Of a stretch of DNA of 64,000 nucleotides, positions 1 to 64,000 are shown piece after piece. A program made the translations under genes and the position numbers. The notes under the pieces were generated by a model. It was not told the origin of the DNA. It saw nothing but the letters and a program-made list of their open reading frames with translations, and did not search any database. Origin of the DNA: Parelaphostrongylus tenuis (taxonomy: Eukaryota > Nematoda > Chromadorea > Rhabditida > Metastrongylidae). The DNA is taken from contig JAHQIW010006152.1 of assembly GCA_019055375.1 (NCBI GenBank), positions 62,001 to 126,000 of the forward strand, written 5' to 3'. The first letter of the stretch is position 1; the number at the start of each line of letters is the position of its first letter.

Positions 1-860
1 TTGTAATGGTTTTTGAAAAATCATAGCTTTCCTTAGAATCGTATTTGATAAAATTTCACCGAAAACAATTTTGCTTTTGAGCAATTGTGATTTTAGACAG
101 CATGTCTTCCTCCGTCGGCTTCAGTTAACCTTCCAGCAGCGCTACAACTCCCCGGCGTTTCCGAAACTGCTTCCTCAAATTCAACAGGAAGTGAAAATGA
201 AAAGGCACTACTTATGTTTTATTCAGCTAGATGAATTTATCGTTTATATTCGTGTTTAGCCGGACACTTCATCGTCAATTCTCGGGAAACGTAAAGCCGC
301 TGCTTCTACTCACGATCAGACAGCCATCCCTCTAGATTTGTCATGGAGAAATACGTGGGCTTTCATGATCTTCAAGAGACTTATCGCAAGAAAACAAACT
401 GCCTTTACCTAACGCCGTAATGCCGCAAACGCAAAATGTACCGATCAGTCCGTTATCGTTGAAAATAAGGTGTTAACATACAAATTAGTAGTCTTAATTC
501 TCTAGTGGATTTCTGCGAAGGCTTTACCTTTGATGTGCGAGTGTTATGGCAGTGAATCATTGAATTCTCATGAAATAATTTGATTATCCTGTACAGTTGG
601 CAAATTTCAGCTTTTTCAATGCGTCTCCGGTCAAGGCAACCGTTTGCATTTCCATCTTCAGATCTACAATTATTTGTACTCCATCAATTAGTACAGGCGC
701 AGGTATTCTAATTCTAAATAATCAAGTATCTACTTCATAGACGTTTTTATTATGATTTGGGTCATGTAGGCAAATTTCACTGAATGGGCTTTACTAGTTG
801 TTCCCCATTTTTCCAAAAAAAAAAAAAAGGGCGGAAAGAAAAACAGAGCGAGAGAGGAAG

Positions 861-892
<32 letters not shown>

Positions 893-1486
893 TTAGATAA
901 CGGTTCATTCCAGGCTCATTCGGCACTGAATCTGCTGAACAATCGAGCTTGAACAACGGTAACACGGTGATTCTGTCGGTTCTTCGCTTCATGGTTCTCA
1001 TTGTTACTGGTCTTACTATATGTGTCTGTGCTATTATCCAGTGTTATAAAGAATTCTAATGGTGATCACTGCCTCATTTAGTTTTAATATTGAGCGTGTA
1101 GTCATATTATGTCTTTTTCTTCTTTTTCTGTTTACATGTTTGTTTTCTGTTTTTTTGACAATTTTGTTCCATAGCTTTCTATTCAGCGCGTTGCTTCTGC
1201 TATTGTAAAGTCTCAAGATGTATTTTGCTGTGAATATTTATAATGCATCCATTGGTGTTTTTATGTTATGAGGAGATTCGCCATTGCTTTTTTTTCTCAG
1301 ATGCTGGTATCCATTAACTGATTTTAGGACCCGAGCTTCTACCAACCTAGACGCTATTCGAAATTTTAGTACTCCTTTTTTTGATGACTTAACGCTAAGC
1401 TGTTAAGCCAACTACTTGTCTAACGGGCTACTAAGGTTTCGGTTATTTCACCTCCTCTAGCCTGGAAAAAAATCATAATTATCTAG
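1..1486. other. Gene-free leading segment
   Basis: I see no credible coding exon here. Bases about 90-350 resemble 7497-7760 inside the duplicated region: both carry a near-identical stretch around gtcttcctcc and an equally spaced catttcatcgtc block. This is therefore another, more diverged copy of the same repeat. The only other structure is the GA-rich microsatellite listed separately. Confidence 0.5.
835..893. repeat. GA-rich microsatellite
   Basis: An imperfect (GA)n tract with purines on the plus strand, directly after an A-run at 817-829. It is simple sequence with no gene attached. Confidence 0.85.
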
Positions 1487-1811
1487 CTGATTGCTTTTTT
1501 AACTTCTACAGAAAGCCTAAAGCCTGAATCCTAATCGCATCGAAAGAGCTTCTTCAGGCACTCACCGCCATGTCTGAGTCTTCCAAACACCAACTGAACG
1601 GAGTTTTCATTGTAGGGAATGTACCTTTCCTAGGTTAGAAATCCAAAACAGGTCAAAAGAACAGAAAAACAACGAGATCTGAATAATTATCCACTGATGA
1701 TGACCTTGTGTTTACCCACCCGTCATTGCTCCATCTTTGGCCAATCATCACGTGTCTAGATGGATCAGCAGATAGACAAACCTGGAACCAAATAATGTGG
1801 AGCACTGTGCA

Positions 1812-2012
1812 AACACGTTTGCATCAGCCTGGATTCGAACCCAGATTTCACTCTTTCCGGGAGAGTATGCCAACCGTTGCACCACCGACCTCGTTTTACG
1901 CGTTATAGCCTAAAAGAGTGTTGTGCAAAACGATCGTCGGTGGTACAACGGTTAGCATAAGTCCCCGGAAAGAATGAGATCTGCGCTCGGATTCCGGCTG
2001 ACGCAAACGCTT
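1812..2012. repeat. Back-to-back tRNA-derived SINE heads
   Basis: Two tRNA-like sequences face away from each other. The minus-strand copy (about 1890 down to 1812) has an A-box-like ggtggtgcaacgg and a perfect B-box ggttcgaatcc. The plus-strand copy (about 1928-2005) has ggtggtacaacgg and a decayed B-box, gctcggattcc. The stems do not close into a functional tRNA, so I read this as two SINE heads in inverted arrangement. They are absent from the middle duplicate near 9270. Confidence 0.6.
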
Positions 2013-3102
2013 TTACACAGCACTCCACATATTGGGTATATTAAAAGACAATGACACCGCAAGAAACGATCAAATAAACGTACTGCGATTGATTATTGAA
2101 ACCCGGAACCATTTCGTTAACCCAGAAAGTGGACGGCCTGGTGACGCCGAGACTAGAGATTCAATCAGTGACCAGGTGTGTACTCCCTGACATCTCTTAC
2201 CACTGCATTACTCATGAAGTATAACATAACTCTACTGTCACACATTGATCATAATATCAGATTGAAACTGAGGTCGATGTCACATGCTGTGATGGAAGAG
2301 TTTTGTGACGCTGTGCTTGAAGACAGTGTAACCCGAAACTGATGCTGTTAGATTTTTCGAAACGGTGTCATATCGCCTCAGGTTTAGGCTTTTCCTCTGA
2401 AACTATTACATTGAAATGAAAGCTGCTTGTTCAAAAATTTAGTCTGGAAAAGAAAAAGAAAAAAACGAGCGTTGAACGATGGTTTCCTTGTAATTGGTTA
2501 TCAACGACGAGATTACGGTTTCCGATCGCCAGCTCGAATATTATGATTTGTGTAAAATACGACAAAGTCGAAAGCCTGGGTGTGCTTTCCTAAAAGGTCA
2601 TTTATTGAACAAAAAAAAATCCCCACGATTTATTCTCACCTTCCCGTCGACTATCGAGCGATATTCCGGAGGTTTCAGTGAATTTAATCATTGAAATCAA
2701 ATTGCAATCACAGTAATATACCACCCATCATCATGAATTGATAACCCGAACCACGCGACATCTTGTAGCTTCTTTTTCTTTCACATTTCTGAATCGTCCA
2801 CTGAAATGATCTTCCCGTTCTTAAATAGCAAGGCAAAATGAAAAATTGGGTACTATATGAACAAAGAATTAACTAGTCTTCGTAATAAACAAGCGTTGAG
2901 AATTTAGACAACTGCTGCTGCATGCTGAAGGAAATGTAGATGCGCACATTACGCGCCTGTAAGAAAAGAGTTTTATCACTAGGACAGGCAGATCAGTATG
3001 ATTCAGTCATTTTCGGTATTACGAAAAAAAGAAAGAAGAATGAGAAGTGCATTTCAATTTATATTCAGATCCTGATACACGAGAATTTTTTAATAGTACA
3101 TT

Positions 3103-3460
3103 TAAAGCCTTTCATAGGACTGGTATAGGCAACTCTAGTGATAGACGTACACCTCAGTTTATCTCGCTAGTCTCGTTAGTAGCACGATGCAATTCGGTTC
3201 AAACGAGCCCTCACATCTACGAGTTTCGGCGTGTCGAACAAGTTACACAACACAGCAACTGAAAGGATCGCTTGACACTGAAGTGATCCACAGTCGTTTT
3301 CACCAGCCACCAAGCAATCGGCTGTGATCAATGCAATGTCAAGTGATCTTTTCACTCGGTCGAACAGAATGGCATGTGCTACTGATGAGACTTGCGGGAA
3401 AGCCGAGACGTAGGTTTAGCATTAAAGGTGCAGCACCAAACATTTGAAAGGCATAAAATA
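3103..3460. mobile_element. Ribozyme-bearing inverted-repeat element, family B (left arm)
   Basis: A short element with long inverted ends: gcctttcatagg at the left, and the matching tgaaaggc at the right. Each end contains a hammerhead-like motif pointing outward: minus on the left, decayed at about 3145-3190, and plus on the right at 3376-3422. The same element recurs at 10390-10797 and 20752-21148, with diverged relatives at 21826, 27560 and 61338. No protein is encoded. Confidence 0.65.
3376..3422 (+). ncRNA. Hammerhead ribozyme motif (type I, minimal stem III)
   Basis: CTGATGA sits at 3382-3388. Stem II is about four pairs, and GAGA at 3405-3408 stands where GAAA is expected. Stem III is A-T plus C-G closing a GTAG loop, and the cleavage position is T3416. 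Stem I is GTGCTA with TAGCAT, five Watson-Crick pairs and one G-T. The layout is complete, but the A-to-G change in the GAAA box would be expected to weaken or abolish cleavage. Confidence 0.6.
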
Positions 3461-4219
3461 TGCTATCGCATTATGATGAATTCCAAGCAAAACCAAAACA
3501 GTACAATTGAAACCATTTTCTTTATTTCACCACTTTTACATCAGTGTTATGATGTTCGAATTGTAGCCTGCTGTAGTCGAGCAATGGCTTGGTAATGCAG
3601 TGGTATTATGCTTCCATTTCATATAAGTTGAAAAAGTTGTACACAGCTGTCAGTTATCCGCGCGAGAAATAAGCTGATGTTTTAGATTGATTGGGATTTT
3701 GGAGATTGGCGGGGTTCGAGAGGTGCAAAAATCACTGAATGATATCTGTTACAATGTTCTCGATTACGGAAAAGAAAGGTCCATCAAACCCTAGTGGGTT
3801 TTATTCTATGGTTTGCATCATTCATTATGATGTAACAGTTTCCTATGTGAGCTTACGTCACAGATTTTCGTTCATGTTGAAAACGAGCATAAATCATAAC
3901 GCAAGCACTTCGCGAACGGGCCGTACAAATGTCAGGCTTGGTTTGGACAGTAAGAGGAGCTGGGTAGATAAAGTTTGAAAATTACTGAGAAGCTTTCTTC
4001 ATTGCTCTTATTATATTCTGTACTATACTTAGAGGGTAAGATATGGAAGTTGAAGATGATTTGTACTGAATATGTTGACCCATTCGCATTTGCCACCTAA
4101 GTTATATAGTGCCCATTTTACGACCTCGTGTGAGATGAAGATTTGAGAGTTCCCCTTTCACTACTTCGCCATACGCACCGTTGACTAATAGTGATTAGGT
4201 CATTCCATGGGTTTTTGAC

Positions 4220-4735
4220 ACTAGAGCAATAAACACCAAATTTGTTAGCCAAAAGTAGTTTAGACTGCATAATTTTGACATCATTCAAGTGCGCATTTTC
4301 TTGTGAACATTTTGGTGTTCAACTTGTCTATACTTGCTTCAAGATGGAGCTGTCTTGAGAACAAAGTCGCTTGTTATTCATGCACGAATGGCGCGTAGGG
4401 GAAAATGAGAGTGAAGCTGCGTGCAAGGTGAATAGAGCTTGGAGAGCTGATACGATTGCAGAAATAGTCGACTGGGAAATGGTTCGAGAAGTTTGAAGGT
4501 GTAGAAAATAGTCTGGAGAGTCACTCACGCTTGGGCCGAGTCACTAACATTTCTCCCACGCGTCGTTCGCACATGAATAACAGGCGGATTAGTTCCCACG
4601 ACACTTCCATCTTAAAGCAAGTATAAGGAAGTTCTATACCGAAACGTTCGCAAGAAAGTGTGTAGTTGAACGACACGAAATTTACGCAGTTTTGATTACC
4701 TCTGCTTTATAAATTTGATGTTTACTAAGTTCAAA
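4220..4735. mobile_element. Palindromic mariner-derived foldback element
   Basis: Long inverted arms begin with an ataaacaccaaattt block and end with the matching aaatttgatgttt. Each arm runs inward to an ATG-GAG start and codons of a mariner-like transposase amino end (LLFMHEWRVGEN-like; helix-turn-helix region). The two transposase starts therefore face each other across the centre. The frame is broken and no catalytic domain is present. Copies lie at 11545-12030, 19490-20000 and 38095-38655. Confidence 0.65.
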
Positions 4736-4789
4736 CTATGGAACGGTGTAATGTTATTATTACATTATTTATATATTATTGCCATTATA

Positions 4790-5098
4790 GGTGCGCATGT
4801 GGCGCAGTGGTTAGAGGTGCCTTGCGTCGCACACGAGGTCGCTGGTTCGATCTCGCGTTCATGGCTCGCCAAGCCATTCATACCTCCGAGGTCAGTAAAT
4901 TGGTACCAGACAGGTCTCATATTTGTCTGAGAGGATAAGCAGCACTGACTCGGCTCAGCGGGAGGCCTCCGCGAGTCATTGTAAAGGCCAGATGTGCGTT
5001 CAATCACCTCAAACCAAAGTTAAAAATTGAAGTAGAATGCATGGCGCATCCCTTAGGGACTGATCAACACTGAGAGCTTTATTCTTTTAGCTTTTATT
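4790..5098 (+). repeat. tRNA-derived SINE, family A, with target-site duplication
   Basis: A-box tggcgcagtgg at about 4800 and B-box ggttcgatctc at about 4843, then a unique body, and a tail ending in agctttattcttttagctttt. It is flanked by near-identical ttgccattata stretches, before at about 4777 and after at about 5099. The middle duplicate at about 12070 has the uninterrupted target. Other family A copies lie near 19136, 24150, 25915, 28385, 30250, 39797 and 40330. Confidence 0.85.
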
Positions 5099-5194
5099 GT
5101 GCCATTATAATGTATATAGTCTATATTATATTATTATATTAATTTATATATATTATATATTATTTCATTACAATATTATCCATTTCTTTTGAGT

Positions 5195-5570
5195 TTTTAT
5201 TAAGAGCACGCTCAAATTTCTAATAGATCCTTTCGTTATTCTTTGAGCCATGTCATGTGGTCCGCTAAGGGTTCGTCTACAGGCCGACACACGTGTTTCG
5301 TCCTTACAGACTCGTCGGTCGGGCAGATCCCGTCGTCCTTCGATGTTCTTATTAGTCAGTTCTTTCGGCAGCCTGCTCTCTTTGCAGAGAGATATCAAAA
5401 ACGAGCGTGTTACACTCTGTGTCAAGCGAGATTTCACCTAACACAGAGTGTTATAACAGCACAGAGTCTGTATGCACGAAACACCGTGTATCGGGCTGTA
5501 GAAGAGCCTTTACTAGACCACATGACACGTTGCCTCAAATAATAATGAAAGGATCCATAATTTTAGTGCT
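5195..5570. mobile_element. Ribozyme-bearing inverted-repeat element, family A (left arm)
   Basis: The left end runs from accacgctcaaattt through tgagccatgtcatgtggtc; the right end carries the complement (accacatgacacg, ctcaaataat). The minus-strand hammerhead at about 5285-5327 has CCGACGA in place of CTGACGA, a good GTCT/GGAC stem II and GAAA, but G at the cleavage position. The plus-strand copy near 5460-5505 keeps cgaaacac..gtgtatcggg but has lost CTGANGA. Both look inactive. Confidence 0.6.
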
Positions 5571-6714
5571 AGTACTCATTTGTATATCATTAGTATATCA
5601 TTTATATATTGTTCTATTATTATATTATATTATTTGTCAAAAAACAGCAGGCTCTACAAAAGATCCAAGGGCTGGACTAAAATAGGTTGTCAAACGTTCC
5701 CATATACTAGCACGAAAGTGCTTATATGAGAGCGATAGCGTATATACAATGGCGCGCACACCTTAACAGTGGAGTGCGTCTTCAAACCGGGATCAGTAGG
5801 CTGGGTTGCTCGGTAGTTGACGCATTTCAAAACAACGTCCAACCACCAAAACCTTACGAGCCCGCACACAGACCACCACCGCGACTGCGATGTGCTCGTT
5901 GGGATTGCGACGTATTCCGACGGGGTTTGTATTTTCTAGATAATGTGTACATTTTGCTCGCTCTGAGATTAGGCCTTACGCCATTCTTACACAGGAATAA
6001 CTACCACCAGCAAAAAGTATTTTTCTTCACCATCATCATTAACTTTGGGGCCCCAACGCGAGGACCTTTGTGCATGATATATATTTATACATACATGTGT
6101 ACTGTTTGTTTGTAGACATTCACTAATGTATGTGTTTATGCATCTATGGCATGTGCGTGCATGTAGGATGCGTGTATATGTATGTATGTGTGTGTTTGTG
6201 TGCGTGTGGGATGTGTGTGTGTGTCCGTCAAAAGGTCAAAGACTACGGAGCCCGATCGAAATCCGGCCACCAGGGCTACGACGTCAAAAGTCGGGAGCGT
6301 GTATGTAAACTGAAAAATCGGTGAAGTTTGATTGCGCTAGGCAGCTTTTCGTCTCTAGCTCGACCCTGAGGCTTTGGCTAACGGGCACCCAGAACACTGC
6401 GGGGCTCTGTGAGTAATCAAAGGCTCAGCGTGAGGGCATTACATACGGCAATTTTCTTCAAAATTTCTGCAAATTCGGCGCTCGTGGTAGCCTTCGAGAA
6501 CTGTGGCTGCGACGTCGAGACCTCCTCAGCTCCGATAAAATCCATCTGACTTCAACCTATGTGGATCAAAACCTCTTGGTCGGCAAAGTTTTGCATATCA
6601 CTCAGCAACCCTTATCATATAAGTGCCTAGTTCATTTTTTTTTTCTCAAAAATCGTCCCTCTGCTATCGACCACTCTTTTACAGACCCGCTCAAAGCGAA
6701 ACAATCTGATAAGG
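5571..6714. other. Gene-free duplicated segment with GT microsatellite
   Basis: This stretch is mirrored in the right arm at about 16790-17880, and its first part also in the middle copy at 12640-12915. The open frames (for example 5726-6115) are not kept between the copies and have no recognisable domain. A (TG)n tract lies at about 6178-6236. I see nothing else in it. Confidence 0.5.
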
Positions 6715-7280
6715 ATTTGACTTGTTCTGAGCTTACAGGTCTAGTGCTGTATAGTTTTCGTAGTTTTGGGACTTATCAGTAGCACTCTCTCGTCGGTTCC
6801 GTCGATCCCTTGCGGTTAAATAATTTTCTAAAGGAATCGACGCCGAGTAAAAAATGGTCACCCTCAAGTCGGATGATGATATTACCTGACATTGTGGTAT
6901 CCCGCAGTCAAGCTTGCGGCTTTTATAATTATTATATGTTATATAATTCATTAATTAATACAATTATTATTGTATTATTATTATTTTATGATCATATACT
7001 TATAACTGCATCATGTAATTCGCTAGCTAGTATAAACATTATTGTAATATTATGATTATAATCATTATAAAAGCTGCAAGTTTGACTGCCGGTCACCACT
7101 ACGTCACGTAGAACTATCATTTGACTTAGGATGATCATTTTTTATACGGCGTCGATTCGTTTAGAGAATTATTTAGCCTCAAGGAATCGACGAAACCAGG
7201 GGAGGTGCTACTGATGAGTCCCAATAGGACGAAACAGACGCCTACATAGCACTAGACCTGCCGGCTCAAAACAAGTCATT
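6715..7280. mobile_element. Long-TIR palindromic element with hammerhead in each arm
   Basis: The arms are about 230 bp. The left end reads gacttgttctgagc..aggtctagtgctg, and the right end mirrors it as cagcactagacct-like sequence followed by ggctcaaaacaagtc. The left arm has a minus-strand motif at about 6740-6790 (CTGATAA, GAAA) and the right arm a well-preserved plus-strand motif at 7205-7252. The centre is AT-rich. An inverted copy lies at about 16155-16730. Confidence 0.65.
7205..7252 (+). ncRNA. Hammerhead ribozyme motif with intact core
   Basis: CTGATGA at 7211-7217. Stem II is GTCC/GGAC, four Watson-Crick pairs around CAATA. GAAA is at 7231-7234. Stem I is GTGCTA paired with TAGCAC (7205-7210 with 7247-7252), six pairs. 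Stem III (7235-7245) is poor and the base at the U16.1 position is C, so cleavage may be impaired. The stem II and core match the layout of well-known animal hammerheads. Confidence 0.75.
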
Positions 7281-8968
7281 TCTTTATCAAAAATCATCAT
7301 TTCGCTAACACAAAGCCCATTCTGCATAATCAAAAGCTGGGCTATCTTTAAATGGTCAGGTCGGCATTGACACTGCCGCTTTCACGGTGTCATCCACGTT
7401 ACTGCAGTAATTTCATAAATTCAATACCTATCACTGCACCATATACCGTTTCTAGTGAGAACTCATTCAAACAGACCGCTGAGCAGGTAATGTCCTGACA
7501 GCGTGTCTTCCTCCAGCGGCTTCAATCAACAATTCGAGAACGCTACATTACCAATGGTTGTTGAAAACGTGGCTTCAAAATCTAAAGGCGATGAACGAGA
7601 AAAAAGCTTTGCTTTTTTCCATAGGAAATTTTTTTTCCAGTTATTTGCCGATGTTCTGGTTCAACCCGACATTTCATCGTCGATTTTCGGAAAACTTAAA
7701 ACCTCCACTCGTAGTCAGGATAAAATGGCCATCCTTTTGGATGTACCATGAACAAATGCGTTGGTTTCACATCTATCAAGATTACTTATAGTGACACAAG
7801 TATTCATAATAATTCGATGACAGTTTAAAGTTAAAGCTGTTTATATTTCAGCTATTTGAATAGGCCACTCCGGGAATTGTGGAGATCCCTAACCCTATTT
7901 CCAATTTTTCAACCGTCTGGGTTCCTCGACTATGGTGACGTCTTCGAGCTGCCTCCTGTCTTCGTAAAATCGCTTCTATTTGCGAATGCACGGTTAACGC
8001 TAGCCACGAACACATTCTTCCATCGCCTAGGTGAAGGTCCAAGGAGACGCTTGCTTCACATAGAATCCACCCCACTATTTCTTGCATCCTACTGTCAACT
8101 TTTTCAAGTCCATATGACAGGTCCGGTCCATATGCGCTTTACCAACAATACATATTCATCTCGACCTTGAAAATGGTATAGATTACGAAGATCAGAACTT
8201 TGCATTTTGGCTCATTGTTGTATCTATTGATTATATCTCAAAAGGCACCTTGACACGTTATTATCTCATCACCGTGTTCTTTCTTCTCGCTTTTTTCATA
8301 GTGCGGATCTCAGTACTTCCAGCAATCAATCGCTTTTTCGTCTTCTTCTCAAATGTCTCAAAATACTAATTGCGCACGTCTCCTTGCATTCTCGGGGGTA
8401 ACCTGGCCCTAGTGCTTCATAAAATTTTCGTTTTTGACTGTCGAAGATTACTGAGAGGTTGGGCACGATCCCACGCACCCTTATTGGCGGAGTCTTAGAT
8501 ACAACGAGTGGTCGGTGGAGTCCGGACGGGGACGATTTCCGTGCTCAGCTGTCAAGGTGGATGAAGTGTTCATTTTGTTTTCTCTGAAATAAGGTGCACG
8601 CCATTCTCACAAATAATTACTGTCTCCGAAATAATTTTAGCAAGGACTAGACCCGTTCCATGAAGGTGCCATGTGACCACTATCGGAAGAGCGCCAGGAA
8701 AACACTGCTATCTCATCGATTCCTCACTGTGGTAATTGACGAACTGATGGGACCACATGATCATTCCATCAATCCTTTTTCATCTTATGTGAAAGCAGGA
8801 GAGTGAGTATGCCAGTGATTCAAATACTAATCGCGGAAAAATTTTTTTGATCGCCGTGTTCTATGTGGGAGTCAACGAGTAGTCATTTTGGTTGTGTAAT
8901 TAGTGGAATTTCTTCGGGCTTTGTGGACGTTTTCCATTATTCGTCCATTGAGAATTACTTGCTGATGT
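7281..8968. other. Unassigned inner part of left inverted arm
   Basis: No recognisable gene. A 79-codon minus frame (8087-7848) and an overlapping 104-codon plus frame (7856-8170) are open. They match the right arm, but this is explained by the recent duplication, and neither shows a domain I know. The stretch also contains the segment related to bases 90-350. Confidence 0.45.
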
Positions 8969-10389
8969 TTCACATGTTGCGATTGCTTTTCTAACTTCTA
9001 CAAAAAAGCCCAAAACCTAAATGTCAATCGCATCAAAAGAGCTTCTTTAGGCACTCACCGCCATCTCTGAGTCTTCCAAATACTGACTGAACGGAGTTTC
9101 CATTGTAGACAATGTGCCTTTCCTAGTTACAAATTCAAAGCAGGTCAAAAGAAGAGAGAAACAACGAGATTTGAATCATTATCTACTGATGACGACCTTG
9201 TGTTTACCCACCCCTCACTGCTCCATCTTTGATCAATCATCACGTGTTTAGACGGATCAGCAAAGAGACAAAAACTGGAACCATTTCGTTAACCCAAAAA
9301 GTCGACGGCTTTGTGACGCCGGGACTAGAGATTCAATCAGTGACCGTACTCCCTGACATCTCTTACGACTGCACTACTCGCGAAGTATAACATAACGCTA
9401 CTGTCACACATTGATCATAATATCGGATTGAAATTGAGGTCGATGTCACATGCCGAGATGGAAGAGTTTAGTGATGCTATGCTTGAAGGTCAGCGTAAAC
9501 AGCGACAGATGCTGTTAAATTTTTCGAGACGATATCACAGCGCCTCAGGTCTAGGCTTTTCCTTTGCACTGTCACATTGAAATGAAAGCTGCTTGTTCAA
9601 AAAATTGATCTGGAAAAGAAAAGGAAAGGAGCGGGCGTAGATTGATGGTTTCAATGTAACTGGTTATCAACGATGAGATTACGTTTTGATCGCATGTCGA
9701 ATATTATAATTTGTGTAAAATACGAAGGAATCGAAAGCCTGGGTGTGCTTTCCTAAAAGATCATTCATTGAACAAAAAAAAAATCCCAACGTTTTATTCT
9801 CGCCTTCCTGCCGACTATCGAGCGATATTCCGGAGGTTTCAGTAAATTTGATCATTGAAATCATTTTGCATTCACAATAATCTACCACCTATTGTCTTGA
9901 ATTGATATCCAAAACCACACGGCATTTTGTCATTTTATAGCTTCTTTTTCTTTGACCTTTCTGAATCGTCCACTAAATTGATCTTCCAGTTTTCAAATAG
10001 CAAGGCAAAATGAAAAAGCGAGTACTATATGAACGAAGAATGAAGTAGTCTTCGCAGTAAACAAGCATTGAAAATTCATTCAAATGCTGTCCGTCTGGAG
10101 GAAATGTATATGTGCACAATACCCGTTTGTGGAAAAGAGTCAAGCAGTGGGACAGGCAGATCAGTATGATTTACTCATCTTCAGTCCTACAAGATGAATG
10201 AGATATGCATTTCGATTATATTCAGTTCTGATACACCTACCTCGCATCAGCTAATCAAGATAGGTTTTCTAGATTTTCATATAACAATTAATTATGCCAA
10301 GGTTTATAGAAAGTCTAACTTTTGAATTGTTGCAAAATTTGATGCAAAATCAAAAACAATACACGAGAATTTATTGATAGTACATTTAA

Positions 10390-10797
10390 AGCCTTTCATA
10401 GGACTGGTATGGCAACTCTAGTGACAGACGTACACATCAGTCTATTCACGCTAGACTCATTAGTAGCACGATGCCTTTCGGTTCAACCGTGCCCTCACAA
10501 CTACGAGTATCGGCGTCGAACATGTTACACAACACAGCAACTGAAAGGATCGCTTGACACTGAAGTGATCCACAGTCGTTTCACCAGCCACCAAGCAATC
10601 GGTTGTGAAACAATGCAATGACAAGTGATCTTTCCACTTGACGAGCAGTGTAACATGTTCACCGCCGATGCCATAAGTTGTAGGGGCTCGGTCGAACAGA
10701 AAGGCACGTGCTACTGATGAGGCTTGTGGGAAAGCCGAGACGTTAATCTAGCAGTAAAGGTGCCGTACCAGACCTCTGAAACGCATAAAATGTGCTA
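10390..10797. mobile_element. Ribozyme-bearing element, family B (middle copy)
   Basis: The inverted ends are aaagcctttcatagg on the left and cctctgaaacgcataaa on the right. The left arm has a decayed minus motif (CTAATGA, but a perfect GTCTA/TAGAC stem II); the right arm has the plus motif at 10708-10754. It corresponds to 3103-3460 and 20752-21148. Confidence 0.65.
10708..10754 (+). ncRNA. Hammerhead-like motif, decayed
   Basis: CTGATGA at 10714-10720, stem II GGCTT/AAGCC with five pairs, GAGA in place of GAAA, cleavage position C10748, and stem I GTGCTA with TAGCAG (five of six pairs). The second pair of stem III is lost. Probably inactive. Confidence 0.5.
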
Positions 10798-11544
10798 TCA
10801 GATCATGACGAATTCCGAGCAAGACCAAAACAGTACAATTGAAACCAATTTCTTTATTTCACCACTCTTACATCAGTGTTATGATGTTGGAATTGTAGTC
10901 TGCTGTAGCCGAGCAATTGCCTTGGTGATGCAGTGTTACCATGCTTCCAGTCATATGAACTGAAAAACTTGTGCACAGTTGTCAGTTATCCATGCGAAAA
11001 ACTGAGCTAATGATTAAATTTATCGGGATTTTGGAGATTGGCGGTGTGCGAGAGGTGCAAATTCAATTAATGATGTTCTCGATTACGTAAAAAAGTCGTC
11101 AAACCCTGGTGGGTTTTATTCCATGGCTTATAACATTCATAATGATGTATTAGTTTCCTATTTGAACTTACGTTGCAGGTTTTCGTTCATGTTGAAAACG
11201 CAGCTTAAATCATAATGCAAGCACTTCGCGAACGGGCCGTACCATTGTCAGGCTTAGTTTGGACAGTAAGAGGAGCTGGGTAGATAAAGTCGAAAATTAC
11301 TGAGGAGCTTTCTTCATTGCTCTTCTTATATTCTGTACTATACTTGGAGGGTAAGATATGGAAGTTGGAGATGATTTGTATTGAATATGTTGACCCAATC
11401 GCAATGACACCTAATTTGTATGGTGCCATTTTGCGACCTCGGAGAGATGGAAGACTTTGAGAGTTCCCCTTTACTACTGCGTCACACGCACCGTTGACTA
11501 ATAGTGATTAGGTCATTTCATATGCTTTGGCACTAGAGCAATAA

Positions 11545-12030
11545 ACACCAAATTTGTTAGCCAAAAATAGTTCAAATTGCATGATTTTGACATCATTCAA
11601 GTGCACATTCTCTTGTGAACATTTTGGTGTTCAACTTGTCTATACTTGCTCTAAGATGGAGCTGTCTTGAGAACAAAGTCGCTTGTTATTCACGCACAAA
11701 TGGCGCGTAGGGGACGCGTGCCAGATGAATGGAGCTTGGAGAGATGATACGGTTGCAGAAAGAACGACTAGGAAATGGTTTGAGAAGTTTAAAGGTGTTG
11801 AAAATAATCTGGAAGAACACTCCCACTTGTTCCGAGGCACTAGCATTTACCCCACGCGTCATTCGTACATGAATAACAAGCGGATTTGTTCCCATGACAC
11901 CTCCATCTTAAAGCGAGTATAGAGAAGTTCTATACCAAAACGTTTACAAGAAAGTGTGTATTTGAACGACATCAAATTTACGTAGTTTTGATTACTTGTT
12001 AATAAATTTGGTCTTTACTAACGTTCAAAT
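11545..12030. mobile_element. Palindromic mariner-derived foldback (middle copy)
   Basis: Same structure as 4220-4735: outer ataaacaccaaattt arms, inward-facing gatggagctgtcttgag and its complement, and remnants of the transposase helix-turn-helix (LFTHKWRVGDA-like, RKWFEKFKGVEN at about 11765-11810). Non-coding remnant. Confidence 0.6.
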
Positions 12031-12139
12031 CTATGGATCGGTGTAATATTATTATTATATCATTTGTATATTATTGTTATTATAGTGTATAAAATATACT
12101 ATTACATTATATATTACTTCATTATAATATTATTCCTTT

Positions 12140-12520
12140 CTTTCGATTTTTTTATTAAGACCACGCTCAAATTTCAATACATCCTTTCATTATTATTTGA
12201 GCCAACATGTCATGTAGTCTAGTAAGGACTCTTCTACGGCCCGATGCACGTGTTTCGTCCTTACGGACTCGTCAGTCGGGCAGAACCCGTCGTCTTTCGA
12301 TCTTTTTATTAGTCAGTTCTTTCGGGAGCCTGCTCTCCCTGCAGAGAGATATCAAAGGAGAACGTGTAACACACTATGTCAAGCAATATTTCACCTATCA
12401 CAGAGTGTTGTAACACCCAGAGTCCGTAAGGACGAAGCACGTGTATCGGACTGTAGAAATGCCCATACCAGGCCGCATAACATGTTGGCTCAAATAATAA
12501 TGAAAGGATCTTCATTATTA
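12140..12520. mobile_element. Ribozyme-bearing element, family A (middle copy)
   Basis: Left end with gaccacgctcaaattt and gagccaacatgtcatg; right end with cataacatgttggctc. The minus-strand hammerhead at 12239-12281 is well preserved. The plus-strand one near 12425-12470 has GAAG for GAAA and no CTGANGA. Confidence 0.65.
12239..12281 (-). ncRNA. Hammerhead ribozyme motif, near-complete
   Basis: On the minus strand: CTGACGA (12275-12269), stem II GTCC-GTAA-GGAC (four pairs, GNRA-type loop), GAAA (12256-12253), and stem I GCCCGA with TCGGGC (six pairs). Stem III keeps the C-G pair around ACGT, but the conserved U16.1 is C (12246). One substitution separates it from a canonical motif. Confidence 0.7.
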
Positions 12521-12915
12521 TCATTATTATTATTAGCACTTATTATATTATTTATATATTGTTGTATTATTATATTATATTATTTGTCACAAAATATCAG
12601 GGCGCTACAAAAGATTCTAAAGCTGAACTAAAATAGTTTGCCCAACGTTCCCAGGTACTAGCACGAAAGTGCTTATATGAGGGCGATAGCGTACATATCA
12701 TGGCGCGCACACCTTAACAACGGAGTACGTCTTCAAAACCTGTGGAGGCATTAATAACCTGCTTGGTAGTTGGCGCATTTCAAAATAACGCGGTTCAACT
12801 ACCAAGCCCTATGAGCCAACACACGGACCACCCGCATGACTGCGATGTGCCGCTGGGTTGCGTCGTATTCTGAAGGGGCTTATATTTTCTATATATTGTG
12901 TACATTTTGTTCATT

Positions 12916-13689
12916 TGTTTATTGTTCAATCTATCCTCTATGTTCTTCTTCATGTTCACCGAGAATTCAAGGCACAAGGTGGTCTCCGTTATCAGGGGAC
13001 CCACTCGCTTTGATTTGCTAACTTATAATCTGGTTCTTCTCTCTTTCAGGAGTAGTCTAACCTTTCTTCCGTCTCACTGAGCTCCTTGTGATTGATTCTG
13101 AGCATGGCCTCCGCTTCTATGGCACTTCTTTCGTCACCAAAACAAGTAATATAAATTTTCCATCAATGCCTATGCCCCTTTCGTACCCATCCATCTCAGA
13201 ATCTCCCTGGCAAAAGAGTCTTTTGTCCGGTTATTCACGAGACAGAGTAATATGCACCCATGTGGCCGATGAGAGGTCGAACGTAGGCCGAAAGCGACCT
13301 TGAGATTCCACGAAACTGGTGGATCCACGTGGTGGACTTCCTGTTTTTGCTGCTCCGATTTGAAATGTGTCTTTTGTTTTGCGTGGACATATCCAAGCAC
13401 GCGTACGTGGTTGTGCCGTGAATATGCGAGTGCATTCTACAAGCCAATTCGGCGAAATTCTTGCTATTAAGTAATCTGAAAATACAACAGTGGTGGTTAG
13501 AAGTCTCTCTTAACATATCAACTCCTCATATGCTTTCAAAAGACTGCTATTGATATCGCTGAGCAATGATTCAAAAAAAACGACTTTCTCTATACTTTTA
13601 ATGATTAATAAATGCAAATGTTTAATGGCTGACCCATCAGCACATCGCCTTCCAAAGGTGAACTTCTGTTAATATCCAGCTTTCACATT
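12916..13689. other. Unique spacer segment, no gene seen
   Basis: Lies between the middle duplicate and the RTE remnant. Frames such as 13088-13303 (+) and 13516-13235 (-) overlap each other on opposite strands and show no domain. I assign nothing. Confidence 0.4.
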
Positions 13690-14430
13690 TACAGCAGGAT
13701 CTTCGTGAATATCAAGAATTTCAGCACAGTAAGGTAAGTGGACGTCATTTTCCTGACCTTGAGAATTCCTTGATAGAAGAGCATTTAACAGAGCAAGTAC
13801 GAATAGGATGCCAAAATCTCAGAGCCGTCTTATTCTCCAAGGATATCGCTCGAGATTTCAACGCAAAGATTGGACTCGAAACAAAATTTCAAAAGCTTTT
13901 AGAAAGATTGGTAATCACGGATTGCAGTGAAGCGAGCAGCTTGAGAGACTGTCTCTGTTTACCATGATTATCAAGATCATTTGTGATGACTCACTTTACA
14001 GAAGCTCGACTAGAAACGGTGGATGTTGAATCTCACACACAGAATGCCGCAACAAAATTGAGCACACCATAATAAATCGAAGACTTTTCCTAACTGACGT
14101 CGTCCTGGTGCTAAAGTTCTACAAAGAATCAAGCTGTCGCCTCCTTTGAGCGAAGTTCCGCTATTCGCACGTGCGAGAGAAGCCCGCTATGATACGTATT
14201 CCCCAACCTCCATAAACCAGTCAAGTGAGAACTAACTAGATTACTACTCGGCACTCGGAAATTGATAACATCGACTAAGAAACAAACGGCTTATCTAACA
14301 TATTCAGGCCCACATTATTGGAAGCTGAGAATTCCAAGGTCACTCAGAGATGTCTCTCTCCAGAAACACTCGAGATGATACGCTAACGTGGATTCGCACT
14401 ACCAAAGATGGCAGTTATCTTATGACTGAA
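13690..14430 (+). pseudogene. RTE-type LINE endonuclease remnant
   Basis: The plus-strand translation shows an apurinic-endonuclease-type signature DFNAKIG (about 13855), then in shifted frames a stretch like the ..IDHILTNRRW..VVPSF..SDHRLLRAK block of RTE elements (about 14065-14160), and an LSPETLEMI segment (about 14355-14385) like the linker before the reverse transcriptase. Stops and frameshifts interrupt it and no reverse transcriptase follows. It is a degenerate fragment stranded in the spacer between the inverted arms. The family assignment is from motif memory only. Confidence 0.65.
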
Positions 14431-16154
14431 GTTGTGGCACGTTGCAGAAAGATGATGGAAGAGTCTCAAGAAAAAAAACATCAGCAAGTATGTCTTAATG
14501 GACGAATGATGGAAAACGTCCACAAAACCCATCGAAGTTTTATTAATTACATGACCAAAATGACTACACGTTGACTCCCACATGGAACACGGCGATCGAA
14601 AAAGTTCAATCGCGATTAGTATTTGGATCACTGCCATAACACGCTCTCGTGCCTCCACATAAGATGAAGAAGGATTGATAGAATGATCATGTGGTTCCAT
14701 CAGTTCGTCAATTACCACAGTGAAGAATCGATGAGATAGCTGCGTTTTCCTGGCGCACTTCTGATAGTGGTCACATGGCACCTTCATGGAACGAATATAG
14801 TCCTCGCTAGAATTATTTCGGAGGCAGTAATTATTCGTGAGAATGGCGTGCAGCCTTATTTCAGAGTGAACAAAATGAACACGTTATCCGTCCTTGACAG
14901 CTGAGCACGGAAATCGTCCGCCCGGACGCCACCGACCACTCATTGTGTCTAAGACTCCGCCAATAAGGGTGCGTGGGATCGTGCCCAACCTCTCAGTAAT
15001 CTTCGGCAGTCAAAAAAGAAAATTTTATGAAGCACTAGGGCCAGGTTACCCCCGAAAATGCAAGGAGACGTGCTCAATCAGTATTTTGAGACATTTGAGA
15101 AGAAGACGAAAAACGATTCGATTGCTGGAAGTACTGAGATCCGCACTATGAAAAAGCGAGAAGAAAGAACACGGTGATGAGATAATAACATGTCAAGGTG
15201 TCTTTTGAGATATAATCAATAGATACAACAATGAGCCAAAATGCAAAGCTCTGATCTTCGTAATCTATACCATTTTCAAGGTCGAGATAAATATGTATTG
15301 TTGGTAAAGCGCATATGGACCGGACCTGTCATATGGACTTGAAAAAGTTGACATTAGGATGCAAGAAATAGTGGGGTGGATTCTATGTGAAGCAAGCGTC
15401 TCCTTGGACCTTCACCTAGGCGATGGAAGAATGTGTTCGTGGCTAGCGTTAACCGTGCATTCGCAAATAGAAGCGATTTTACGAAGACAGGAGGCAGCTC
15501 GAAGACGTCACCATAGTCGAGGAACCCAGACGGTTAAAAAATTGGAAATAGGGTTAGGGATCTCCACAATTCCCGGAGTGGCCTATTCAAATAGCTGAAA
15601 TTATAAACAGCTTTAACTATAAACTGTCATCGAATTATTATGAATACTTGTGTCACTATAAGTAATCTTGATAGATGTGAAACCACGCATTTGTTCATGG
15701 TACATCCAAAAGGATGGCCATTTTGTCCTGATTACGAGTAGAGGTTTTAAGTTTTCCGAAAATCGACGATGAAATGTCGGGTTGAACCAGAACATCGGCA
15801 AATAACTAGAAAAAATTTCCTATGGAAAAAAGCAAAGCTTTTTCTCGTTCATCGCCTTTAGAATTTCGAAGCCACGTTTTCAACAACCATTGGTATTGTA
15901 GCGTTCTCGAATTGTTGATTGAAGCCGCTGGAGGAAGACACGCTGTCAGGACATTACCTGCTCAGCGGTCTGTTTGAGTGAATTCTCACTAGAAACTGTT
16001 AATGGTGCAGTGATAGCTATTAAATTCATGAAATTACTGCAGTAACGTGGGTGACACCGTGAAAGCAGCAGTGTCTGCCGACCTGATCATGGAAAGATTG
16101 CTCAACTTTTGATTATGCAGAATGGGCCTTGTATTAGCGAAATGATGATTTTTG

Positions 16155-16730
16155 ATAAGGATATGACTTGTTTTGAGCCGATAGGTCTAGTGCTATGTAG
16201 GCGCCTATTTTCTTCTATTGAGACTCATCCAGTCGCGCCTCCCTCGGTTCCGTCGATCCCTTGACGCTAATTTCTCTAAACAAATCGACGCCGAGTAAAA
16301 AATGATCATCCTAAGTCGGATGATAGTTTTACCTGACGTTGTGGTGACCGACAGCCAAGCTTGCGGCTTTCATAATGATCATAATATAATAATAATACAA
16401 TAATAATTGTACTAATTAACAAATTATATAATGTAATTATGAGTGTATGATTATAAAATAATAATAATACAATGGTAATTATATTGATTAATAAACTGTA
16501 TAATACAATAATAATTATAAAAGCAGCAAGCTTGACTGCGGGTTACCACAATGTCAGGTAATGTCATCATCTGACTTGAGGGTGATCATTTTTTATTTGG
16601 CGTCGATTCCTTTAGAGGATTATTTAGCCGCAAGGGATCGACGGAACCGACGGAGAGTGTTACTGAAGAGTCCCAAAACTACGAAACTATATAGCACTAA
16701 TCATATAGGCTCAGAACAACTCATATCCTT
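16155..16730. mobile_element. Long-TIR ribozyme element, right-arm copy
   Basis: Inverted counterpart of 6715-7280. The plus-strand motif near 16643-16685 has CTGAAGA for CTGATGA but keeps GAAA, a TA cleavage dinucleotide and stem I GTGTTA/TAGCAC. The minus-strand motif near 16190-16245 has lost CTGANGA. Both have decayed differently from their left-arm partners. Confidence 0.6.
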
Positions 16731-17214
16731 ATCAGATTGCTCCGTTTTGAACGGGTCTGTAAAAAAGTGGTCGATAGCAGAGGGACGATTTTTGAGAAAA
16801 AAAAATGAACTAGGCACTTATATGATAAGGGTTGCTGAGTGATATGCAAAACTTTGCCGACCAAGAGGTTTTGATCCACATGGGTTGAAGTCAGATGGAT
16901 TTTATCGGAGCTGAGGAGGTCTCGACGTCGCAGCCACAGTTCTCGAAGGCTACCACGAGCGCCGAATTTGCAGAAATTTTGAAGAAATTGCCGTATGTAA
17001 TGCCCTCACGCTGAGCCTTTGATTACTCACAGAGCCCCGCAGTGTTCTGGGTGCCCGTTAGCCAAAGCCTCAGGGTCGAGCTAGAGACGAAAAGCTGCCT
17101 AGCGCAATCAAACTTCACCGATTTTTCAGTTTACATACACGCTCCCGGCTTTTGACGTCGTAGCCCTGGTGGCCGGATTTCGATCGGGCTCCGTAGTCTT
17201 TGACCTTTGACGGA

Positions 17215-17275
17215 CATACACACACCCACACGCACACAAACACACACATACATACATATACACGCATCCTATATG
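17215..17275. repeat. CA microsatellite
   Basis: (CA)n with ATA interruptions. It is the reverse-complement counterpart of the GT tract at about 6178-6236. Confidence 0.85.
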
Positions 17276-17879
17276 CACGCACATGCCATAGATGCATAAA
17301 CACATACATTAGTGAATGTCTACAAACAAACAGCACACATGTATGTATAAATATATATCATGCACAAAGGTCCTCGCGTTGGGGCCCCAAAGTTAATGAT
17401 GATGGTGAAGAAAAATACTTTTTGCGGTGGTAGTATTCCTGTGTAAGAATGGCGTAAGGCCTAATCTCAGAGCGAGCAAAATGTACACATTATCTAGAAA
17501 ATACAAACCCCGTCGGAATACGACGCAACCCTAACGAGCACATCGCAGTCGCGGTGGTGGTCTGTGTGCTGGCTCATAAGGGTTGGTGGTTGCACGTTGT
17601 TTTGAAATGCGTCAACTACCAAGCCACCGAGCCTAAAGATTCCTGTTTGAAGACGCACTCTACTGTTAAGGTGTGCGTGCCATTGTTTATACGCTATCGC
17701 TCTCATATAAGCACTTTCGTGCTAGTATATGGGAACGTTTGACAACCTATTTTAGTTCAGCCCTTGAATCTTTTGTAGAGCCTGCTGTTTTTTGACAAAT
17801 AATATAACATAATAATAGAACAATATATAAATGATATACTAATGATATACAAATGAGTACTAGCACTAAAATTATAGAT

Positions 17880-18240
17880 CCTTTCATTATTATTTGAGGC
17901 AACGTGTCATGTGGTCTAGTAAAGGCTCTTCTACAGCCCAATACACGTGTTTCGTGCATACAGACTCTGTGCTGTTTAACACTCTGTGTTAGGTGAAATC
18001 TCGCTTGACAAAGAGTGTAACACGCTCGTTTTGATATCTCTCTGCAGGGAGAGCAGGCTACCGAAAGAACTGACTAATAAGAACATCGAAGGACGACGGG
18101 ATCTGCCCGACCGACGAGTCTGTAAGGACGAAACACGTGTATCGGCCTGTAGATGAACCCTTAGCAGATCACATGACATGGCTCAAAGAATAATGAAAGG
18201 ATCTATTAGAAATTTGAGCGTGCTCTTAATAAAAACTCAA
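17880..18240. mobile_element. Ribozyme-bearing element, family A (right arm)
   Basis: Inverted copy of 5195-5570. The plus-strand motif at about 18107-18152 has a good GTCT/GGAC stem II, GAAA, stem III with an ACGT loop and A at the cleavage position, with CCGACGA in place of CTGACGA. It keeps a GTA cleavage triplet, whereas its left-arm partner has GTG. Confidence 0.6.
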
Positions 18241-18389
18241 AAGAAATGGATAATATTGTAATGAAATAATATATAATATATATATATATATAAATTAATA
18301 AATAATATAATATAGAATATATACACTATAACAGCAATAAGGGTATAGAGGCAATAAGAGAGCAATAATGGCAATAAGAGAATAAATTA

Positions 18390-19135
18390 AAAAAACAATG
18401 TTCATGAGGAACGGATGGGTTTCTAATGCCCCATTCACGCTCAACGGAACGACAATCTCCGAATGCTCCAGTTACGTCTATCTAGGTCGCGAAATCAACA
18501 TGATGAACGACCTAGCTCCAGAGTTGAGCAGGAGGAAACGAGCGGCTTGGGGAACATTTAAGAGCATCGAAGATGTAGTGAAGAGGACAAAGAACATCCG
18601 ACTCCGTGCCACCTTTTCGACTCGACAATTATCCCTACCCTGACGTATGCAGCAGAAACCTGGTCGCTACGTAAGCAGGATGAAAGATCACTTGCCGTTA
18701 TCGAACGTGCAGTCGAAAGGTCGATGCTAGGAGTATCCCGTATCTCGCAAATGAGAGAAAGGATCCGAAGTTCCGACCTACGTCAACGATCGAAAATGAG
18801 AGACGCCGTTCTACACGCCAGGATATCGAAAATAAGGTGGGCCGGACACGTGATGCGCTTCAACGACAACCGATGCACGAGAGCCTTTACCGAATGGATT
18901 CCTCGAGACGTCAAGCGCTCTAAAGGAAGACCACTGACCCGTTGGTCCGATTTCTTCACGAAAGCGATAGAAGAAAGATATGATGCTCAGCGAATCCCTA
19001 GAGCGAGGAGGACCCACTGGGCTACTCTTGCACGCGATAGGGAAAAATGGAAGAGTTGCTGGTACCCGCTCGAGTCACTTGATGATCAACGGGACGACAG
19101 GTGATACAGGTGACAGGAATGGCAAAAAAGCTAAA
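18390..19135 (+). pseudogene. 5'-truncated RTE-type LINE, reverse transcriptase C-terminus
   Basis: The plus-strand translation, with one frameshift near 18615, gives the typical end of RTE-class polyproteins: a SSYVYLGREI block, TYAAETWSL, a basic region, then KIRWAGHVMR, and finally RRTHWATLARDRE..W. It is inserted into the tail of the SINE at 19136-19440 and is missing from the left arm, so it arrived after the inverted duplication. An AATAAG-rich simple repeat borders its 5' side (18330-18390). Dead copy. Confidence 0.85.
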
Positions 19136-19440
19136 AGAATAAAGCTCTCGGCGTTGATCAATCCCTAAGGGATGCGCCATGCATTCTACTTCAATTTTTA
19201 ACTTTGTTTGAGGTGATTGAACGCACATCTGGCCTTTACAATGACTCGCGGAGGCCTCCCGCTGAGCCGAGTCAGTGCTGCTTATCCTCTCAGACAAATA
19301 TGAGACCTGTCTGGTACCAATTTACTGACCTCGGAGGTATGAATGGCTTGGCGAGCCATGAACGCGAGATCGAACCAGAGACCTCGTGTGCGACGCAAGG
19401 CACCTCTAACCACTGCGCCACATGCGATCCTATAATGGCA
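19136..19440 (-). repeat. tRNA-derived SINE, family A (right arm)
   Basis: Reverse complement of the SINE at 4790-5098. Its A-box is at the right end (about 19430) and its tail at the left, where the RTE fragment has inserted. The B-box is intact. Confidence 0.85.
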
Positions 19441-19489
19441 ATAATATATAAATAATGTAATAATACTACACCGTTCCATAGTTTGAACT

Positions 19490-20000
19490 TAGTAAACATC
19501 AAATTTTAAAGCAGAGGTAATCAAAACTGCGCAAATTTGGTGTCGTTCAACTACACACTTTCTTGCGAACGTTTCTGTATAGAACTTCCCTATATTTGTT
19601 TAAGATGGAGGTGTCGTGGGAACTAATCCGCTTGTTATTCATGTGCGAATGACGCGTGGGAGACATGTGAGTGACTCGGCCCAAGCGCAACTGACTCTCC
19701 AGACTATTTTCTACACCTTTAAACTTCTCGAACCATTTCCTAGTCGGCTTTTCTGCAACCGTACCATCTCTCCAAGCTCTATTCATCTTGCACGCAGCTT
19801 CACTCTCGTTTTCCCCTACGCGCCATTCGTGCATGAATAACAAGCGACTTTGTTCTCAAGACAACTCCATCTTGAAGCAAGTATAGACAAGTTGAACACC
19901 AAAATGTTCACAAGAAAATGCGCACTTGAATGATGTCAAAATTATGCAATCTAAACTACTTTTGGCTAACAAATTTGGTGTTTATTGCTCTAGTGTCAAA
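19490..20000. mobile_element. Palindromic mariner-derived foldback (right arm)
   Basis: Inverted copy of 4220-4735. A minus-strand frame (19843-19547) still reads through a mariner helix-turn-helix remnant: LFMHEWRVGEN, then AACKMNRAWRDGTVAE and RKWFEKFKGVENSLE. No start-to-stop transposase and no catalytic part. Confidence 0.65.
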
Positions 20001-20751
20001 ACCCATGGAATGACCTAATCACTATTAGTCAACGGTGCGTATGGCGCAGTAGTGAAGGGGAACTCTCAAATCTTTCATCTCACCGAGGTCGTAAAATGGC
20101 ACTATACAACTTAGGTGGCAATGCGATTGGGTCAACATATTCAGTACAAATCATCTTCAACTTCCATATCTTACCCTCTAAGTATAGTACAGAATATAAT
20201 AAGAGCAATGAAGAAAGCTTCTCAGTAATTTTCAACTTTATCTACTTAGCTCCTCTTACTGTCCAAGCTAAGCCTGACATTTGTACGGCCCGTTCACGAA
20301 GTGCTTGCGTTATGATTTATGCTCCGTTTTCAACATGGACGAAAATCTGTGACGTAAGTTGACATAGGAAACTGTTACATCATAATAAATGATGCAAACC
20401 ATAGAATAAAGCAAACTAGGGTTTGACGACCTTTTTTTTACGTAATCGAGATCATCGTAACAGATATCATTCAGTGGTTTATGCACCTCTTGAACACAGC
20501 CAATCTCCAAAATCCCAATAAATCTAAACATCTGCTTAGTTTCTCGCGTGGATAACTGACAGTTGTGCACAACTTTTTCAACTCATATGAATGGAGGCAT
20601 AATACCACTGCATCACCAAGCCATTGCTCGGCTACAGCAGACTACAATTCGAACATCATAGCACTGATGTAAGAGTGGTGAAATGAAGAAATTGGTTTCA
20701 TTTGTACTGTTTTGGTTTTACTTGGAATTCATCATGATCTGATAGCATATT

Positions 20752-21148
20752 TTATGCCTTTCAGAGGTCTGGCACGGCACGTTTAGTGCTAGACCTACGT
20801 CTCGGCTTTCTCACAAGCCTCATCAGTAGCACATGCCTTTCTGTTCGACCGAGCCCCTACAACTTATGGCATCGGCGGGGAAGATGTTACACTGCTCTTC
20901 AAGTGAAAAGATCACTTGTCATTGCATTGATTCACAGCCGATTGCTCGGTAGCTGGTGAAACGGCTGTGGATCACTTCAGTGTCAAGCGATCCTTTCAGT
21001 TGATGTGCTGTGTAACATACTCGACGCCGATACTCGTAGATGTGAGGGCACGGTTGAACCGAAAGGCATCGTGCTACTAATGAGTCTAGCGAGATTAAAC
21101 TGAATTGTATGTCTATCACTAGAGTTGCCATTCCAGTCATATGAAAGG
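20752..21148. mobile_element. Ribozyme-bearing element, family B (right arm)
   Basis: Inverted counterpart of 3103-3460, marking the outer edge of the right arm. The left end carries the minus-strand motif at 20786-20832. The right end carries a decayed plus-strand motif (CTAATGA) near 21068-21115. Confidence 0.65.
20786..20832 (-). ncRNA. Hammerhead ribozyme motif, all stems intact, GAGA core
   Basis: Minus strand: stem I GTGCTA/TAGCAC (20832-20827 with 20791-20786), six pairs. CTGATGA (20826-20820). Stem II GGCTT/AAGCC, five pairs. Stem III A-T and C-G closing GTAG. Cleavage triplet GTC with C20792. The only core departure is GAGA for GAAA (20803-20800). Everything else fits a minimal type I hammerhead. 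Confidence 0.7.
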
Positions 21149-21825
21149 CTTTACCTTCCAGTTGACAAAAACGGCGTGTGAAAGTAGTGGAAACGTGGGA
21201 ACATCCTTGTGCTGCTATCTCAGGACTCCACTAAGAATCTACTCGACACTATTCGACAAATTTCGTATAGGATGTCGAAGAATCTCCTATAAGCAGCACA
21301 ACCTAGACGTAAATTCTGGAAACCGTTACACTAGTTGCTGGGTAACAGATCGAATGCGAGATCCTCCGCTTGCACAGTCCTTGGCTTCAGGACATGTAAA
21401 AAGGACCTCCATATTTCTGCATCTCTTGAACTTATTAAGCTAAGATGTTTCACTAAAAAAGTCTGAGATAACCGCACAGACCCTGAACCCATTGGAACCT
21501 TTCCGGCTCAAACCTCCGTTTTCAATGACTTCCGGTACAATGTTTTGATTTACTTCTGTCTGAACAAATTGACACGGTAAAATCGTTCTCAACGTTCATT
21601 TCACTTCTACAAACAACTTGGATTCAAGCTCTGAAAAACCCTCACGAGGGTACTACAGATAATCATTTGAGCCCTATCAGCCAATTCGACTTCAAAACGA
21701 CGATCACCGTGTTTCTTTTACGCTGAGGGGATTCAGAACATCTCTTAACGACTTTCGTGCCAAAACCTGAAAAAATCATACAATCATCATCTGCTCTGAA
21801 GATTCGATATGATTTAATAGCATTT
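21149..21825. other. No gene seen
   Basis: Unique flank beyond the right arm. A 100-codon plus frame (21141-21443) starts within the ribozyme element and has no recognisable domain; I do not call it. Confidence 0.4.
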
Positions 21826-22252
21826 TTAAAACGCTTTCGGAGGCCTGGTATGGCGCTTTCTAGTACTAGACGTACGCTCCGGCCTTCATGTCAAGCCTCG
21901 TTAGTAACACATGCCTTTCGATTCAACCGAGTCCCTACACAAAACGGTTTCGATGCCAAACATAGCAAAAAAAATAATGCTATCAGATTACATAGGATTT
22001 TGAGTGAGGTCTCAAAACAGTCAATAGAGAGCTATCCCTATATCCGTTTCATTAGCCACCGAGTAATCGATCTTCAATGTCATATCAGGCTGATTTGTTC
22101 ACCTAGCGTGCAGTGTAACATGTTCGACACCAGTACCCTTACATGTAGGGGCTCAGTTGAACCGAAAGGTATTGCTACTGATGAGGCTTGACAGGATACC
22201 AAGACGACGTACGTCTAGTATTAGAAAGTGCCATATTAGGCCTCTGAAAGCC
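21826..22252. mobile_element. Ribozyme-bearing element, family B relative
   Basis: Inverted ends ggaggcctggtatggcgcttt and its counterpart agtgccatattaggcctctg. The right arm has CTGATGA (about 22174) followed by a GGCTT half-stem and a perfect GACGTACGTC palindrome ahead of TAGTA. The left arm has a mirrored, decayed motif (CTAACGA). The GAAA box is lost on both sides. This is a more diverged copy outside the segmental duplication, which shows that the family is dispersed. Confidence 0.55.
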
Positions 22253-22785
22253 TTAATATATCCTTCATAATTATGGGTTCATACTCACTTCAGCTCTAGA
22301 CGGTACATAACTTTTCCAGTTCAGTCCAACAAATACTGGATAACTAAAGGCACAAAACGCATAGTAACACCTGGAAGTACACTGTACAATACTGAATTAC
22401 TGCTCAGATACAGTATTGAGTAGAGACAGACCTCAACAAAACCACACGAGTTGGCTTCTCCAGGTAGTACCATGGCAGAGTCATTGAGAAACTCGTCTCT
22501 CTAAAAAAAAAAAAATCACAGAAACCAAAGAGCAAGACTGCCAATGATTGAACTAGGTTCGGAAATTATTACAAGGTTTTGACCTGTCTATCTATTTGAG
22601 TGCCACAAATCACCTTATAATAAGCTTTATTACTCTCTATGCAGCTTTGGCAATGATAATTTATTCCGATCGTTCCGCGACGTTACAAAACTCTGGTGAG
22701 GTGGTAGGGTGATTCCCACGATACCGCGAATTTCTCCAGATCATCCCCGGAAAGGCCCCACTCGATTGACCTTTTCAAAGCGGGT

Positions 22786-22786
22786 C

Positions 22787-22838
<52 letters not shown>

Positions 22839-22870
22839 CATATATATATGTATATATATATATATATATG
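22786..22870. repeat. TA microsatellite
   Basis: A (TA)n run with occasional TATG units and no coding content. The flanks 22253-22785 and 22871-23360 show no gene. Confidence 0.9.
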
Positions 22871-23365
22871 TCGCACAAGCTCAGTAGGCAGCTTTTCCTT
22901 CGCTACAGCTCTTCATATTTCATCGCGATCAGTAACTGAACTTCCATAACTTTGCTCGTTTTGAACGTTGCCGGTTTGTTGTGGTGGCTGGGTTTGACAT
23001 CTGAAATTCTTAGCCCTTCAAATTTCTCTTGAACAAAAACTGTTTCTAGCAGAATATGTATGAGAAGAGAAAATAGAAACCTCGTTTTAGCTCTCGAATA
23101 ATCGAACACTGAATGGAAACTAGAATTATCGCTGAAATATTCAAAAGAAAACACGGTCTCGAATTCTTCACTGATTTTCAAACAATATCAATACCAAGGT
23201 GGCAGCGACATACGGTTTGTTATGAACCAATACAGAAAAGCCAAGCCTATATTCAAAAAAAGCAAGGTGATTACAACAAATAACAAAGCAATCTGCATCA
23301 CAGAAAAATTGAGAACGACCTTATCGTTGAGAATTTTTGGTCAAACAGATACCAGTTCGCCAGAC

Positions 23366-23371
23366 TTTATT
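23366..23371 (-). terminator. Polyadenylation signal of the RSL1D1-like gene
   Basis: AATAAA on the minus strand, about 95 bp downstream of the stop codon at 23467. It is the first such hexamer after the stop and is at a normal distance for a nematode 3' UTR. Confidence 0.6.
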
Positions 23372-23466
23372 CAGATAATATAGAAATAATATGAAAATAA
23401 TAAAATACTCTGTAAATCGGAAGGATTAACAACGATAAAAGTAACAAATGTCCAAGAAAACAACGT

Positions 23467-26400
23467 TCAAGCTTCACTTTTCGGTTTTTCTGGTCGAATA
23501 GATACCATCTTGCCAGACTTAATCTTCTTTTCAATCATGCGTTTCAACTAAAACGAAACGAAACACATCGAAAAATAAGAATAAACAGCAATTTGTACAT
23601 CTCAAAGAAGCAAAAACGAGATATAGAGCCTTACCGATCGTTTTTTCTTGACCTCACGTTTTCTCTTAAGTCTTTCAGGGTTCAACTTAGGTTTTAGAGT
23701 GTCTCGCTGTTCCCATTCATCGTGAACTGGAGCAGAAATCATTTTTCAAAAACAAACAGATAAATTGAGCATGACTAAAACCATACTACCTGTTGGGTAA
23801 TAAACACCGGTGCCTGTGTCTTCCTTCAATACTCGTATCTTTCCGTTTCTTCTCACTGCTAACTGAAATGATTGTTTTTGTATCAATGACAACATTGCCC
23901 TTTGAGGATTCATTTAATCTGCCGTCTACGCGCTAATATCTCATGTCAATTATTATGAAATTATAGTAATGCAAATGATGTTTTGTTAAGGGATCGTATT
24001 CCACGAATCCAACATGTTGAAACATTCTTCGTAGTCGCTAAGAAATCTTTCATGACGAGAATTTAGACGACTAGGCGCTCCAGTGCTGGGAACCGACTTT
24101 TCCTTTACCTTGGCATTAAAAGATCAAAAAAGAAAGGCCTCTCGAGGTTGGACAATCCTTGAGGGCTGTGTCAGCTATTACTCTTCAACAAGCATTCTTA
24201 AAGGTAACGGAATGTATGTCTAGCCCCTATAATCACTTGCGGTGTCCTACTGATGTTCACGTCAGTGCTGCTATCCTCCCAGGACAAATCTGGTTACGAA
24301 ACAGCGACCCCCATGGATGGAAGGCTTAATGAGTGTTGACCGTAGGATCGTACCATCAACCATCGGTTAGTCGACGAGACGCCACTGCGTCACATGCGTT
24401 CTGACCTCGGCATTACAAACTATCAACACTTTCTTTCACGAATACGCCGAATCCACAAAATTCGAATTGAACTTCAGTTGGTTACGTCTCGTTATCTTCG
24501 TTTTCTTCGAACGCCGATGATCAAGTCGATTTTTTACAATCGTTCGTCGTCGCGTTGTAAATCTTCCTTGTCCTTAAAGTTAAATTTTGTAGCCACTCAA
24601 AAGAGGAACCTCACTCGACGATGCCCTTGGTAGGGGATGGTGATTATGCTAATTACCGAGTGACACTGATTTGTTTCTCAGGGCAATCTATTTCTACAGT
24701 AATCGGTCTCATTACCAATTAACATAAAGCGCATAATATTTAAAAAGGCGACTTTCCTACAATTTCAGCATTACGAGTAGATAATAAGTCCATCTACAAC
24801 TAAGCTGAATCAAAGCTTGAGCTAACCTAACGTTTATTATCAGCCTCGTGGTATCGGCACATGCATAGGAAAAGTTCTAATTATTAGTTATGTCGAGGTT
24901 GAAGAAAATTTCGTTTTCAGTAAATTGTCACGCCCTGTTTTAGCCGATGAGAGAACCGATTACTGCATAATAGACTGCCCGGAGAGATAAATCAGTACCA
25001 ATGGGTAATCAGTGTTATAAGCGCAGTGCATTTGAAGGTGTCGCCGATCAAAATTCTTCGCTCAAACGTCGTTCCACCGAAAAAGATTCGACTCGAATCA
25101 CTGGCGTCGAAGAAGATGAAGAAGTCGAAATATTGGTCGGTTTAAGTTTGATATAAATCTCGCATATCAGCCTAAGCATAAAAAGAACTACTGAAGCGCT
25201 CAAATATTGCTGGCACATATGACGAAAATAAGGGTATAGCATACATCGTCTAATGGCATATTGGCTATTCTGCCCATTCTTATCTAAACCAAATGGTCTT
25301 TTCATACAACTTCTCAGTTCTTCGAAGAAATGGTCGCACATTTCAAATGAAGACAAGTGCAAAGGAGCCTCATATTCATAAATATACCACATATGCGCCA
25401 CATATTGATGGCTTGATATCATACTTCATCTATGAACCAGGATATCAAATTACCTTAAGCCCTTCAGGAAGAGTGGAGCATTCATCAATAGTTTGCTCAA
25501 TACAACGTCTACGCTTTTTCGGTCGTTCTAATTGAACCTCTGACGCATTTCCTGAATATTTCAAAGTGAACAACACGAATGATAACAAAACATCAAGAAA
25601 AAAAAACCCCTGACTGCTTTATAATAGCAACGGGAAAACGGAAGGAACAAAAACCCACCGTCATCGTAGTACACAGGAAGAGAAGGAGTCGATCCAACAG
25701 GCTGCACATAAATACTTCGTATGTTAAGAAAACCACCAGGACACCAAGTTACAACACCTTTTATCACCTGGAAGACAATTCTTAAATACGAAACGATCTG
25801 AGAAACCGGATACATGGAGAGGCGAGGTCCAAGTACTAGAGGTCTTTCATAGTTCTTTTGATCTTATTTTATGTTTCAACATCCACATCTATTAGAAAAC
25901 TAAAGGATATAAAACCGCTGGCGTTGATCTATTCTTAGGGGATGCGTCACGCATACGTCTTCATTTATTATCGTTAAAACTGGGTGGATGCATATCTGGC
26001 CTTCACAATGACTCACGGGGGCCTACCGATGTATCAATCAGTGCCGCTATCCTCCCATAAAAGTCTGGTACCAATTCACCACCACCGCAGAGATAGAAGC
26101 CTTGGTCAGCCTTGAGCGCGAAAACGACTCACCGACTCACTTTACCCACCTAGCTTACCCTGATTCCATAAGGATACTCCCATGATCACAACAAAGGAGA
26201 CAATTAGTATGGATATCTTGATATCCATTCAAAAAACAAAAAAGGAAAACAAACCTTGATACGACCGCACAAAAGGTGGGTATGCCTATGACACTGAACA
26301 ACATGAGATGAACGCGACGGAATTAATCCTTTACTTAATCTCTGATTTTATCTTCAAAGGCATGGTATCTTAGGTAGCATAGCCATAATAATGCCGGGAT

Positions 26401-29400
26401 ACGAGCAAAACTACGAACTTGGTGATTCAGGGTCACAAACTCGGACCACCACTGCTGTGAAGCCACTCGAACCTTTTTCCACCTCTAGCCCTTGGCACAA
26501 GAACATCAAAATCTAGCCCCAAGTTTGACGTGTATCTCGACATTGTCGTGGTTGAAAAGCTACAGAGTCAAAAAATAGAAGTCTCGTATTTACACTGAGC
26601 TAATTGTCTAGCACAAAAGAAGTAATAGAAAGTCACCTCATCAAAATTTGAGCCTAGTTCAGCCAGATGCTGTCCAAGATGACCAAAAGATACATGTCTG
26701 AAGTTGTGCATTTCTCAGAAAATTTCTAGTAAACATAAGGCAACGTAAAACATACACTCGTGTAGCGTATCGTTGTAGCTTCATGACTGTCGTCTTCACA
26801 GCTCGTTCGATTGCTGTCACTAATGGCTTGGAATAGATGAAATCCAAAGGCTCTCTAGAAAGCAAGAAAATCGAGGTAGTTTAACTCGACTGACAGATTA
26901 ACCACACCACTTTCAACTGAATCATTAGTTTAAAACCATCATCCGCGATCCCCTTATGTTAGAAACTTTGCGACAAGTCGCAGATTCCGAGATTTCAAGA
27001 GAAATGGTGGATAAGTCACAAGTGACCTAGTGGATTCCGTGGCAAAACGAGAAATGTACATCTCTGTATCCGCGACGTACAAATGGATTGCTTCTTCCAT
27101 ACACGCGTAGACAGAATAATGAGAATAATGAGGCTACTTGTAAATAACTTAATCGCCGCTCTACTCTAAAACTCTATAATTAAGCGACTGAGAAGCATAC
27201 AGAAGTGCAACATAAAGTCATCAGCAAAGAAAAACAGCCTGAAACCTGAAAGAGGGGAACTGGCCAATGAGTAACATCTACATCAATCAGCTTTCAGGGT
27301 TTTTGCTTTTTATGTAACAAACACAAGATTGTTGAGACCAAAATGATAAATATTACTGATTCTATGCCACTGTAGCAACGAGTGGTGGCTTACAAGACAT
27401 TATGAATAAACAGGATGAGATACAGTGAAAAAGACAAGACCAGGTACCCTATCGCTCCCAGTGTACTCGGCAGATCTGGACGTTCAAAGAATGGATAATC
27501 ACACAACGACCGTTTATATTCGAGTATTTTTGATAGCCCGCTTTGAACAATATATGATCTGATGATATATTTCAACCCTTTCATGGCGTCTTTTATGGCA
27601 CTTATGAAGTGCGAGACGTATGTTTCGACCGCATCAATAGCACGGTTCCTTTCGGTGCAGTCAGATGTTTGCAATAAGATATACCCCTATGTATAAAGGA
27701 ATCGACGTCGAACATGCTACTCTGCACGTAAGAGAAAAGACTACTTCACAATGCATAACAGACCTCATGAAAGGCTCGAAATGTGTATCACATTATACAC
27801 TAATTTATGCTAGTTTTAGAAAAACAGTAGAACATAAAGGAATTATTCAATTTACCAGCAATGAGCCATCGACTCTTAATCACGCAATGTCAAGTGATCT
27901 TATCACTTGACATGCAGTGATTTGTTATCACTGCAGTATGAGGTGACTTTTCCACTCACGTGCAGTGTAACGTGTTCGGCGTCGATTTCTTTATATGTAG
28001 GGGGTGTATCCCCTTACAGGGAAATGAGTGAACCAAAAGGTACAATGTTACTGATGAAAGCGAAGGACAAAACGTAAGTCCAGACTATTTTAAAGCAATA
28101 AAAGACCTCTTGAAAGGCTTATGATATGTAGTGAGGTTACAATCAGCGCTATTGAAATCGTGAGCGAAAATTTTTGACAACGCTCTCGATCAAACAAGCG
28201 AACGAAAGTAAAATTTTAATTTATGATAACAGAGAATCGGCTGAAATTTGTCACGGAGGTCACAATGGCGGAAATCACCGAGTTAGACAGTGGAGTGTCC
28301 AAATGACGAATGAAACACAACAGCAATTTAATGATAGCGAATGATAGGGATAAATGACACGCGTGCGGAGAGGTGAAGATAGCGCTCATAGAGCTTCCTT
28401 TGAAATGACTGAATACATATACAGCCTTTATAATGACTCGCGGTGTCCTATCGATGTATCAAGCCATCAAGCCAGCAATACTATTCTTCCAAAGAAGTTT
28501 AGACCAATTGACCGAACCAAGATTGTTAAAAGGCTCGGTCAGCCTTAGCGTGGGATCGTACCACTGACTATCGAATGTCGACCACGTATGTGTGTCGCAA
28601 AGCACCACTAACAACTGTGCTACACGCGTCCATTTGACTACCGCTTGATTTTCAAAGTTTGACGTACTTTGATCATCCGACCCAATCATGCTTACACCAG
28701 GAAAATTATGCCAAGTGAAATATCTTCAAAGAAAGACCCACTTGTGAACCTTGTAGAAATCCTTTCCCAAAAACGTTCGAACCGCCTTTCCAACACGGGC
28801 GTCTACCAAAAATAGATCATACATTGTTGCTAAAGCACGACGTTGTGAATATGTATGGTATTCCCTCTCCAACTGACGTTTTGTCATAATCTAAAAGCGG
28901 GAAAGATTAGCCTTAAACTGTCATGATGATATACACCTAAGGTTGAGTTGTAGGGTAACATTCGACAAAGGGAGATTTGAACGCGCGTTTCAACCATGCG
29001 GAGCTGCGTGCTACCACTACACCACCAAAGTTACCCTTCTGCCACCTCAAGTTGGACTGCCGCCTGGGATAAAATTTTTGTATATCACTTATCATTCTTA
29101 AATTCGCATTTACAGCGTCATAACACTACTTAAAAATGCAGCAAAATAAAAAATTCTTGCAGATTCCATATGATAATGAATTCGAAGAACCTTTGCGTAG
29201 TGCCGATTGGTTAATCCATGGTCCTTTTCTATCTTTTCTGCCCACTCTCGAGCTTGTTTATCCACATCAGGATCTCTCTAAAACAGCAATTAGAACAGAA
29301 CAAAACGCACAGTAAAAGGTTTGGAGAACTTCTGACTCTGCCGCCTTGAATCTTTCAGTGAAGAGACAGCTATACGTAGTAGATAATCTCGCTCCATGAT

Positions 29401-32400
29401 TATATTCAATGATTACAACACAAATTTTTGTCTTGCATTAGCGAACAGAAATAAAGAAAAGTATGAAGAAATGCTACTTTTTTTGAATAAATGTTTTACG
29501 ATGCCATTTCGTGTTGGTATTCCTCTCGTCAAACCACCGAAACAGCCATCGATTTCAAAAGGAGAAATACCAACCTTATGCAAGTTTATTCTGAGAAAAT
29601 ACCAGTCCATAAGAAATTTTTCATTACTCGAGATGAGGTTTAACGAAGATCAGACTTTCGAATTGGCAAGAAGATGGAGGATTGCTTCAAACGTAAGACA
29701 AAGTACCTAATAACAACTATTATAGAAATCCTTACCCTAGCCGCTGCTGACTGATCCAAATCCGGCATGATTATGCAAATTGTCGTGTTTTGTGGTGTAC
29801 GAGGAGGTGATGGTAGTATTCTTGATAAAATTGATCAATAAGAGTAGAGTGGATGATTTAACAAACCAAAGAAGCGTAGAAAAAAAAACCGAGATACTCA
29901 CATTTTCAGCCGTGCTCTGTTGGTAGTTAATGCCGGCTTCTTATAGACGACAGTTAACCCAACGGCTTGATCAATGTCAGGGAAGAGAGATTTGCCGCTG
30001 GTTTCAGCAAAATGCTTCTTCAGAACCGTGAGTGCACGACGAACCTGGCATTACGTAGTAAATTCTCAATGAGAAACTGAATTCATTTATAGTACCTACG
30101 CCTTTGTGAAGAGCAAAGACTGTTACACTAATGGAAGCTAAGATGATCTTTGAGCCTTGACATGCAAATGTTTGTGCTTCAGCCTTTCTCACGACCAACC
30201 ACATTGAGAAAAGGCTAGACGTCCTATGTAATAGAACAAAAAAGGACAACTCTCGGCGTTGATCAATCCCTGAGGGACTACGGTTCTACCTTATAGAGCA
30301 TCATTACAGGTGATCGAATGCATATCTGGCCTTTGAAATGGCTCGAGGTGGCCTGCCGATGTATTGAGCCAATGTTGCTGTCCTCCCAGGTAAGTCTGCT
30401 GCCAATTCGTCGAGTATGGAGCAACGGAAGGCTTGACGAGCCCTGGGCAGGGGATCGAACCCTCGATAGTGTGTGCATCGCAGAAATAACTAACCAGTGC
30501 ACCGCATGCGCCCATAAAACAGAATGCTAAAGGATAGATGGAGTGTTAAGCATGTACTGCTGGAGATTTGATGAACAACTGTTGGCAGCAATGTAGCAAA
30601 ATGCTTGGAGTTGCGCTACCTTATGAACTATGGGGAAATGCTCTTTCAGTATAACAAGAATCCGGGAAACATGACTTTTACCGGTATTAGTATGAATACT
30701 GAAAACCCTTCTATAGCATCTCTGCCCCCAGATATTAACCTTTTGGGAACATCGCGCCTACGTTCGAAGTGTTGAGGGAGCCAATGAATGGTAAACAAGA
30801 AGAATGATCAAAATGACGATGCACTATGGAAACGATATCGTTTGCAATCAAAACGCTAAAACTAGAGCCATAAGTGAATCTTCCCAAAAAACATCTAGAC
30901 TAATACGGCTACAAATACTCGGTAACCTCTTAGTTGAAAACCATTTCTATTCGCGACGCCACAGCATATTTCTTGCAAAACAACGCCATACAATGTCTTC
31001 TGTCAAACGACTATATAAGATTTTCAAAAATGGTCTATAGAGAAGAATGCAGGCGTGGAAATTGTATCAGGAATAGGGAACGCAGAGATATTCCTCAAAC
31101 GGTGTGTTCTTCTAAAGTATTTCTTCCACAACTGAGTAAGAGGATACCGGCACTTTGCTTCATATAGTTTAACGAACACGCTAAACCTAAAGACTGTCTC
31201 CACACCAAAGAAATGATTCAACGAAAAACTGAAATATCTTGTGGAAATCGAAGAATAGCTAGCCCATATGCTAGTACCAAAATAAAAAATATTCCGTGTG
31301 ATCAAGGTAATATCTGTTCATGTACTTTTCTCTTGCTTCAAATTCTCGTTGTTTGCTTCCTGACGATGCTCGTATTAAGATGGCAAGGGATTTTCCGGAG
31401 TTTTTTCGTTTTTATTGACATTTTTCATGCCTTTAAGTTTTGTTTTTACTATCGCTTAAAGCAGCTTCCTCTAGTTATCTTGATATGTAACACTTATACA
31501 TTCGTTTCAAAATGGAAGTGTCACTGGAGTAGAAACGATTGCTGATGCTAGACGAGTATCGTTGCGTACCAAAGCAGTACTTGAACCCAAACGATGCTCG
31601 TGTGGCATCAACAATCGTTTTTGCTCTCGGGACAGGTCTATCTTAAAACGAATGTGCAAGTGTTACATATCAATATAACTGCAGGAAGCTGCTCAAAACG
31701 ACAGTGAAAACAAAAACTTAAATACATGGAAAATAATCAACAAAAACAAAAAAGTTCGGTCAATTTCTAGCCAACCCAACAACAAGCATAATTGCATGGA
31801 AACAATAGTGTCAGATCCACGCTACTGTAATGATTATACCCTATAATTACTTTGCGCTAATATGTAAATATTAACCCATTTGTTCGACTTTCTCATATGT
31901 CCAAGTGTGGTTCATTTTAAAAAAGAATTTACTCATGTGACAAATTATGTCATGCACAGTAAACTGGTTTCACAGTTTTTCTCCTAGTTGAGATTTCTCA
32001 AAGAGGAGACAATGCTCCATTGGTTACTTTCCTGGGTTATCAAGCCGACGAAGTGCTGGAGCTTCACTCAAGCCGTTACTGGATTCGCCTCGAAGCGACA
32101 TGAAAAAACTCGTACTACAACAACGACCTGTTAAGGACCACTTTCTCGAATCGATGCGGGTCTAAAGAAAGTGAAGGAGACGAAACGTTAGTCAGATATA
32201 TCATATCATTCGTTCCCAGTGTTTTCTTAAGGCCACAGCTCAAATTCCAATATGCCAAGGATTCATTTTTGAGTCACGCATTTCATGAGGTCTGTTGAAA
32301 AAGGGCTGACTTATAGAGCTCGATACACGTGTTTCGACCATGCGGTCTCGTCAGTCGGGAGGTTACCGTTTCTCGTCTTTTGCTAATCTCTGTGGGAGCT

Positions 32401-33303
32401 CCAGTCCTCACACTAGGAGTTAGCGACGACGAACGTTTTACACTCTATGTAAAGTGAAATTATCACCGAACACAGAGCGTTGTTCACTCGATTGCTCTTG
32501 GCTAGTAGTATATTTATTATATCATATCATTCGTTTCGAGTGTTTCCTTAAGACCACAGCTCAATATGCCAAAGATTCACTTTAGGTCAAATAGATAATT
32601 TATTATGATTTACTGCATTAAGTTTTGGCTGGTAAGCGCCTTCCAACAGCCATGTTCTAGACACATTTCAAAGAAGTATTACCAACAATATCAGTCAACT
32701 CATTCACCAATTATGCCTCTTTTCGCACGAGACCTACGTCGTATATACAGCCATATACGCTACCTAATGTTAACCTCCCCATAATCTCCTCTTCGCTCGA
32801 TCAATTCAGAAAAAAAGAAGAGGAATGATCCGTCGAAAATACCCTTCTCCTACGAGACTTTCTATATGCTGCCATGTAAAATGCGCAGTGGTAGGTCTCA
32901 TTGATAGATTCAAAAGGAAGACTGAAACGACCAGGTAAAAGCATTTTGAAGGAAAATAAATAATCAGATAAAACACCGAAATGTTTACAGTTGAACTCCT
33001 ACCTACCTGCACTTTTATCTCTTGTAACTTCTCGTCAAAATCTTTTGAAGTTACGGACGGTAATTTCTCCTCTTCTACGGTAGATACCTTCTTCTCCTCC
33101 ACAACAGCGCCATCCTCAGAATCATTTGAAGCCACATTTGATATTTTCTTCCCGCAGAAGGGCTCATTGTTTGCCTAGAGAGATAGGAAATATCACTACG
33201 AAGTACTCGAAGAAAACAAAAGTTAAAAAAACTGCAAACTCACTGGTGACTTTCGTTTTCTTGTCGCCTTTTTCTTTACGTTTGATATTGTAGCCGTAAC
33301 CAT
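23467..33303 (-). CDS. Ribosomal L1 domain-containing protein (RSL1D1/Cic1-like), 13 exons
   Basis: Predicted exons on the minus strand: 33303-33244, 33174-33007, 30044-29902, 29820-29736, 29277-29161, 28890-28742, 26854-26756, 26697-26637, 25767-25659, 25551-25454, 23862-23790, 23726-23635 and 23547-23467. All phases join into 444 codons plus TGA. Residues about 77-330 form a ribosomal L1-type domain: VYKKPAL, ICIIMPDLD, DLFLVDARV (216-224), GKDFYK, HVSFGHLG (275-282) and WCPGGFLNIRS. A basic Lys/Arg-rich tail follows (KRKREVKKKRS), as in human RSL1D1 and yeast Cic1. Such proteins act in the nucleolus in 60S assembly. Exon 5 ends in a GC donor (intron 29160-28891). Intron 2 is 3 kb and full of transposon remnants. 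The exon 2/3 join is the least certain. Confidence 0.85.
23863..25453. other. Intron 10 of the RSL1D1-like gene with SINE
   Basis: Holds a decayed family A SINE (minus, about 24150-24405: conserved gctgctatcctcccagg block and tRNA-like end near 24395). A 124-codon minus frame (25422-25048) stays open just downstream of exon 10. It could be a retained-intron or alternative exon, but it shows no domain and the spliced model works without it. Confidence 0.5.
25915..26150 (-). repeat. tRNA-derived SINE, family A, in intron 8
   Basis: Shares the family tail (ggcgttgatct..ggggatgcg), the body (catatctggccttcacaatgactc) and the ctatcctccca block with the copies at 4790 and 30250. The tRNA-like head at the right end is decayed. 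Confidence 0.7.
27560..28130. mobile_element. Ribozyme-bearing element, family B, intronic
   Basis: Inverted ends: left ttcaaccctttcatggcgtcttttat, right aataaaagacctcttgaaaggc. Left motif, minus, 27609-27643: GAAA, stem III C-ATAC-G, GTC cleavage triplet and stem I GTGCTA/TCGCAC, but stem II is nearly gone and CTGANGA is mutated. Right motif, plus, from 28051: CTGATGA, then AAAA for GAAA, stem III C-GTAA-G, and GTC. Both are decayed in different places. Confidence 0.6.
28385..28632 (-). repeat. tRNA-derived SINE, family A, in intron 6
   Basis: Shares the body block catatacagcctttataatgactcg and the ccaattgac block. The tRNA-like head on the right (caccactaacaactgtgctacacgcg on the plus strand) is the complement of a gtgtagcacagttgttagtggtg-type A-box. 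Confidence 0.65.
28965..29065 (-). repeat. tRNA-like SINE, family C
   Basis: The minus strand reads ggtaactttggtggtgtagtgg, then gtagcacgcagctcc, and a B-box-like gcgttcaaatctcc. Related copies with the same ttggcgtagtggta-type head are at 37190-37275, 37786-37860, 39022-39095, 58735-58810 and 60740-60812. It sits in intron 5 of the RSL1D1-like gene. The stems are too poor for a tRNA. Confidence 0.55.
30250..30517 (-). repeat. tRNA-derived SINE, family A, in intron 2
   Basis: Full-length copy. The tail is at the left (ctctcggcgttgatcaatccct); at the right the minus strand gives atgggcgcatgcggtgcactgg and a B-box gggttcgatcccc. It is one of the best-preserved heads in the window. Confidence 0.8.
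30518..31419. other. Intron 2 of the RSL1D1-like gene, unassigned part
   Basis: No exon is convincing on the minus strand, and the open plus frames (30804-31040, 31213-31545) lack domains. If an extra exon exists between exons 2 and 3 it would be here or in 31740-32200. Confidence 0.4.
31430..31735. mobile_element. Mariner-like MITE with about 90 bp inverted repeats
   Basis: The left end ttaagttttgtttttactatcg, running through ttgatatgtaacactt and cattcgttt, is matched in reverse at the right end (acgaatgtgcaagtgttacatatcaa..aaaacttaaa). Inside the left arm an ATG-GAA-GTG start and LLMLDEYR codons resemble the mariner transposase amino end (compare 36393). No functional frame. Confidence 0.65.
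32200..32600. mobile_element. Family A ribozyme element in partial direct tandem
   Basis: A unit starts at about 32204 (cattcgttcccagtgttttcttaag..accac/ccacagctc). It holds a minus-strand hammerhead at 32318-32360 and ends near gattgctcttggct (32490-32505). It is followed directly by a second, truncated unit start at about 32527 with the same cattcgtttcgagtgtttcc opening. The spacing of the two starts is about 323 bp. The same partial tandem layout occurs at 59022/59317. Confidence 0.6.
32318..32360 (-). ncRNA. Hammerhead ribozyme motif, complete core
   Basis: Minus strand: CTGACGA (32354-32348). Stem II GACC-GCAT-GGTC, four Watson-Crick pairs. GAAA (32335-32332). Stem III A-T and C-G closing ACGT. 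Cleavage after GTA (A32324). Stem I CCCGA with TCGAG: three pairs, one C/A mismatch, one pair. All conserved core bases are present. Stem II differs in sequence from the other family A copies but still pairs fully, which is compensatory evidence for the fold. It lies in intron 2 of the RSL1D1-like gene, in the sense orientation. Confidence 0.8.
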
Positions 33304-33820
33304 TACTTCAAATTTTCATGAATTTTCTAGGCTATCAATAGGTCGTAATCTCAAAGAAATCAGATAGAAATGGTATACGACAACCGTTGCTTTAGAACAC
33401 ATAGATAAATCCATGACTTTTATAATAACCAAAGACATATACAAATTCATAAACAAACAAGTAAACAAGTAAATACGACCGTTGACAAACAAATAAACAA
33501 TAGCCTTTGCCTGCTAGTTCAAAGTTTAATTTCTGTACAGATCTTTAGTATAGCAAGATATGATGCCATCACTCCATCCATCTAAAGTCATGCTGCATTA
33601 GACTTCAGTAACTGGAAAAAGTGTCAGATTTTCAGTGTAACAAGAGGGATTTTTCGAATTCTAGTCGAGAGATAGAGAAAAAACCTCATTATCTGACGAA
33701 ACTTCGACCTCTTTTCAACAATGCAGAATGGAATCTTTGAACAACTACACAAAGAAACAACCGATTGCATCCTGTTCACGCAAAATTTACCGATGAAGTA
33801 GATACAGGTTATCTCCTCCC

Positions 33821-34522
33821 AGGCTAGTGCAAAAGCAATTGCGGTTTCAGATCGTCTGAACCGTAGTTGTTTTTGCGACATGCTTCAAACGAAGAACGAC
33901 CTTAGAACGGCCGAAGCGGAGCTCTTCTCCATTTTCTTGTATAGTGTTAAGAGGATAACCTTCAATGACTGCTTCCATTTTCCTCGGTTTCAGACCGGTC
34001 TGCATTCGCAATTACTTTTCTGATTTGCTTCAATCGGCGAATGATCGTAGAACGGTCGACCTTGAATTCTTTCGCAACATCTCGTGCACTCCTAAGAGGA
34101 TCGGCTTCAATGATTGCTCTCAATTTGTCGTTGTCAACTTTTCCAGGTCGCCCACGACGTTCCTCATCTTCAAGGCTCTCGTCTCCTTTACGGAACTTTT
34201 TGAACCACCACTGTACTGTACGTTCGTAAACTGTTCCAGGACCAAACGCACTGTTGATGTTTTGGGTTGCTTCTGTGGCTTTACGACCCATTTTGAACTC
34301 GAATAACAAAACCGCTCGAATTTGCTTTTTGTCTAACATCTTTTCCATAGCCTAAAATAAACATAAGATAAACAGCAAGTGATACATCACTAGCAACAAA
34401 ACTTGAAGCGAGGAATACGCATTGAAAAATGTATGATATAACCATATTTATTTCAGATATTCCAATACCAAAAGAAAAATGTCGAAAAATCATAAACAGC
34501 AATTTCTTTGGCAGCAACCTAA
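33821..34522 (-). mobile_element. Internally rearranged mariner with HTH-only ORF
   Basis: Ends: gctagtgcaaaagcaattgcggttt at 33824-33848, and a decayed partner (aaacagcaatttctttggcagc) at about 34492-34515. The GGTGCAAAAGTAATTGCGG-type ends and the transposase place it in the mariner group. The encoded frame is listed separately. It lies between SDE2 and the RSL1D1-like gene. The catalytic DDD region is missing. Confidence 0.7.
33962..34348 (-). CDS. Mariner transposase DNA-binding fragment (HTH only)
   Basis: An open frame of 128 codons starting MEKMLDKKQIRAV. Residues about 10-60 match the mariner amino-terminal helix-turn-helix (LLFEFKMGRKATEA, TVQWWFKKFRKGDESLED). A GRP-type linker follows (RRGRPGKVDND), then the second helix-turn-helix (DVAKEFKVDRSTIIRRLKQI, about 90-110). 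After RRLKQIRKV the frame runs into terminal-repeat-like DNA and stops at SSH. A full mariner transposase is about 345 residues; the whole DDD catalytic half is absent. It could not transpose anything but might still bind element ends. Whether it is expressed is unknown. Confidence 0.65.
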   Translation of the reverse strand: MEKMLDKKQIRAVLLFEFKMGRKATEATQNINSAFGPGTVYERTVQWWFKKFRKGDESLEDEERRGRPGKVDNDKLRAIIEADPLRSARDVAKEFKVDRSTIIRRLKQIRKVIANADRSETEENGSSH

Positions 34523-34631
34523 TAGTAATTCGCAGGGTGCAAACTAACGCCCTACATAAATAAATCAGCGATAACTCACTCAGATCCATAATTACAGACG
34601 GTTTAGTTGTTCTGAGATGAGCAAACTATCC

Positions 34632-35522
34632 GGCTGGTGCAAAAGTAATGGCGGTTTATCCACTGAGAAATTTGCCTCTCGATATTGGAATGAGTTTGAA
34701 GCAAATGTGGTTAAGTCATATATCGGTCAATGCGCATTCTTCGTTTTAGCGTTGCTACAAATGATGTTTTATTTGGTGCTCATTTCAATTTTATTTCAGA
34801 CTATGCAGACATTTATTTGCTGCAGAAGTTGAGGAAATCAAAATGGGTCGTGAAGCAGCAGGGACAACTCGCAACATCAGCAGCTTATTTGGACCAGAGA
34901 CTGCTCACGAACGTACGATACATGAGTGGTCCAAGAAGTTTCATAAAGAAGACGCAGTTCAACATTGCATGAACAGCGATTACTCTTTTTTAATAATCTC
35001 ATCGAAGTCATGAGAAAAGCATCTTATAAGCTGATACTCCTGAGACTACGCGAAATGCCGCAAATAAACTAAGTCAATCATTATACGGTTGTTCACCATT
35101 TGAAACAATCCAGAGAGGCGAAAAAGGTCGGTGCAAAAGTAATGGCGGTTAAATTACTGTCAACCAACGGCCACACGTCGCCCTATCGACGTTCCCAAAG
35201 CTTAACGAAATGAGCTATGATGTTTGGCCTCATCCTCCACATTTGCCGGACCTCTTGCCTATCAACTACCATTTCTTCAAGCATCTTGATAACTTCTTGC
35301 GACAACGACTCCACAATCAACAAGATGCAGAAAAGCTTTCCAGAAGTCCTTCATATTCCAAGACAGCGACTTTCATGCTACAGGAATAAACAAATTCATC
35401 TGCCGTTGACAAATATGTTGATTGCAATGGTTCTTACTCGGATATAGAAATGTTTTTGAGCCTGGTTATCTTGATCCAAAATTCACAAGACCAAAACCGT
35501 CATCACTTTTGCACCAACGCAC
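34632..35522 (+). mobile_element. Composite mariner remnant with internal terminal repeat
   Basis: The left end ggctggtgcaaaagtaatgg is at 34632. Transposase HTH codons follow (MGREAAGTTRNISSLFGPE at about 34850; EWSKKFHKED). After VHHLKQSREAKKV a second left-type terminal repeat (gtcggtgcaaaagtaatggc) occurs at about 35127. Then comes a catalytic-end remnant (HPPHLPDLLPINYHFFKHL, about 35235-35290) and the right repeat (aaaccgtcatcacttttgca) at 35493-35512. Stops throughout. Confidence 0.7.
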
Positions 35523-36027
35523 CAAGTTGATGGCTACGCCTTCCTAAATTGGCTTCACTAATCTACTATGACCACAATTCCGTATGAAATAGTAATTGCT
35601 CTTGAATCAAAATAAGAAGCACTTTATGGAGCACTTTTGAGCAATTCAATGCGACAGATTCAAAATCACCTAAGTGTATTGAGAAACATGCAAAGCATTT
35701 GACCCCAAGAGGGATTGAACCCGCGTTACACCCATTCGAACGGCATATGAATGAAACTCGGGTCTAACTTTCACCTGGGTCCAATTATTATATACTACTC
35801 AAAATTCCTAGACGTAGTTTAGAACATCGTAAAATAACTAAAAAGCAGTAATAACGAAAGAATTTCAAGGATTCAAGATTAGTTGCTACTTCATATGAGA
35901 GATTCACAAATTGTCGCAGGAAAAGTCAACAAAAGCCACTTTCCTGAAATCGCAGATCAGAAATACTCCCACTAGCTAGGTGGAAACCTAAGGTCCCACG
36001 CAGGGCTCTAGATTCATGTAAAACTTG

Positions 36028-38936
36028 TTAACATAACCGCATATTGCTTACATGATTTTTCTGCTCCGATGAACGCTCCGCTTTTATTTCTGATCCACAT
36101 GGAGAACCATCCTCAGTACTTGTACTCGGTGCTTTACTAGAGAAGTACTCTCGAAGTTCGTTAACAATATCCGGATCAATATCGTCGTCATCAGAATCCG
36201 AATCGGAGTCGTTATCCCTGAAAATCTCGACATTTGAGATCTGATGCGGCACATAATGGGTTGAGGAGAAAGTTCCCGTAATTTGCCCATAACTTTAACA
36301 TGTTCGCATATTTTATATGCGATTTTCACATGGTTTGAAAGCTCGCTTTCTTGCGCATCGATTGCTATATAACTCTTCAATACTGCCGCAAGATGGAAGT
36401 GATCCGCGAACAGAAACAACTGTTGATGCTTCACGAGTACAAAGTGGGCACAAATGCCGCTGACACTGTTCGTCGAATCAGTGAGGCATGGGGCGAAGGA
36501 ACTGTTGGAAAGACAGCTGTCTACGATCACTTCAATGAGTTCAAGGCAGGAAATGAGGGTCTGTCTGACAAGCCACGATCGACTCAGAAGGAGACTACTT
36601 TGACTATTGAATTGTCTTTTGCTCGAACTTAATTGATGCATAAATAAAGTTTTTATAAGCAAATTTCAAAAACTTTCTCCTCAACCTATTAATTAACACA
36701 AAAAGGCAAGAATAACCTACAATTTCTGCTTCTTTTCCTTCACAGGAGATACTGTTGACCCGACTTTTCTTTACTTCCAACCTTCAAACTCCCTGGTAAG
36801 TCATCGATGTCAAAATCAGAGTCCGAAGAAGACTCAGTGGAAGACGTCGGCTTTGAACATTTTGTCTTTGACAATTCCAAGAAGCCTCAAAACAAGAAAT
36901 TAAATTATCAGCTTTCAAATTATACGCTTGAAGATACCACGTCCAGACAAGAAAAAAAAGACGTGTATCTATTAACAGTTGTTTGAATAACCTTGTTCGA
37001 ATGCCTCTTCCGTCTTCTCTATGATGGACTCTTTCTGCCGCATATAATCAGGATCATGAAACATGTGCTTTGGCGGACCAGACTTTAGCTTCTCATATTT
37101 TGCATTTCTAAAAATACCACATTCTTAAGAACAACGTAAAAGAAACATCTATCGCAAAATAGAATGAAAAAGTATTGAGCGATATGCAAAACATCCCAGC
37201 CCAGGCGGAAATTGAATTTGTATTTCACCCAAATCGGATGTGCGTGCTATCACTAAGCCACTAAAGTCACCATTTTGACACCGCTTTCTTTCAATATAAT
37301 CTACCGCAGCTGTCACAAACCAAGCTCTAACATCTTTGGTTGAGTAATTCTATGCAGGCATTGAAGTCAGTCACGGATAGATATTCGAAATATCTTGTAT
37401 ATGCGAATCCCTTATTTTTACTACTTCTTAGCAGTTTAATGATTTTATGAAGGAAAGAGTGGTACGGTGCTCGAGTAGGTAGCGCCTGGGGTCGGGTGAT
37501 TTCACTCACTACTCTTCATGTATATTCGGAACATCATATCACTACTGAAAAACCAGTAAACATGAATAATTCATACAGATTAACCAGTTACAGTAAACAA
37601 AACTGCAGCTTTGAACCCGTGACGGAATCGAACTCGCATGACACTTTTCCTCAGTGGCAATGCTTACTAATTTCTGTCGGCGCAACTGAGTTCAGTGTAT
37701 CTTTATGTGGCCTACCAGGCTAAATGCCTAATGGCATATTACTCACAGATCGTTACATCTCTATCGCAAAAAGAATGGTAGCAAACAGGAGCCTCGGTAG
37801 TGCGTCTGAATAGCGCGTACCTTCGGGAAGGGCGAAATGCGGGTTCGAATCATGACTGCTCTTCTTGATTACAAAAAAACTGCACCTTCTCGCTATTTTC
37901 TCCTTCTCACGTTCAGCAGCCCTCTCGATCCATTTTCGCACTTTTTGCTCTTCATCGATAGATGCGAGTCGACGACCATTTAGATCACGGCACATCAATT
38001 GATTTGTGCTTTTATTGACACGAAATGAACGTAGAAGTGAACCAAAGCCTAGAAAATTACCAAAAATAATATAATATCGTTCTAAAAGCTTTGGTACTAC
38101 AGCAATAAACGTTAGATTTACCAGCCAGAAGTAATAAAACCTGTAAGAATTTTAATACCGCTCGATATGCGCATTTTCTTGTGAGAATTTTTGTATACAA
38201 CTTGTCTATACCTGCTCTAAGATGGAGCTGTCTTAGGAACAAATCCGCTAACAAGTCATGCAGGAACGCCTCATAGGGGAAAATGTTAATGAAGCGGAGG
38301 GCAGGATTAGTGGAGCTTGGACGAAGGTACGGTTGCAGAAAGGACGGCTAGGAAGTCGTTCGCGAAGTTCAAAGCTGAGGAGAAGAGCGTCGGAGGATCA
38401 GCCGGGCTCGGAACGTCCGCAGGAAGCTCCATTATTCTTGCCGCCGCTTCGTAGCATTTCCCCCTGGGCGCCATTCGTGCATGAGTAGCAAGCGAGTTTG
38501 TTCCCAAGACAGCTCCATCTTAAAGTAAATACAGGCAAGTTGTATATCGACATGCTCGCAAGAAAACGCCCAATTGATCTACACCAAAATCATGCAGTTT
38601 TAATTAACACCTAACTGATAAATTTGGGGTTTATTGCTCTAGTGCCAAAACTTATGTGACGACCTACTAGAAAAGAGACGATGAAGTCCAACGAGATCAC
38701 TAACCTCCTTTCCCTCCAAGTAATCGAAAATGTAGCTGGAACAGATCATCACCGGTGAATTCCGTGACTCTTTCGGCAAAATCGAGCACCAGCTCTCCAT
38801 TGACAGTACAATAGTAGGAATCTGGATCCAAACTCAGAATAGCATCCACTGCACTTTTCTCCCGAAATGAGAAAAAAAGTACGTTTTCGCCAGACCCGCT
38901 AGTGTCATGTCGCAGGTCGAATCTATAAAGAAACAT
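36028..38936 (-). CDS. sde2: SDE2 homologue (ubiquitin-fold splicing/genome-stability factor), 5 exons
   Basis: Predicted exons: 38936-38705, 38048-37886, 37107-36992, 36885-36753 and 36217-36028, in phase, 277 aa. Residues 1-73 form a divergent ubiquitin-like domain ending in the SDE2 hallmark GGKGG (74-78), where the fold is cut off in yeast and man. FGSLLRSF (79-86), MCRDLNGRRL (96-105) and a Lys/Glu-rich helix with WIERAAEREKEK follow, then PPKHMFHDPDY, and an acidic serine tail with a DSDSDSDDDDID run. Fission-yeast Sde2 acts in splicing of selected introns and human SDE2 at replication forks. No C-terminal SAP domain is visible, so it resembles the short yeast form. A donor-like GTAAGC at 36051 means a further 3' exon is possible. 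The start at 38936 is chosen because the beta-strand opening MFLYRF is in frame with no good acceptor upstream. Confidence 0.85.
36250..36692 (+). mobile_element. Mariner-type MITE with transposase amino end, in SDE2 intron 4
   Basis: Inverted ends ggttgaggagaaagtt at 36259 and aactttctcctcaacc at 36672-36687, flanked by TA. Inside, ATG at 36393 opens a frame (MEVIREQKQLLMLHEYKVG, then EAWGEGTVGKTAVYDHFNEFKAG) that matches the mariner first helix-turn-helix, and stops after about 80 codons. The left end lies about 40 bp upstream (transcript sense) of SDE2 exon 5, next to its branch/acceptor region. Confidence 0.75.
37190..37275 (-). repeat. tRNA-like SINE, family C, in SDE2 intron 2
   Basis: The minus strand reads ggtgactttagtggcttagtga, then tagcacgcacatccg, with a weak B-box attcaatttcc. 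It shares the leader and head with the copies at 28965 and 39022. Confidence 0.5.
37786..37860 (+). repeat. tRNA-like SINE, family C, in SDE2 intron 2
   Basis: Head gcctcggtagtgcgtctgaa with a strong B-box gggttcgaatc at 37839-37850. The body gcgcgtaccttcgggaaggg resembles the copy at 60740-60812. Stems do not close as a tRNA. Confidence 0.55.
38095..38655. mobile_element. Palindromic mariner-derived foldback in SDE2 intron 1
   Basis: Same outer arms (ttggtactacagcaataaac, and the complement gtttattgctctagtgcca) and the same facing gatggagctgtctta/aagacagctccatc blocks as at 4220-4735, with different central sequence. It fills most of the 656 bp intron. Confidence 0.65.
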
Positions 38937-39021
38937 AAGATATTCATAGAATACGAACCATTAGCGAAACGAAGACAAAGAATCCAAGGACGGCGAGTGA
39001 TTGGCAAAACTTTGAACTTCG

Positions 39022-39095
39022 ACGGGAGCTGAACTCTCGTCTTCCCTATAAAAGAGGCGCTCGGTACCACTACGCCACCGAGGCCGTCGCTTTGC
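39022..39095 (-). repeat. tRNA-like SINE, family C, upstream of SDE2
   Basis: The minus strand reads gcctcggtggcgtagtggta, and a B-box-like gagttcagctccc. It lies just upstream of the SDE2 start. Confidence 0.55.
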
Positions 39096-39179
39096 CACCA
39101 CTCGTTTTTCGACGACAAAGTATGCGAAAAGTGAAAACCGCCGGTAGTTAACACGACATACGAAAAAAAATGGTGGAAG

Positions 39180-39760
39180 CGCTAAGACAAAATTGTATCA
39201 ATAAACGGAACTACAGACCGCACATTTAATCGGACGCCTGTACTGCAGACACTACCACTAAATTGACGACATGCTACTCCTACGGGGCCAAGAGTACATG
39301 CTTCGTGGACGTAAAAGCACCCAGTTTTTACGAATTATGAAAATAAAGTAGTCGTAATAGAGAAAACTGCCACCAACGGTATTACGGACCACATCCCAGA
39401 TCCACGCCTGGACCACAAACACTACTCTAAGACTGACATCTAGGCGGGGAGGGAGTGGGGGGGGGGGGGGGTGGGGGGCGGGGTCATCCCTAGTGAACAT
39501 AAAACCCCTGCTTCTATGAAAATAAGAAAAAGAGATGGTGTGGAGCAACACGGGAGAACTAACCATCGAAGGTATTACAGACGACGCACTTAACCCAACG
39601 CCTGTAGTGCAGACGACATCCCTAGACTGCCGCCTAAGTTCTATGGAGAGAGTGGAGTAGGGGTGAGGGGGGCGGGGTGAGGTTTTCCTTCTCTGCAAGT
39701 TTGTGGTCAACGTTAAGAGTATCGTTTGGTTAGAAGTGGTGGAGGAGCGCTACTACATCT
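39180..39760. repeat. Degenerate tandem segment with G-run
   Basis: Three imperfect repeats share a cggtattacggaccac / cgcctgtagtgcagac motif set (about 39220, 39375, 39565), with a G-homopolymer-rich tract at 39450-39483. No gene; the long minus frame here arises from the C-rich complement. Confidence 0.5.
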
Positions 39761-39796
39761 GGAATTTGGCAATTAACAATGCTTACCTTGTAATAG

Positions 39797-40072
39797 TGGC
39801 GCGTGTGGCGCAATGGTTAGCGGTGCCCTGTGACACAGGTGGTCGATGGTAAAATCCCCGCCTAGGCTGACCAAACCTGCCATCCCTCCGAGCTCGGCGT
39901 ATTGACACCAGACCTGTCTGGGCGAATAGCTGTGCCAATCTTGATACATCGGTGGCCCATTGGTAGCCTTTGTAAAGACCAGATATCTATTGAAATCTCG
40001 TAAACATGTTATGAATTGAGGCGAATGCATGGGATGTCCCTCGGGGATCGATCTACGAGCTGAGCTTTATTC
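39797..40072 (+). repeat. tRNA-derived SINE, family A
   Basis: Head gcgcgtgtggcgcaatggttag with A-box, a decayed B-box, the body with accagacctgtctgggcg, and a tail gatcgatctacgagctgagctttattca. Confidence 0.8.
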
Positions 40073-40221
40073 ATGATATTATGATGGGATGCAATAGGAG
40101 CATCCTTCAGATGAAATGTCTTATCAAAGGAAAATGAATATGGGGAGATCAAGTTTTATTATAGCGACAGTTTTTGAAGGAGCAATTGTAAATCTTCACT
40201 ATCCGCGAAAAGCAAAAAAGA

Positions 40222-40292
40222 TGCGTTCGGGGGGAATCGAACCCCGTCGAATGCTTGGAAGGCATCCATGCTAACCATTACACCACGAACGC
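40222..40292 (-). tRNA. tRNA-Gly (anticodon UCC)
   Basis: The minus strand from 40292 reads a seven-pair acceptor stem (GCGTTCG with CGAACGC), A-box TGGTGTAATGG, anticodon arm GATGC-CTTCCAA-GCATT giving UCC, B-box GGTTCGATTCC, and discriminator A at 40222. A TTTTTT Pol III terminator (AAAAAA at 40215-40220 on the plus strand) follows by one base. The outer T-stem pair is C/C and the variable loop is short, so mild decay is possible. It closely follows nematode tRNA-Gly(UCC). Confidence 0.85.
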
Positions 40293-40329
40293 GTGATCGG
40301 TGTCCGACGTCATAGGCTCATCAAGTCTT

Positions 40330-40512
40330 ACTTAGTTTAGGAATAGACTTGTCTGAGGCGATAGCAGCACTACGCTGATACGTCGGTCATCACGAGTTTT
40401 CTAGAGACTAGAATATGAGTTCGATCACCTCAAGCGCTGCTACGAATGAAATCGAATGCATGGCGCATTCACTCAGAGGTTAAACAACGCCGACAGCTTC
40501 ATCATTTTATCC
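40330..40512 (+). repeat. SINE family A, 3' part only
   Basis: Starts in the body (agacttgtctgaggcgatagcagcac) and continues through gttcgatcacctcaag and gaatgcatggcgcattcac to the aacaacgccgacagctt tail. It has no tRNA-like head. Confidence 0.7.
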
Positions 40513-40974
40513 TTCCAACCTTTGACTTCCGAGGACCCGAAACTCCTTGAATTGGTCCTGCTGCACTGAAAACCCTTCATACTTCGTAGAACCGAAATAC
40601 TCTGAAACTCGCGGTAAGCTCTGAAAGACATCGGAGAAAGCCCGCGTTCATAAAAAAGTGATTAATAAGGGCCTTATGTTTCCTTTGTTTTCTGTGATAT
40701 ATGCGAATTACGACATTCTTTCATTACTCTATGTTTGTTTATTTTTACTCAGCAAAACTCATGATCTAAAGGAAAAAATGAAGCCTGGCAAATTGGTAGG
40801 TTCGACGAGAAATTTCGTAGGACGAGGCCTAGAAACAATATATTCTTGAAGGTCTGCTGATTTCACTGTTGCCACTTCTTCTGTTTTGTAGATTGCTCAG
40901 CCATGTGTTATCTTATCCCTACTTTATCTGATTAGAGACTGACCTTGTGTATTGAGTTGCAAAGCAGCAAAGGT

Positions 40975-41510
40975 CTTTCGTTTCGAGTGTTTTTTCTCCA
41001 GACCACACTCAACTTTCAATATGCCTGGTGATCATTTTTTATGCCATGCATGTGGTTTACTATTAGGCAACCTATAGAGCCCGATTCACATGTTTTGACG
41101 TTGACAGCCTCGTCAGTCGAGCAGTTCCCTTCGCTTTTAGCCAGTCCTTTCGGGAAAACCCAACCCCCATATAGACTTGGCAACGGCGAACAATTTTACA
41201 CGTGCCATTAACTGAAAAGATCACTAAATAGCAGTGTAAATCATTAAAAAGTATGATATATTTAACGATACCACCTAAGAGCAGTCGAATGTAAAATACT
41301 GCCATTTGGTGGTACTTTCACTCAATAGCACGTGTATGTTCGTCGTCGCCAACTCTATATAGGGGTTTTGGGTTCTCCCGAGATGGTTGGCTAAAGACGA
41401 AAGGTACTGCCCAACTAACGAGGCTGTCAAGGCCAAAACACGTGCATCGGGTTCTATAATTTGCCCTGTAATAGAGCACATGCATGGCTCAAAAATGATT
41501 ATCAGGCACA
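40975..41510. mobile_element. Ribozyme-bearing element, family A
   Basis: Left opening tttcgtttcgagtgtttttt..agaccacactcaa at 40978; right end with agcacatgcatggctcaaaaa. Left minus motif, about 41085-41130: CTGACGA, CAAAA in place of CGAAA, stem I CTCGA/TCGGG. Right plus motif, about 41407-41455: CTAACGA, CAAAA, ACGTGCATCGGG. The same CAAAA change in both arms suggests that it arose before the arms were copied or by arm-to-arm conversion. A degenerate repeat upstream (40780-40975) is shared with 42080-42260. Confidence 0.6.
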
Positions 41511-41699
41511 GCAAAGGTCGTCCCTATCCTGCTAATACCAGTTGATGCGTAACATTGCGGCTTCAGATACGTGGATTACAATTATATATTAGAAATTCTC
41601 TGATTCGTAGTTATGTTATACATCAATTTGATGAGCATCTTTCGCTTTGTGTTCTCTTGTTAGTGACTTATCCTTGCGGTAGATTTCATGTTTATTTAC

Positions 41700-42062
41700 A
41701 TTATGGAAACGATGTTAGACAAAAGCGAATTCGATCGATTATTTGAGTTCAAAATGGGCTGTAAAGCAGCAGAGACAATCGCAATATCAGCAACGCACTT
41801 GGCCCAGGAATTACCAAGGAATGTATAGTATAGTGATGGTTCAAGAAGTTTTGTAAAGGAGAGGAGAGTTTTGAAGATGATAAACGTGGTGACTGGCCAA
41901 GGGAAGTTGAGGACGGCCAAATGAGAGCACTCATCGTAACTGATCCTCTTGAGACTAAACGAGTCGACCATTCTAAGGTCGCTCGCCATTTGAAGCAAAT
42001 TACAAAAGTCATTGCGGTTTCAGACCGGTCTGAAACCGCAATCACTTTTTGCACCAGCTTCT
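41700..42062 (+). mobile_element. Mariner HTH remnant fused to terminal repeat
   Basis: METMLDKSEFDRLFEFKMG codons from about 41703, degenerate in the middle, then (L)KQITKV at about 41992, followed at once by attgcggtttcagacc and its exact complement ggtctgaaaccgcaat (42011-42042, a perfect 32-base palindrome), and the outer repeat ttttgcacc. Same join as in the copies at 33821 and 34632. Confidence 0.7.
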
Positions 42063-43022
42063 CCAGAGCGCATGATGCAAAAAGAAAGAAACCTGGCGAA
42101 TTAGTTTGTGTTCAACGGGAAATTGCGAAAGGCGAAGCTAAAACATCATTTCCCTGATCGCGTGCTGGTTTCGTTTTGCTAATCTTTCTGTTGTATAGAT
42201 TTCTATGTCATGAATTATGCTACCTGCACTTCATCTGAATAAAGACTAAATCTGTGTATAGTGGTTTGTGATAAAGCAAAGGTTGTTCCCACTTCAGTAT
42301 AGTACTGTTTGGAAATCAGTTAAGAATTTGTACGCTTGTTTTCATCTGTATACTCTAGCAATATTTTCTTCTAGCTGCAACACATTGTTCAGCTGTTCGA
42401 GAGCTAATGTGCGCTTTGTAGTTCCATCTTTCGTCATATCCTCTAAGAATACTCGAGAATCTTTAGGTTTTAACTGCACATTTCGCAGTGTTATGATGTT
42501 TCAAAAGTGGTAACACACGCCCCGCTATGGGTGAAAACGCGAGTTCAACTTCCGTCTGAGGTCGTATTTCTGCTCACCACTCAATTCTCCTCTAAAACAG
42601 TTTTTTGTTTTTAAGAAGTTTCAAAGGTTAGAATTTTAGATGTCAAACCAGTCCTCCCAACAACCGTCCACTTCAAAACGAGCAAGATCTGGATAGTCAA
42701 CTGCTGATCGTAATGAAAAACTAGAGCTTATAGCGGAACAAAAGTGCTTGCTGATCTTAAATTACATCATAATCCCGCTTTGTGTAGGCGAATTTTGTGG
42801 GGTCCTTTCGAGGACCATCAGAAGAAACGTGCAGAGACATGGGAATCTTCACTTTGCGGTCGGCGACAAAACTGTATGGATTGCAATGAACTATTATTTC
42901 AAGTAATAAAAATTACTGTGAAGTAATGTGCAGCATTTGAAGGTGCAGATTAGAATTCTGTATTAATTTGTAAACCAAAATCAGTCGTCAGTAGTCTCTT
43001 GTCCATGTTAATTTTCTGAGTG
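42063..43022. other. No gene seen
   Basis: 42080-42260 is a degenerate repeat shared with 40780-40960 (both read a KKPGxLV-like fragment then run to actaaatctgtgta or accttgtgtattg). A tRNA-like B-box fragment (gcgagttcaacttcc) lies near 42540. The remainder is unassigned. Confidence 0.4.
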
Positions 43023-44661
43023 CTAGAAGGACACGTTTCTCAATCCGAGCACGTCGCTATCAAATTTTTCCCCACTGACCATTATTTGTGAAGATTTTCG
43101 CAATTTTCTCGTAGACTGTGCCTTCCTGAGGGTTTTTGGAGATCTGGGTACTTTTCCTCCAGACGGCACGGGCTGTAAAACCGATCCCTTTCGCTGGAGA
43201 AGAGGTTTTTCATAAGAGTGTGTGTAAAAATTCAAAGCTTGTACCTCTGGCCAGAGCCGTACGTGGTTGGTTTCTGGAAGTCTTTTCGTAGCATGTAGCA
43301 TCTAGAATTAAATTATTTTCACACGCACCACGAGTTTCTTGTTTTTTATCGGTTATAATTTGTTGGACAAAACTACTTCTTAGACTGCTCGTACTCTTTC
43401 GATAGCACTAAAGATGTGTTTAGTTTTTGGAAAAGCTCGTTCAACAATGCTGTAGGAGAAAGAAAATATTTGTGTTACACGTTACAGGACAGAGCTCTCT
43501 CTTCAGACCATAGTAATGATTCGATAGCGTCAGTTTCAATGATTCCAACGCTTGCTTATTTTCTGCATAGGCCTTTTCACTACAATTCAGAAGGGAAAAT
43601 TAGATCGAGTTTCACATGTTCGGTGCGCTTGTTCACCGGCTAATCTGCGGGCTGAGGGGAGGGCGATCGAGATGGTCTAACACGGTAGACATGTGGGTGC
43701 GGCTTCTCATTCAACCGGGAATTTTCTCTTAGCTTTGATAGAGATTCTAAAAAAACGATTTTGTCATATACTACGAGATGTTATCTACAAGTTCACATGT
43801 TTTTCAGGCTTTCATCCAATTATACGCTTGATGAAAAGAAGGCGCGCGGTGGGTATGCAGCTTGATTCTACTTTGTGTACTAAAGCGTTATATAAGGGTC
43901 TCTTCAAAAAACGGCCACGTAGGGCGCTATCCAGAGACTTATGCTTTCGAAAGATTACTAACATACTAATGGGAAGTTTTTGTATAGTCAAAGGGGCCGC
44001 TTCCTTATCCCGTGTCATTTTGACCGAAAAGAACCAAGTTGTGTATACGAAATTTGTAAAAATCAAAGAAATCTAGCTAACTTACAACGTTTAGCTGTTT
44101 GTCTACTGCTTATTTTCGGTAAATATCACTCGTTCATAAGTTTTGGCACTACTAAACAAAGTCTATAAGGTTAAATACAGGCCATCAGGAAGCAAGGTGC
44201 TAAACCAGACCTCTCCGCAATACTCCCTCGTAATCAACAATATGAACCTCTTGGGAGCGCCTTAACTTAGCTCCTCAGAGAGCAAGAAAGAACCGTCTTG
44301 AACACCATTCTACGCCATTCATGGGAATGACAAAATCCTCAATCAGCAGCCGAAGCGACATGAAAAATGATAGAAGAATCACTGACTTTTGTCCAGGACG
44401 ACTTTTTCTATTGCATTATTATATGACTTCACAATAAGGGTCATAGTGAGGAAGTCCTAGCACTTCTCAAGTCGAATTCACTTCCCTTGCACAATAGCCC
44501 ACACGAAACTTTGAAATTTTGTGTATGAGTTCGCATGCTGTGTGAGCATCGTCCTGTTCTTTATGAAGGTTGAGTTGTGCTGGCCGAGTAGATTTGCTTG
44601 GAGTCCGAGGATAGCCGGTTCTGAGCGTTGCCACTTTCTTTGAAGGAAGAGAATTCAAACA
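43023..44661 (-). CDS. Candidate 3' exons of an unrecognised gene
   Basis: Two minus-strand exons read as coding: 44661-44505 (acceptor gatcag, 52 codons plus one base; contains GYPRTPSKSTRPAQLN and HTACELIHKISKF) and 43273-43023 (acceptor cttccag; NHVRLWPEVQALNFY, then a Ser/Lys/Arg-rich tail, SGGKVPRSPKTLRKAQSTRK, ending NVSF and TAG). The phases fit (1 then 2 bases) and give 135 residues. I recognise no family. Upstream exons would have to lie beyond the ribozyme element and the 12.6 kb array, or the model is wrong. The basic phospho-site-like tail suggests a cytosolic or nuclear protein, but this is a guess. Confidence 0.4.
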
Positions 44662-44831
44662 CTGATCAAAACACGGCGCCCACACAACAGAGGAGGAGTA
44701 GACACAACAAACTCACCTCATACTTGTACCTTTATTTCGAGTGCTTTATTAATACCACGCTCAAATTTCAATATATCCTTTCATTACTATATGAGCCAAC
44801 TTGTCATGTGGTCTGGTAAGGGCTCTTGTAC

Positions 44832-44876
44832 AGGCCGACACAACGTGTTTCGTCCTTACAGACTCGTCAGTCGGGC
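44832..44876 (-). ncRNA. Hammerhead ribozyme motif, G at cleavage site
   Basis: Minus strand: CTGACGA (44870-44864), stem II GTCT-GTAA-GGAC, GAAA, stem III A-T and C-G closing a five-base loop, stem I CCGA/TCGG. The nucleotide at the cleavage position (44839) is G, which does not support normal cleavage; otherwise complete. Confidence 0.65.
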
Positions 44877-45146
44877 AAAACCCGTCATCTTTGAACATTT
44901 TATAGCGAGTTCTCTCAGGAGCGCTGCTCCCTTACAGAGAGTTATCGAAGACGAACGTTTTACACTCTATGTCAAGCGAAATTTTCACCCAACACAGAGC
45001 GTTTGCGCACTCCATTGCTCTTTGGCTAATATTTTAACCACATTTTGCTTGACAAAGAGTGTAAAACGTTCGTCTTCGATAACACTCTGTAAGGGAGCAG
45101 AGCTCCTGAGAGAACTGACTATAAAAATATCGAAAGACGACGGGTT

Positions 45147-45194
45147 CTGCTCGACTGACGAGTCTGTAAGGACGAAACACGTGTATCGGGCTGT
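45147..45194 (+). ncRNA. Hammerhead ribozyme motif, canonical
   Basis: CTGACGA at 45155-45161. Stem II GTCT-GTAA-GGAC, three Watson-Crick pairs plus T-G, with a GNRA loop. GAAA at 45174-45177. Stem III A-T and C-G closing ACGT. Cleavage after GTA, A45185. Stem I GCTCGA with TCGGGC, six pairs including one T-G. All conserved core positions are normal. By sequence this is the best candidate for an active ribozyme in the window. It lies about 70 bp upstream of the tandem array on the same strand. Confidence 0.85.
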
Positions 45195-45259
45195 ACAAGA
45201 GCTCTTACCCAGACCACATGACAAGTTGGCTCAAATAATAATGATAGGATCTATTGAAA

Positions 45260-48200
45260 CTCACCTCAGCGGAGAAATAGCCCACATAGGTAACACTTCA
45301 GAAGCAGACCAGAACACGGGAGCCTCACTTCAAAGGCACAGCAAGCACAATTCAGCGGAGGACCGTGCCACAGAGGTAACACTCAAGAAGCAAACCAGAA
45401 CACGGGAGCCTCACTTCAAAGGCACAGCAAGTACAATTCAGCGGAGGACCATGCCACAGAGGTAACACTCAAGAAGCAAACCAGAACACGGGAACCTCAC
45501 TTCAAAGGCACAGCAAGTACAATCCAGCGGAGGACCGTGCCACAGAGGTAACACTCCAGAAGCAAACCAGAACACGGGCGCCTCACTTCAAAGGCACAGC
45601 AAGTACAATTCAGCGGAGGACCATGCCACAGAGGTAACACTCAGAAGCAGACCAGAACACGGGCGCCTCACTTCAGAGTTAGACTAGATAACGTCAGCCT
45701 CACTTCAAAGGCACAGCAAGTACAATTCAGCGGAGGACCGTGCCACAGGAGGTAACATCTCCAGAAGCAGAAACACGGCGAACCTCACTCGAGTAGACAG
45801 TACGTCACCTCACTTCAAAGGCACAGCAAGCACAATTCAGCGGAGGACCGTGCCACCTAGGTAACACTCCAGAAGCAGACGAGAACACGGTAACCTCACT
45901 TTAAAGGCACAGTAAGTACAATTCAGCGGAGGACCGTGCCACAGAGGTAACATCTCAAAAGCGACCAGAACACGGGCGCCTCACTTCAGAGTTAGACTAG
46001 ATAACGTCAGCCTCACTTCAAAGGCACAGCAAGCACAATTCAGCGGAGGACCGTGCCACCTAGGTAACACTCCAGAAGCAGACGAGAACACGGTAACCTC
46101 ACTTCAAAGGCACAGCAAGTACAATTCAGCGGAGGACCATGCTACAGACGTAACACACCAGAAGCAGACCAGAACACGGGAACCTCACTTCAAAGGCACA
46201 GCAAGTACGACCAAGCGGAGGACCGTGCCACAGAGGTAACACTCCAGAATTAGACCAGAACACGGGAACCTCACTTCAAAGCCACAGCAAGTACAATTCA
46301 GCGGAGGACCGTGCCATGGAGGTAACATCTCAGAAGTAGGCCAGAACACGGGAACCTCACTTCACAGGCACAGCAAGCACAATTCAGCGGAGGACCATGC
46401 CACAGAGGTAACACACCAGAAGTAGAGCAGAACACGGGCGCCTCACTTCAGAGTTAGACTAAATAACGTCAGCCTCACTTCAAAGGCACAGCAAGTGCAA
46501 TTCAGCGGAGGACCATGCTACAGACGTAACACACCAGAAGCAGACCAGAACACGGGAACCTCACTTCAAAGGCACAGCAAGTACGACCCAGCGGAGGACC
46601 GTGCCACAGAGGTAACACTCCAGAATTAGACCAGAACACAGGCGCCCCACTTTAAAGCCACAGCAATACAATTCAGCGGAGGACCATGCCACAGAGGTAT
46701 CACTCAAGAAGCAAACCAGAACACGGGAACCTCACTTCAAAGGCACAGCAAGTACGACCTAGCCGAGGACCATGCCACAGAGGTAACACTCAAGAAGCAA
46801 ATCAGAACACGGGAACCTCACTTCAAAGGCACAGCAAGTACGACTCAGCGGAGGACCGTGCCACAGAGGTAACACTCCAGAATTAGACCGAACACAGACG
46901 CCCCACATTAAAGCCACAGCAAATACAATTCAGCGGAGGACCATGCCACAGAGGTATCACTCAAGAAGCAAACCAGAACACGGGAACCTCAATTCAAAGG
47001 CACAGCAAGTACGACCTCAGCCGAGGACCATGCCGCAGAGGTAACACTCAAGAAGCAAATCAGAACACGGGAACCTCACTTCAAAGGCACAGCAAGTACG
47101 ACCCAGCGGAGGACCGTGCCACAGAGGTAACACTCCAGAATTAGACCAGAACACGGGAACCTCACTTCAAAGCCACAGCAAGTACAATTCAGCGGACGAC
47201 CATGCCACAGAGGTAACACTCCAGAATTAGACCAGAACACGGGAACCTCACTTCAAAGCCACAGCAAGTACAATTCAGCGGAGGACCATGCCACAGAGGT
47301 ATCACTCAAGAAGCAAACCAGAACACGGGAACCTCACTTCAAAGGCACAGCAAGTACGACCTAGCCGAGGACCATCCCACAGAGGTAACACTCAAGAAGC
47401 AAACCAGAGCACGGGCGCCTCACTTCAGAGTTGGACTAGATAACGTCAGCCTCACTTCCAAGGCACAGCAAGTACAATTCAGCGGAGGACCATGCCGCAG
47501 AGGTAACATCTCAGAAGCCGACCAGAACACGGGCGCCTCACTTCAGAGTTAGACTAGATAACGTCAGCCTCACTTCAAAGGCACAGCAAGCACAATTCAG
47601 CGGAGGACCGTGCCACCTAGGTAACACTCCAGAAGCAGACGAGAACACGGTAACCTCACTTTAAAGGCACAGTAAGTACAATTCAGCGGAGGACCGTGCC
47701 ACAGAGGTAACATCTCAAAGCCGACCAGAACACGGGCGCCTCACTTAGAGTTAGACTAGATAACGTCAGCCTCACTTCAAAGGCACAGCAAGCACAATTC
47801 AGCGGAGGACCGTGCCACCTAGTTAACACTCCAGAAGCAGACGAGAACACGGTAACCTCACTTTAAAGGCACAGTAAGTACAATTCAGCGGAGGACCGTG
47901 CCACAGAGGTAACATCTCAAAAGCCGACCAGAACACGGGAACCTCACTTCAAAGGCACAGCACGTACGACCCAGCGGAGGACCGTGCCACAGAGGTAACA
48001 CTCCAGAATTAGACCAGAACACAGGCGCCCCACATTAAAGCCACAGCAAATACAATTCAGCGGAGGACCGTGCCACAGAGGTAACATCTCAAAAGCCGAC
48101 CAGAACACGGCGCCTCACTTAGAGTTAGACTAGATAACGTCAGCCTCACTTCAAAGGCACAGCAAGCACAATTCAGCGGAGGACCGTGCCACCTAGGTAA

Positions 48201-51200
48201 CACTCCAGAAGCAGACGAGAACACGGTAACCTCACTTCAAAGGCACAGCAAGTACAATTCAGCGGAGGACCATGCTACAGACGTAACACACCAGAAGCAG
48301 ACCAGAACACGGGAACCTCACTTCAAAGGCACAGCAAGTACGACCCAGCGGAGGACCGTGCCACAGAGGTAACACTCCAGAATTAGACCAGAACACAGGC
48401 GCCCCACTTAAAGCCACAGCAAATACAATTCAGCGGAGGACCATGCCACAGAGGTATCACTCAAGAAGCAAACCAGAACACGGGAACCTCAATTCAAAGG
48501 CACAGCAAGTACGACCTAGCCGAGGACCATGTCACAGAGGTAACACTCAAGAAGCAAATCAGAACACGGGAACCTCACTTCAAAGGCACAGCAAGTACGA
48601 CCCAGCGGAGGACCGTGCCACAGAGGTAACACTCCAGAATTAGACCAGAACACGGGAACCTCACTTCAAAGCCACAGCAAGTACAATTCAGCGGACGACC
48701 ATGCCACAGAGGTAACACTCCAGAATTAGACCAGAACACGGGAACCTCACTTCAAAGCCACAGCAAGTACAATTCAGCGGAGGACCATGCCACAGAGGTA
48801 TCACTCAAGAAGCAAACCAGAACACGGGAACCTCACTTCAAAGGCACAGCAAGTACGACCTAGCCGAGGACCATGCCACAGAGGTAACACTCAAGAAGCA
48901 AACCAGAGCACGGGCGCCTCACTTCAGAGTTGGACTAGATAACGTCAGCCTCACTTCCAAGGCACAGCAAGTACAATTCAGCGGAGGACCATGCCACAGA
49001 GGTAACATCTCAGAAGCCGACCAGAACACGGGCGCCTCACTTCAGAGTTAGACTAGATAACGTCAGCCTCACTTCAAAGGCACAGCAAGCACAATTCAGC
49101 GGAGGACCGTGCCACCTAGGTAACACTCCAGAAGCAGACGAGAACACGGTAACCTCACTTTAAAGGCACAGTAAGTACAATTCAGCGGAGGACCGTGCCA
49201 CAGAGGTAACATCTCAAAAGCCGACCAGAACACGGGCGCCTCACTTCAGAGTTAGACTAGATAACGTCAGCCTCACTTCAAAGGCACAGCAAGCACAATT
49301 CAGCGGAGGACCGTGCCACCTAGGTAACACTCCAGAAGCAGACGAGAACACGGTAACCTCACTTTAAAGGCACAGTAAGTACAATTCAGCGGAGGACCGT
49401 GCCACAGAGGTAACATCTCAAAAGCCGACCAGAACACGGGCGCCTCACTTCAGAGTTAGACTAGATAACGTCAGCCTCACTTCAAAGGCACAGCAAGCAC
49501 AATTCAGCGGAGGACCGTGCCACCTAGGTAACACTCCAGAAGCAGACGAGAACACGGTAACCTCACTTCAAAGGCACAGCAAGTACAATTCAGCGGAGGA
49601 CCATGCTACAGACGTAACACACCAGAAGCAGACCAGAACACGGGAACCTCACTTCAAAGGCACAGCAAGTACGACCAAGCGGAGGACCGTGCCACAGAGG
49701 TAACACTCCAGAATTAGACCAGAACACGGGAACCTCACTTCAAAGCCACAGCAAGTACAATTCAGCGGAGGACCGTGCCATGGAGGTAACATCTCAGAAG
49801 TAGGCCAGAACACGGGAACCTCACTTCACAGGCACAGCAAGCACAATTCAGCGGAGGACCATGCCACAGAGGTAACACACCAGAAGTAGAGCAGAACACG
49901 GGCGCCTCACTTCAGAGTTAGACTAAATAACGTCAGCCTCACTTCAAAGGCACAGCAAGTGCAATTCAGCGGAGGACCATGCTACAGACGTAACACACCA
50001 GAAGCAGACCAGAACACGGGAACCTCACTTCAAAGGCACAGCAAGTACGACCCAGCGGAGGACCGTGCCACAGAGGTAACACTCCAGAATTAGACCAGAA
50101 CACAGGCGCCCCACTTTAAAGCCACAGCAATACAATTCAGCGGAGGACCATGCCACAGAGGTATCACTCAAGAAGCAAACCAGAACACGGGAACCTCACT
50201 TCAAAGGCACAGCAAGTACGACCTAGCCGAGGACCATGCCACAGAGGTAACACTCAAGAAGCAAATCAGAACACGGGAACCTCACTTCAAAGGCACAGCA
50301 AGTACGACCCAGCGGAGGACCGTGCCACAGAGGTAACACTCCAGAATTAGACCGAAACACAGACGCCCCACATTAAAGCCACAGCAAATACAATTCAGCG
50401 GAGGACCATGCCACAGAGGTATCACTCAAGAAGCAAACCAGAACACGGGAACCTCAATTCAAAGGCACAGCAAGTACGACCTAGCCGAGGACCATGCCGC
50501 AGAGGTAACACTCAAGAAGCAAATCAGAACACGGGAACCTCACTTCAAAGGCACAGCAAGTACGACCCAGCGGAGGACCGTGCCACAGAGGTAACACTCC
50601 AGAATTAGACCAGAACACGGGAACCTCACTTCAAAGCCACAGCAAGTACAATTCAGCGGACGACCATGCCACAGAGGTAACACTCCAGAATTAGACCAGA
50701 ACACGGGAACCTCACTTCAAAGCCACAGCAAGTACAATTCAGCGGAGGACCATGCCACAGAGGTATCACTCAAGAAGCAAACCAGAACACGGGAACCTCA
50801 CTTCAAAGGCACAGCAAGTACGACCTAGCCGAGGACCATCCCACAGAGGTAACACTCAAGAAGCAAACCAGAGCACGGGCGCCTCACTTCAGAGTTGGAC
50901 TAGATAACGTCAGCCTCACTTCCAAGGCACAGCAAGTACAATTCAGCGGAGGACCGTGCCACTAGGTAACACTCCAGAAGCAGACGAACACGGACCTCAC
51001 TTAAAGGCACAGAAGTACAATTCAGCGGAGGACCTGCCACAGAGGTAACATCTCAGAAGCCGACCAGAACACGGGCGCCTCACTTCAGAGTTAGACTAGA
51101 TAACGTCAGCCTCACTTCAAAGGCACAGCAAGCACAATTCAGCGGAGGACCGTGCCACCTAGGTAACACTCCAGAAGCAGACGAGAACACGGTAACCTCA

Positions 51201-54200
51201 CTTTAAAGGCACAGTAAGTACAATTCAGCGGAGGACCGTGCCACAGAGGTAACATCTCAAAAGCCGACCAGAACACGGGCGCCTCACTTTAGAGTTAGAC
51301 TAGATAACGTCAGCCTCACTTCAAAGGCACAGCAAGCACAATTCAGCGGAGGACCGTGCCACCTAGTTAACACTCCAGAAGCAGACGAGAACACGGTAAC
51401 CTCACTTTAAAGGCACAGTAAGTACAATTCAGCGGAGGACCGTGCCACAGAGGTAACATCTCAAAAGCCGACCAGAACACGGGAACCTCACTTCAAAGGC
51501 ACAGCACGTACGACCCAGCGGAGGACCGTGCCACAGAGGTAACACTCCAGAATTAGACCAGAACACAGGCGCCCCACATTAAAGCCACAGCAAATACAAT
51601 TCAGCGGAGGACCGTGCCACAGAGGTAACATCTCAAAAGCCGACCAGAACACGGGCGCCTCACTTAGAGTTAGACTAGATAACGTCAGCCTCACTTCAAA
51701 GGCACAGCAAGCACAATTCAGCGGAGGACCGTGCCACCTAGGTAACACTCCAGAAGCAGACGAGAACACGGTAACCTCACTTCAAAGGCACAGCAAGTAC
51801 AATTCAGCGGAGGACCATGCTACAGACGTAACACACCAGAAGCAGACCAGAACACGGGAACCTCACTTCAAAGGCACAGCACGTACGACCCAGCGGAGGA
51901 CCGTGCCACAGAGGTAACACTCCAGAATTAGACCAGAACACAGGCGCCCCACATTAAAGCCACAGCAAATACAATTCAGCGGAGGACCATGCCACAGAGG
52001 TATCACTCAAGAAGCAAACCAGAACACGGGAACCTCAATTCAAAGGCACAGCAAGTACGACCTAGCCGAGGACCATGTCACAGAGGTAACACTCAAGAAG
52101 CAAATCAGAACACGGGAACCTCACTTCAAAGGCACAGCAAGTACGACCCAGCGGAGGACCGTGCCACAGAGGTAACACTCCAGAATTAGACCAGAACACG
52201 GGAACCTCACTTCAAAGCCACAGCAAGTACAATTCAGCGGACGACCATGCCACAGAGGTAACACTCCAGAATTAGACCAGAACACGGGAACCTCACTTCA
52301 AAGCCACAGCAAGTACAATTCAGCGGAGGACCATGCCACAGAGGTATCACTCAAGAAGCAAACCAGAACACGGGAACCTCACTTCAAAGGCACAGCAAGT
52401 ACGACCTAGCCGAGGACCATGCCACAGAGGTAACACTCAAGAAGCAAACCAGAGCACGGGCGCCTCACTTCAGAGTTGGACTAGATAACGTCAGCCTCAC
52501 TTCCAAGGCACAGCAAGTACAATTCAGCGGAGGACCATGCCACAGAGGTAACATCTCAGAAGCCGACCAGAACACGGGCGCCTCACTTCAGAGTTAGACT
52601 AGATAACGTCAGCCTCACTTCAAAGGCACAGCAAGCACAATTCAGCGGAGGACCGTGCCACCTAGGTAACACTCCAGAAGCAGACGAGAACACGGTAACC
52701 TCACTTTAAAGGCACAGTAAGTACAATTCAGCGGAGGACCGTGCCACAGAGGTAACATCTCAAAAGCCGACCAGAACACGGGCGCCTCACTTCAGAGTTA
52801 GACTAGATAACGTCAGCCTCACTTCAAAGGCACAGCAAGCACAATTCAGCGGAGGACCGTGCCACCTAGGTAACACTCCAGAAGCAGACGAGAACACGGT
52901 AACCTCACTTTAAAGGCACAGTAAGTACAATTCAGCGGAGGACCGTGCCACAGAGGTAACATCTCAAAAGCCGACCAGAACACGGGCGCCTCACTTCAGA
53001 GTTAGACTAGATAACGTCAGCCTCACTTCAAAGGCACAGCAAGCACAATTCAGCGGAGGACCGTGCCACCTAGGTAACACTCCAGAAGCAGACGAGAACA
53101 CGGTAACCTCACTTCAAAGGCACAGCAAGTACAATTCAGCGGAGGACCATGCTACAGACGTAACACACCAGAAGCAGACCAGAACACGGGAACCTCACTT
53201 CAAAGGCACAGCAAGTACGACCAAGCGGAGGACCGTGCCACAGAGGTAACACTCCAGAATTAGACCAGAACACGGGAACCTCACTTCAAAGCCACAGCAA
53301 GTACAATTCAGCGGAGGACCGTGCCATGGAGGTAACATCTCAGAAGTAGGCCAGAACACGGGAACCTCACTTCACAGGCACAGCAAGCACAATTCAGCGG
53401 AGGACCATGCCACAGAGGTAACACACCAGAAGTAGAGCAGAACACGGGCGCCTCACTTCAGAGTTAGACTAAATAACGTCAGCCTCACTTCAAAGGCACA
53501 GCAAGTGCAATTCAGCGGAGGACCATGCCACAGAGGTAACACACCAGAAGCAGACCAGAACACGGGCGCCTCACTTCAGAGTTAGACTAGATAACGTCAG
53601 CCTCACTTCAAAGGCACAGCAAGCACATTCAGCGGAGGACCGTGCCACAGAGGTAACACTCCAGAAGCAGACCAGAACACGGGAACCTCACTTCAAAGGC
53701 ACAGCAAGTACAATTCAGCGGAGGACCGTGCCACAGAGGTAACATCTCAAGAAGCAGACCAGAACACGGGCGCCTCACTTCAGAGTTAGACTAGATAACG
53801 TCAGCCTCACTTCAAAGGCACAGCAAGCACAATTCAGCGGAGGACCGTGCCACAGAGGTAACACTCCAGAAGCAGACGAGAACACGGGAACCTCACTTCA
53901 AAGGCACAGCAAGTACAATTCAGCGGAGGACCGTGCCACAGAGGTAACATCTCAAGAAGCCGACCAGAACACGGGCGCCTCACTTCAGAGTTAGACTAGA
54001 TAACGTCAGCCTCACTTCAAAGGCACAGCAAGCACAATTCAGCGGAGGACCGTGCCACAGAGGTAACACTCCAGAAGCAGACAGAACACGGAACCTCACT
54101 TCAAAGGCACAGCAAGTACAATTCAGCGGAGGACCGTGCCACCAGAGGTAACACTCCAGAAGCAGACCAGAACACGGGTAACCTCACTTCAAAGGCACAG

Positions 54201-57200
54201 CAAGTACAATTCAGCGGAGGACCGTGCCACAGAGGTAACATCTCAGAAGCCGACCAGAGCACGGCGCCTCACTTCAGAGTTGGACTAGATAACGTCAGCC
54301 TCACTTCAAAGGCACAGCAAGCACAATTCAGCGGAGGACCGTGCCACATAGGTAACACCCAGAAGCAGACCAGAACACTGAGAGCCTCACTTCAAAGGCA
54401 CAGCAAGTACAATTCAGCGGAGGACCATGCCACAGACGGTAACACACCAGAAGCAGACCAGAACACGGGAACCTCACTTCAAAGGCACAGCAAGTACGAC
54501 CAAGCGGAGGACCGTGCCACAGAGGTAACACTCAGAAGCTAGACCAGAACACGGGAACCTCACTTCAAAGCACAGCAAGTACAATTCAGCGGAGGACCGT
54601 GCCACGAGGTAACATCTCAGAAGTAGGCCAGAACACGGGACCTCACTTCACAGGCACAGCAAGCACAATTCAGCGGAGGACCATGCCACAGAGGTAACAC
54701 ACCAGAAGTAGACCAGAACACAGGCGCCCCACTTCAAAGCCACAGCAAATACAATTCAGCGGAGGACCATGCCACAGAGGTATACACTCAAGAAGCAAAC
54801 CAGAACACGGGAACCTCACTTCAAAGGCACAGCAAGTACGACCTAGCGGAGGACCATGCCACAGAGGTAACACTCAAGAAGCAGATCAGAACACGGGAAC
54901 CTCACTTCAAAGGCACAGCAAGTACGACCCAGCGGAGGACCGTGCCACAGAGGTAACACTCCAGAATTAGACCAGAACACGGGAACCTCACTTCAAAGCC
55001 ACAGCAAGTACAATTCAGCGGACGACCATGCCACAGATGTAACACACCAGAAGTAGACCAGAACACGGGCGCCTCACTTCAGCGTTAGACTAAATAACGT
55101 CAGCCTCACTTCAAAGGCACAGCAAGTACAATTCAGCGAAGGACCATGCTACAGACGTAACACAAAAGAAGCAGACCAGAACACGGGAACCTCACTTCAA
55201 AGGCACAGCACGTACGACCAGCGGAGGACCGTGCCACAGAGGTAACACTCCAGAATTAGACCAGAACACAGGCGCCCCACATTAAAGCCACAGCAATACA
55301 ATTCAGCGGAGGACCATGCCACAGAGGTATCACTCAAGAAGCAAACCAGAACACGGGAACCTCATTCAAAGGCACAGCAAGTACGACCTAGCGAGGACCA
55401 TGCCACAGAGGTAACACTCCAGAATTAGACCAGAACACGGGAACCTCACTTCAAAGCCACAGCAAGTACAATTCAGCGGAGGACCATGCCACAGAGGTAA
55501 CACTCCAGAAGTAGACCAGAACACGGGAACCTCACTTCAAAGGCACAGCAAGTACGACCTAGCCGAGGACCATGCCACAGAGGTAACACTCAAGAAGCAA
55601 ACCAGAGCACGGGCGCCTCACTTCAGAGTTGGACTAGATAACGTCAGCCTCACTTCCAAGGCACAGCAAGTACAATTCAGCGGAGGACCATGCCACAGAG
55701 GTAACATCTCAGAAGCCGACCAGAACACGGGCGCCTCACTTCGAGTTAGACTAGATAACGTCAGCCTCACTTCAAAGGCACAGCAAGCACAATTCAGCGG
55801 AGGACCGTGCCACCTAGGTAACACTCCAGAAGCAGACGAGAACACGGTAACCTCACTTTAAAGGCACAGTAAGTACAATTCAGCGGAGGACCGTGCCACA
55901 GAGGTAACATCTCAGAAGCCGACCAGAACACGGGCGCCTCACTCAGAGTTAGACTAGATAACGTCAGCCTCACTTCAAAGGCACAGCAAGCACAATTCAG
56001 CGGAGGACCGTGCCACCTAGGTAACACTCCAGAAGCAGACGAGAACACGGTAACCTCACTTCAAAGGCACAGTAAGTACAATTCAGCGGAGGACCGTGCC
56101 ACAGAGGTAACATCTCAGAAGCCGACCAGAACACGGGCGCCTCACCTCAGAGTTAGACTAGATAACGTCAGCCTCACTTCAAAGGCACAGCAAGCACAAT
56201 TCAGCGGAGGACCGTGCCACAGAGGTAACACACCAGAAGTAGACCAGAACACGGGCGCCTCACTTCAAAGGCACAGCAAGCACAATTCAGCGGAGGACCA
56301 TGCCACAGAGGTAACACACCAGAAGCAGACCAGAACACGGGAACCTCACTTCAAAGGCACAGCAAGTACAATTCAGCGGAGGACCATGCCACAGAGGTAA
56401 CACCTCAGAAGCAGACCAGAACACGGGCACCACCTCAGAGTTAGACTAGATAACGTCAGCCTCACTCTCAAAGGCACAGCAAGTACAATTCAGCGGAGAA
56501 CCGTGCCACAGAGGTGACATCTCAGAAGCAGACCAGAACACGGGCGCCTCACCTCAGAGTTAGACTAGATAACGTCAGCCTCACTTCAAAGGCACAGCAA
56601 GTACAATTCAGCGGAGGACCATGCCACAGAGGTAACACACCAGAAGCAGACCAGAACACGGGAACCTCACTTCAAAGGCACAGCAAGTACAATTCAGCGG
56701 AGGACCGTGCCACAGAGGTAACATCTCAGAAGCCGACCAGAACACGGCCGCCTCACTTCAGAGTTAGACTAGATAACGTCAGCCTCACTTCAAAGGCACA
56801 GCAAGTACAATTCAGCGGAGGACCATGCCACAGAGGTAACACACCAGAAGCAGACCAGAACACGGGAACCTCACTTCAAAGGCACAGCAAGTACGACCCA
56901 GCGGAGGACCGTGCCACAGAGGTAACACTCCAGAATTAGACCAGAACACGGGCGCCCCACTTCAAAGTCACAGCAAGTACAATTCAGCGGAGGGCCGTGC
57001 CACAGAGGTAACACTCAGAAGCAGACCAGAACACGGGAACCTCACTTCAAAGGCACAGCAAGCACAATTCAGCGAAGGAGCGTGCCACAGAGGTAACACT
57101 CAAGAAGCAGACCAGAACACGGGAACCTCACTTCAAAGGCACAGCAAGTACAATTCAGCGGAGGACCGTGCCACAGAGGTAACATCTCAGAAGCCGACCA

Positions 57201-57904
57201 GAACACGGGCGCCTCACTTCAGAGTTAGACTAGATAACGTCAGCCTCACCTCAAAGGCACAGCAAGCACAATTCAGCGGAGGACCATGCCACAGAGGTAA
57301 CACTCCAGAAGCAGACCAGAACACGGAACCTCACTTCAAAGGCACAGCAAGTACAATTCAGCGGAGGACCATGCCACAGAGGTAACACTCCAGAAGCAGA
57401 CCAGAACACGGGAACCTCACTTCAAAGGCACAGCAAGTACGACCAGCGGAGGACCGTGCCACAGAGGTAACACTCCAGAAGTAGACCAGAACACGGGCGC
57501 CTCACTTCAAAGGCACAGCAAGTACAATTCAGCGGACGATCATGCCACAAGGTAACACACCAGAATAGACCAGAACACGGGCACTCACTTCAAAGCCACA
57601 GCAAGTACAATTCAGCGGAGGACCATGCCACAGAGGTAACACTCAAGAAGCAGACCAGAACACGGGAACCTCACTTCAAAGGCACAGCAAGTACGACCTA
57701 GCCGAGGACCATGCCACAGAGGTAACACTCAAGAAGCAGACCAGAGCACGGGCGCCTCACTTCAGAGTTGGACTAGATAACGTCAGCCTCACTTCCAAGG
57801 CACAGCAAGCACAATTCAGGCGGAGGACCGTGCCACAGAGGTAACACTCCAGAAGCAGACCAGAACACTGACGCTTCACTTCAAAGGCAGACTAGACCAT
57901 GGCA
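45260..57904. repeat. 12.6 kb tandem repeat array with higher-order structure
   Basis: The basic unit is about 86 bp: gtaacact..cagaagcagaccag, aacacgggaacctcacttca, aaggcacagcaagtacaatt, cagcggaggaccgtgccac. A longer variant of about 120 bp adds a gttagactagataacgtcag insert. Variants succeed one another in a repeated order. Segments at 46686 and 50150 are near-identical over long distance (offset 3464 bp), and the gctacagacgtaacacacc marker at about 46140, 49604 and 53150 repeats at about 3.46-3.55 kb. Frames of 66-141 codons recur by repetition only and are interrupted by stops. The right third is more irregular. Confidence 0.95.
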
Positions 57905-57960
57905 GCCTCAAATAATATTTAAAGGATCTATTGAAATTTGATCGTGGTCTTAATAAAGCA
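57905..57960. mobile_element. Right terminus of the interrupted family A element
   Basis: gcctcaaataat..aaaggatctattgaaa (57905-57936) duplicates 45228-45259 on the far side of the array, then runs into the element terminus gatcgtggtcttaataaagc, the complement of the left end at about 44740. Confidence 0.7.
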
Positions 57961-58250
57961 TTGGAAATAAAGGTATGATGTTTAAAAAATACCAGCCAAC
58001 AAGCAATCGAGTGCGCAACACTCTGTGTTAGGCGAAATTTCACTTGACATAGAGTGTAAAAACGCTCGTCTTCGAGGACTCTCTGTAAGGGAGTAGAGCT
58101 CCCGAGAAAATTGACTATAAAAATATCGAAAGGCGACGGGTTCAGCCCGACTGACGAATCTGTAAGGAAGAAACACGTGTATCGGGCTGTACAAGAGCTC
58201 TTACCAGACCACATGACAAGTTGGCTCAAATTATAATGAAAGGTCATAAA
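57961..58250 (+). mobile_element. Second family A ribozyme element, right half
   Basis: Starts at about 57990 in the element centre (agccaacaagcaatcgagtg) and runs through the right arm to ccacatgacaagttggctca. Compared with 45040-45260 it is a close copy. Only the right arm is present, so the array is flanked by a full element on its left and a half element on its right. Confidence 0.65.
58143..58189 (+). ncRNA. Hammerhead ribozyme motif, eight-pair stem I
   Basis: CTGACGA at 58151-58157, GAAA at 58170-58173, stem III with ACGT loop, cleavage after GTA (A58181), stem I CAGCCCGA with TCGGGCTG, eight consecutive pairs. Stem II has an A/A mismatch at its base (ATCT/GGAA). Slightly weaker than 45147 in stem II, stronger in stem I. 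Confidence 0.75.
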
Positions 58251-58384
58251 AAGACTTTTCCATAAAAAAAGCCACGTGGCACAGTAGCCAGAGATCTAGC
58301 TTCTGAATAATTACTAAAAGTGTAATGGAAAGCTTTCGAACAGCGAAAGAATGCTTCTTCATTTGTCGCCGTTTAACAGGAAAT

Positions 58385-58620
58385 AATAATATGTATATCT
58401 GTGTATATATACATATATGCGTGTGTATGTACATGTGTGTACGTATATGTGAATATATGTATACATATATATATACACATATACGTGTACATGTACATGT
58501 GTATACATATGTGTGAATACATACATATTTATATGTATGCGTATTTTACATATATAGCGTATACATGTACATATATGTACATATTTGTTGTATGCATATA
58601 TATATATATATATATATATC
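58385..58620. repeat. TA/TG/CA simple repeat
   Basis: Mixed (TG)n, (CA)n and (TA)n with TACATATA units. The plus-strand frames rich in Tyr, Ile and Cys are translations of the simple repeat. Confidence 0.9.
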
Positions 58621-58734
58621 CAATAACTCTCAGGTTAACTGAGCGTCAATCGGCTATGTGCTTACCAGACCAAACCCGTTTCAGATGATTGATGACAGCT
58701 GCAATACCTTACACAGCGGAAAACAAGGTAACAT

Positions 58735-58810
58735 GGCGGCGAACTCGGTAGTGTAGTAGTTGTTGTTCGAGTCTAAGGTATGGGTGAAACGAGGATTTAA
58801 CTCCCAGTAA
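58735..58810 (+). repeat. tRNA-like SINE, family C
   Basis: gcgaactcggtagtgtagtagt head and a decayed B-box aggatttaactcc. Confidence 0.45.
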
Positions 58811-59014
58811 GAGTCAAACCTTTGCATATTATTCAACATACTCACATATTAGGTCTTTTCTTATTCTCAGTATGAAAAGAAGAACATAGCTTCAAGTCAT
58901 ATGCTAGAAGAGTTGGACTTGGCTATCCGCGTGAGAACGTCTTAGTTTGCTTACCTTCGAGATTGCAAGGAGAAATAACTTGACCAGCATTCACGGCATT
59001 CTAAAGAGGACGAA

Positions 59015-59400
59015 ATTCTTCGTTTCGAATGTTTTATTAAGACCACGCTCAAACTTCATTATGCTTGATAATTCTTTTTTTGAGCTACGCATGTGGTCTG
59101 TTATGGGCACTCGTACAGCCCAATACACGTGTTTCGGTCTTGACGATCCCGTCAGTTGGGCATGCACTTCGTCTTTAGCCACTGCTCTCGGGGGAACTCT
59201 AGATAGATTAGGCGGTGACGCACAATTTACACATGCCGTCAAGTGAAATAAATCACTAGATCGGTAGTGTTGCACACTCGATTGCTCTTGGCTGATATCG
59301 TTAAATATATTACTTCTTTCGTTCTGAGTGTTTTCTTAGGACTACGCTCAATTTTCATTATGCATGATGCATGATATTCCTATTTTTCAAAGACAGGTCA
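59015..59400. mobile_element. Family A ribozyme element in partial direct tandem
   Basis: Unit 1 opens at about 59022 (cgtttcgaatgttttattaa, accacgctcaaac), carries the minus motif at 59118-59161 and ends at gattgctcttggctgatatc (59280-59299). A second unit opens at about 59317 (ctttcgttctgagtgttttc, actacgctcaatt) and is truncated. Start-to-start spacing is about 295 bp. Confidence 0.6.
59118..59161 (-). ncRNA. Hammerhead motif with compensatory stem I
   Basis: Minus strand: stem I GCCCAA with TTGGGC, six pairs. Other family A copies have GCCCGA with TCGGGC, so a G-C pair has become A-T with pairing kept. GAAA, the stem III ACGT loop and GTA cleavage are intact. CTGACGG replaces CTGACGA, which should harm activity. 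Confidence 0.65.
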
Positions 59401-59532
59401 TCAATCAGCAGCAGCAGGACGTGAAAAGCTCGAGGACGTTTGTGGAGAAATGATTGGGAAGAACGAATCAAATGCAAGAAGTCAGGGATTTGACAGTTAA
59501 GTGTGCTGAGAGGTTATCTAATTATCAATCAT

Positions 59533-59562
59533 AGGTGGGTCCAAAAGTAAAGCGGTTTCAAA
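59533..59562 (+). mobile_element. Mariner terminal-repeat fragment
   Basis: ggtccaaaagtaaagcggtttc resembles the ggtgcaaaagtaatggcggttt ends at 34632 and 35127. No matching right end was found nearby. The surrounding 59400-60500 shows no gene. Confidence 0.45.
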
Positions 59563-60504
59563 CTTCAGGTTTTGTGGTAACGCCAGTTTTTCGATATATT
59601 CCAGTACTAAACGGCAACAATTGTGCTTCAGTTTTCGCCAAAATACTTCATTAGAGTACAAGTTTATGCTGACAAACAATAGATTCTTACATCACATATG
59701 AGTCAAGCAATCGAGTGCGACTGGCGTTGCGATTTACATGCTTGTTGTCTCGGTTCCGCCCCAGAGCGCGCCAAGCCCTCCATCCTTGAGGGTCGGAAAA
59801 GTGGTACTGAATTTTGGTACCGATATCAAGGAATCGGTACCGAATAATCGGTATCGAAAATAAGGCAACACCGATACTGCCTTGATACACAGATAAACCA
59901 TCTCGAATCATTGTGCAGGCAAAACACGCGCTTGACCACTTTTGGGTGCTTTATGAAGTCGAATGTATAACGCATGTCTCAAGAAGTGATCGACGCTAAC
60001 AGTTTTACCCCTTACTCTTAGTATCTGCGAAACTAGTTGTACAATGTGGGGGCCAAGCTTTGTTGTTGTCAATGCGACTGCATCTTTTATTCTATCAGTG
60101 CCATTGCGATCCACAAATGAATCTCATAACGATAACATCTTCTGTTTCATTCAGTTGGTATGGCTACAATTCACCGACCTTTCTCAAACTTCCTATTCTT
60201 TCAAATAACGGAAAACTGATGCTCAATATTAGTTTTGGAGCATCTGCAACCATTTAAATAGTGTTCGTCAAGCGCTACTCAGTACCCACGGTGTTCTCGA
60301 CGCCACGGTTCGTATTATGGAACGCCTTCCCAGATATCTTTCCACGATTTGAATTATTATAGAAAGCACTTCCGTGGTCCAATTTTTCTGATACCACCTA
60401 GAGTTGCTTCCACAGGATGTTGGAGTCATGCATGCGGCTCCATGAAACATTGTAGAGATGACCAAGTTCAAGTTTAATCTACACCACAAAAATTGGCTTT
60501 GCCC

Positions 60505-60612
60505 TGACGGTGGTCAATCTGGTGCTGCTATCCTGCTAGACAGTTAGGTACCAAATCATCGACTCCACAGAAATGAAGGGCATAGTAATCTGAATTGGGC
60601 CCCGTTTGATCC
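60505..60612 (-). repeat. SINE family A body fragment
   Basis: ggtgctgctatcctgctagacag, ggtaccaaatcatcgactcc and aaatgaagggc correspond to the middle of family A SINEs (compare 30360-30430). Confidence 0.5.
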
Positions 60613-60739
60613 AGTGAACCATATACCTCCAACAACTTCACTTCAAGCACTCTACCTTGAAGATCTATTACATGGTAAAAAGGTACGCAACGAATAAATT
60701 TCACGATGACAGCAACATAGAGTGATGTCAAAACAAGGA

Positions 60740-60812
60740 CAATGTAGTGCAGTGGTTACAACGCAGCACGCGTCCCCGAGAAGGGTAAGGCGCGGGTTCG
60801 ACTCCTTGCCTG
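60740..60812 (+). repeat. tRNA-like SINE, family C
   Basis: A-box tagtgcagtggttac, then cgcgtccccgagaagg, and a perfect B-box gggttcgactcc at 60794-60805. It lacks a pairing acceptor stem and an anticodon arm, so it is a SINE head or tRNA pseudogene. 60813-61337 holds nothing I recognise. Confidence 0.6.
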
Positions 60813-61390
60813 GGGTCCGGAGTTTATATAATTCTCAGCATGTAAGGTGAACAAAGGACAACCACTGAAAAAACTCGACACATGTGGTGATTCCCACGTG
60901 CGCATTCCATGTCACTTTTTAGGCACTTCCTCCAGTGAATTTCCAAAAAAAAGGCCACTCAACGCCTAACGTATCGTCAATCGAAGCGCAATATCTACGT
61001 ATGCCGAAATCAGTAGACATTTCGCTTAGGACCCGACAAAAGTCGGATCCGACTGGGTTTTTTTTTTAAATAGTCGTCCTTTTATTCAGCCATCAAAAAG
61101 GAAAGAAGTGAAACCAGATATTTTGGGTCATAAAGAGGCCAGCCTATTGAGCGTACTCAAAGAGCTACCGTCCAAGCGTGTGCAGACTATTGTGCCCATA
61201 CAGTAGGTCAGATGTTAAACAAAATCTTTGCTCTATTATATGACTCCTCTTGAAATAAGGAGATTCAAAATCAACAGAAAAGCTTTATCATAGTTCTTCA
61301 TTCAATTGCTTCCATAGATCTCGCTCAAAAACAACGGTAATAATGATAACATGTTCTTAGCCTTTTATGAGGTCTGGTACGGCACTTATA

Positions 61391-61437
61391 CAGTATTTGA
61401 CAAGCCAGTTTCGCCTTTCCAAACTCATCAGTAGTAC
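61391..61437 (-). ncRNA. Hammerhead ribozyme motif, intact core
   Basis: Minus strand: CTGATGA (61431-61425). Stem II GTTT-GGAA-AGGC, two Watson-Crick and two G-T pairs. GAAA (61412-61409). Stem III A-T and C-G closing a six-base loop. Cleavage triplet GTC (C61399). Stem I GTACTA with AAATAC, only four of six pairs. The core is fully conserved; stem I is weak. Confidence 0.7.
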
Positions 61438-61663
61438 GGTACCTTCCGATTTAGCCGATCTTTGCAAGCGGATATACCACATGAAGGTTTATAAAAGTAG
61501 TCGAATGAAGAGGTATGACTCATTTTACAAGCCACGACCTCGATTGTTAGTCACCACAATGTCGGAAGATTTTACCACCTAACTTGCGGTGATCGGTTAT
61601 TCGGCAGCAATTCCTCTATATGTAGAGGTATATCCCCTGCAAAGAATCGGCTGAAGCGAACAG

Positions 61664-61712
61664 CACCAACCTCCTGATGAACTTGGAGAAGCGAAACAAA
61701 CCTGTCTGGAAC
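61664..61712 (+). ncRNA. Hammerhead-like motif, partner of 61391
   Basis: CTGATGA at 61674-61680, a short CTT/AAG stem II with A/C at its base, GAAA at 61693-61696, stem III C-G with a six-base loop, GTC cleavage triplet. Stem I pairing is poor (TGG after the cleavage site, nearest CCA is displaced). Confidence 0.5.
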
Positions 61713-62041
61713 TGCATAAGTGCCATACCAGACCTCACAAAAGGCTCAAAACATATTATCATATTATCTTTATCAAAGCCGTAAAAAAAACAACACCTTA
61801 CAAACAGATTGATGATAAAATGGAATATCATTGGGACGCTATCCAATGCTATTCAGAAAAAACCACAATCATTTACCACAACGATATATGATATTTACAT
61901 AACGAGTAACATTACGTACATATTTAGACATGTCTAGTTTGACTAGGCCAGAATGAATACTAAAGATGTCTGCGACATCGAAAACGACCTCTTAGTCCAA
62001 CGGGGACGCGCAATGCATGTACAGGACGGCGTTCGGTAATG

Positions 62042-62530
62042 TCAAAAAAACTGAGTCATATTAGTAAAAGTCATTTCGCCGTCAGGAAAATCATCCGGCG
62101 ATAACAATTGAGGGTTTTCCGGAAAGCTAAGGAACACTTCCGTTGCACCAAATTTCGATCCGTAGTGTCCTGCCCAGAATTGATTATCCTTTCCACGGCT
62201 CATGATAGCCAATTTACGCATACCAGTGGGATAATTCGTGAACACTTCTTCAACGGTTTCCCATAACTTTCCTCCTAAAGCGAAAAAAATGAAAAGATTA
62301 AACAAATGATTGGAGAGACAGCTACCACTCAACGAATGTGAATGCATACCTTCCCACTGATCCCATGACCTGACAACAGTACGAAAACGCGGTAAATTAA
62401 TATGTGCATTGAAACGCTCTTCCCTTCTAAGTAGCTGTACACGAAGTTCGTAAGTGGCTCCACAATCCTCCCTACAAGAACAGCGCTCGCGAACGGTGAT
62501 TTTCGGCCGTATCTCATCCATAACCCATGC
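62042..62530 (-). CDS. F-box-associated (FBA) domain protein, last two exons
   Basis: Exons 62530-62350 (acceptor ttttcag) and 62274-62042 (acceptor gctttag), joined in phase, encode about 136 residues and end in TGA. The sequence matches the second half of the FBA domain of FBXO2/6/44-type proteins: MDEIRPKITVRE, RSDCGC-like CREDCGATYELRVQLL, YPTGMRKLAIMSRGKD, then FWAGHYGSKFGATEVFLSF. In mammals this domain binds glycoproteins or other substrates for SCF ubiquitin ligases. The F-box and first half of the domain should be in upstream exons at higher coordinates; I could not find them with confidence in 62560-63710. 5' incomplete. Confidence 0.75.
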   Translation of the reverse strand, partial: AWVMDEIRPKITVRERCSCREDCGATYELRVQLLRREERFNAHINLPRFRTVVRSWDQWEGMHSHSLSGSCLSNHLFNLFIFFALGGKLWETVEEVFTNYPTGMRKLAIMSRGKDNQFWAGHYGSKFGATEVFLSFPENPQLLSPDDFPDGEMTFTNMTQFF

Positions 62531-63711
62531 CTGAAAAGATATTGAAACCCAACCAACTCTCTTTGAGCAGACGAAGACGGGGTAACGCAGCTGTTAGTGG
62601 TTTGGCGTACCGGAAAATCGAAGTGATAAGCGATGAGCTGGTTCGATTTCCTCCCAAGCGCTCTCTTAGAATCAATCGACCGAAACTTCAGGAAGGCCTT
62701 GGCTCGGCTACCACCGCTATTACAAGGAGAATCGCCTCAACCAGCATTCTACAGCATTCATAAGGAAGAAGGAACCCTCAAGGAGCCAAAGCAACGGGAG
62801 GACTGCACGAGGACCTTTATGGATAATGACTGCGAGGAAGAGAATCGAATACAAGAAGTGCCGGGTTCCGCACAGTGAATTATGATGATGGGCCGTAAGA
62901 AATATATGGAATAATATGAGTAACACGTTAACTGTAGTAGACTATTGAAAATTTTCACTTAGTTAGCTTCTTTCTTCCCTTGATCACTTAATTTGATCCG
63001 TATCACACTTTTTCTTAACTGTGCAGGTCCTAGCACTTATAGCATCCAATTCATCTCTTCGTTTGCTTAAGAATTTCATCTCCTTCGTGAACTTCGTAGG
63101 GCACTACTGGTCGAGCACGTCTCCTTGAAATCTCAAAGGTAGCCAGGCTGGGGCATTACTCAGGCCGTTCGTTATTGTTAGCCAGAGAGTATTGGGGATT
63201 TGGGAATCAACCTCGCCTCGAATCGCATCGAACATCACAACCACTCAGCTACAGGCTCCCCACACAAATTCAGCAATCAAGTATTACGTTTGACTTCAAA
63301 CAAAAGATTTGCCTCACCTCTACACCACTTTTTTCTAGATCAATCTCACAGTATCGATAACACCAATCATAGCTTGTTGCGAAACAGATACGAACTTCAC
63401 TTGATTCGCAATAAATAGGTGGATTTTCGATTATTATCCTGAAATCAGTACGTACAAAACTGAAAGCTCAGAAGAAAGCACTTGACATAACCTTAGCTAA
63501 AACAAAACTGCAATGTGAAAAACCGCCATTACGGAATTTACATGCCGCTAGTTAATTTGAAAGGAACACATTTCCCATTAACGTAAAGCAAAAACGGCGA
63601 AAAACCAACCAACCTTCACAGGACTTAAAGTCTAAACAAATCCAACAGTCGACAATAGTTTCTTTCAAATTTTAGCTAATACCACAAAGTTGAAAAGTTA
63701 GTTTTACTAGG
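62531..63711. other. Upstream of FBA exons, no confident exon
   Basis: Contains a tRNA-like head on the minus strand (about 63270-63195: gcctgtagctgagtggttgtg and B-box-like aggttgattccca). The plus-strand frame 62527-62763 is rich in Arg and Ser and resembles no domain I know. The remaining FBA exons may be further upstream. Confidence 0.4.
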
Positions 63712-63881
63712 CTAACATTTAACGTCTTCGTATTCTTCAGAGTCGAAGACTCGTTCGTCCTCGTTGTGGATCTTCGCTTCCTCGTTCGAGTTGATTCTTT
63801 TGCGGCGGACTCGCACGAAGATCCCCATCGGATTCACAACGATGGCAAACGACTGTGGACAATCGACTCGAGTCTTCGCCT
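63712..63881 (-). CDS. Candidate terminal exon of an unrecognised gene
   Basis: Acceptor tattcttcag before 63881, open for 56 codons to TAG at 63714-63712. It encodes AKTRVDCPQSFAIVVNPMG, a basic RVRRKR run and an acidic end (DERVFDSEEYEDVKC). Third-position use and the charged tail look coding, but no family is recognised and the donor exon lies outside the window. It could be the cytoplasmic tail of a membrane protein; this is not supported further. Confidence 0.4.
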
Positions 63882-64000
63882 CTGAAGAATACAAGAGACG
63901 TCGAGACATTAGCCGAATAAAACTTATTCACCAACCCCATGGCATTATCTAAATCATTAAACAAACCACTGTTGGTTGGCAGTGTCGAAGTTAAAAGAAA

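Follow-up and report, generated by a model that had tools for sequence, protein, structure and literature searches.

Short inverted-repeat elements with outward-facing hammerhead ribozyme motifs are scattered along a 64,000-nt stretch of the Parelaphostrongylus tenuis genome (hereafter the window), and they raise the question of how the same ribozyme came to lie on both strands. Their insertion anatomy, which is shared with a Penelope-like element, the origin of each pair in a single insertion and the conservation of the ribozyme core in the source lineages argue together that these elements are very probably nematode retrozymes. They would be non-coding, tandem-repeating units of ~285-320 nt that carry a type I hammerhead and are mobilised in trans, most likely by a Penelope-like element. 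The inverted pair itself looks like a by-product of integration and not like a two-way RNA machine.

The hammerhead motifs were examined in the window by a covariance-model search, which returned Rfam Hammerhead_1/3 matches at 7205+, 12247-, 44842-, 45149+ and 18105+ (E 0.0024 to 0.76), all five within the elements and each below the Rfam gathering score. A custom descriptor gave three matches at a score of at least 10, six at 9 or above and seven at 8 or above, against 0, 0-2 and 1-5 per sequence in a set of 12 Markov controls; of the six matches, the one at 36684- falls outside the elements. Stems I and II covary in a 22-row alignment, with 84.1% of cells paired vs 66.7% when shuffled and a covariation score of 0.494 vs 0.204 shuffled and 0.04-0.10 slid. 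The excess over the Markov controls and the covariation confirm that the predicted motifs are real. The hammerhead is the minimum-energy fold in none of the four pieces folded; for 45138-45216 it reaches -13.1 kcal/mol vs -22.1 kcal/mol for the best fold, under an energy model without tertiary contacts. No match was obtained when viral contigs were searched with an exact pattern.

Preservation varies among the 26 window arms parsed. Only the hammerhead at 45155+, in the right arm of the 44728 element, retains an intact core, both stems (I and II) and an intact cleavage dinucleotide, and GAGA or TGAW replaces GAAA in the core in arms of the 3103, 10390 and 20752 elements. All six elements named in the original prediction (3103, 10390, 20752, 27560, 44728 and 61338) are indeed head-to-head inverted pairs, but the hammerhead ascribed to each arm is reduced to remains in some of them. 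Their division into two families was not retained, since unit probes cross-match, and the named elements all fall into one superfamily of ~285-320-nt units. The loci are as follows.

44721..45256, both strands: 44728, the best element, a head-to-head pair of family A units with a 12-bp target duplication, AAACTCACCTCA, at 44709-44720 and 45257-45268
44721..45034, minus: left arm of 44728, full 5' end, 3' tail present (tail score 68; 0/200 shuffles as good)
45035..45256, plus: right arm of 44728, 5'-truncated, without tail (tail score 13; 161/200 shuffles as good)
44842..44886, minus: left-arm hammerhead of 44728, cleavage position G (Rfam match and arm parsing)
45149..45191, plus: right-arm hammerhead of 44728, the sole fully intact one of the parsed window arms (Rfam, descriptor and parsing)
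40976..41508, both strands: head-to-head pair, left arm alone tailed, with an 11-bp target duplication, CAGCAAAGGTC, at 40965-40975 and 41509-41519
3088..3475, both strands: head-to-head pair, family B (3103), copy of the 10373 / 20733 insertion
10373..10806, both strands: head-to-head pair, family B (10390)
20733..21153, both strands: head-to-head pair, family B (20752), reverse copy of the 3088 / 10373 insertion, GAGA core at 20826-
21807..22266, both strands: head-to-head pair, family B
27552..28141, both strands: head-to-head pair, rearranged (27560), stem II of the left hammerhead almost gone
6698..7300, both strands: head-to-head pair, family C, Rfam hammerhead at 7205-7252+
16142..16738, both strands: head-to-head pair, reverse copy of the 6698 insertion
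61343..61770, both strands: head-to-head pair (61338), intact hammerhead core at 61431-, stem I weak
5222..5556, both strands: head-to-head pair, inner half of the right arm deleted
12176..12511, both strands: copy of the 5222 insertion, Rfam hammerhead at 12247-12294-
17874..18207, both strands: reverse copy of the 5222 insertion, hammerhead at 18105-18147+, core CCGACGA
32201..32585, minus: direct partial tandem, one unit and an upstream 3' piece, hammerhead core at 32354-
57891..58250, plus: direct partial tandem, hammerhead-like core near 58151+
59015..59433, minus: direct partial tandem, hammerhead-like core near 59155-

Read by eye, the 3103, 10390 and 20752 elements are three copies of a single insertion with common flanks. 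Palindromes without hammerheads are also found in the window, at 31381-31773 and 38077-38662.

The outward orientation of the ribozymes is an automatic consequence of the hammerhead sitting in a head-to-head inverted repeat. This arrangement accounts for 13 of the 16 window loci, the remainder being three direct and no tail-to-tail. For neighbouring units in the window and in 46 other genome stretches, of which 26 are hammerhead loci and 20 were taken at fixed offsets, the counts are 32 head-to-head, 8 direct and 1 tail-to-tail. Motif pairs on opposite strands are found again beyond the window: both arms have an Rfam Hammerhead_1 match in 5 of the 20 loci scanned there (L013, L017, L025, L027 and L028), both arms of the C2944 locus exceed the Rfam cut-off, and L026 qualifies only if a weak HH9 match is counted. 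Overall, 20 of 31 genome matches lie above the cut-off, 0 of 14 control genomes gave such a match, and unit probes produced no match in reversed controls. The family A unit of L032 scores 31.6 bits, slightly below the cut-off, with a complete core. Direct neighbours occur in L009, L019, L021 and three window loci, and in L016 four units follow one another in direct orientation, their hammerheads spaced at 284-285 nt. A rough sample suggests that the genome contains thousands of natural unit and Penelope-like copies.

Many whole pairs are bracketed by target duplications, of 11-14 bp where recognisable, and one pair therefore corresponds to one insertion. Duplications of at least 11 bp flank 10 of 22 clusters, with two further ones in the window at the 44728 and 40976 pairs; among random placements, 5 of 1000 had at least 9 bp in common. 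The AT content of 15 duplications is 72%, vs 60% in the sample. A recognisable duplication is absent at 10 of the 22 clusters, including L016, whose 12-bp repeat sits ~20 nt beyond the aligned end, and two more have only 8 bp; in the window, 14 of the 16 loci are without a convincing one. In every duplication-flanked pair (8/8), one arm has its 3' end at 305-324 of the unit ruler and the other at 247-287. The same long and short combination is seen in 13 of 14 pairs once six pairs without duplication are added, the exception being L002, in which both ends are short; no report of such a rule was found in the literature searched. The short site is also usable as a lone 3' end, because insertions that are direct or single may stop at the one or the other (L016 at 265, L024 at 277 and L021 at 323). 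At the opposite extremity, 5' ends have no preference for the cleavage site and coincide with it in 1 of 39 arms, which ruled out the hammerhead cut as their origin; an apparent 5' end at the cut, at 59433 in the window, failed upon alignment.

A coding Penelope-like element, located at L032, displays a similar anatomy. It combines RVT_1 and GIY-YIG in a single frame and consists of a 3-kb head-to-head palindrome, 99.5% alike, and a partial direct tandem. Its own hammerhead cores (3861- and 6751+, in L032 positions) point outward on both arms, which end 60 and 130 nt past the core, and it is flanked by a 12-bp duplication (3790-3801/9865-9876). The family A pair of the same locus was considered as part of one composite with this element, but two nested insertions fit better, the second duplication being of 11 bp (3412-3422/9873-9883). 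All 95 Penelope-like copies scored in the genome, out of 27,670 candidates, are at 96-100% identity, and 14 of them have the 893-aa open frame. Within this scored sample, neighbours at most 6 kb apart are, by eye, 5 head-to-head, 3 direct and 0 tail-to-tail. In the whole window, by comparison, there is no RT-motif frame of at least 90 aa and no GIY-YIG-motif frame of at least 70 aa, which supports the view that its elements are non-autonomous. Since the sequence kinship of the unit tails with the tail of the Penelope-like element is no more than suggestive (41-175 of 1000 shuffles were as good), the case for trans-mobilisation is founded on the shared insertion anatomy.

On this basis, the following course of events can be proposed. 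A tandem or circular RNA comprising several units would be made and, as core conservation and covariation suggest, processed by the hammerhead in active lineages. A Penelope-like protein would then cleave the two strands of an AT-rich target at positions separated by 11-14 bp and start reverse transcription within the unit RNA at one of two sites ~50 nt apart, a spacing observed in the end positions. Both target strands would usually be extended, one per site, to produce the observed long and short arms, and the two cDNAs, variously 5'-truncated, would become joined at the middle of the pair, where a short overlap or filler is observed. The inserted pair would finally decay about neutrally, as the window copies do. 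Outward ribozymes would be present on both strands because the extension of two strands yields a head-to-head pair. It may even be, although this generalisation is tentative and falls short of probable, that Penelope-like integration is normally two-sided, the strands using different RNA start sites ~50-70 nt apart and leaving one long and one short end in retrozymes and the coding element alike. If the two-site rule is true for both, retrozymes would be clear trans-clients of the Penelope-like machinery. The one-long, one-short rule would also place a sharp constraint on integration by Penelope-like enzymes, about which relatively little is known according to PMC11167929.

Two-sided priming is preferred, with some reserve, to fold-back copying, in which only one target strand primes and the cDNA folds back on its own end to template the second arm, which stops ~50 nt short of the start. 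Within a Penelope-type reading, this alternative is conceivable but rather doubtful. Self-priming has been proposed for head-to-head Penelope copies (PMC3846280), the two arms within an insertion are in most cases each other's closest relatives, and the unit carries a near-palindrome close to its 5' end (opposite-strand self-matches at profile positions 19-83). The starts of the shorter arm, however, are scattered (about 15-182) and not pinned to this palindrome, the short end is the lone 3' end of L016 and L024 and hence behaves as a start site, and cleavage and extension of both strands by a Penelope-like enzyme have been reported in vitro (PMC11167929). A fixed start of the short arm at the inner palindrome had been hinted at by the window loci and failed in the larger set.

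It is very unlikely that the inverted pair has a function of its own, whether its ribozymes trim both transcripts or it is a viroid-like relic of both polarities. Rfam-detectable hammerheads do occupy both arms in 5 of the 20 loci, and RNA transcribed from any one strand would contain a hammerhead, but the constraint on the core vanishes after pairing. In the window copies, change per column before insertion is 0.10 in the core vs 1.32 in the flanks, and after insertion 1.80 vs 1.75; with family B left out, the post-insertion values are 0.70 vs 1.18, and 403 of 5000 draws were as low. The ribozyme core is, in these comparisons, conserved in the source lineages and then changes at about the flank rate once inserted. 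A comparison of this kind is a simple test of whether a genomic ribozyme is selected in place or only in its source. In addition, pairs arise anew, many as duplication-flanked insertions, and the coding Penelope-like element has the same geometry. Neither mechanism put forward in the original prediction, the use of ribozymes to set the 3' end of each transcript or the relic of a both-polarity circular RNA cycle, is supported: pairs form at each insertion, the constraint on the core is lost thereafter, 5' ends do not sit at the cleavage site, and the 3' ends of duplication-flanked copies lie 16-93 nt past it.

A foldback DNA transposon (MITE) with a captured hammerhead, moving as an intact palindrome, is slightly more improbable still. 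The elements are short, non-coding, palindromic and dispersed, and hammerhead-free palindromes exist beside them; yet the duplications vary in length, the ends are unequal, direct tandem copies exist and the palindrome is not inherited whole, resolved arms clustering per insertion rather than per side. Among the window insertions, the two arms are each other's nearest kin in 4 of 7, the tree giving no resolution in the other 3. In a wider tree, arms also group by insertion for L041, L021, L020 and 44728, several other pairs being without resolution there, and the one exception is the left arm of L014, which clusters with the left arm of L028 and not with its own right arm (support 98/74). In these trees, pairs form afresh with each insertion and resolved arms are mostly sisters. 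Chance motifs within unrelated inverted repeats, which the sub-threshold Rfam scores of the window matches might evoke, can be practically discounted given the stem covariation, the matches above cut-off that control genomes lack and the silence of the unit probes in reversed controls.

The retrozyme reading agrees with the metazoan non-LTR retrozymes presented in PMC7229834, described as having tandem monomers of ~300 bp with a type I hammerhead, a low GC content, target duplications >4 bp and no RT or GIY-YIG frame, in genomes that also contain Penelope-like elements. The present units offer intact-core type I hammerheads in young copies (the 20 matches above cut-off), monomers within 150-450 bp in dimers to multimers (the four L016 units, ~285 nt apart), a GC content of 44% in one L016 monomer and duplications of 11-14 bp. 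They differ by occurring mainly as head-to-head pairs, not direct multimers. The main text of PMC7229834 contains neither 'nematod' nor 'inverted', and the literature searched by title and abstract start, with subscription papers mostly outside, held no report of nematode or inverted retrozymes. In PMC7229834, Penelope-like elements are termed a strong candidate for the mover of animal retrozymes; the presence of both in one genome, with one insertion anatomy, bears on this question.

The arrangement, originally taken for an unfamiliar class, has a precedent in the head-to-head inverted Penelope-like copies already described in PMC3846280, and the L032 element is alike. Their inverted pseudo-LTRs resemble the units in the head-to-head repeats, the tail on only one of them and the 5'-proximal palindrome, whereas their target duplications are of 8-10 bp vs 11-14 bp here, and the units are without RT and endonuclease, the autonomous element being a separate sequence. 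Insertion ends at internal RT start sites and AT-rich targets are likewise reported for an Anolis Penelope element (PMC11167929); there, the tested enzyme cut and extended both target strands, which is here deduced from DNA, and hammerhead cleavage was reported to be unnecessary in vitro. At the level of the ribozyme, the L032 element (GAAACGTC) matches the minimal type I hammerheads described for Penelope-like elements (PMC7761336) in its core and in having almost no stem III; the units differ from these by a palindromic stem III insert, CACGTG in family A and TAGGCGCCTA in family C.

The elements of the window form one superfamily, mostly arranged head-to-head. An nhmmer search that used five arms as queries detected 16 unit loci (named by a position near their start) at E <= 0.01 in the window, which belongs to a genome of 481.5 Mb in 5105 contigs. 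Judging from the protein relatives of the FBA gene listed below, the host is most likely a metastrongyloid nematode. A minus unit at the left and a plus unit at the right were found in 13 loci, direct partial copies in three (32218, 57907 and 59023) and a tail-to-tail arrangement in none. The reversed window gave no match to a profile built from all 29 arms. On the basis of common flanks, recognized by eye, and of the arm tree, the 13 head-to-head loci collapse to eight independent insertions:

3103/10390/20752: duplicated copies, head-to-head (flanks by eye and arm tree)
5183/12135/17874: duplicated copies, head-to-head (flanks by eye and arm tree)
6707/16153: duplicated copies, head-to-head (flanks by eye and arm tree)
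21830, 27560, 41022, 44728, 61338: remaining independent head-to-head insertions

The window contains five type I/III Rfam hammerhead matches at E < 1, all sub-threshold and all within elements. A descriptor scoring core, stems and cleavage dinucleotide gave three window sites at >=10 versus none in 12 Markov sequences, and six at >=9 (one outside the elements) versus 0-2 in these controls. The insert of stem III is palindromic in units of families A, B and C (CACGTG; CGTACG in 21830L; TAGGCGCCTA), resembling in this respect the weak-stem-III hammerheads that passages of PMC7229834 and PMC7761336 say work as dimers.

A family search of the genome produced at least 31 hammerhead matches at E <= 0.001, at least 20 of them over the cut-off (74 of 119,811 candidates scored), and none of 14 control genomes was positive. 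All 28 hammerhead loci examined, eight of them from this search, match the unit profile, L004 and L006 repeating L003 and L005. Twenty 10-kb stretches taken at fixed offsets held 12 unit clusters, namely five minus-plus pairs and seven single ones (four at or near a stretch end), versus none in their reversed control. The extrapolated total, about 29,000 clusters, is very rough because the sampled contigs were already known to carry a hammerhead. Among units at most 250 nt apart, neighbors were head-to-head in 13 cases and direct in one (a piece within 27560) in the window, head-to-head in four in the fixed-offset stretches, and head-to-head, direct and tail-to-tail in 15, 7 and 1 at the hammerhead loci. 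The three direct loci of the window, which have an extra piece falling outside the unit profile, are missed by it.

The kinship of the arms argues that pairs are made at each insertion. Palindromes moving as units should have arms that group by side; the two arms of an insertion are instead sisters in four of seven window insertions (41022, support 97/90; 61338, 90/69; 27560, 89/83; the 6707/16153 group, 100/100), unresolved in three and contradicted with support in none. In a 43-row tree, the arms are sisters in the L041, L021, L020 and 44728 pairs, the left arm of L014 joins that of L028 (98/74), and the remaining pairs are unresolved. Such sister relationships may alternatively have come about through gene conversion from one arm to the other.

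In the window, target duplications of 12 bp and 11 bp flank 44728 and 41022 (>=11 bp in 4 of 300 random placements); the other 14 loci have none, or short or AT-rich matches of at most 10 bp. Among 22 young clusters, end duplications reach >=11 bp in ten and 8 bp in two (null, 5/1000 at >=9 bp); ten have none, including L016, a direct tandem of four units that has a 12-bp repeat some 20 nt beyond the end of its alignment. Unit coordinates of L016, where the hammerhead cuts after 231, served as a ruler:

Ends of duplication-flanked pairs, left/right
L005: 318/273
L013: 247/323
L014: 264/324
L017: 274/322
L019: 287/305, or 278/310 with an alternative candidate duplication of 15 bp
L020: 319/269
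L026: 323/270
L028: 272/320

Together with six pairs lacking a duplication (L002, L003, L007, L010, L025 and L027, with ends from local alignment only), 13 of 14 head-to-head pairs have one end at >=305 and the other at <=289, the exception being L002 (273/287). In the window, 44728, 41022 and the 5183 group each carry a tail on exactly one arm, for which none of 200 shuffles scored as well, versus at least 161 for the other arm. Weak tail signals were obtained for 61338L, 27560L, 27560R, 6707L and 16153R (3, 8, 2, 1 and 5 of 200 shuffles as good), and none in the other head-to-head window loci with 200 shuffles. These end positions show two start sites, and priming was probably two-sided; a fold-back would be a lesser but serious candidate. 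At the junction, the arms overlap slightly or are separated by a short filler, a few bases in either case. In one instance, L017, the filler is AC-rich and about 120 nt long (about 1729-1849), and could be untemplated or copied synthesis.

The original prediction read the outward-facing hammerheads as a functional pair or a both-polarity RNA relic. The hammerhead was under selection, though not as a pair. In the arm tree, ten core positions underwent 1.0 change before insertion (0.10 per column versus 1.32 in flanks) and 18 after insertion (1.80 versus 1.75), giving a Fisher p of 0.0006; in 5000 draws, no set of ten flank columns matched the pre-insertion conservation. This conservation held (0/5000 each) in four re-runs with the computed maximum-likelihood tree and with removal of doubtful pairs or of family B. 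In these, the core changed after insertion as much as the flanks or modestly less (equally low values in 2591, 1296, 1743 and 403 of 5000 draws). In 22 spliced hammerhead rows, stems pair in 84.1% of cells versus 66.7% when shuffled, and covariation scores 0.494 versus 0.204 shuffled and 0.04-0.10 slid, in a motif-guided parse that favors structure and with related rows that are not independent. Inserted pairs of the window decay near-neutrally; among its 26 arms, only 44728R has an intact hammerhead.

By its anatomy, the window unit is retrozyme-like. Its insertion would be Penelope-like: the anatomy is shared, and we infer the enzyme. A Penelope-like element, the probable autonomous partner, is present in L032, one of the fixed-offset stretches:

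5206-6540, plus: RVT_1 and GIY-YIG on a single frame
4072-5406, minus: RVT_1 and GIY-YIG on a single frame
6847-9111, plus: RVT_1 frame, interrupted ahead of the endonuclease
3861 minus, 6751 plus, 9735 plus: hammerhead cores CTGAAGA...GAAACGTC (descriptor)

Rfam matches up to E 5 do not include these cores, which therefore rest on the descriptor. Among the 7991 candidates scored, those with most words in common, relatives came from Necator, Ancylostoma, Haemonchus and further nematodes. The element comprises a 3-kb head-to-head palindrome (3797-6815, 99.5% alike) together with a partial tandem in direct orientation, with a period of 2985; its arms end 60 and 130 nt past the core, and a 12-bp duplication flanks 3802-9864. 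It lies at one end of a family A pair that has a separate 11-bp duplication and carries a full-core hammerhead. At least 95 copies of this protein type occur in the genome, all 96-100% identical (95 of 27,670 candidates scored), 14 of these 95 with 893-aa open frames; by eye, their neighbors within 6 kb are five head-to-head, three direct and no tail-to-tail. A weak pattern, no more than about 20 nt from the long end, is common to the tails of 44728L, L014 and the Penelope-like element of L032 (CACTCG, CGGTCG, CAGTCG), and might possibly be a reverse transcriptase recognition site; against the latter tail, 41-175 of 1000 shuffles were as good.

Other features were observed in the window:

31381-31773 and 38077-38662: additional long palindromes, with no unit-profile match and no Rfam hammerhead
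18562-19101, plus: frame resembling, by eye, the last part of a non-LTR reverse transcriptase, with no Pfam match
45257 to about 57900: long tandem array with a repeat unit of 86 bp, measured on three copies at 45266-45500 (extent judged from frames); 44728 borders it on the left and 57907 on the right
33965-34351, minus: Mos1-type HTH_48 transposase fragment, with inverted repeat 34180-34526/34625-34954
62045-62593, minus: F-box associated (FBA) gene; its best relative is a protein from Parelaphostrongylus tenuis (84% identity), and a protein from Angiostrongylus cantonensis is 70% identical
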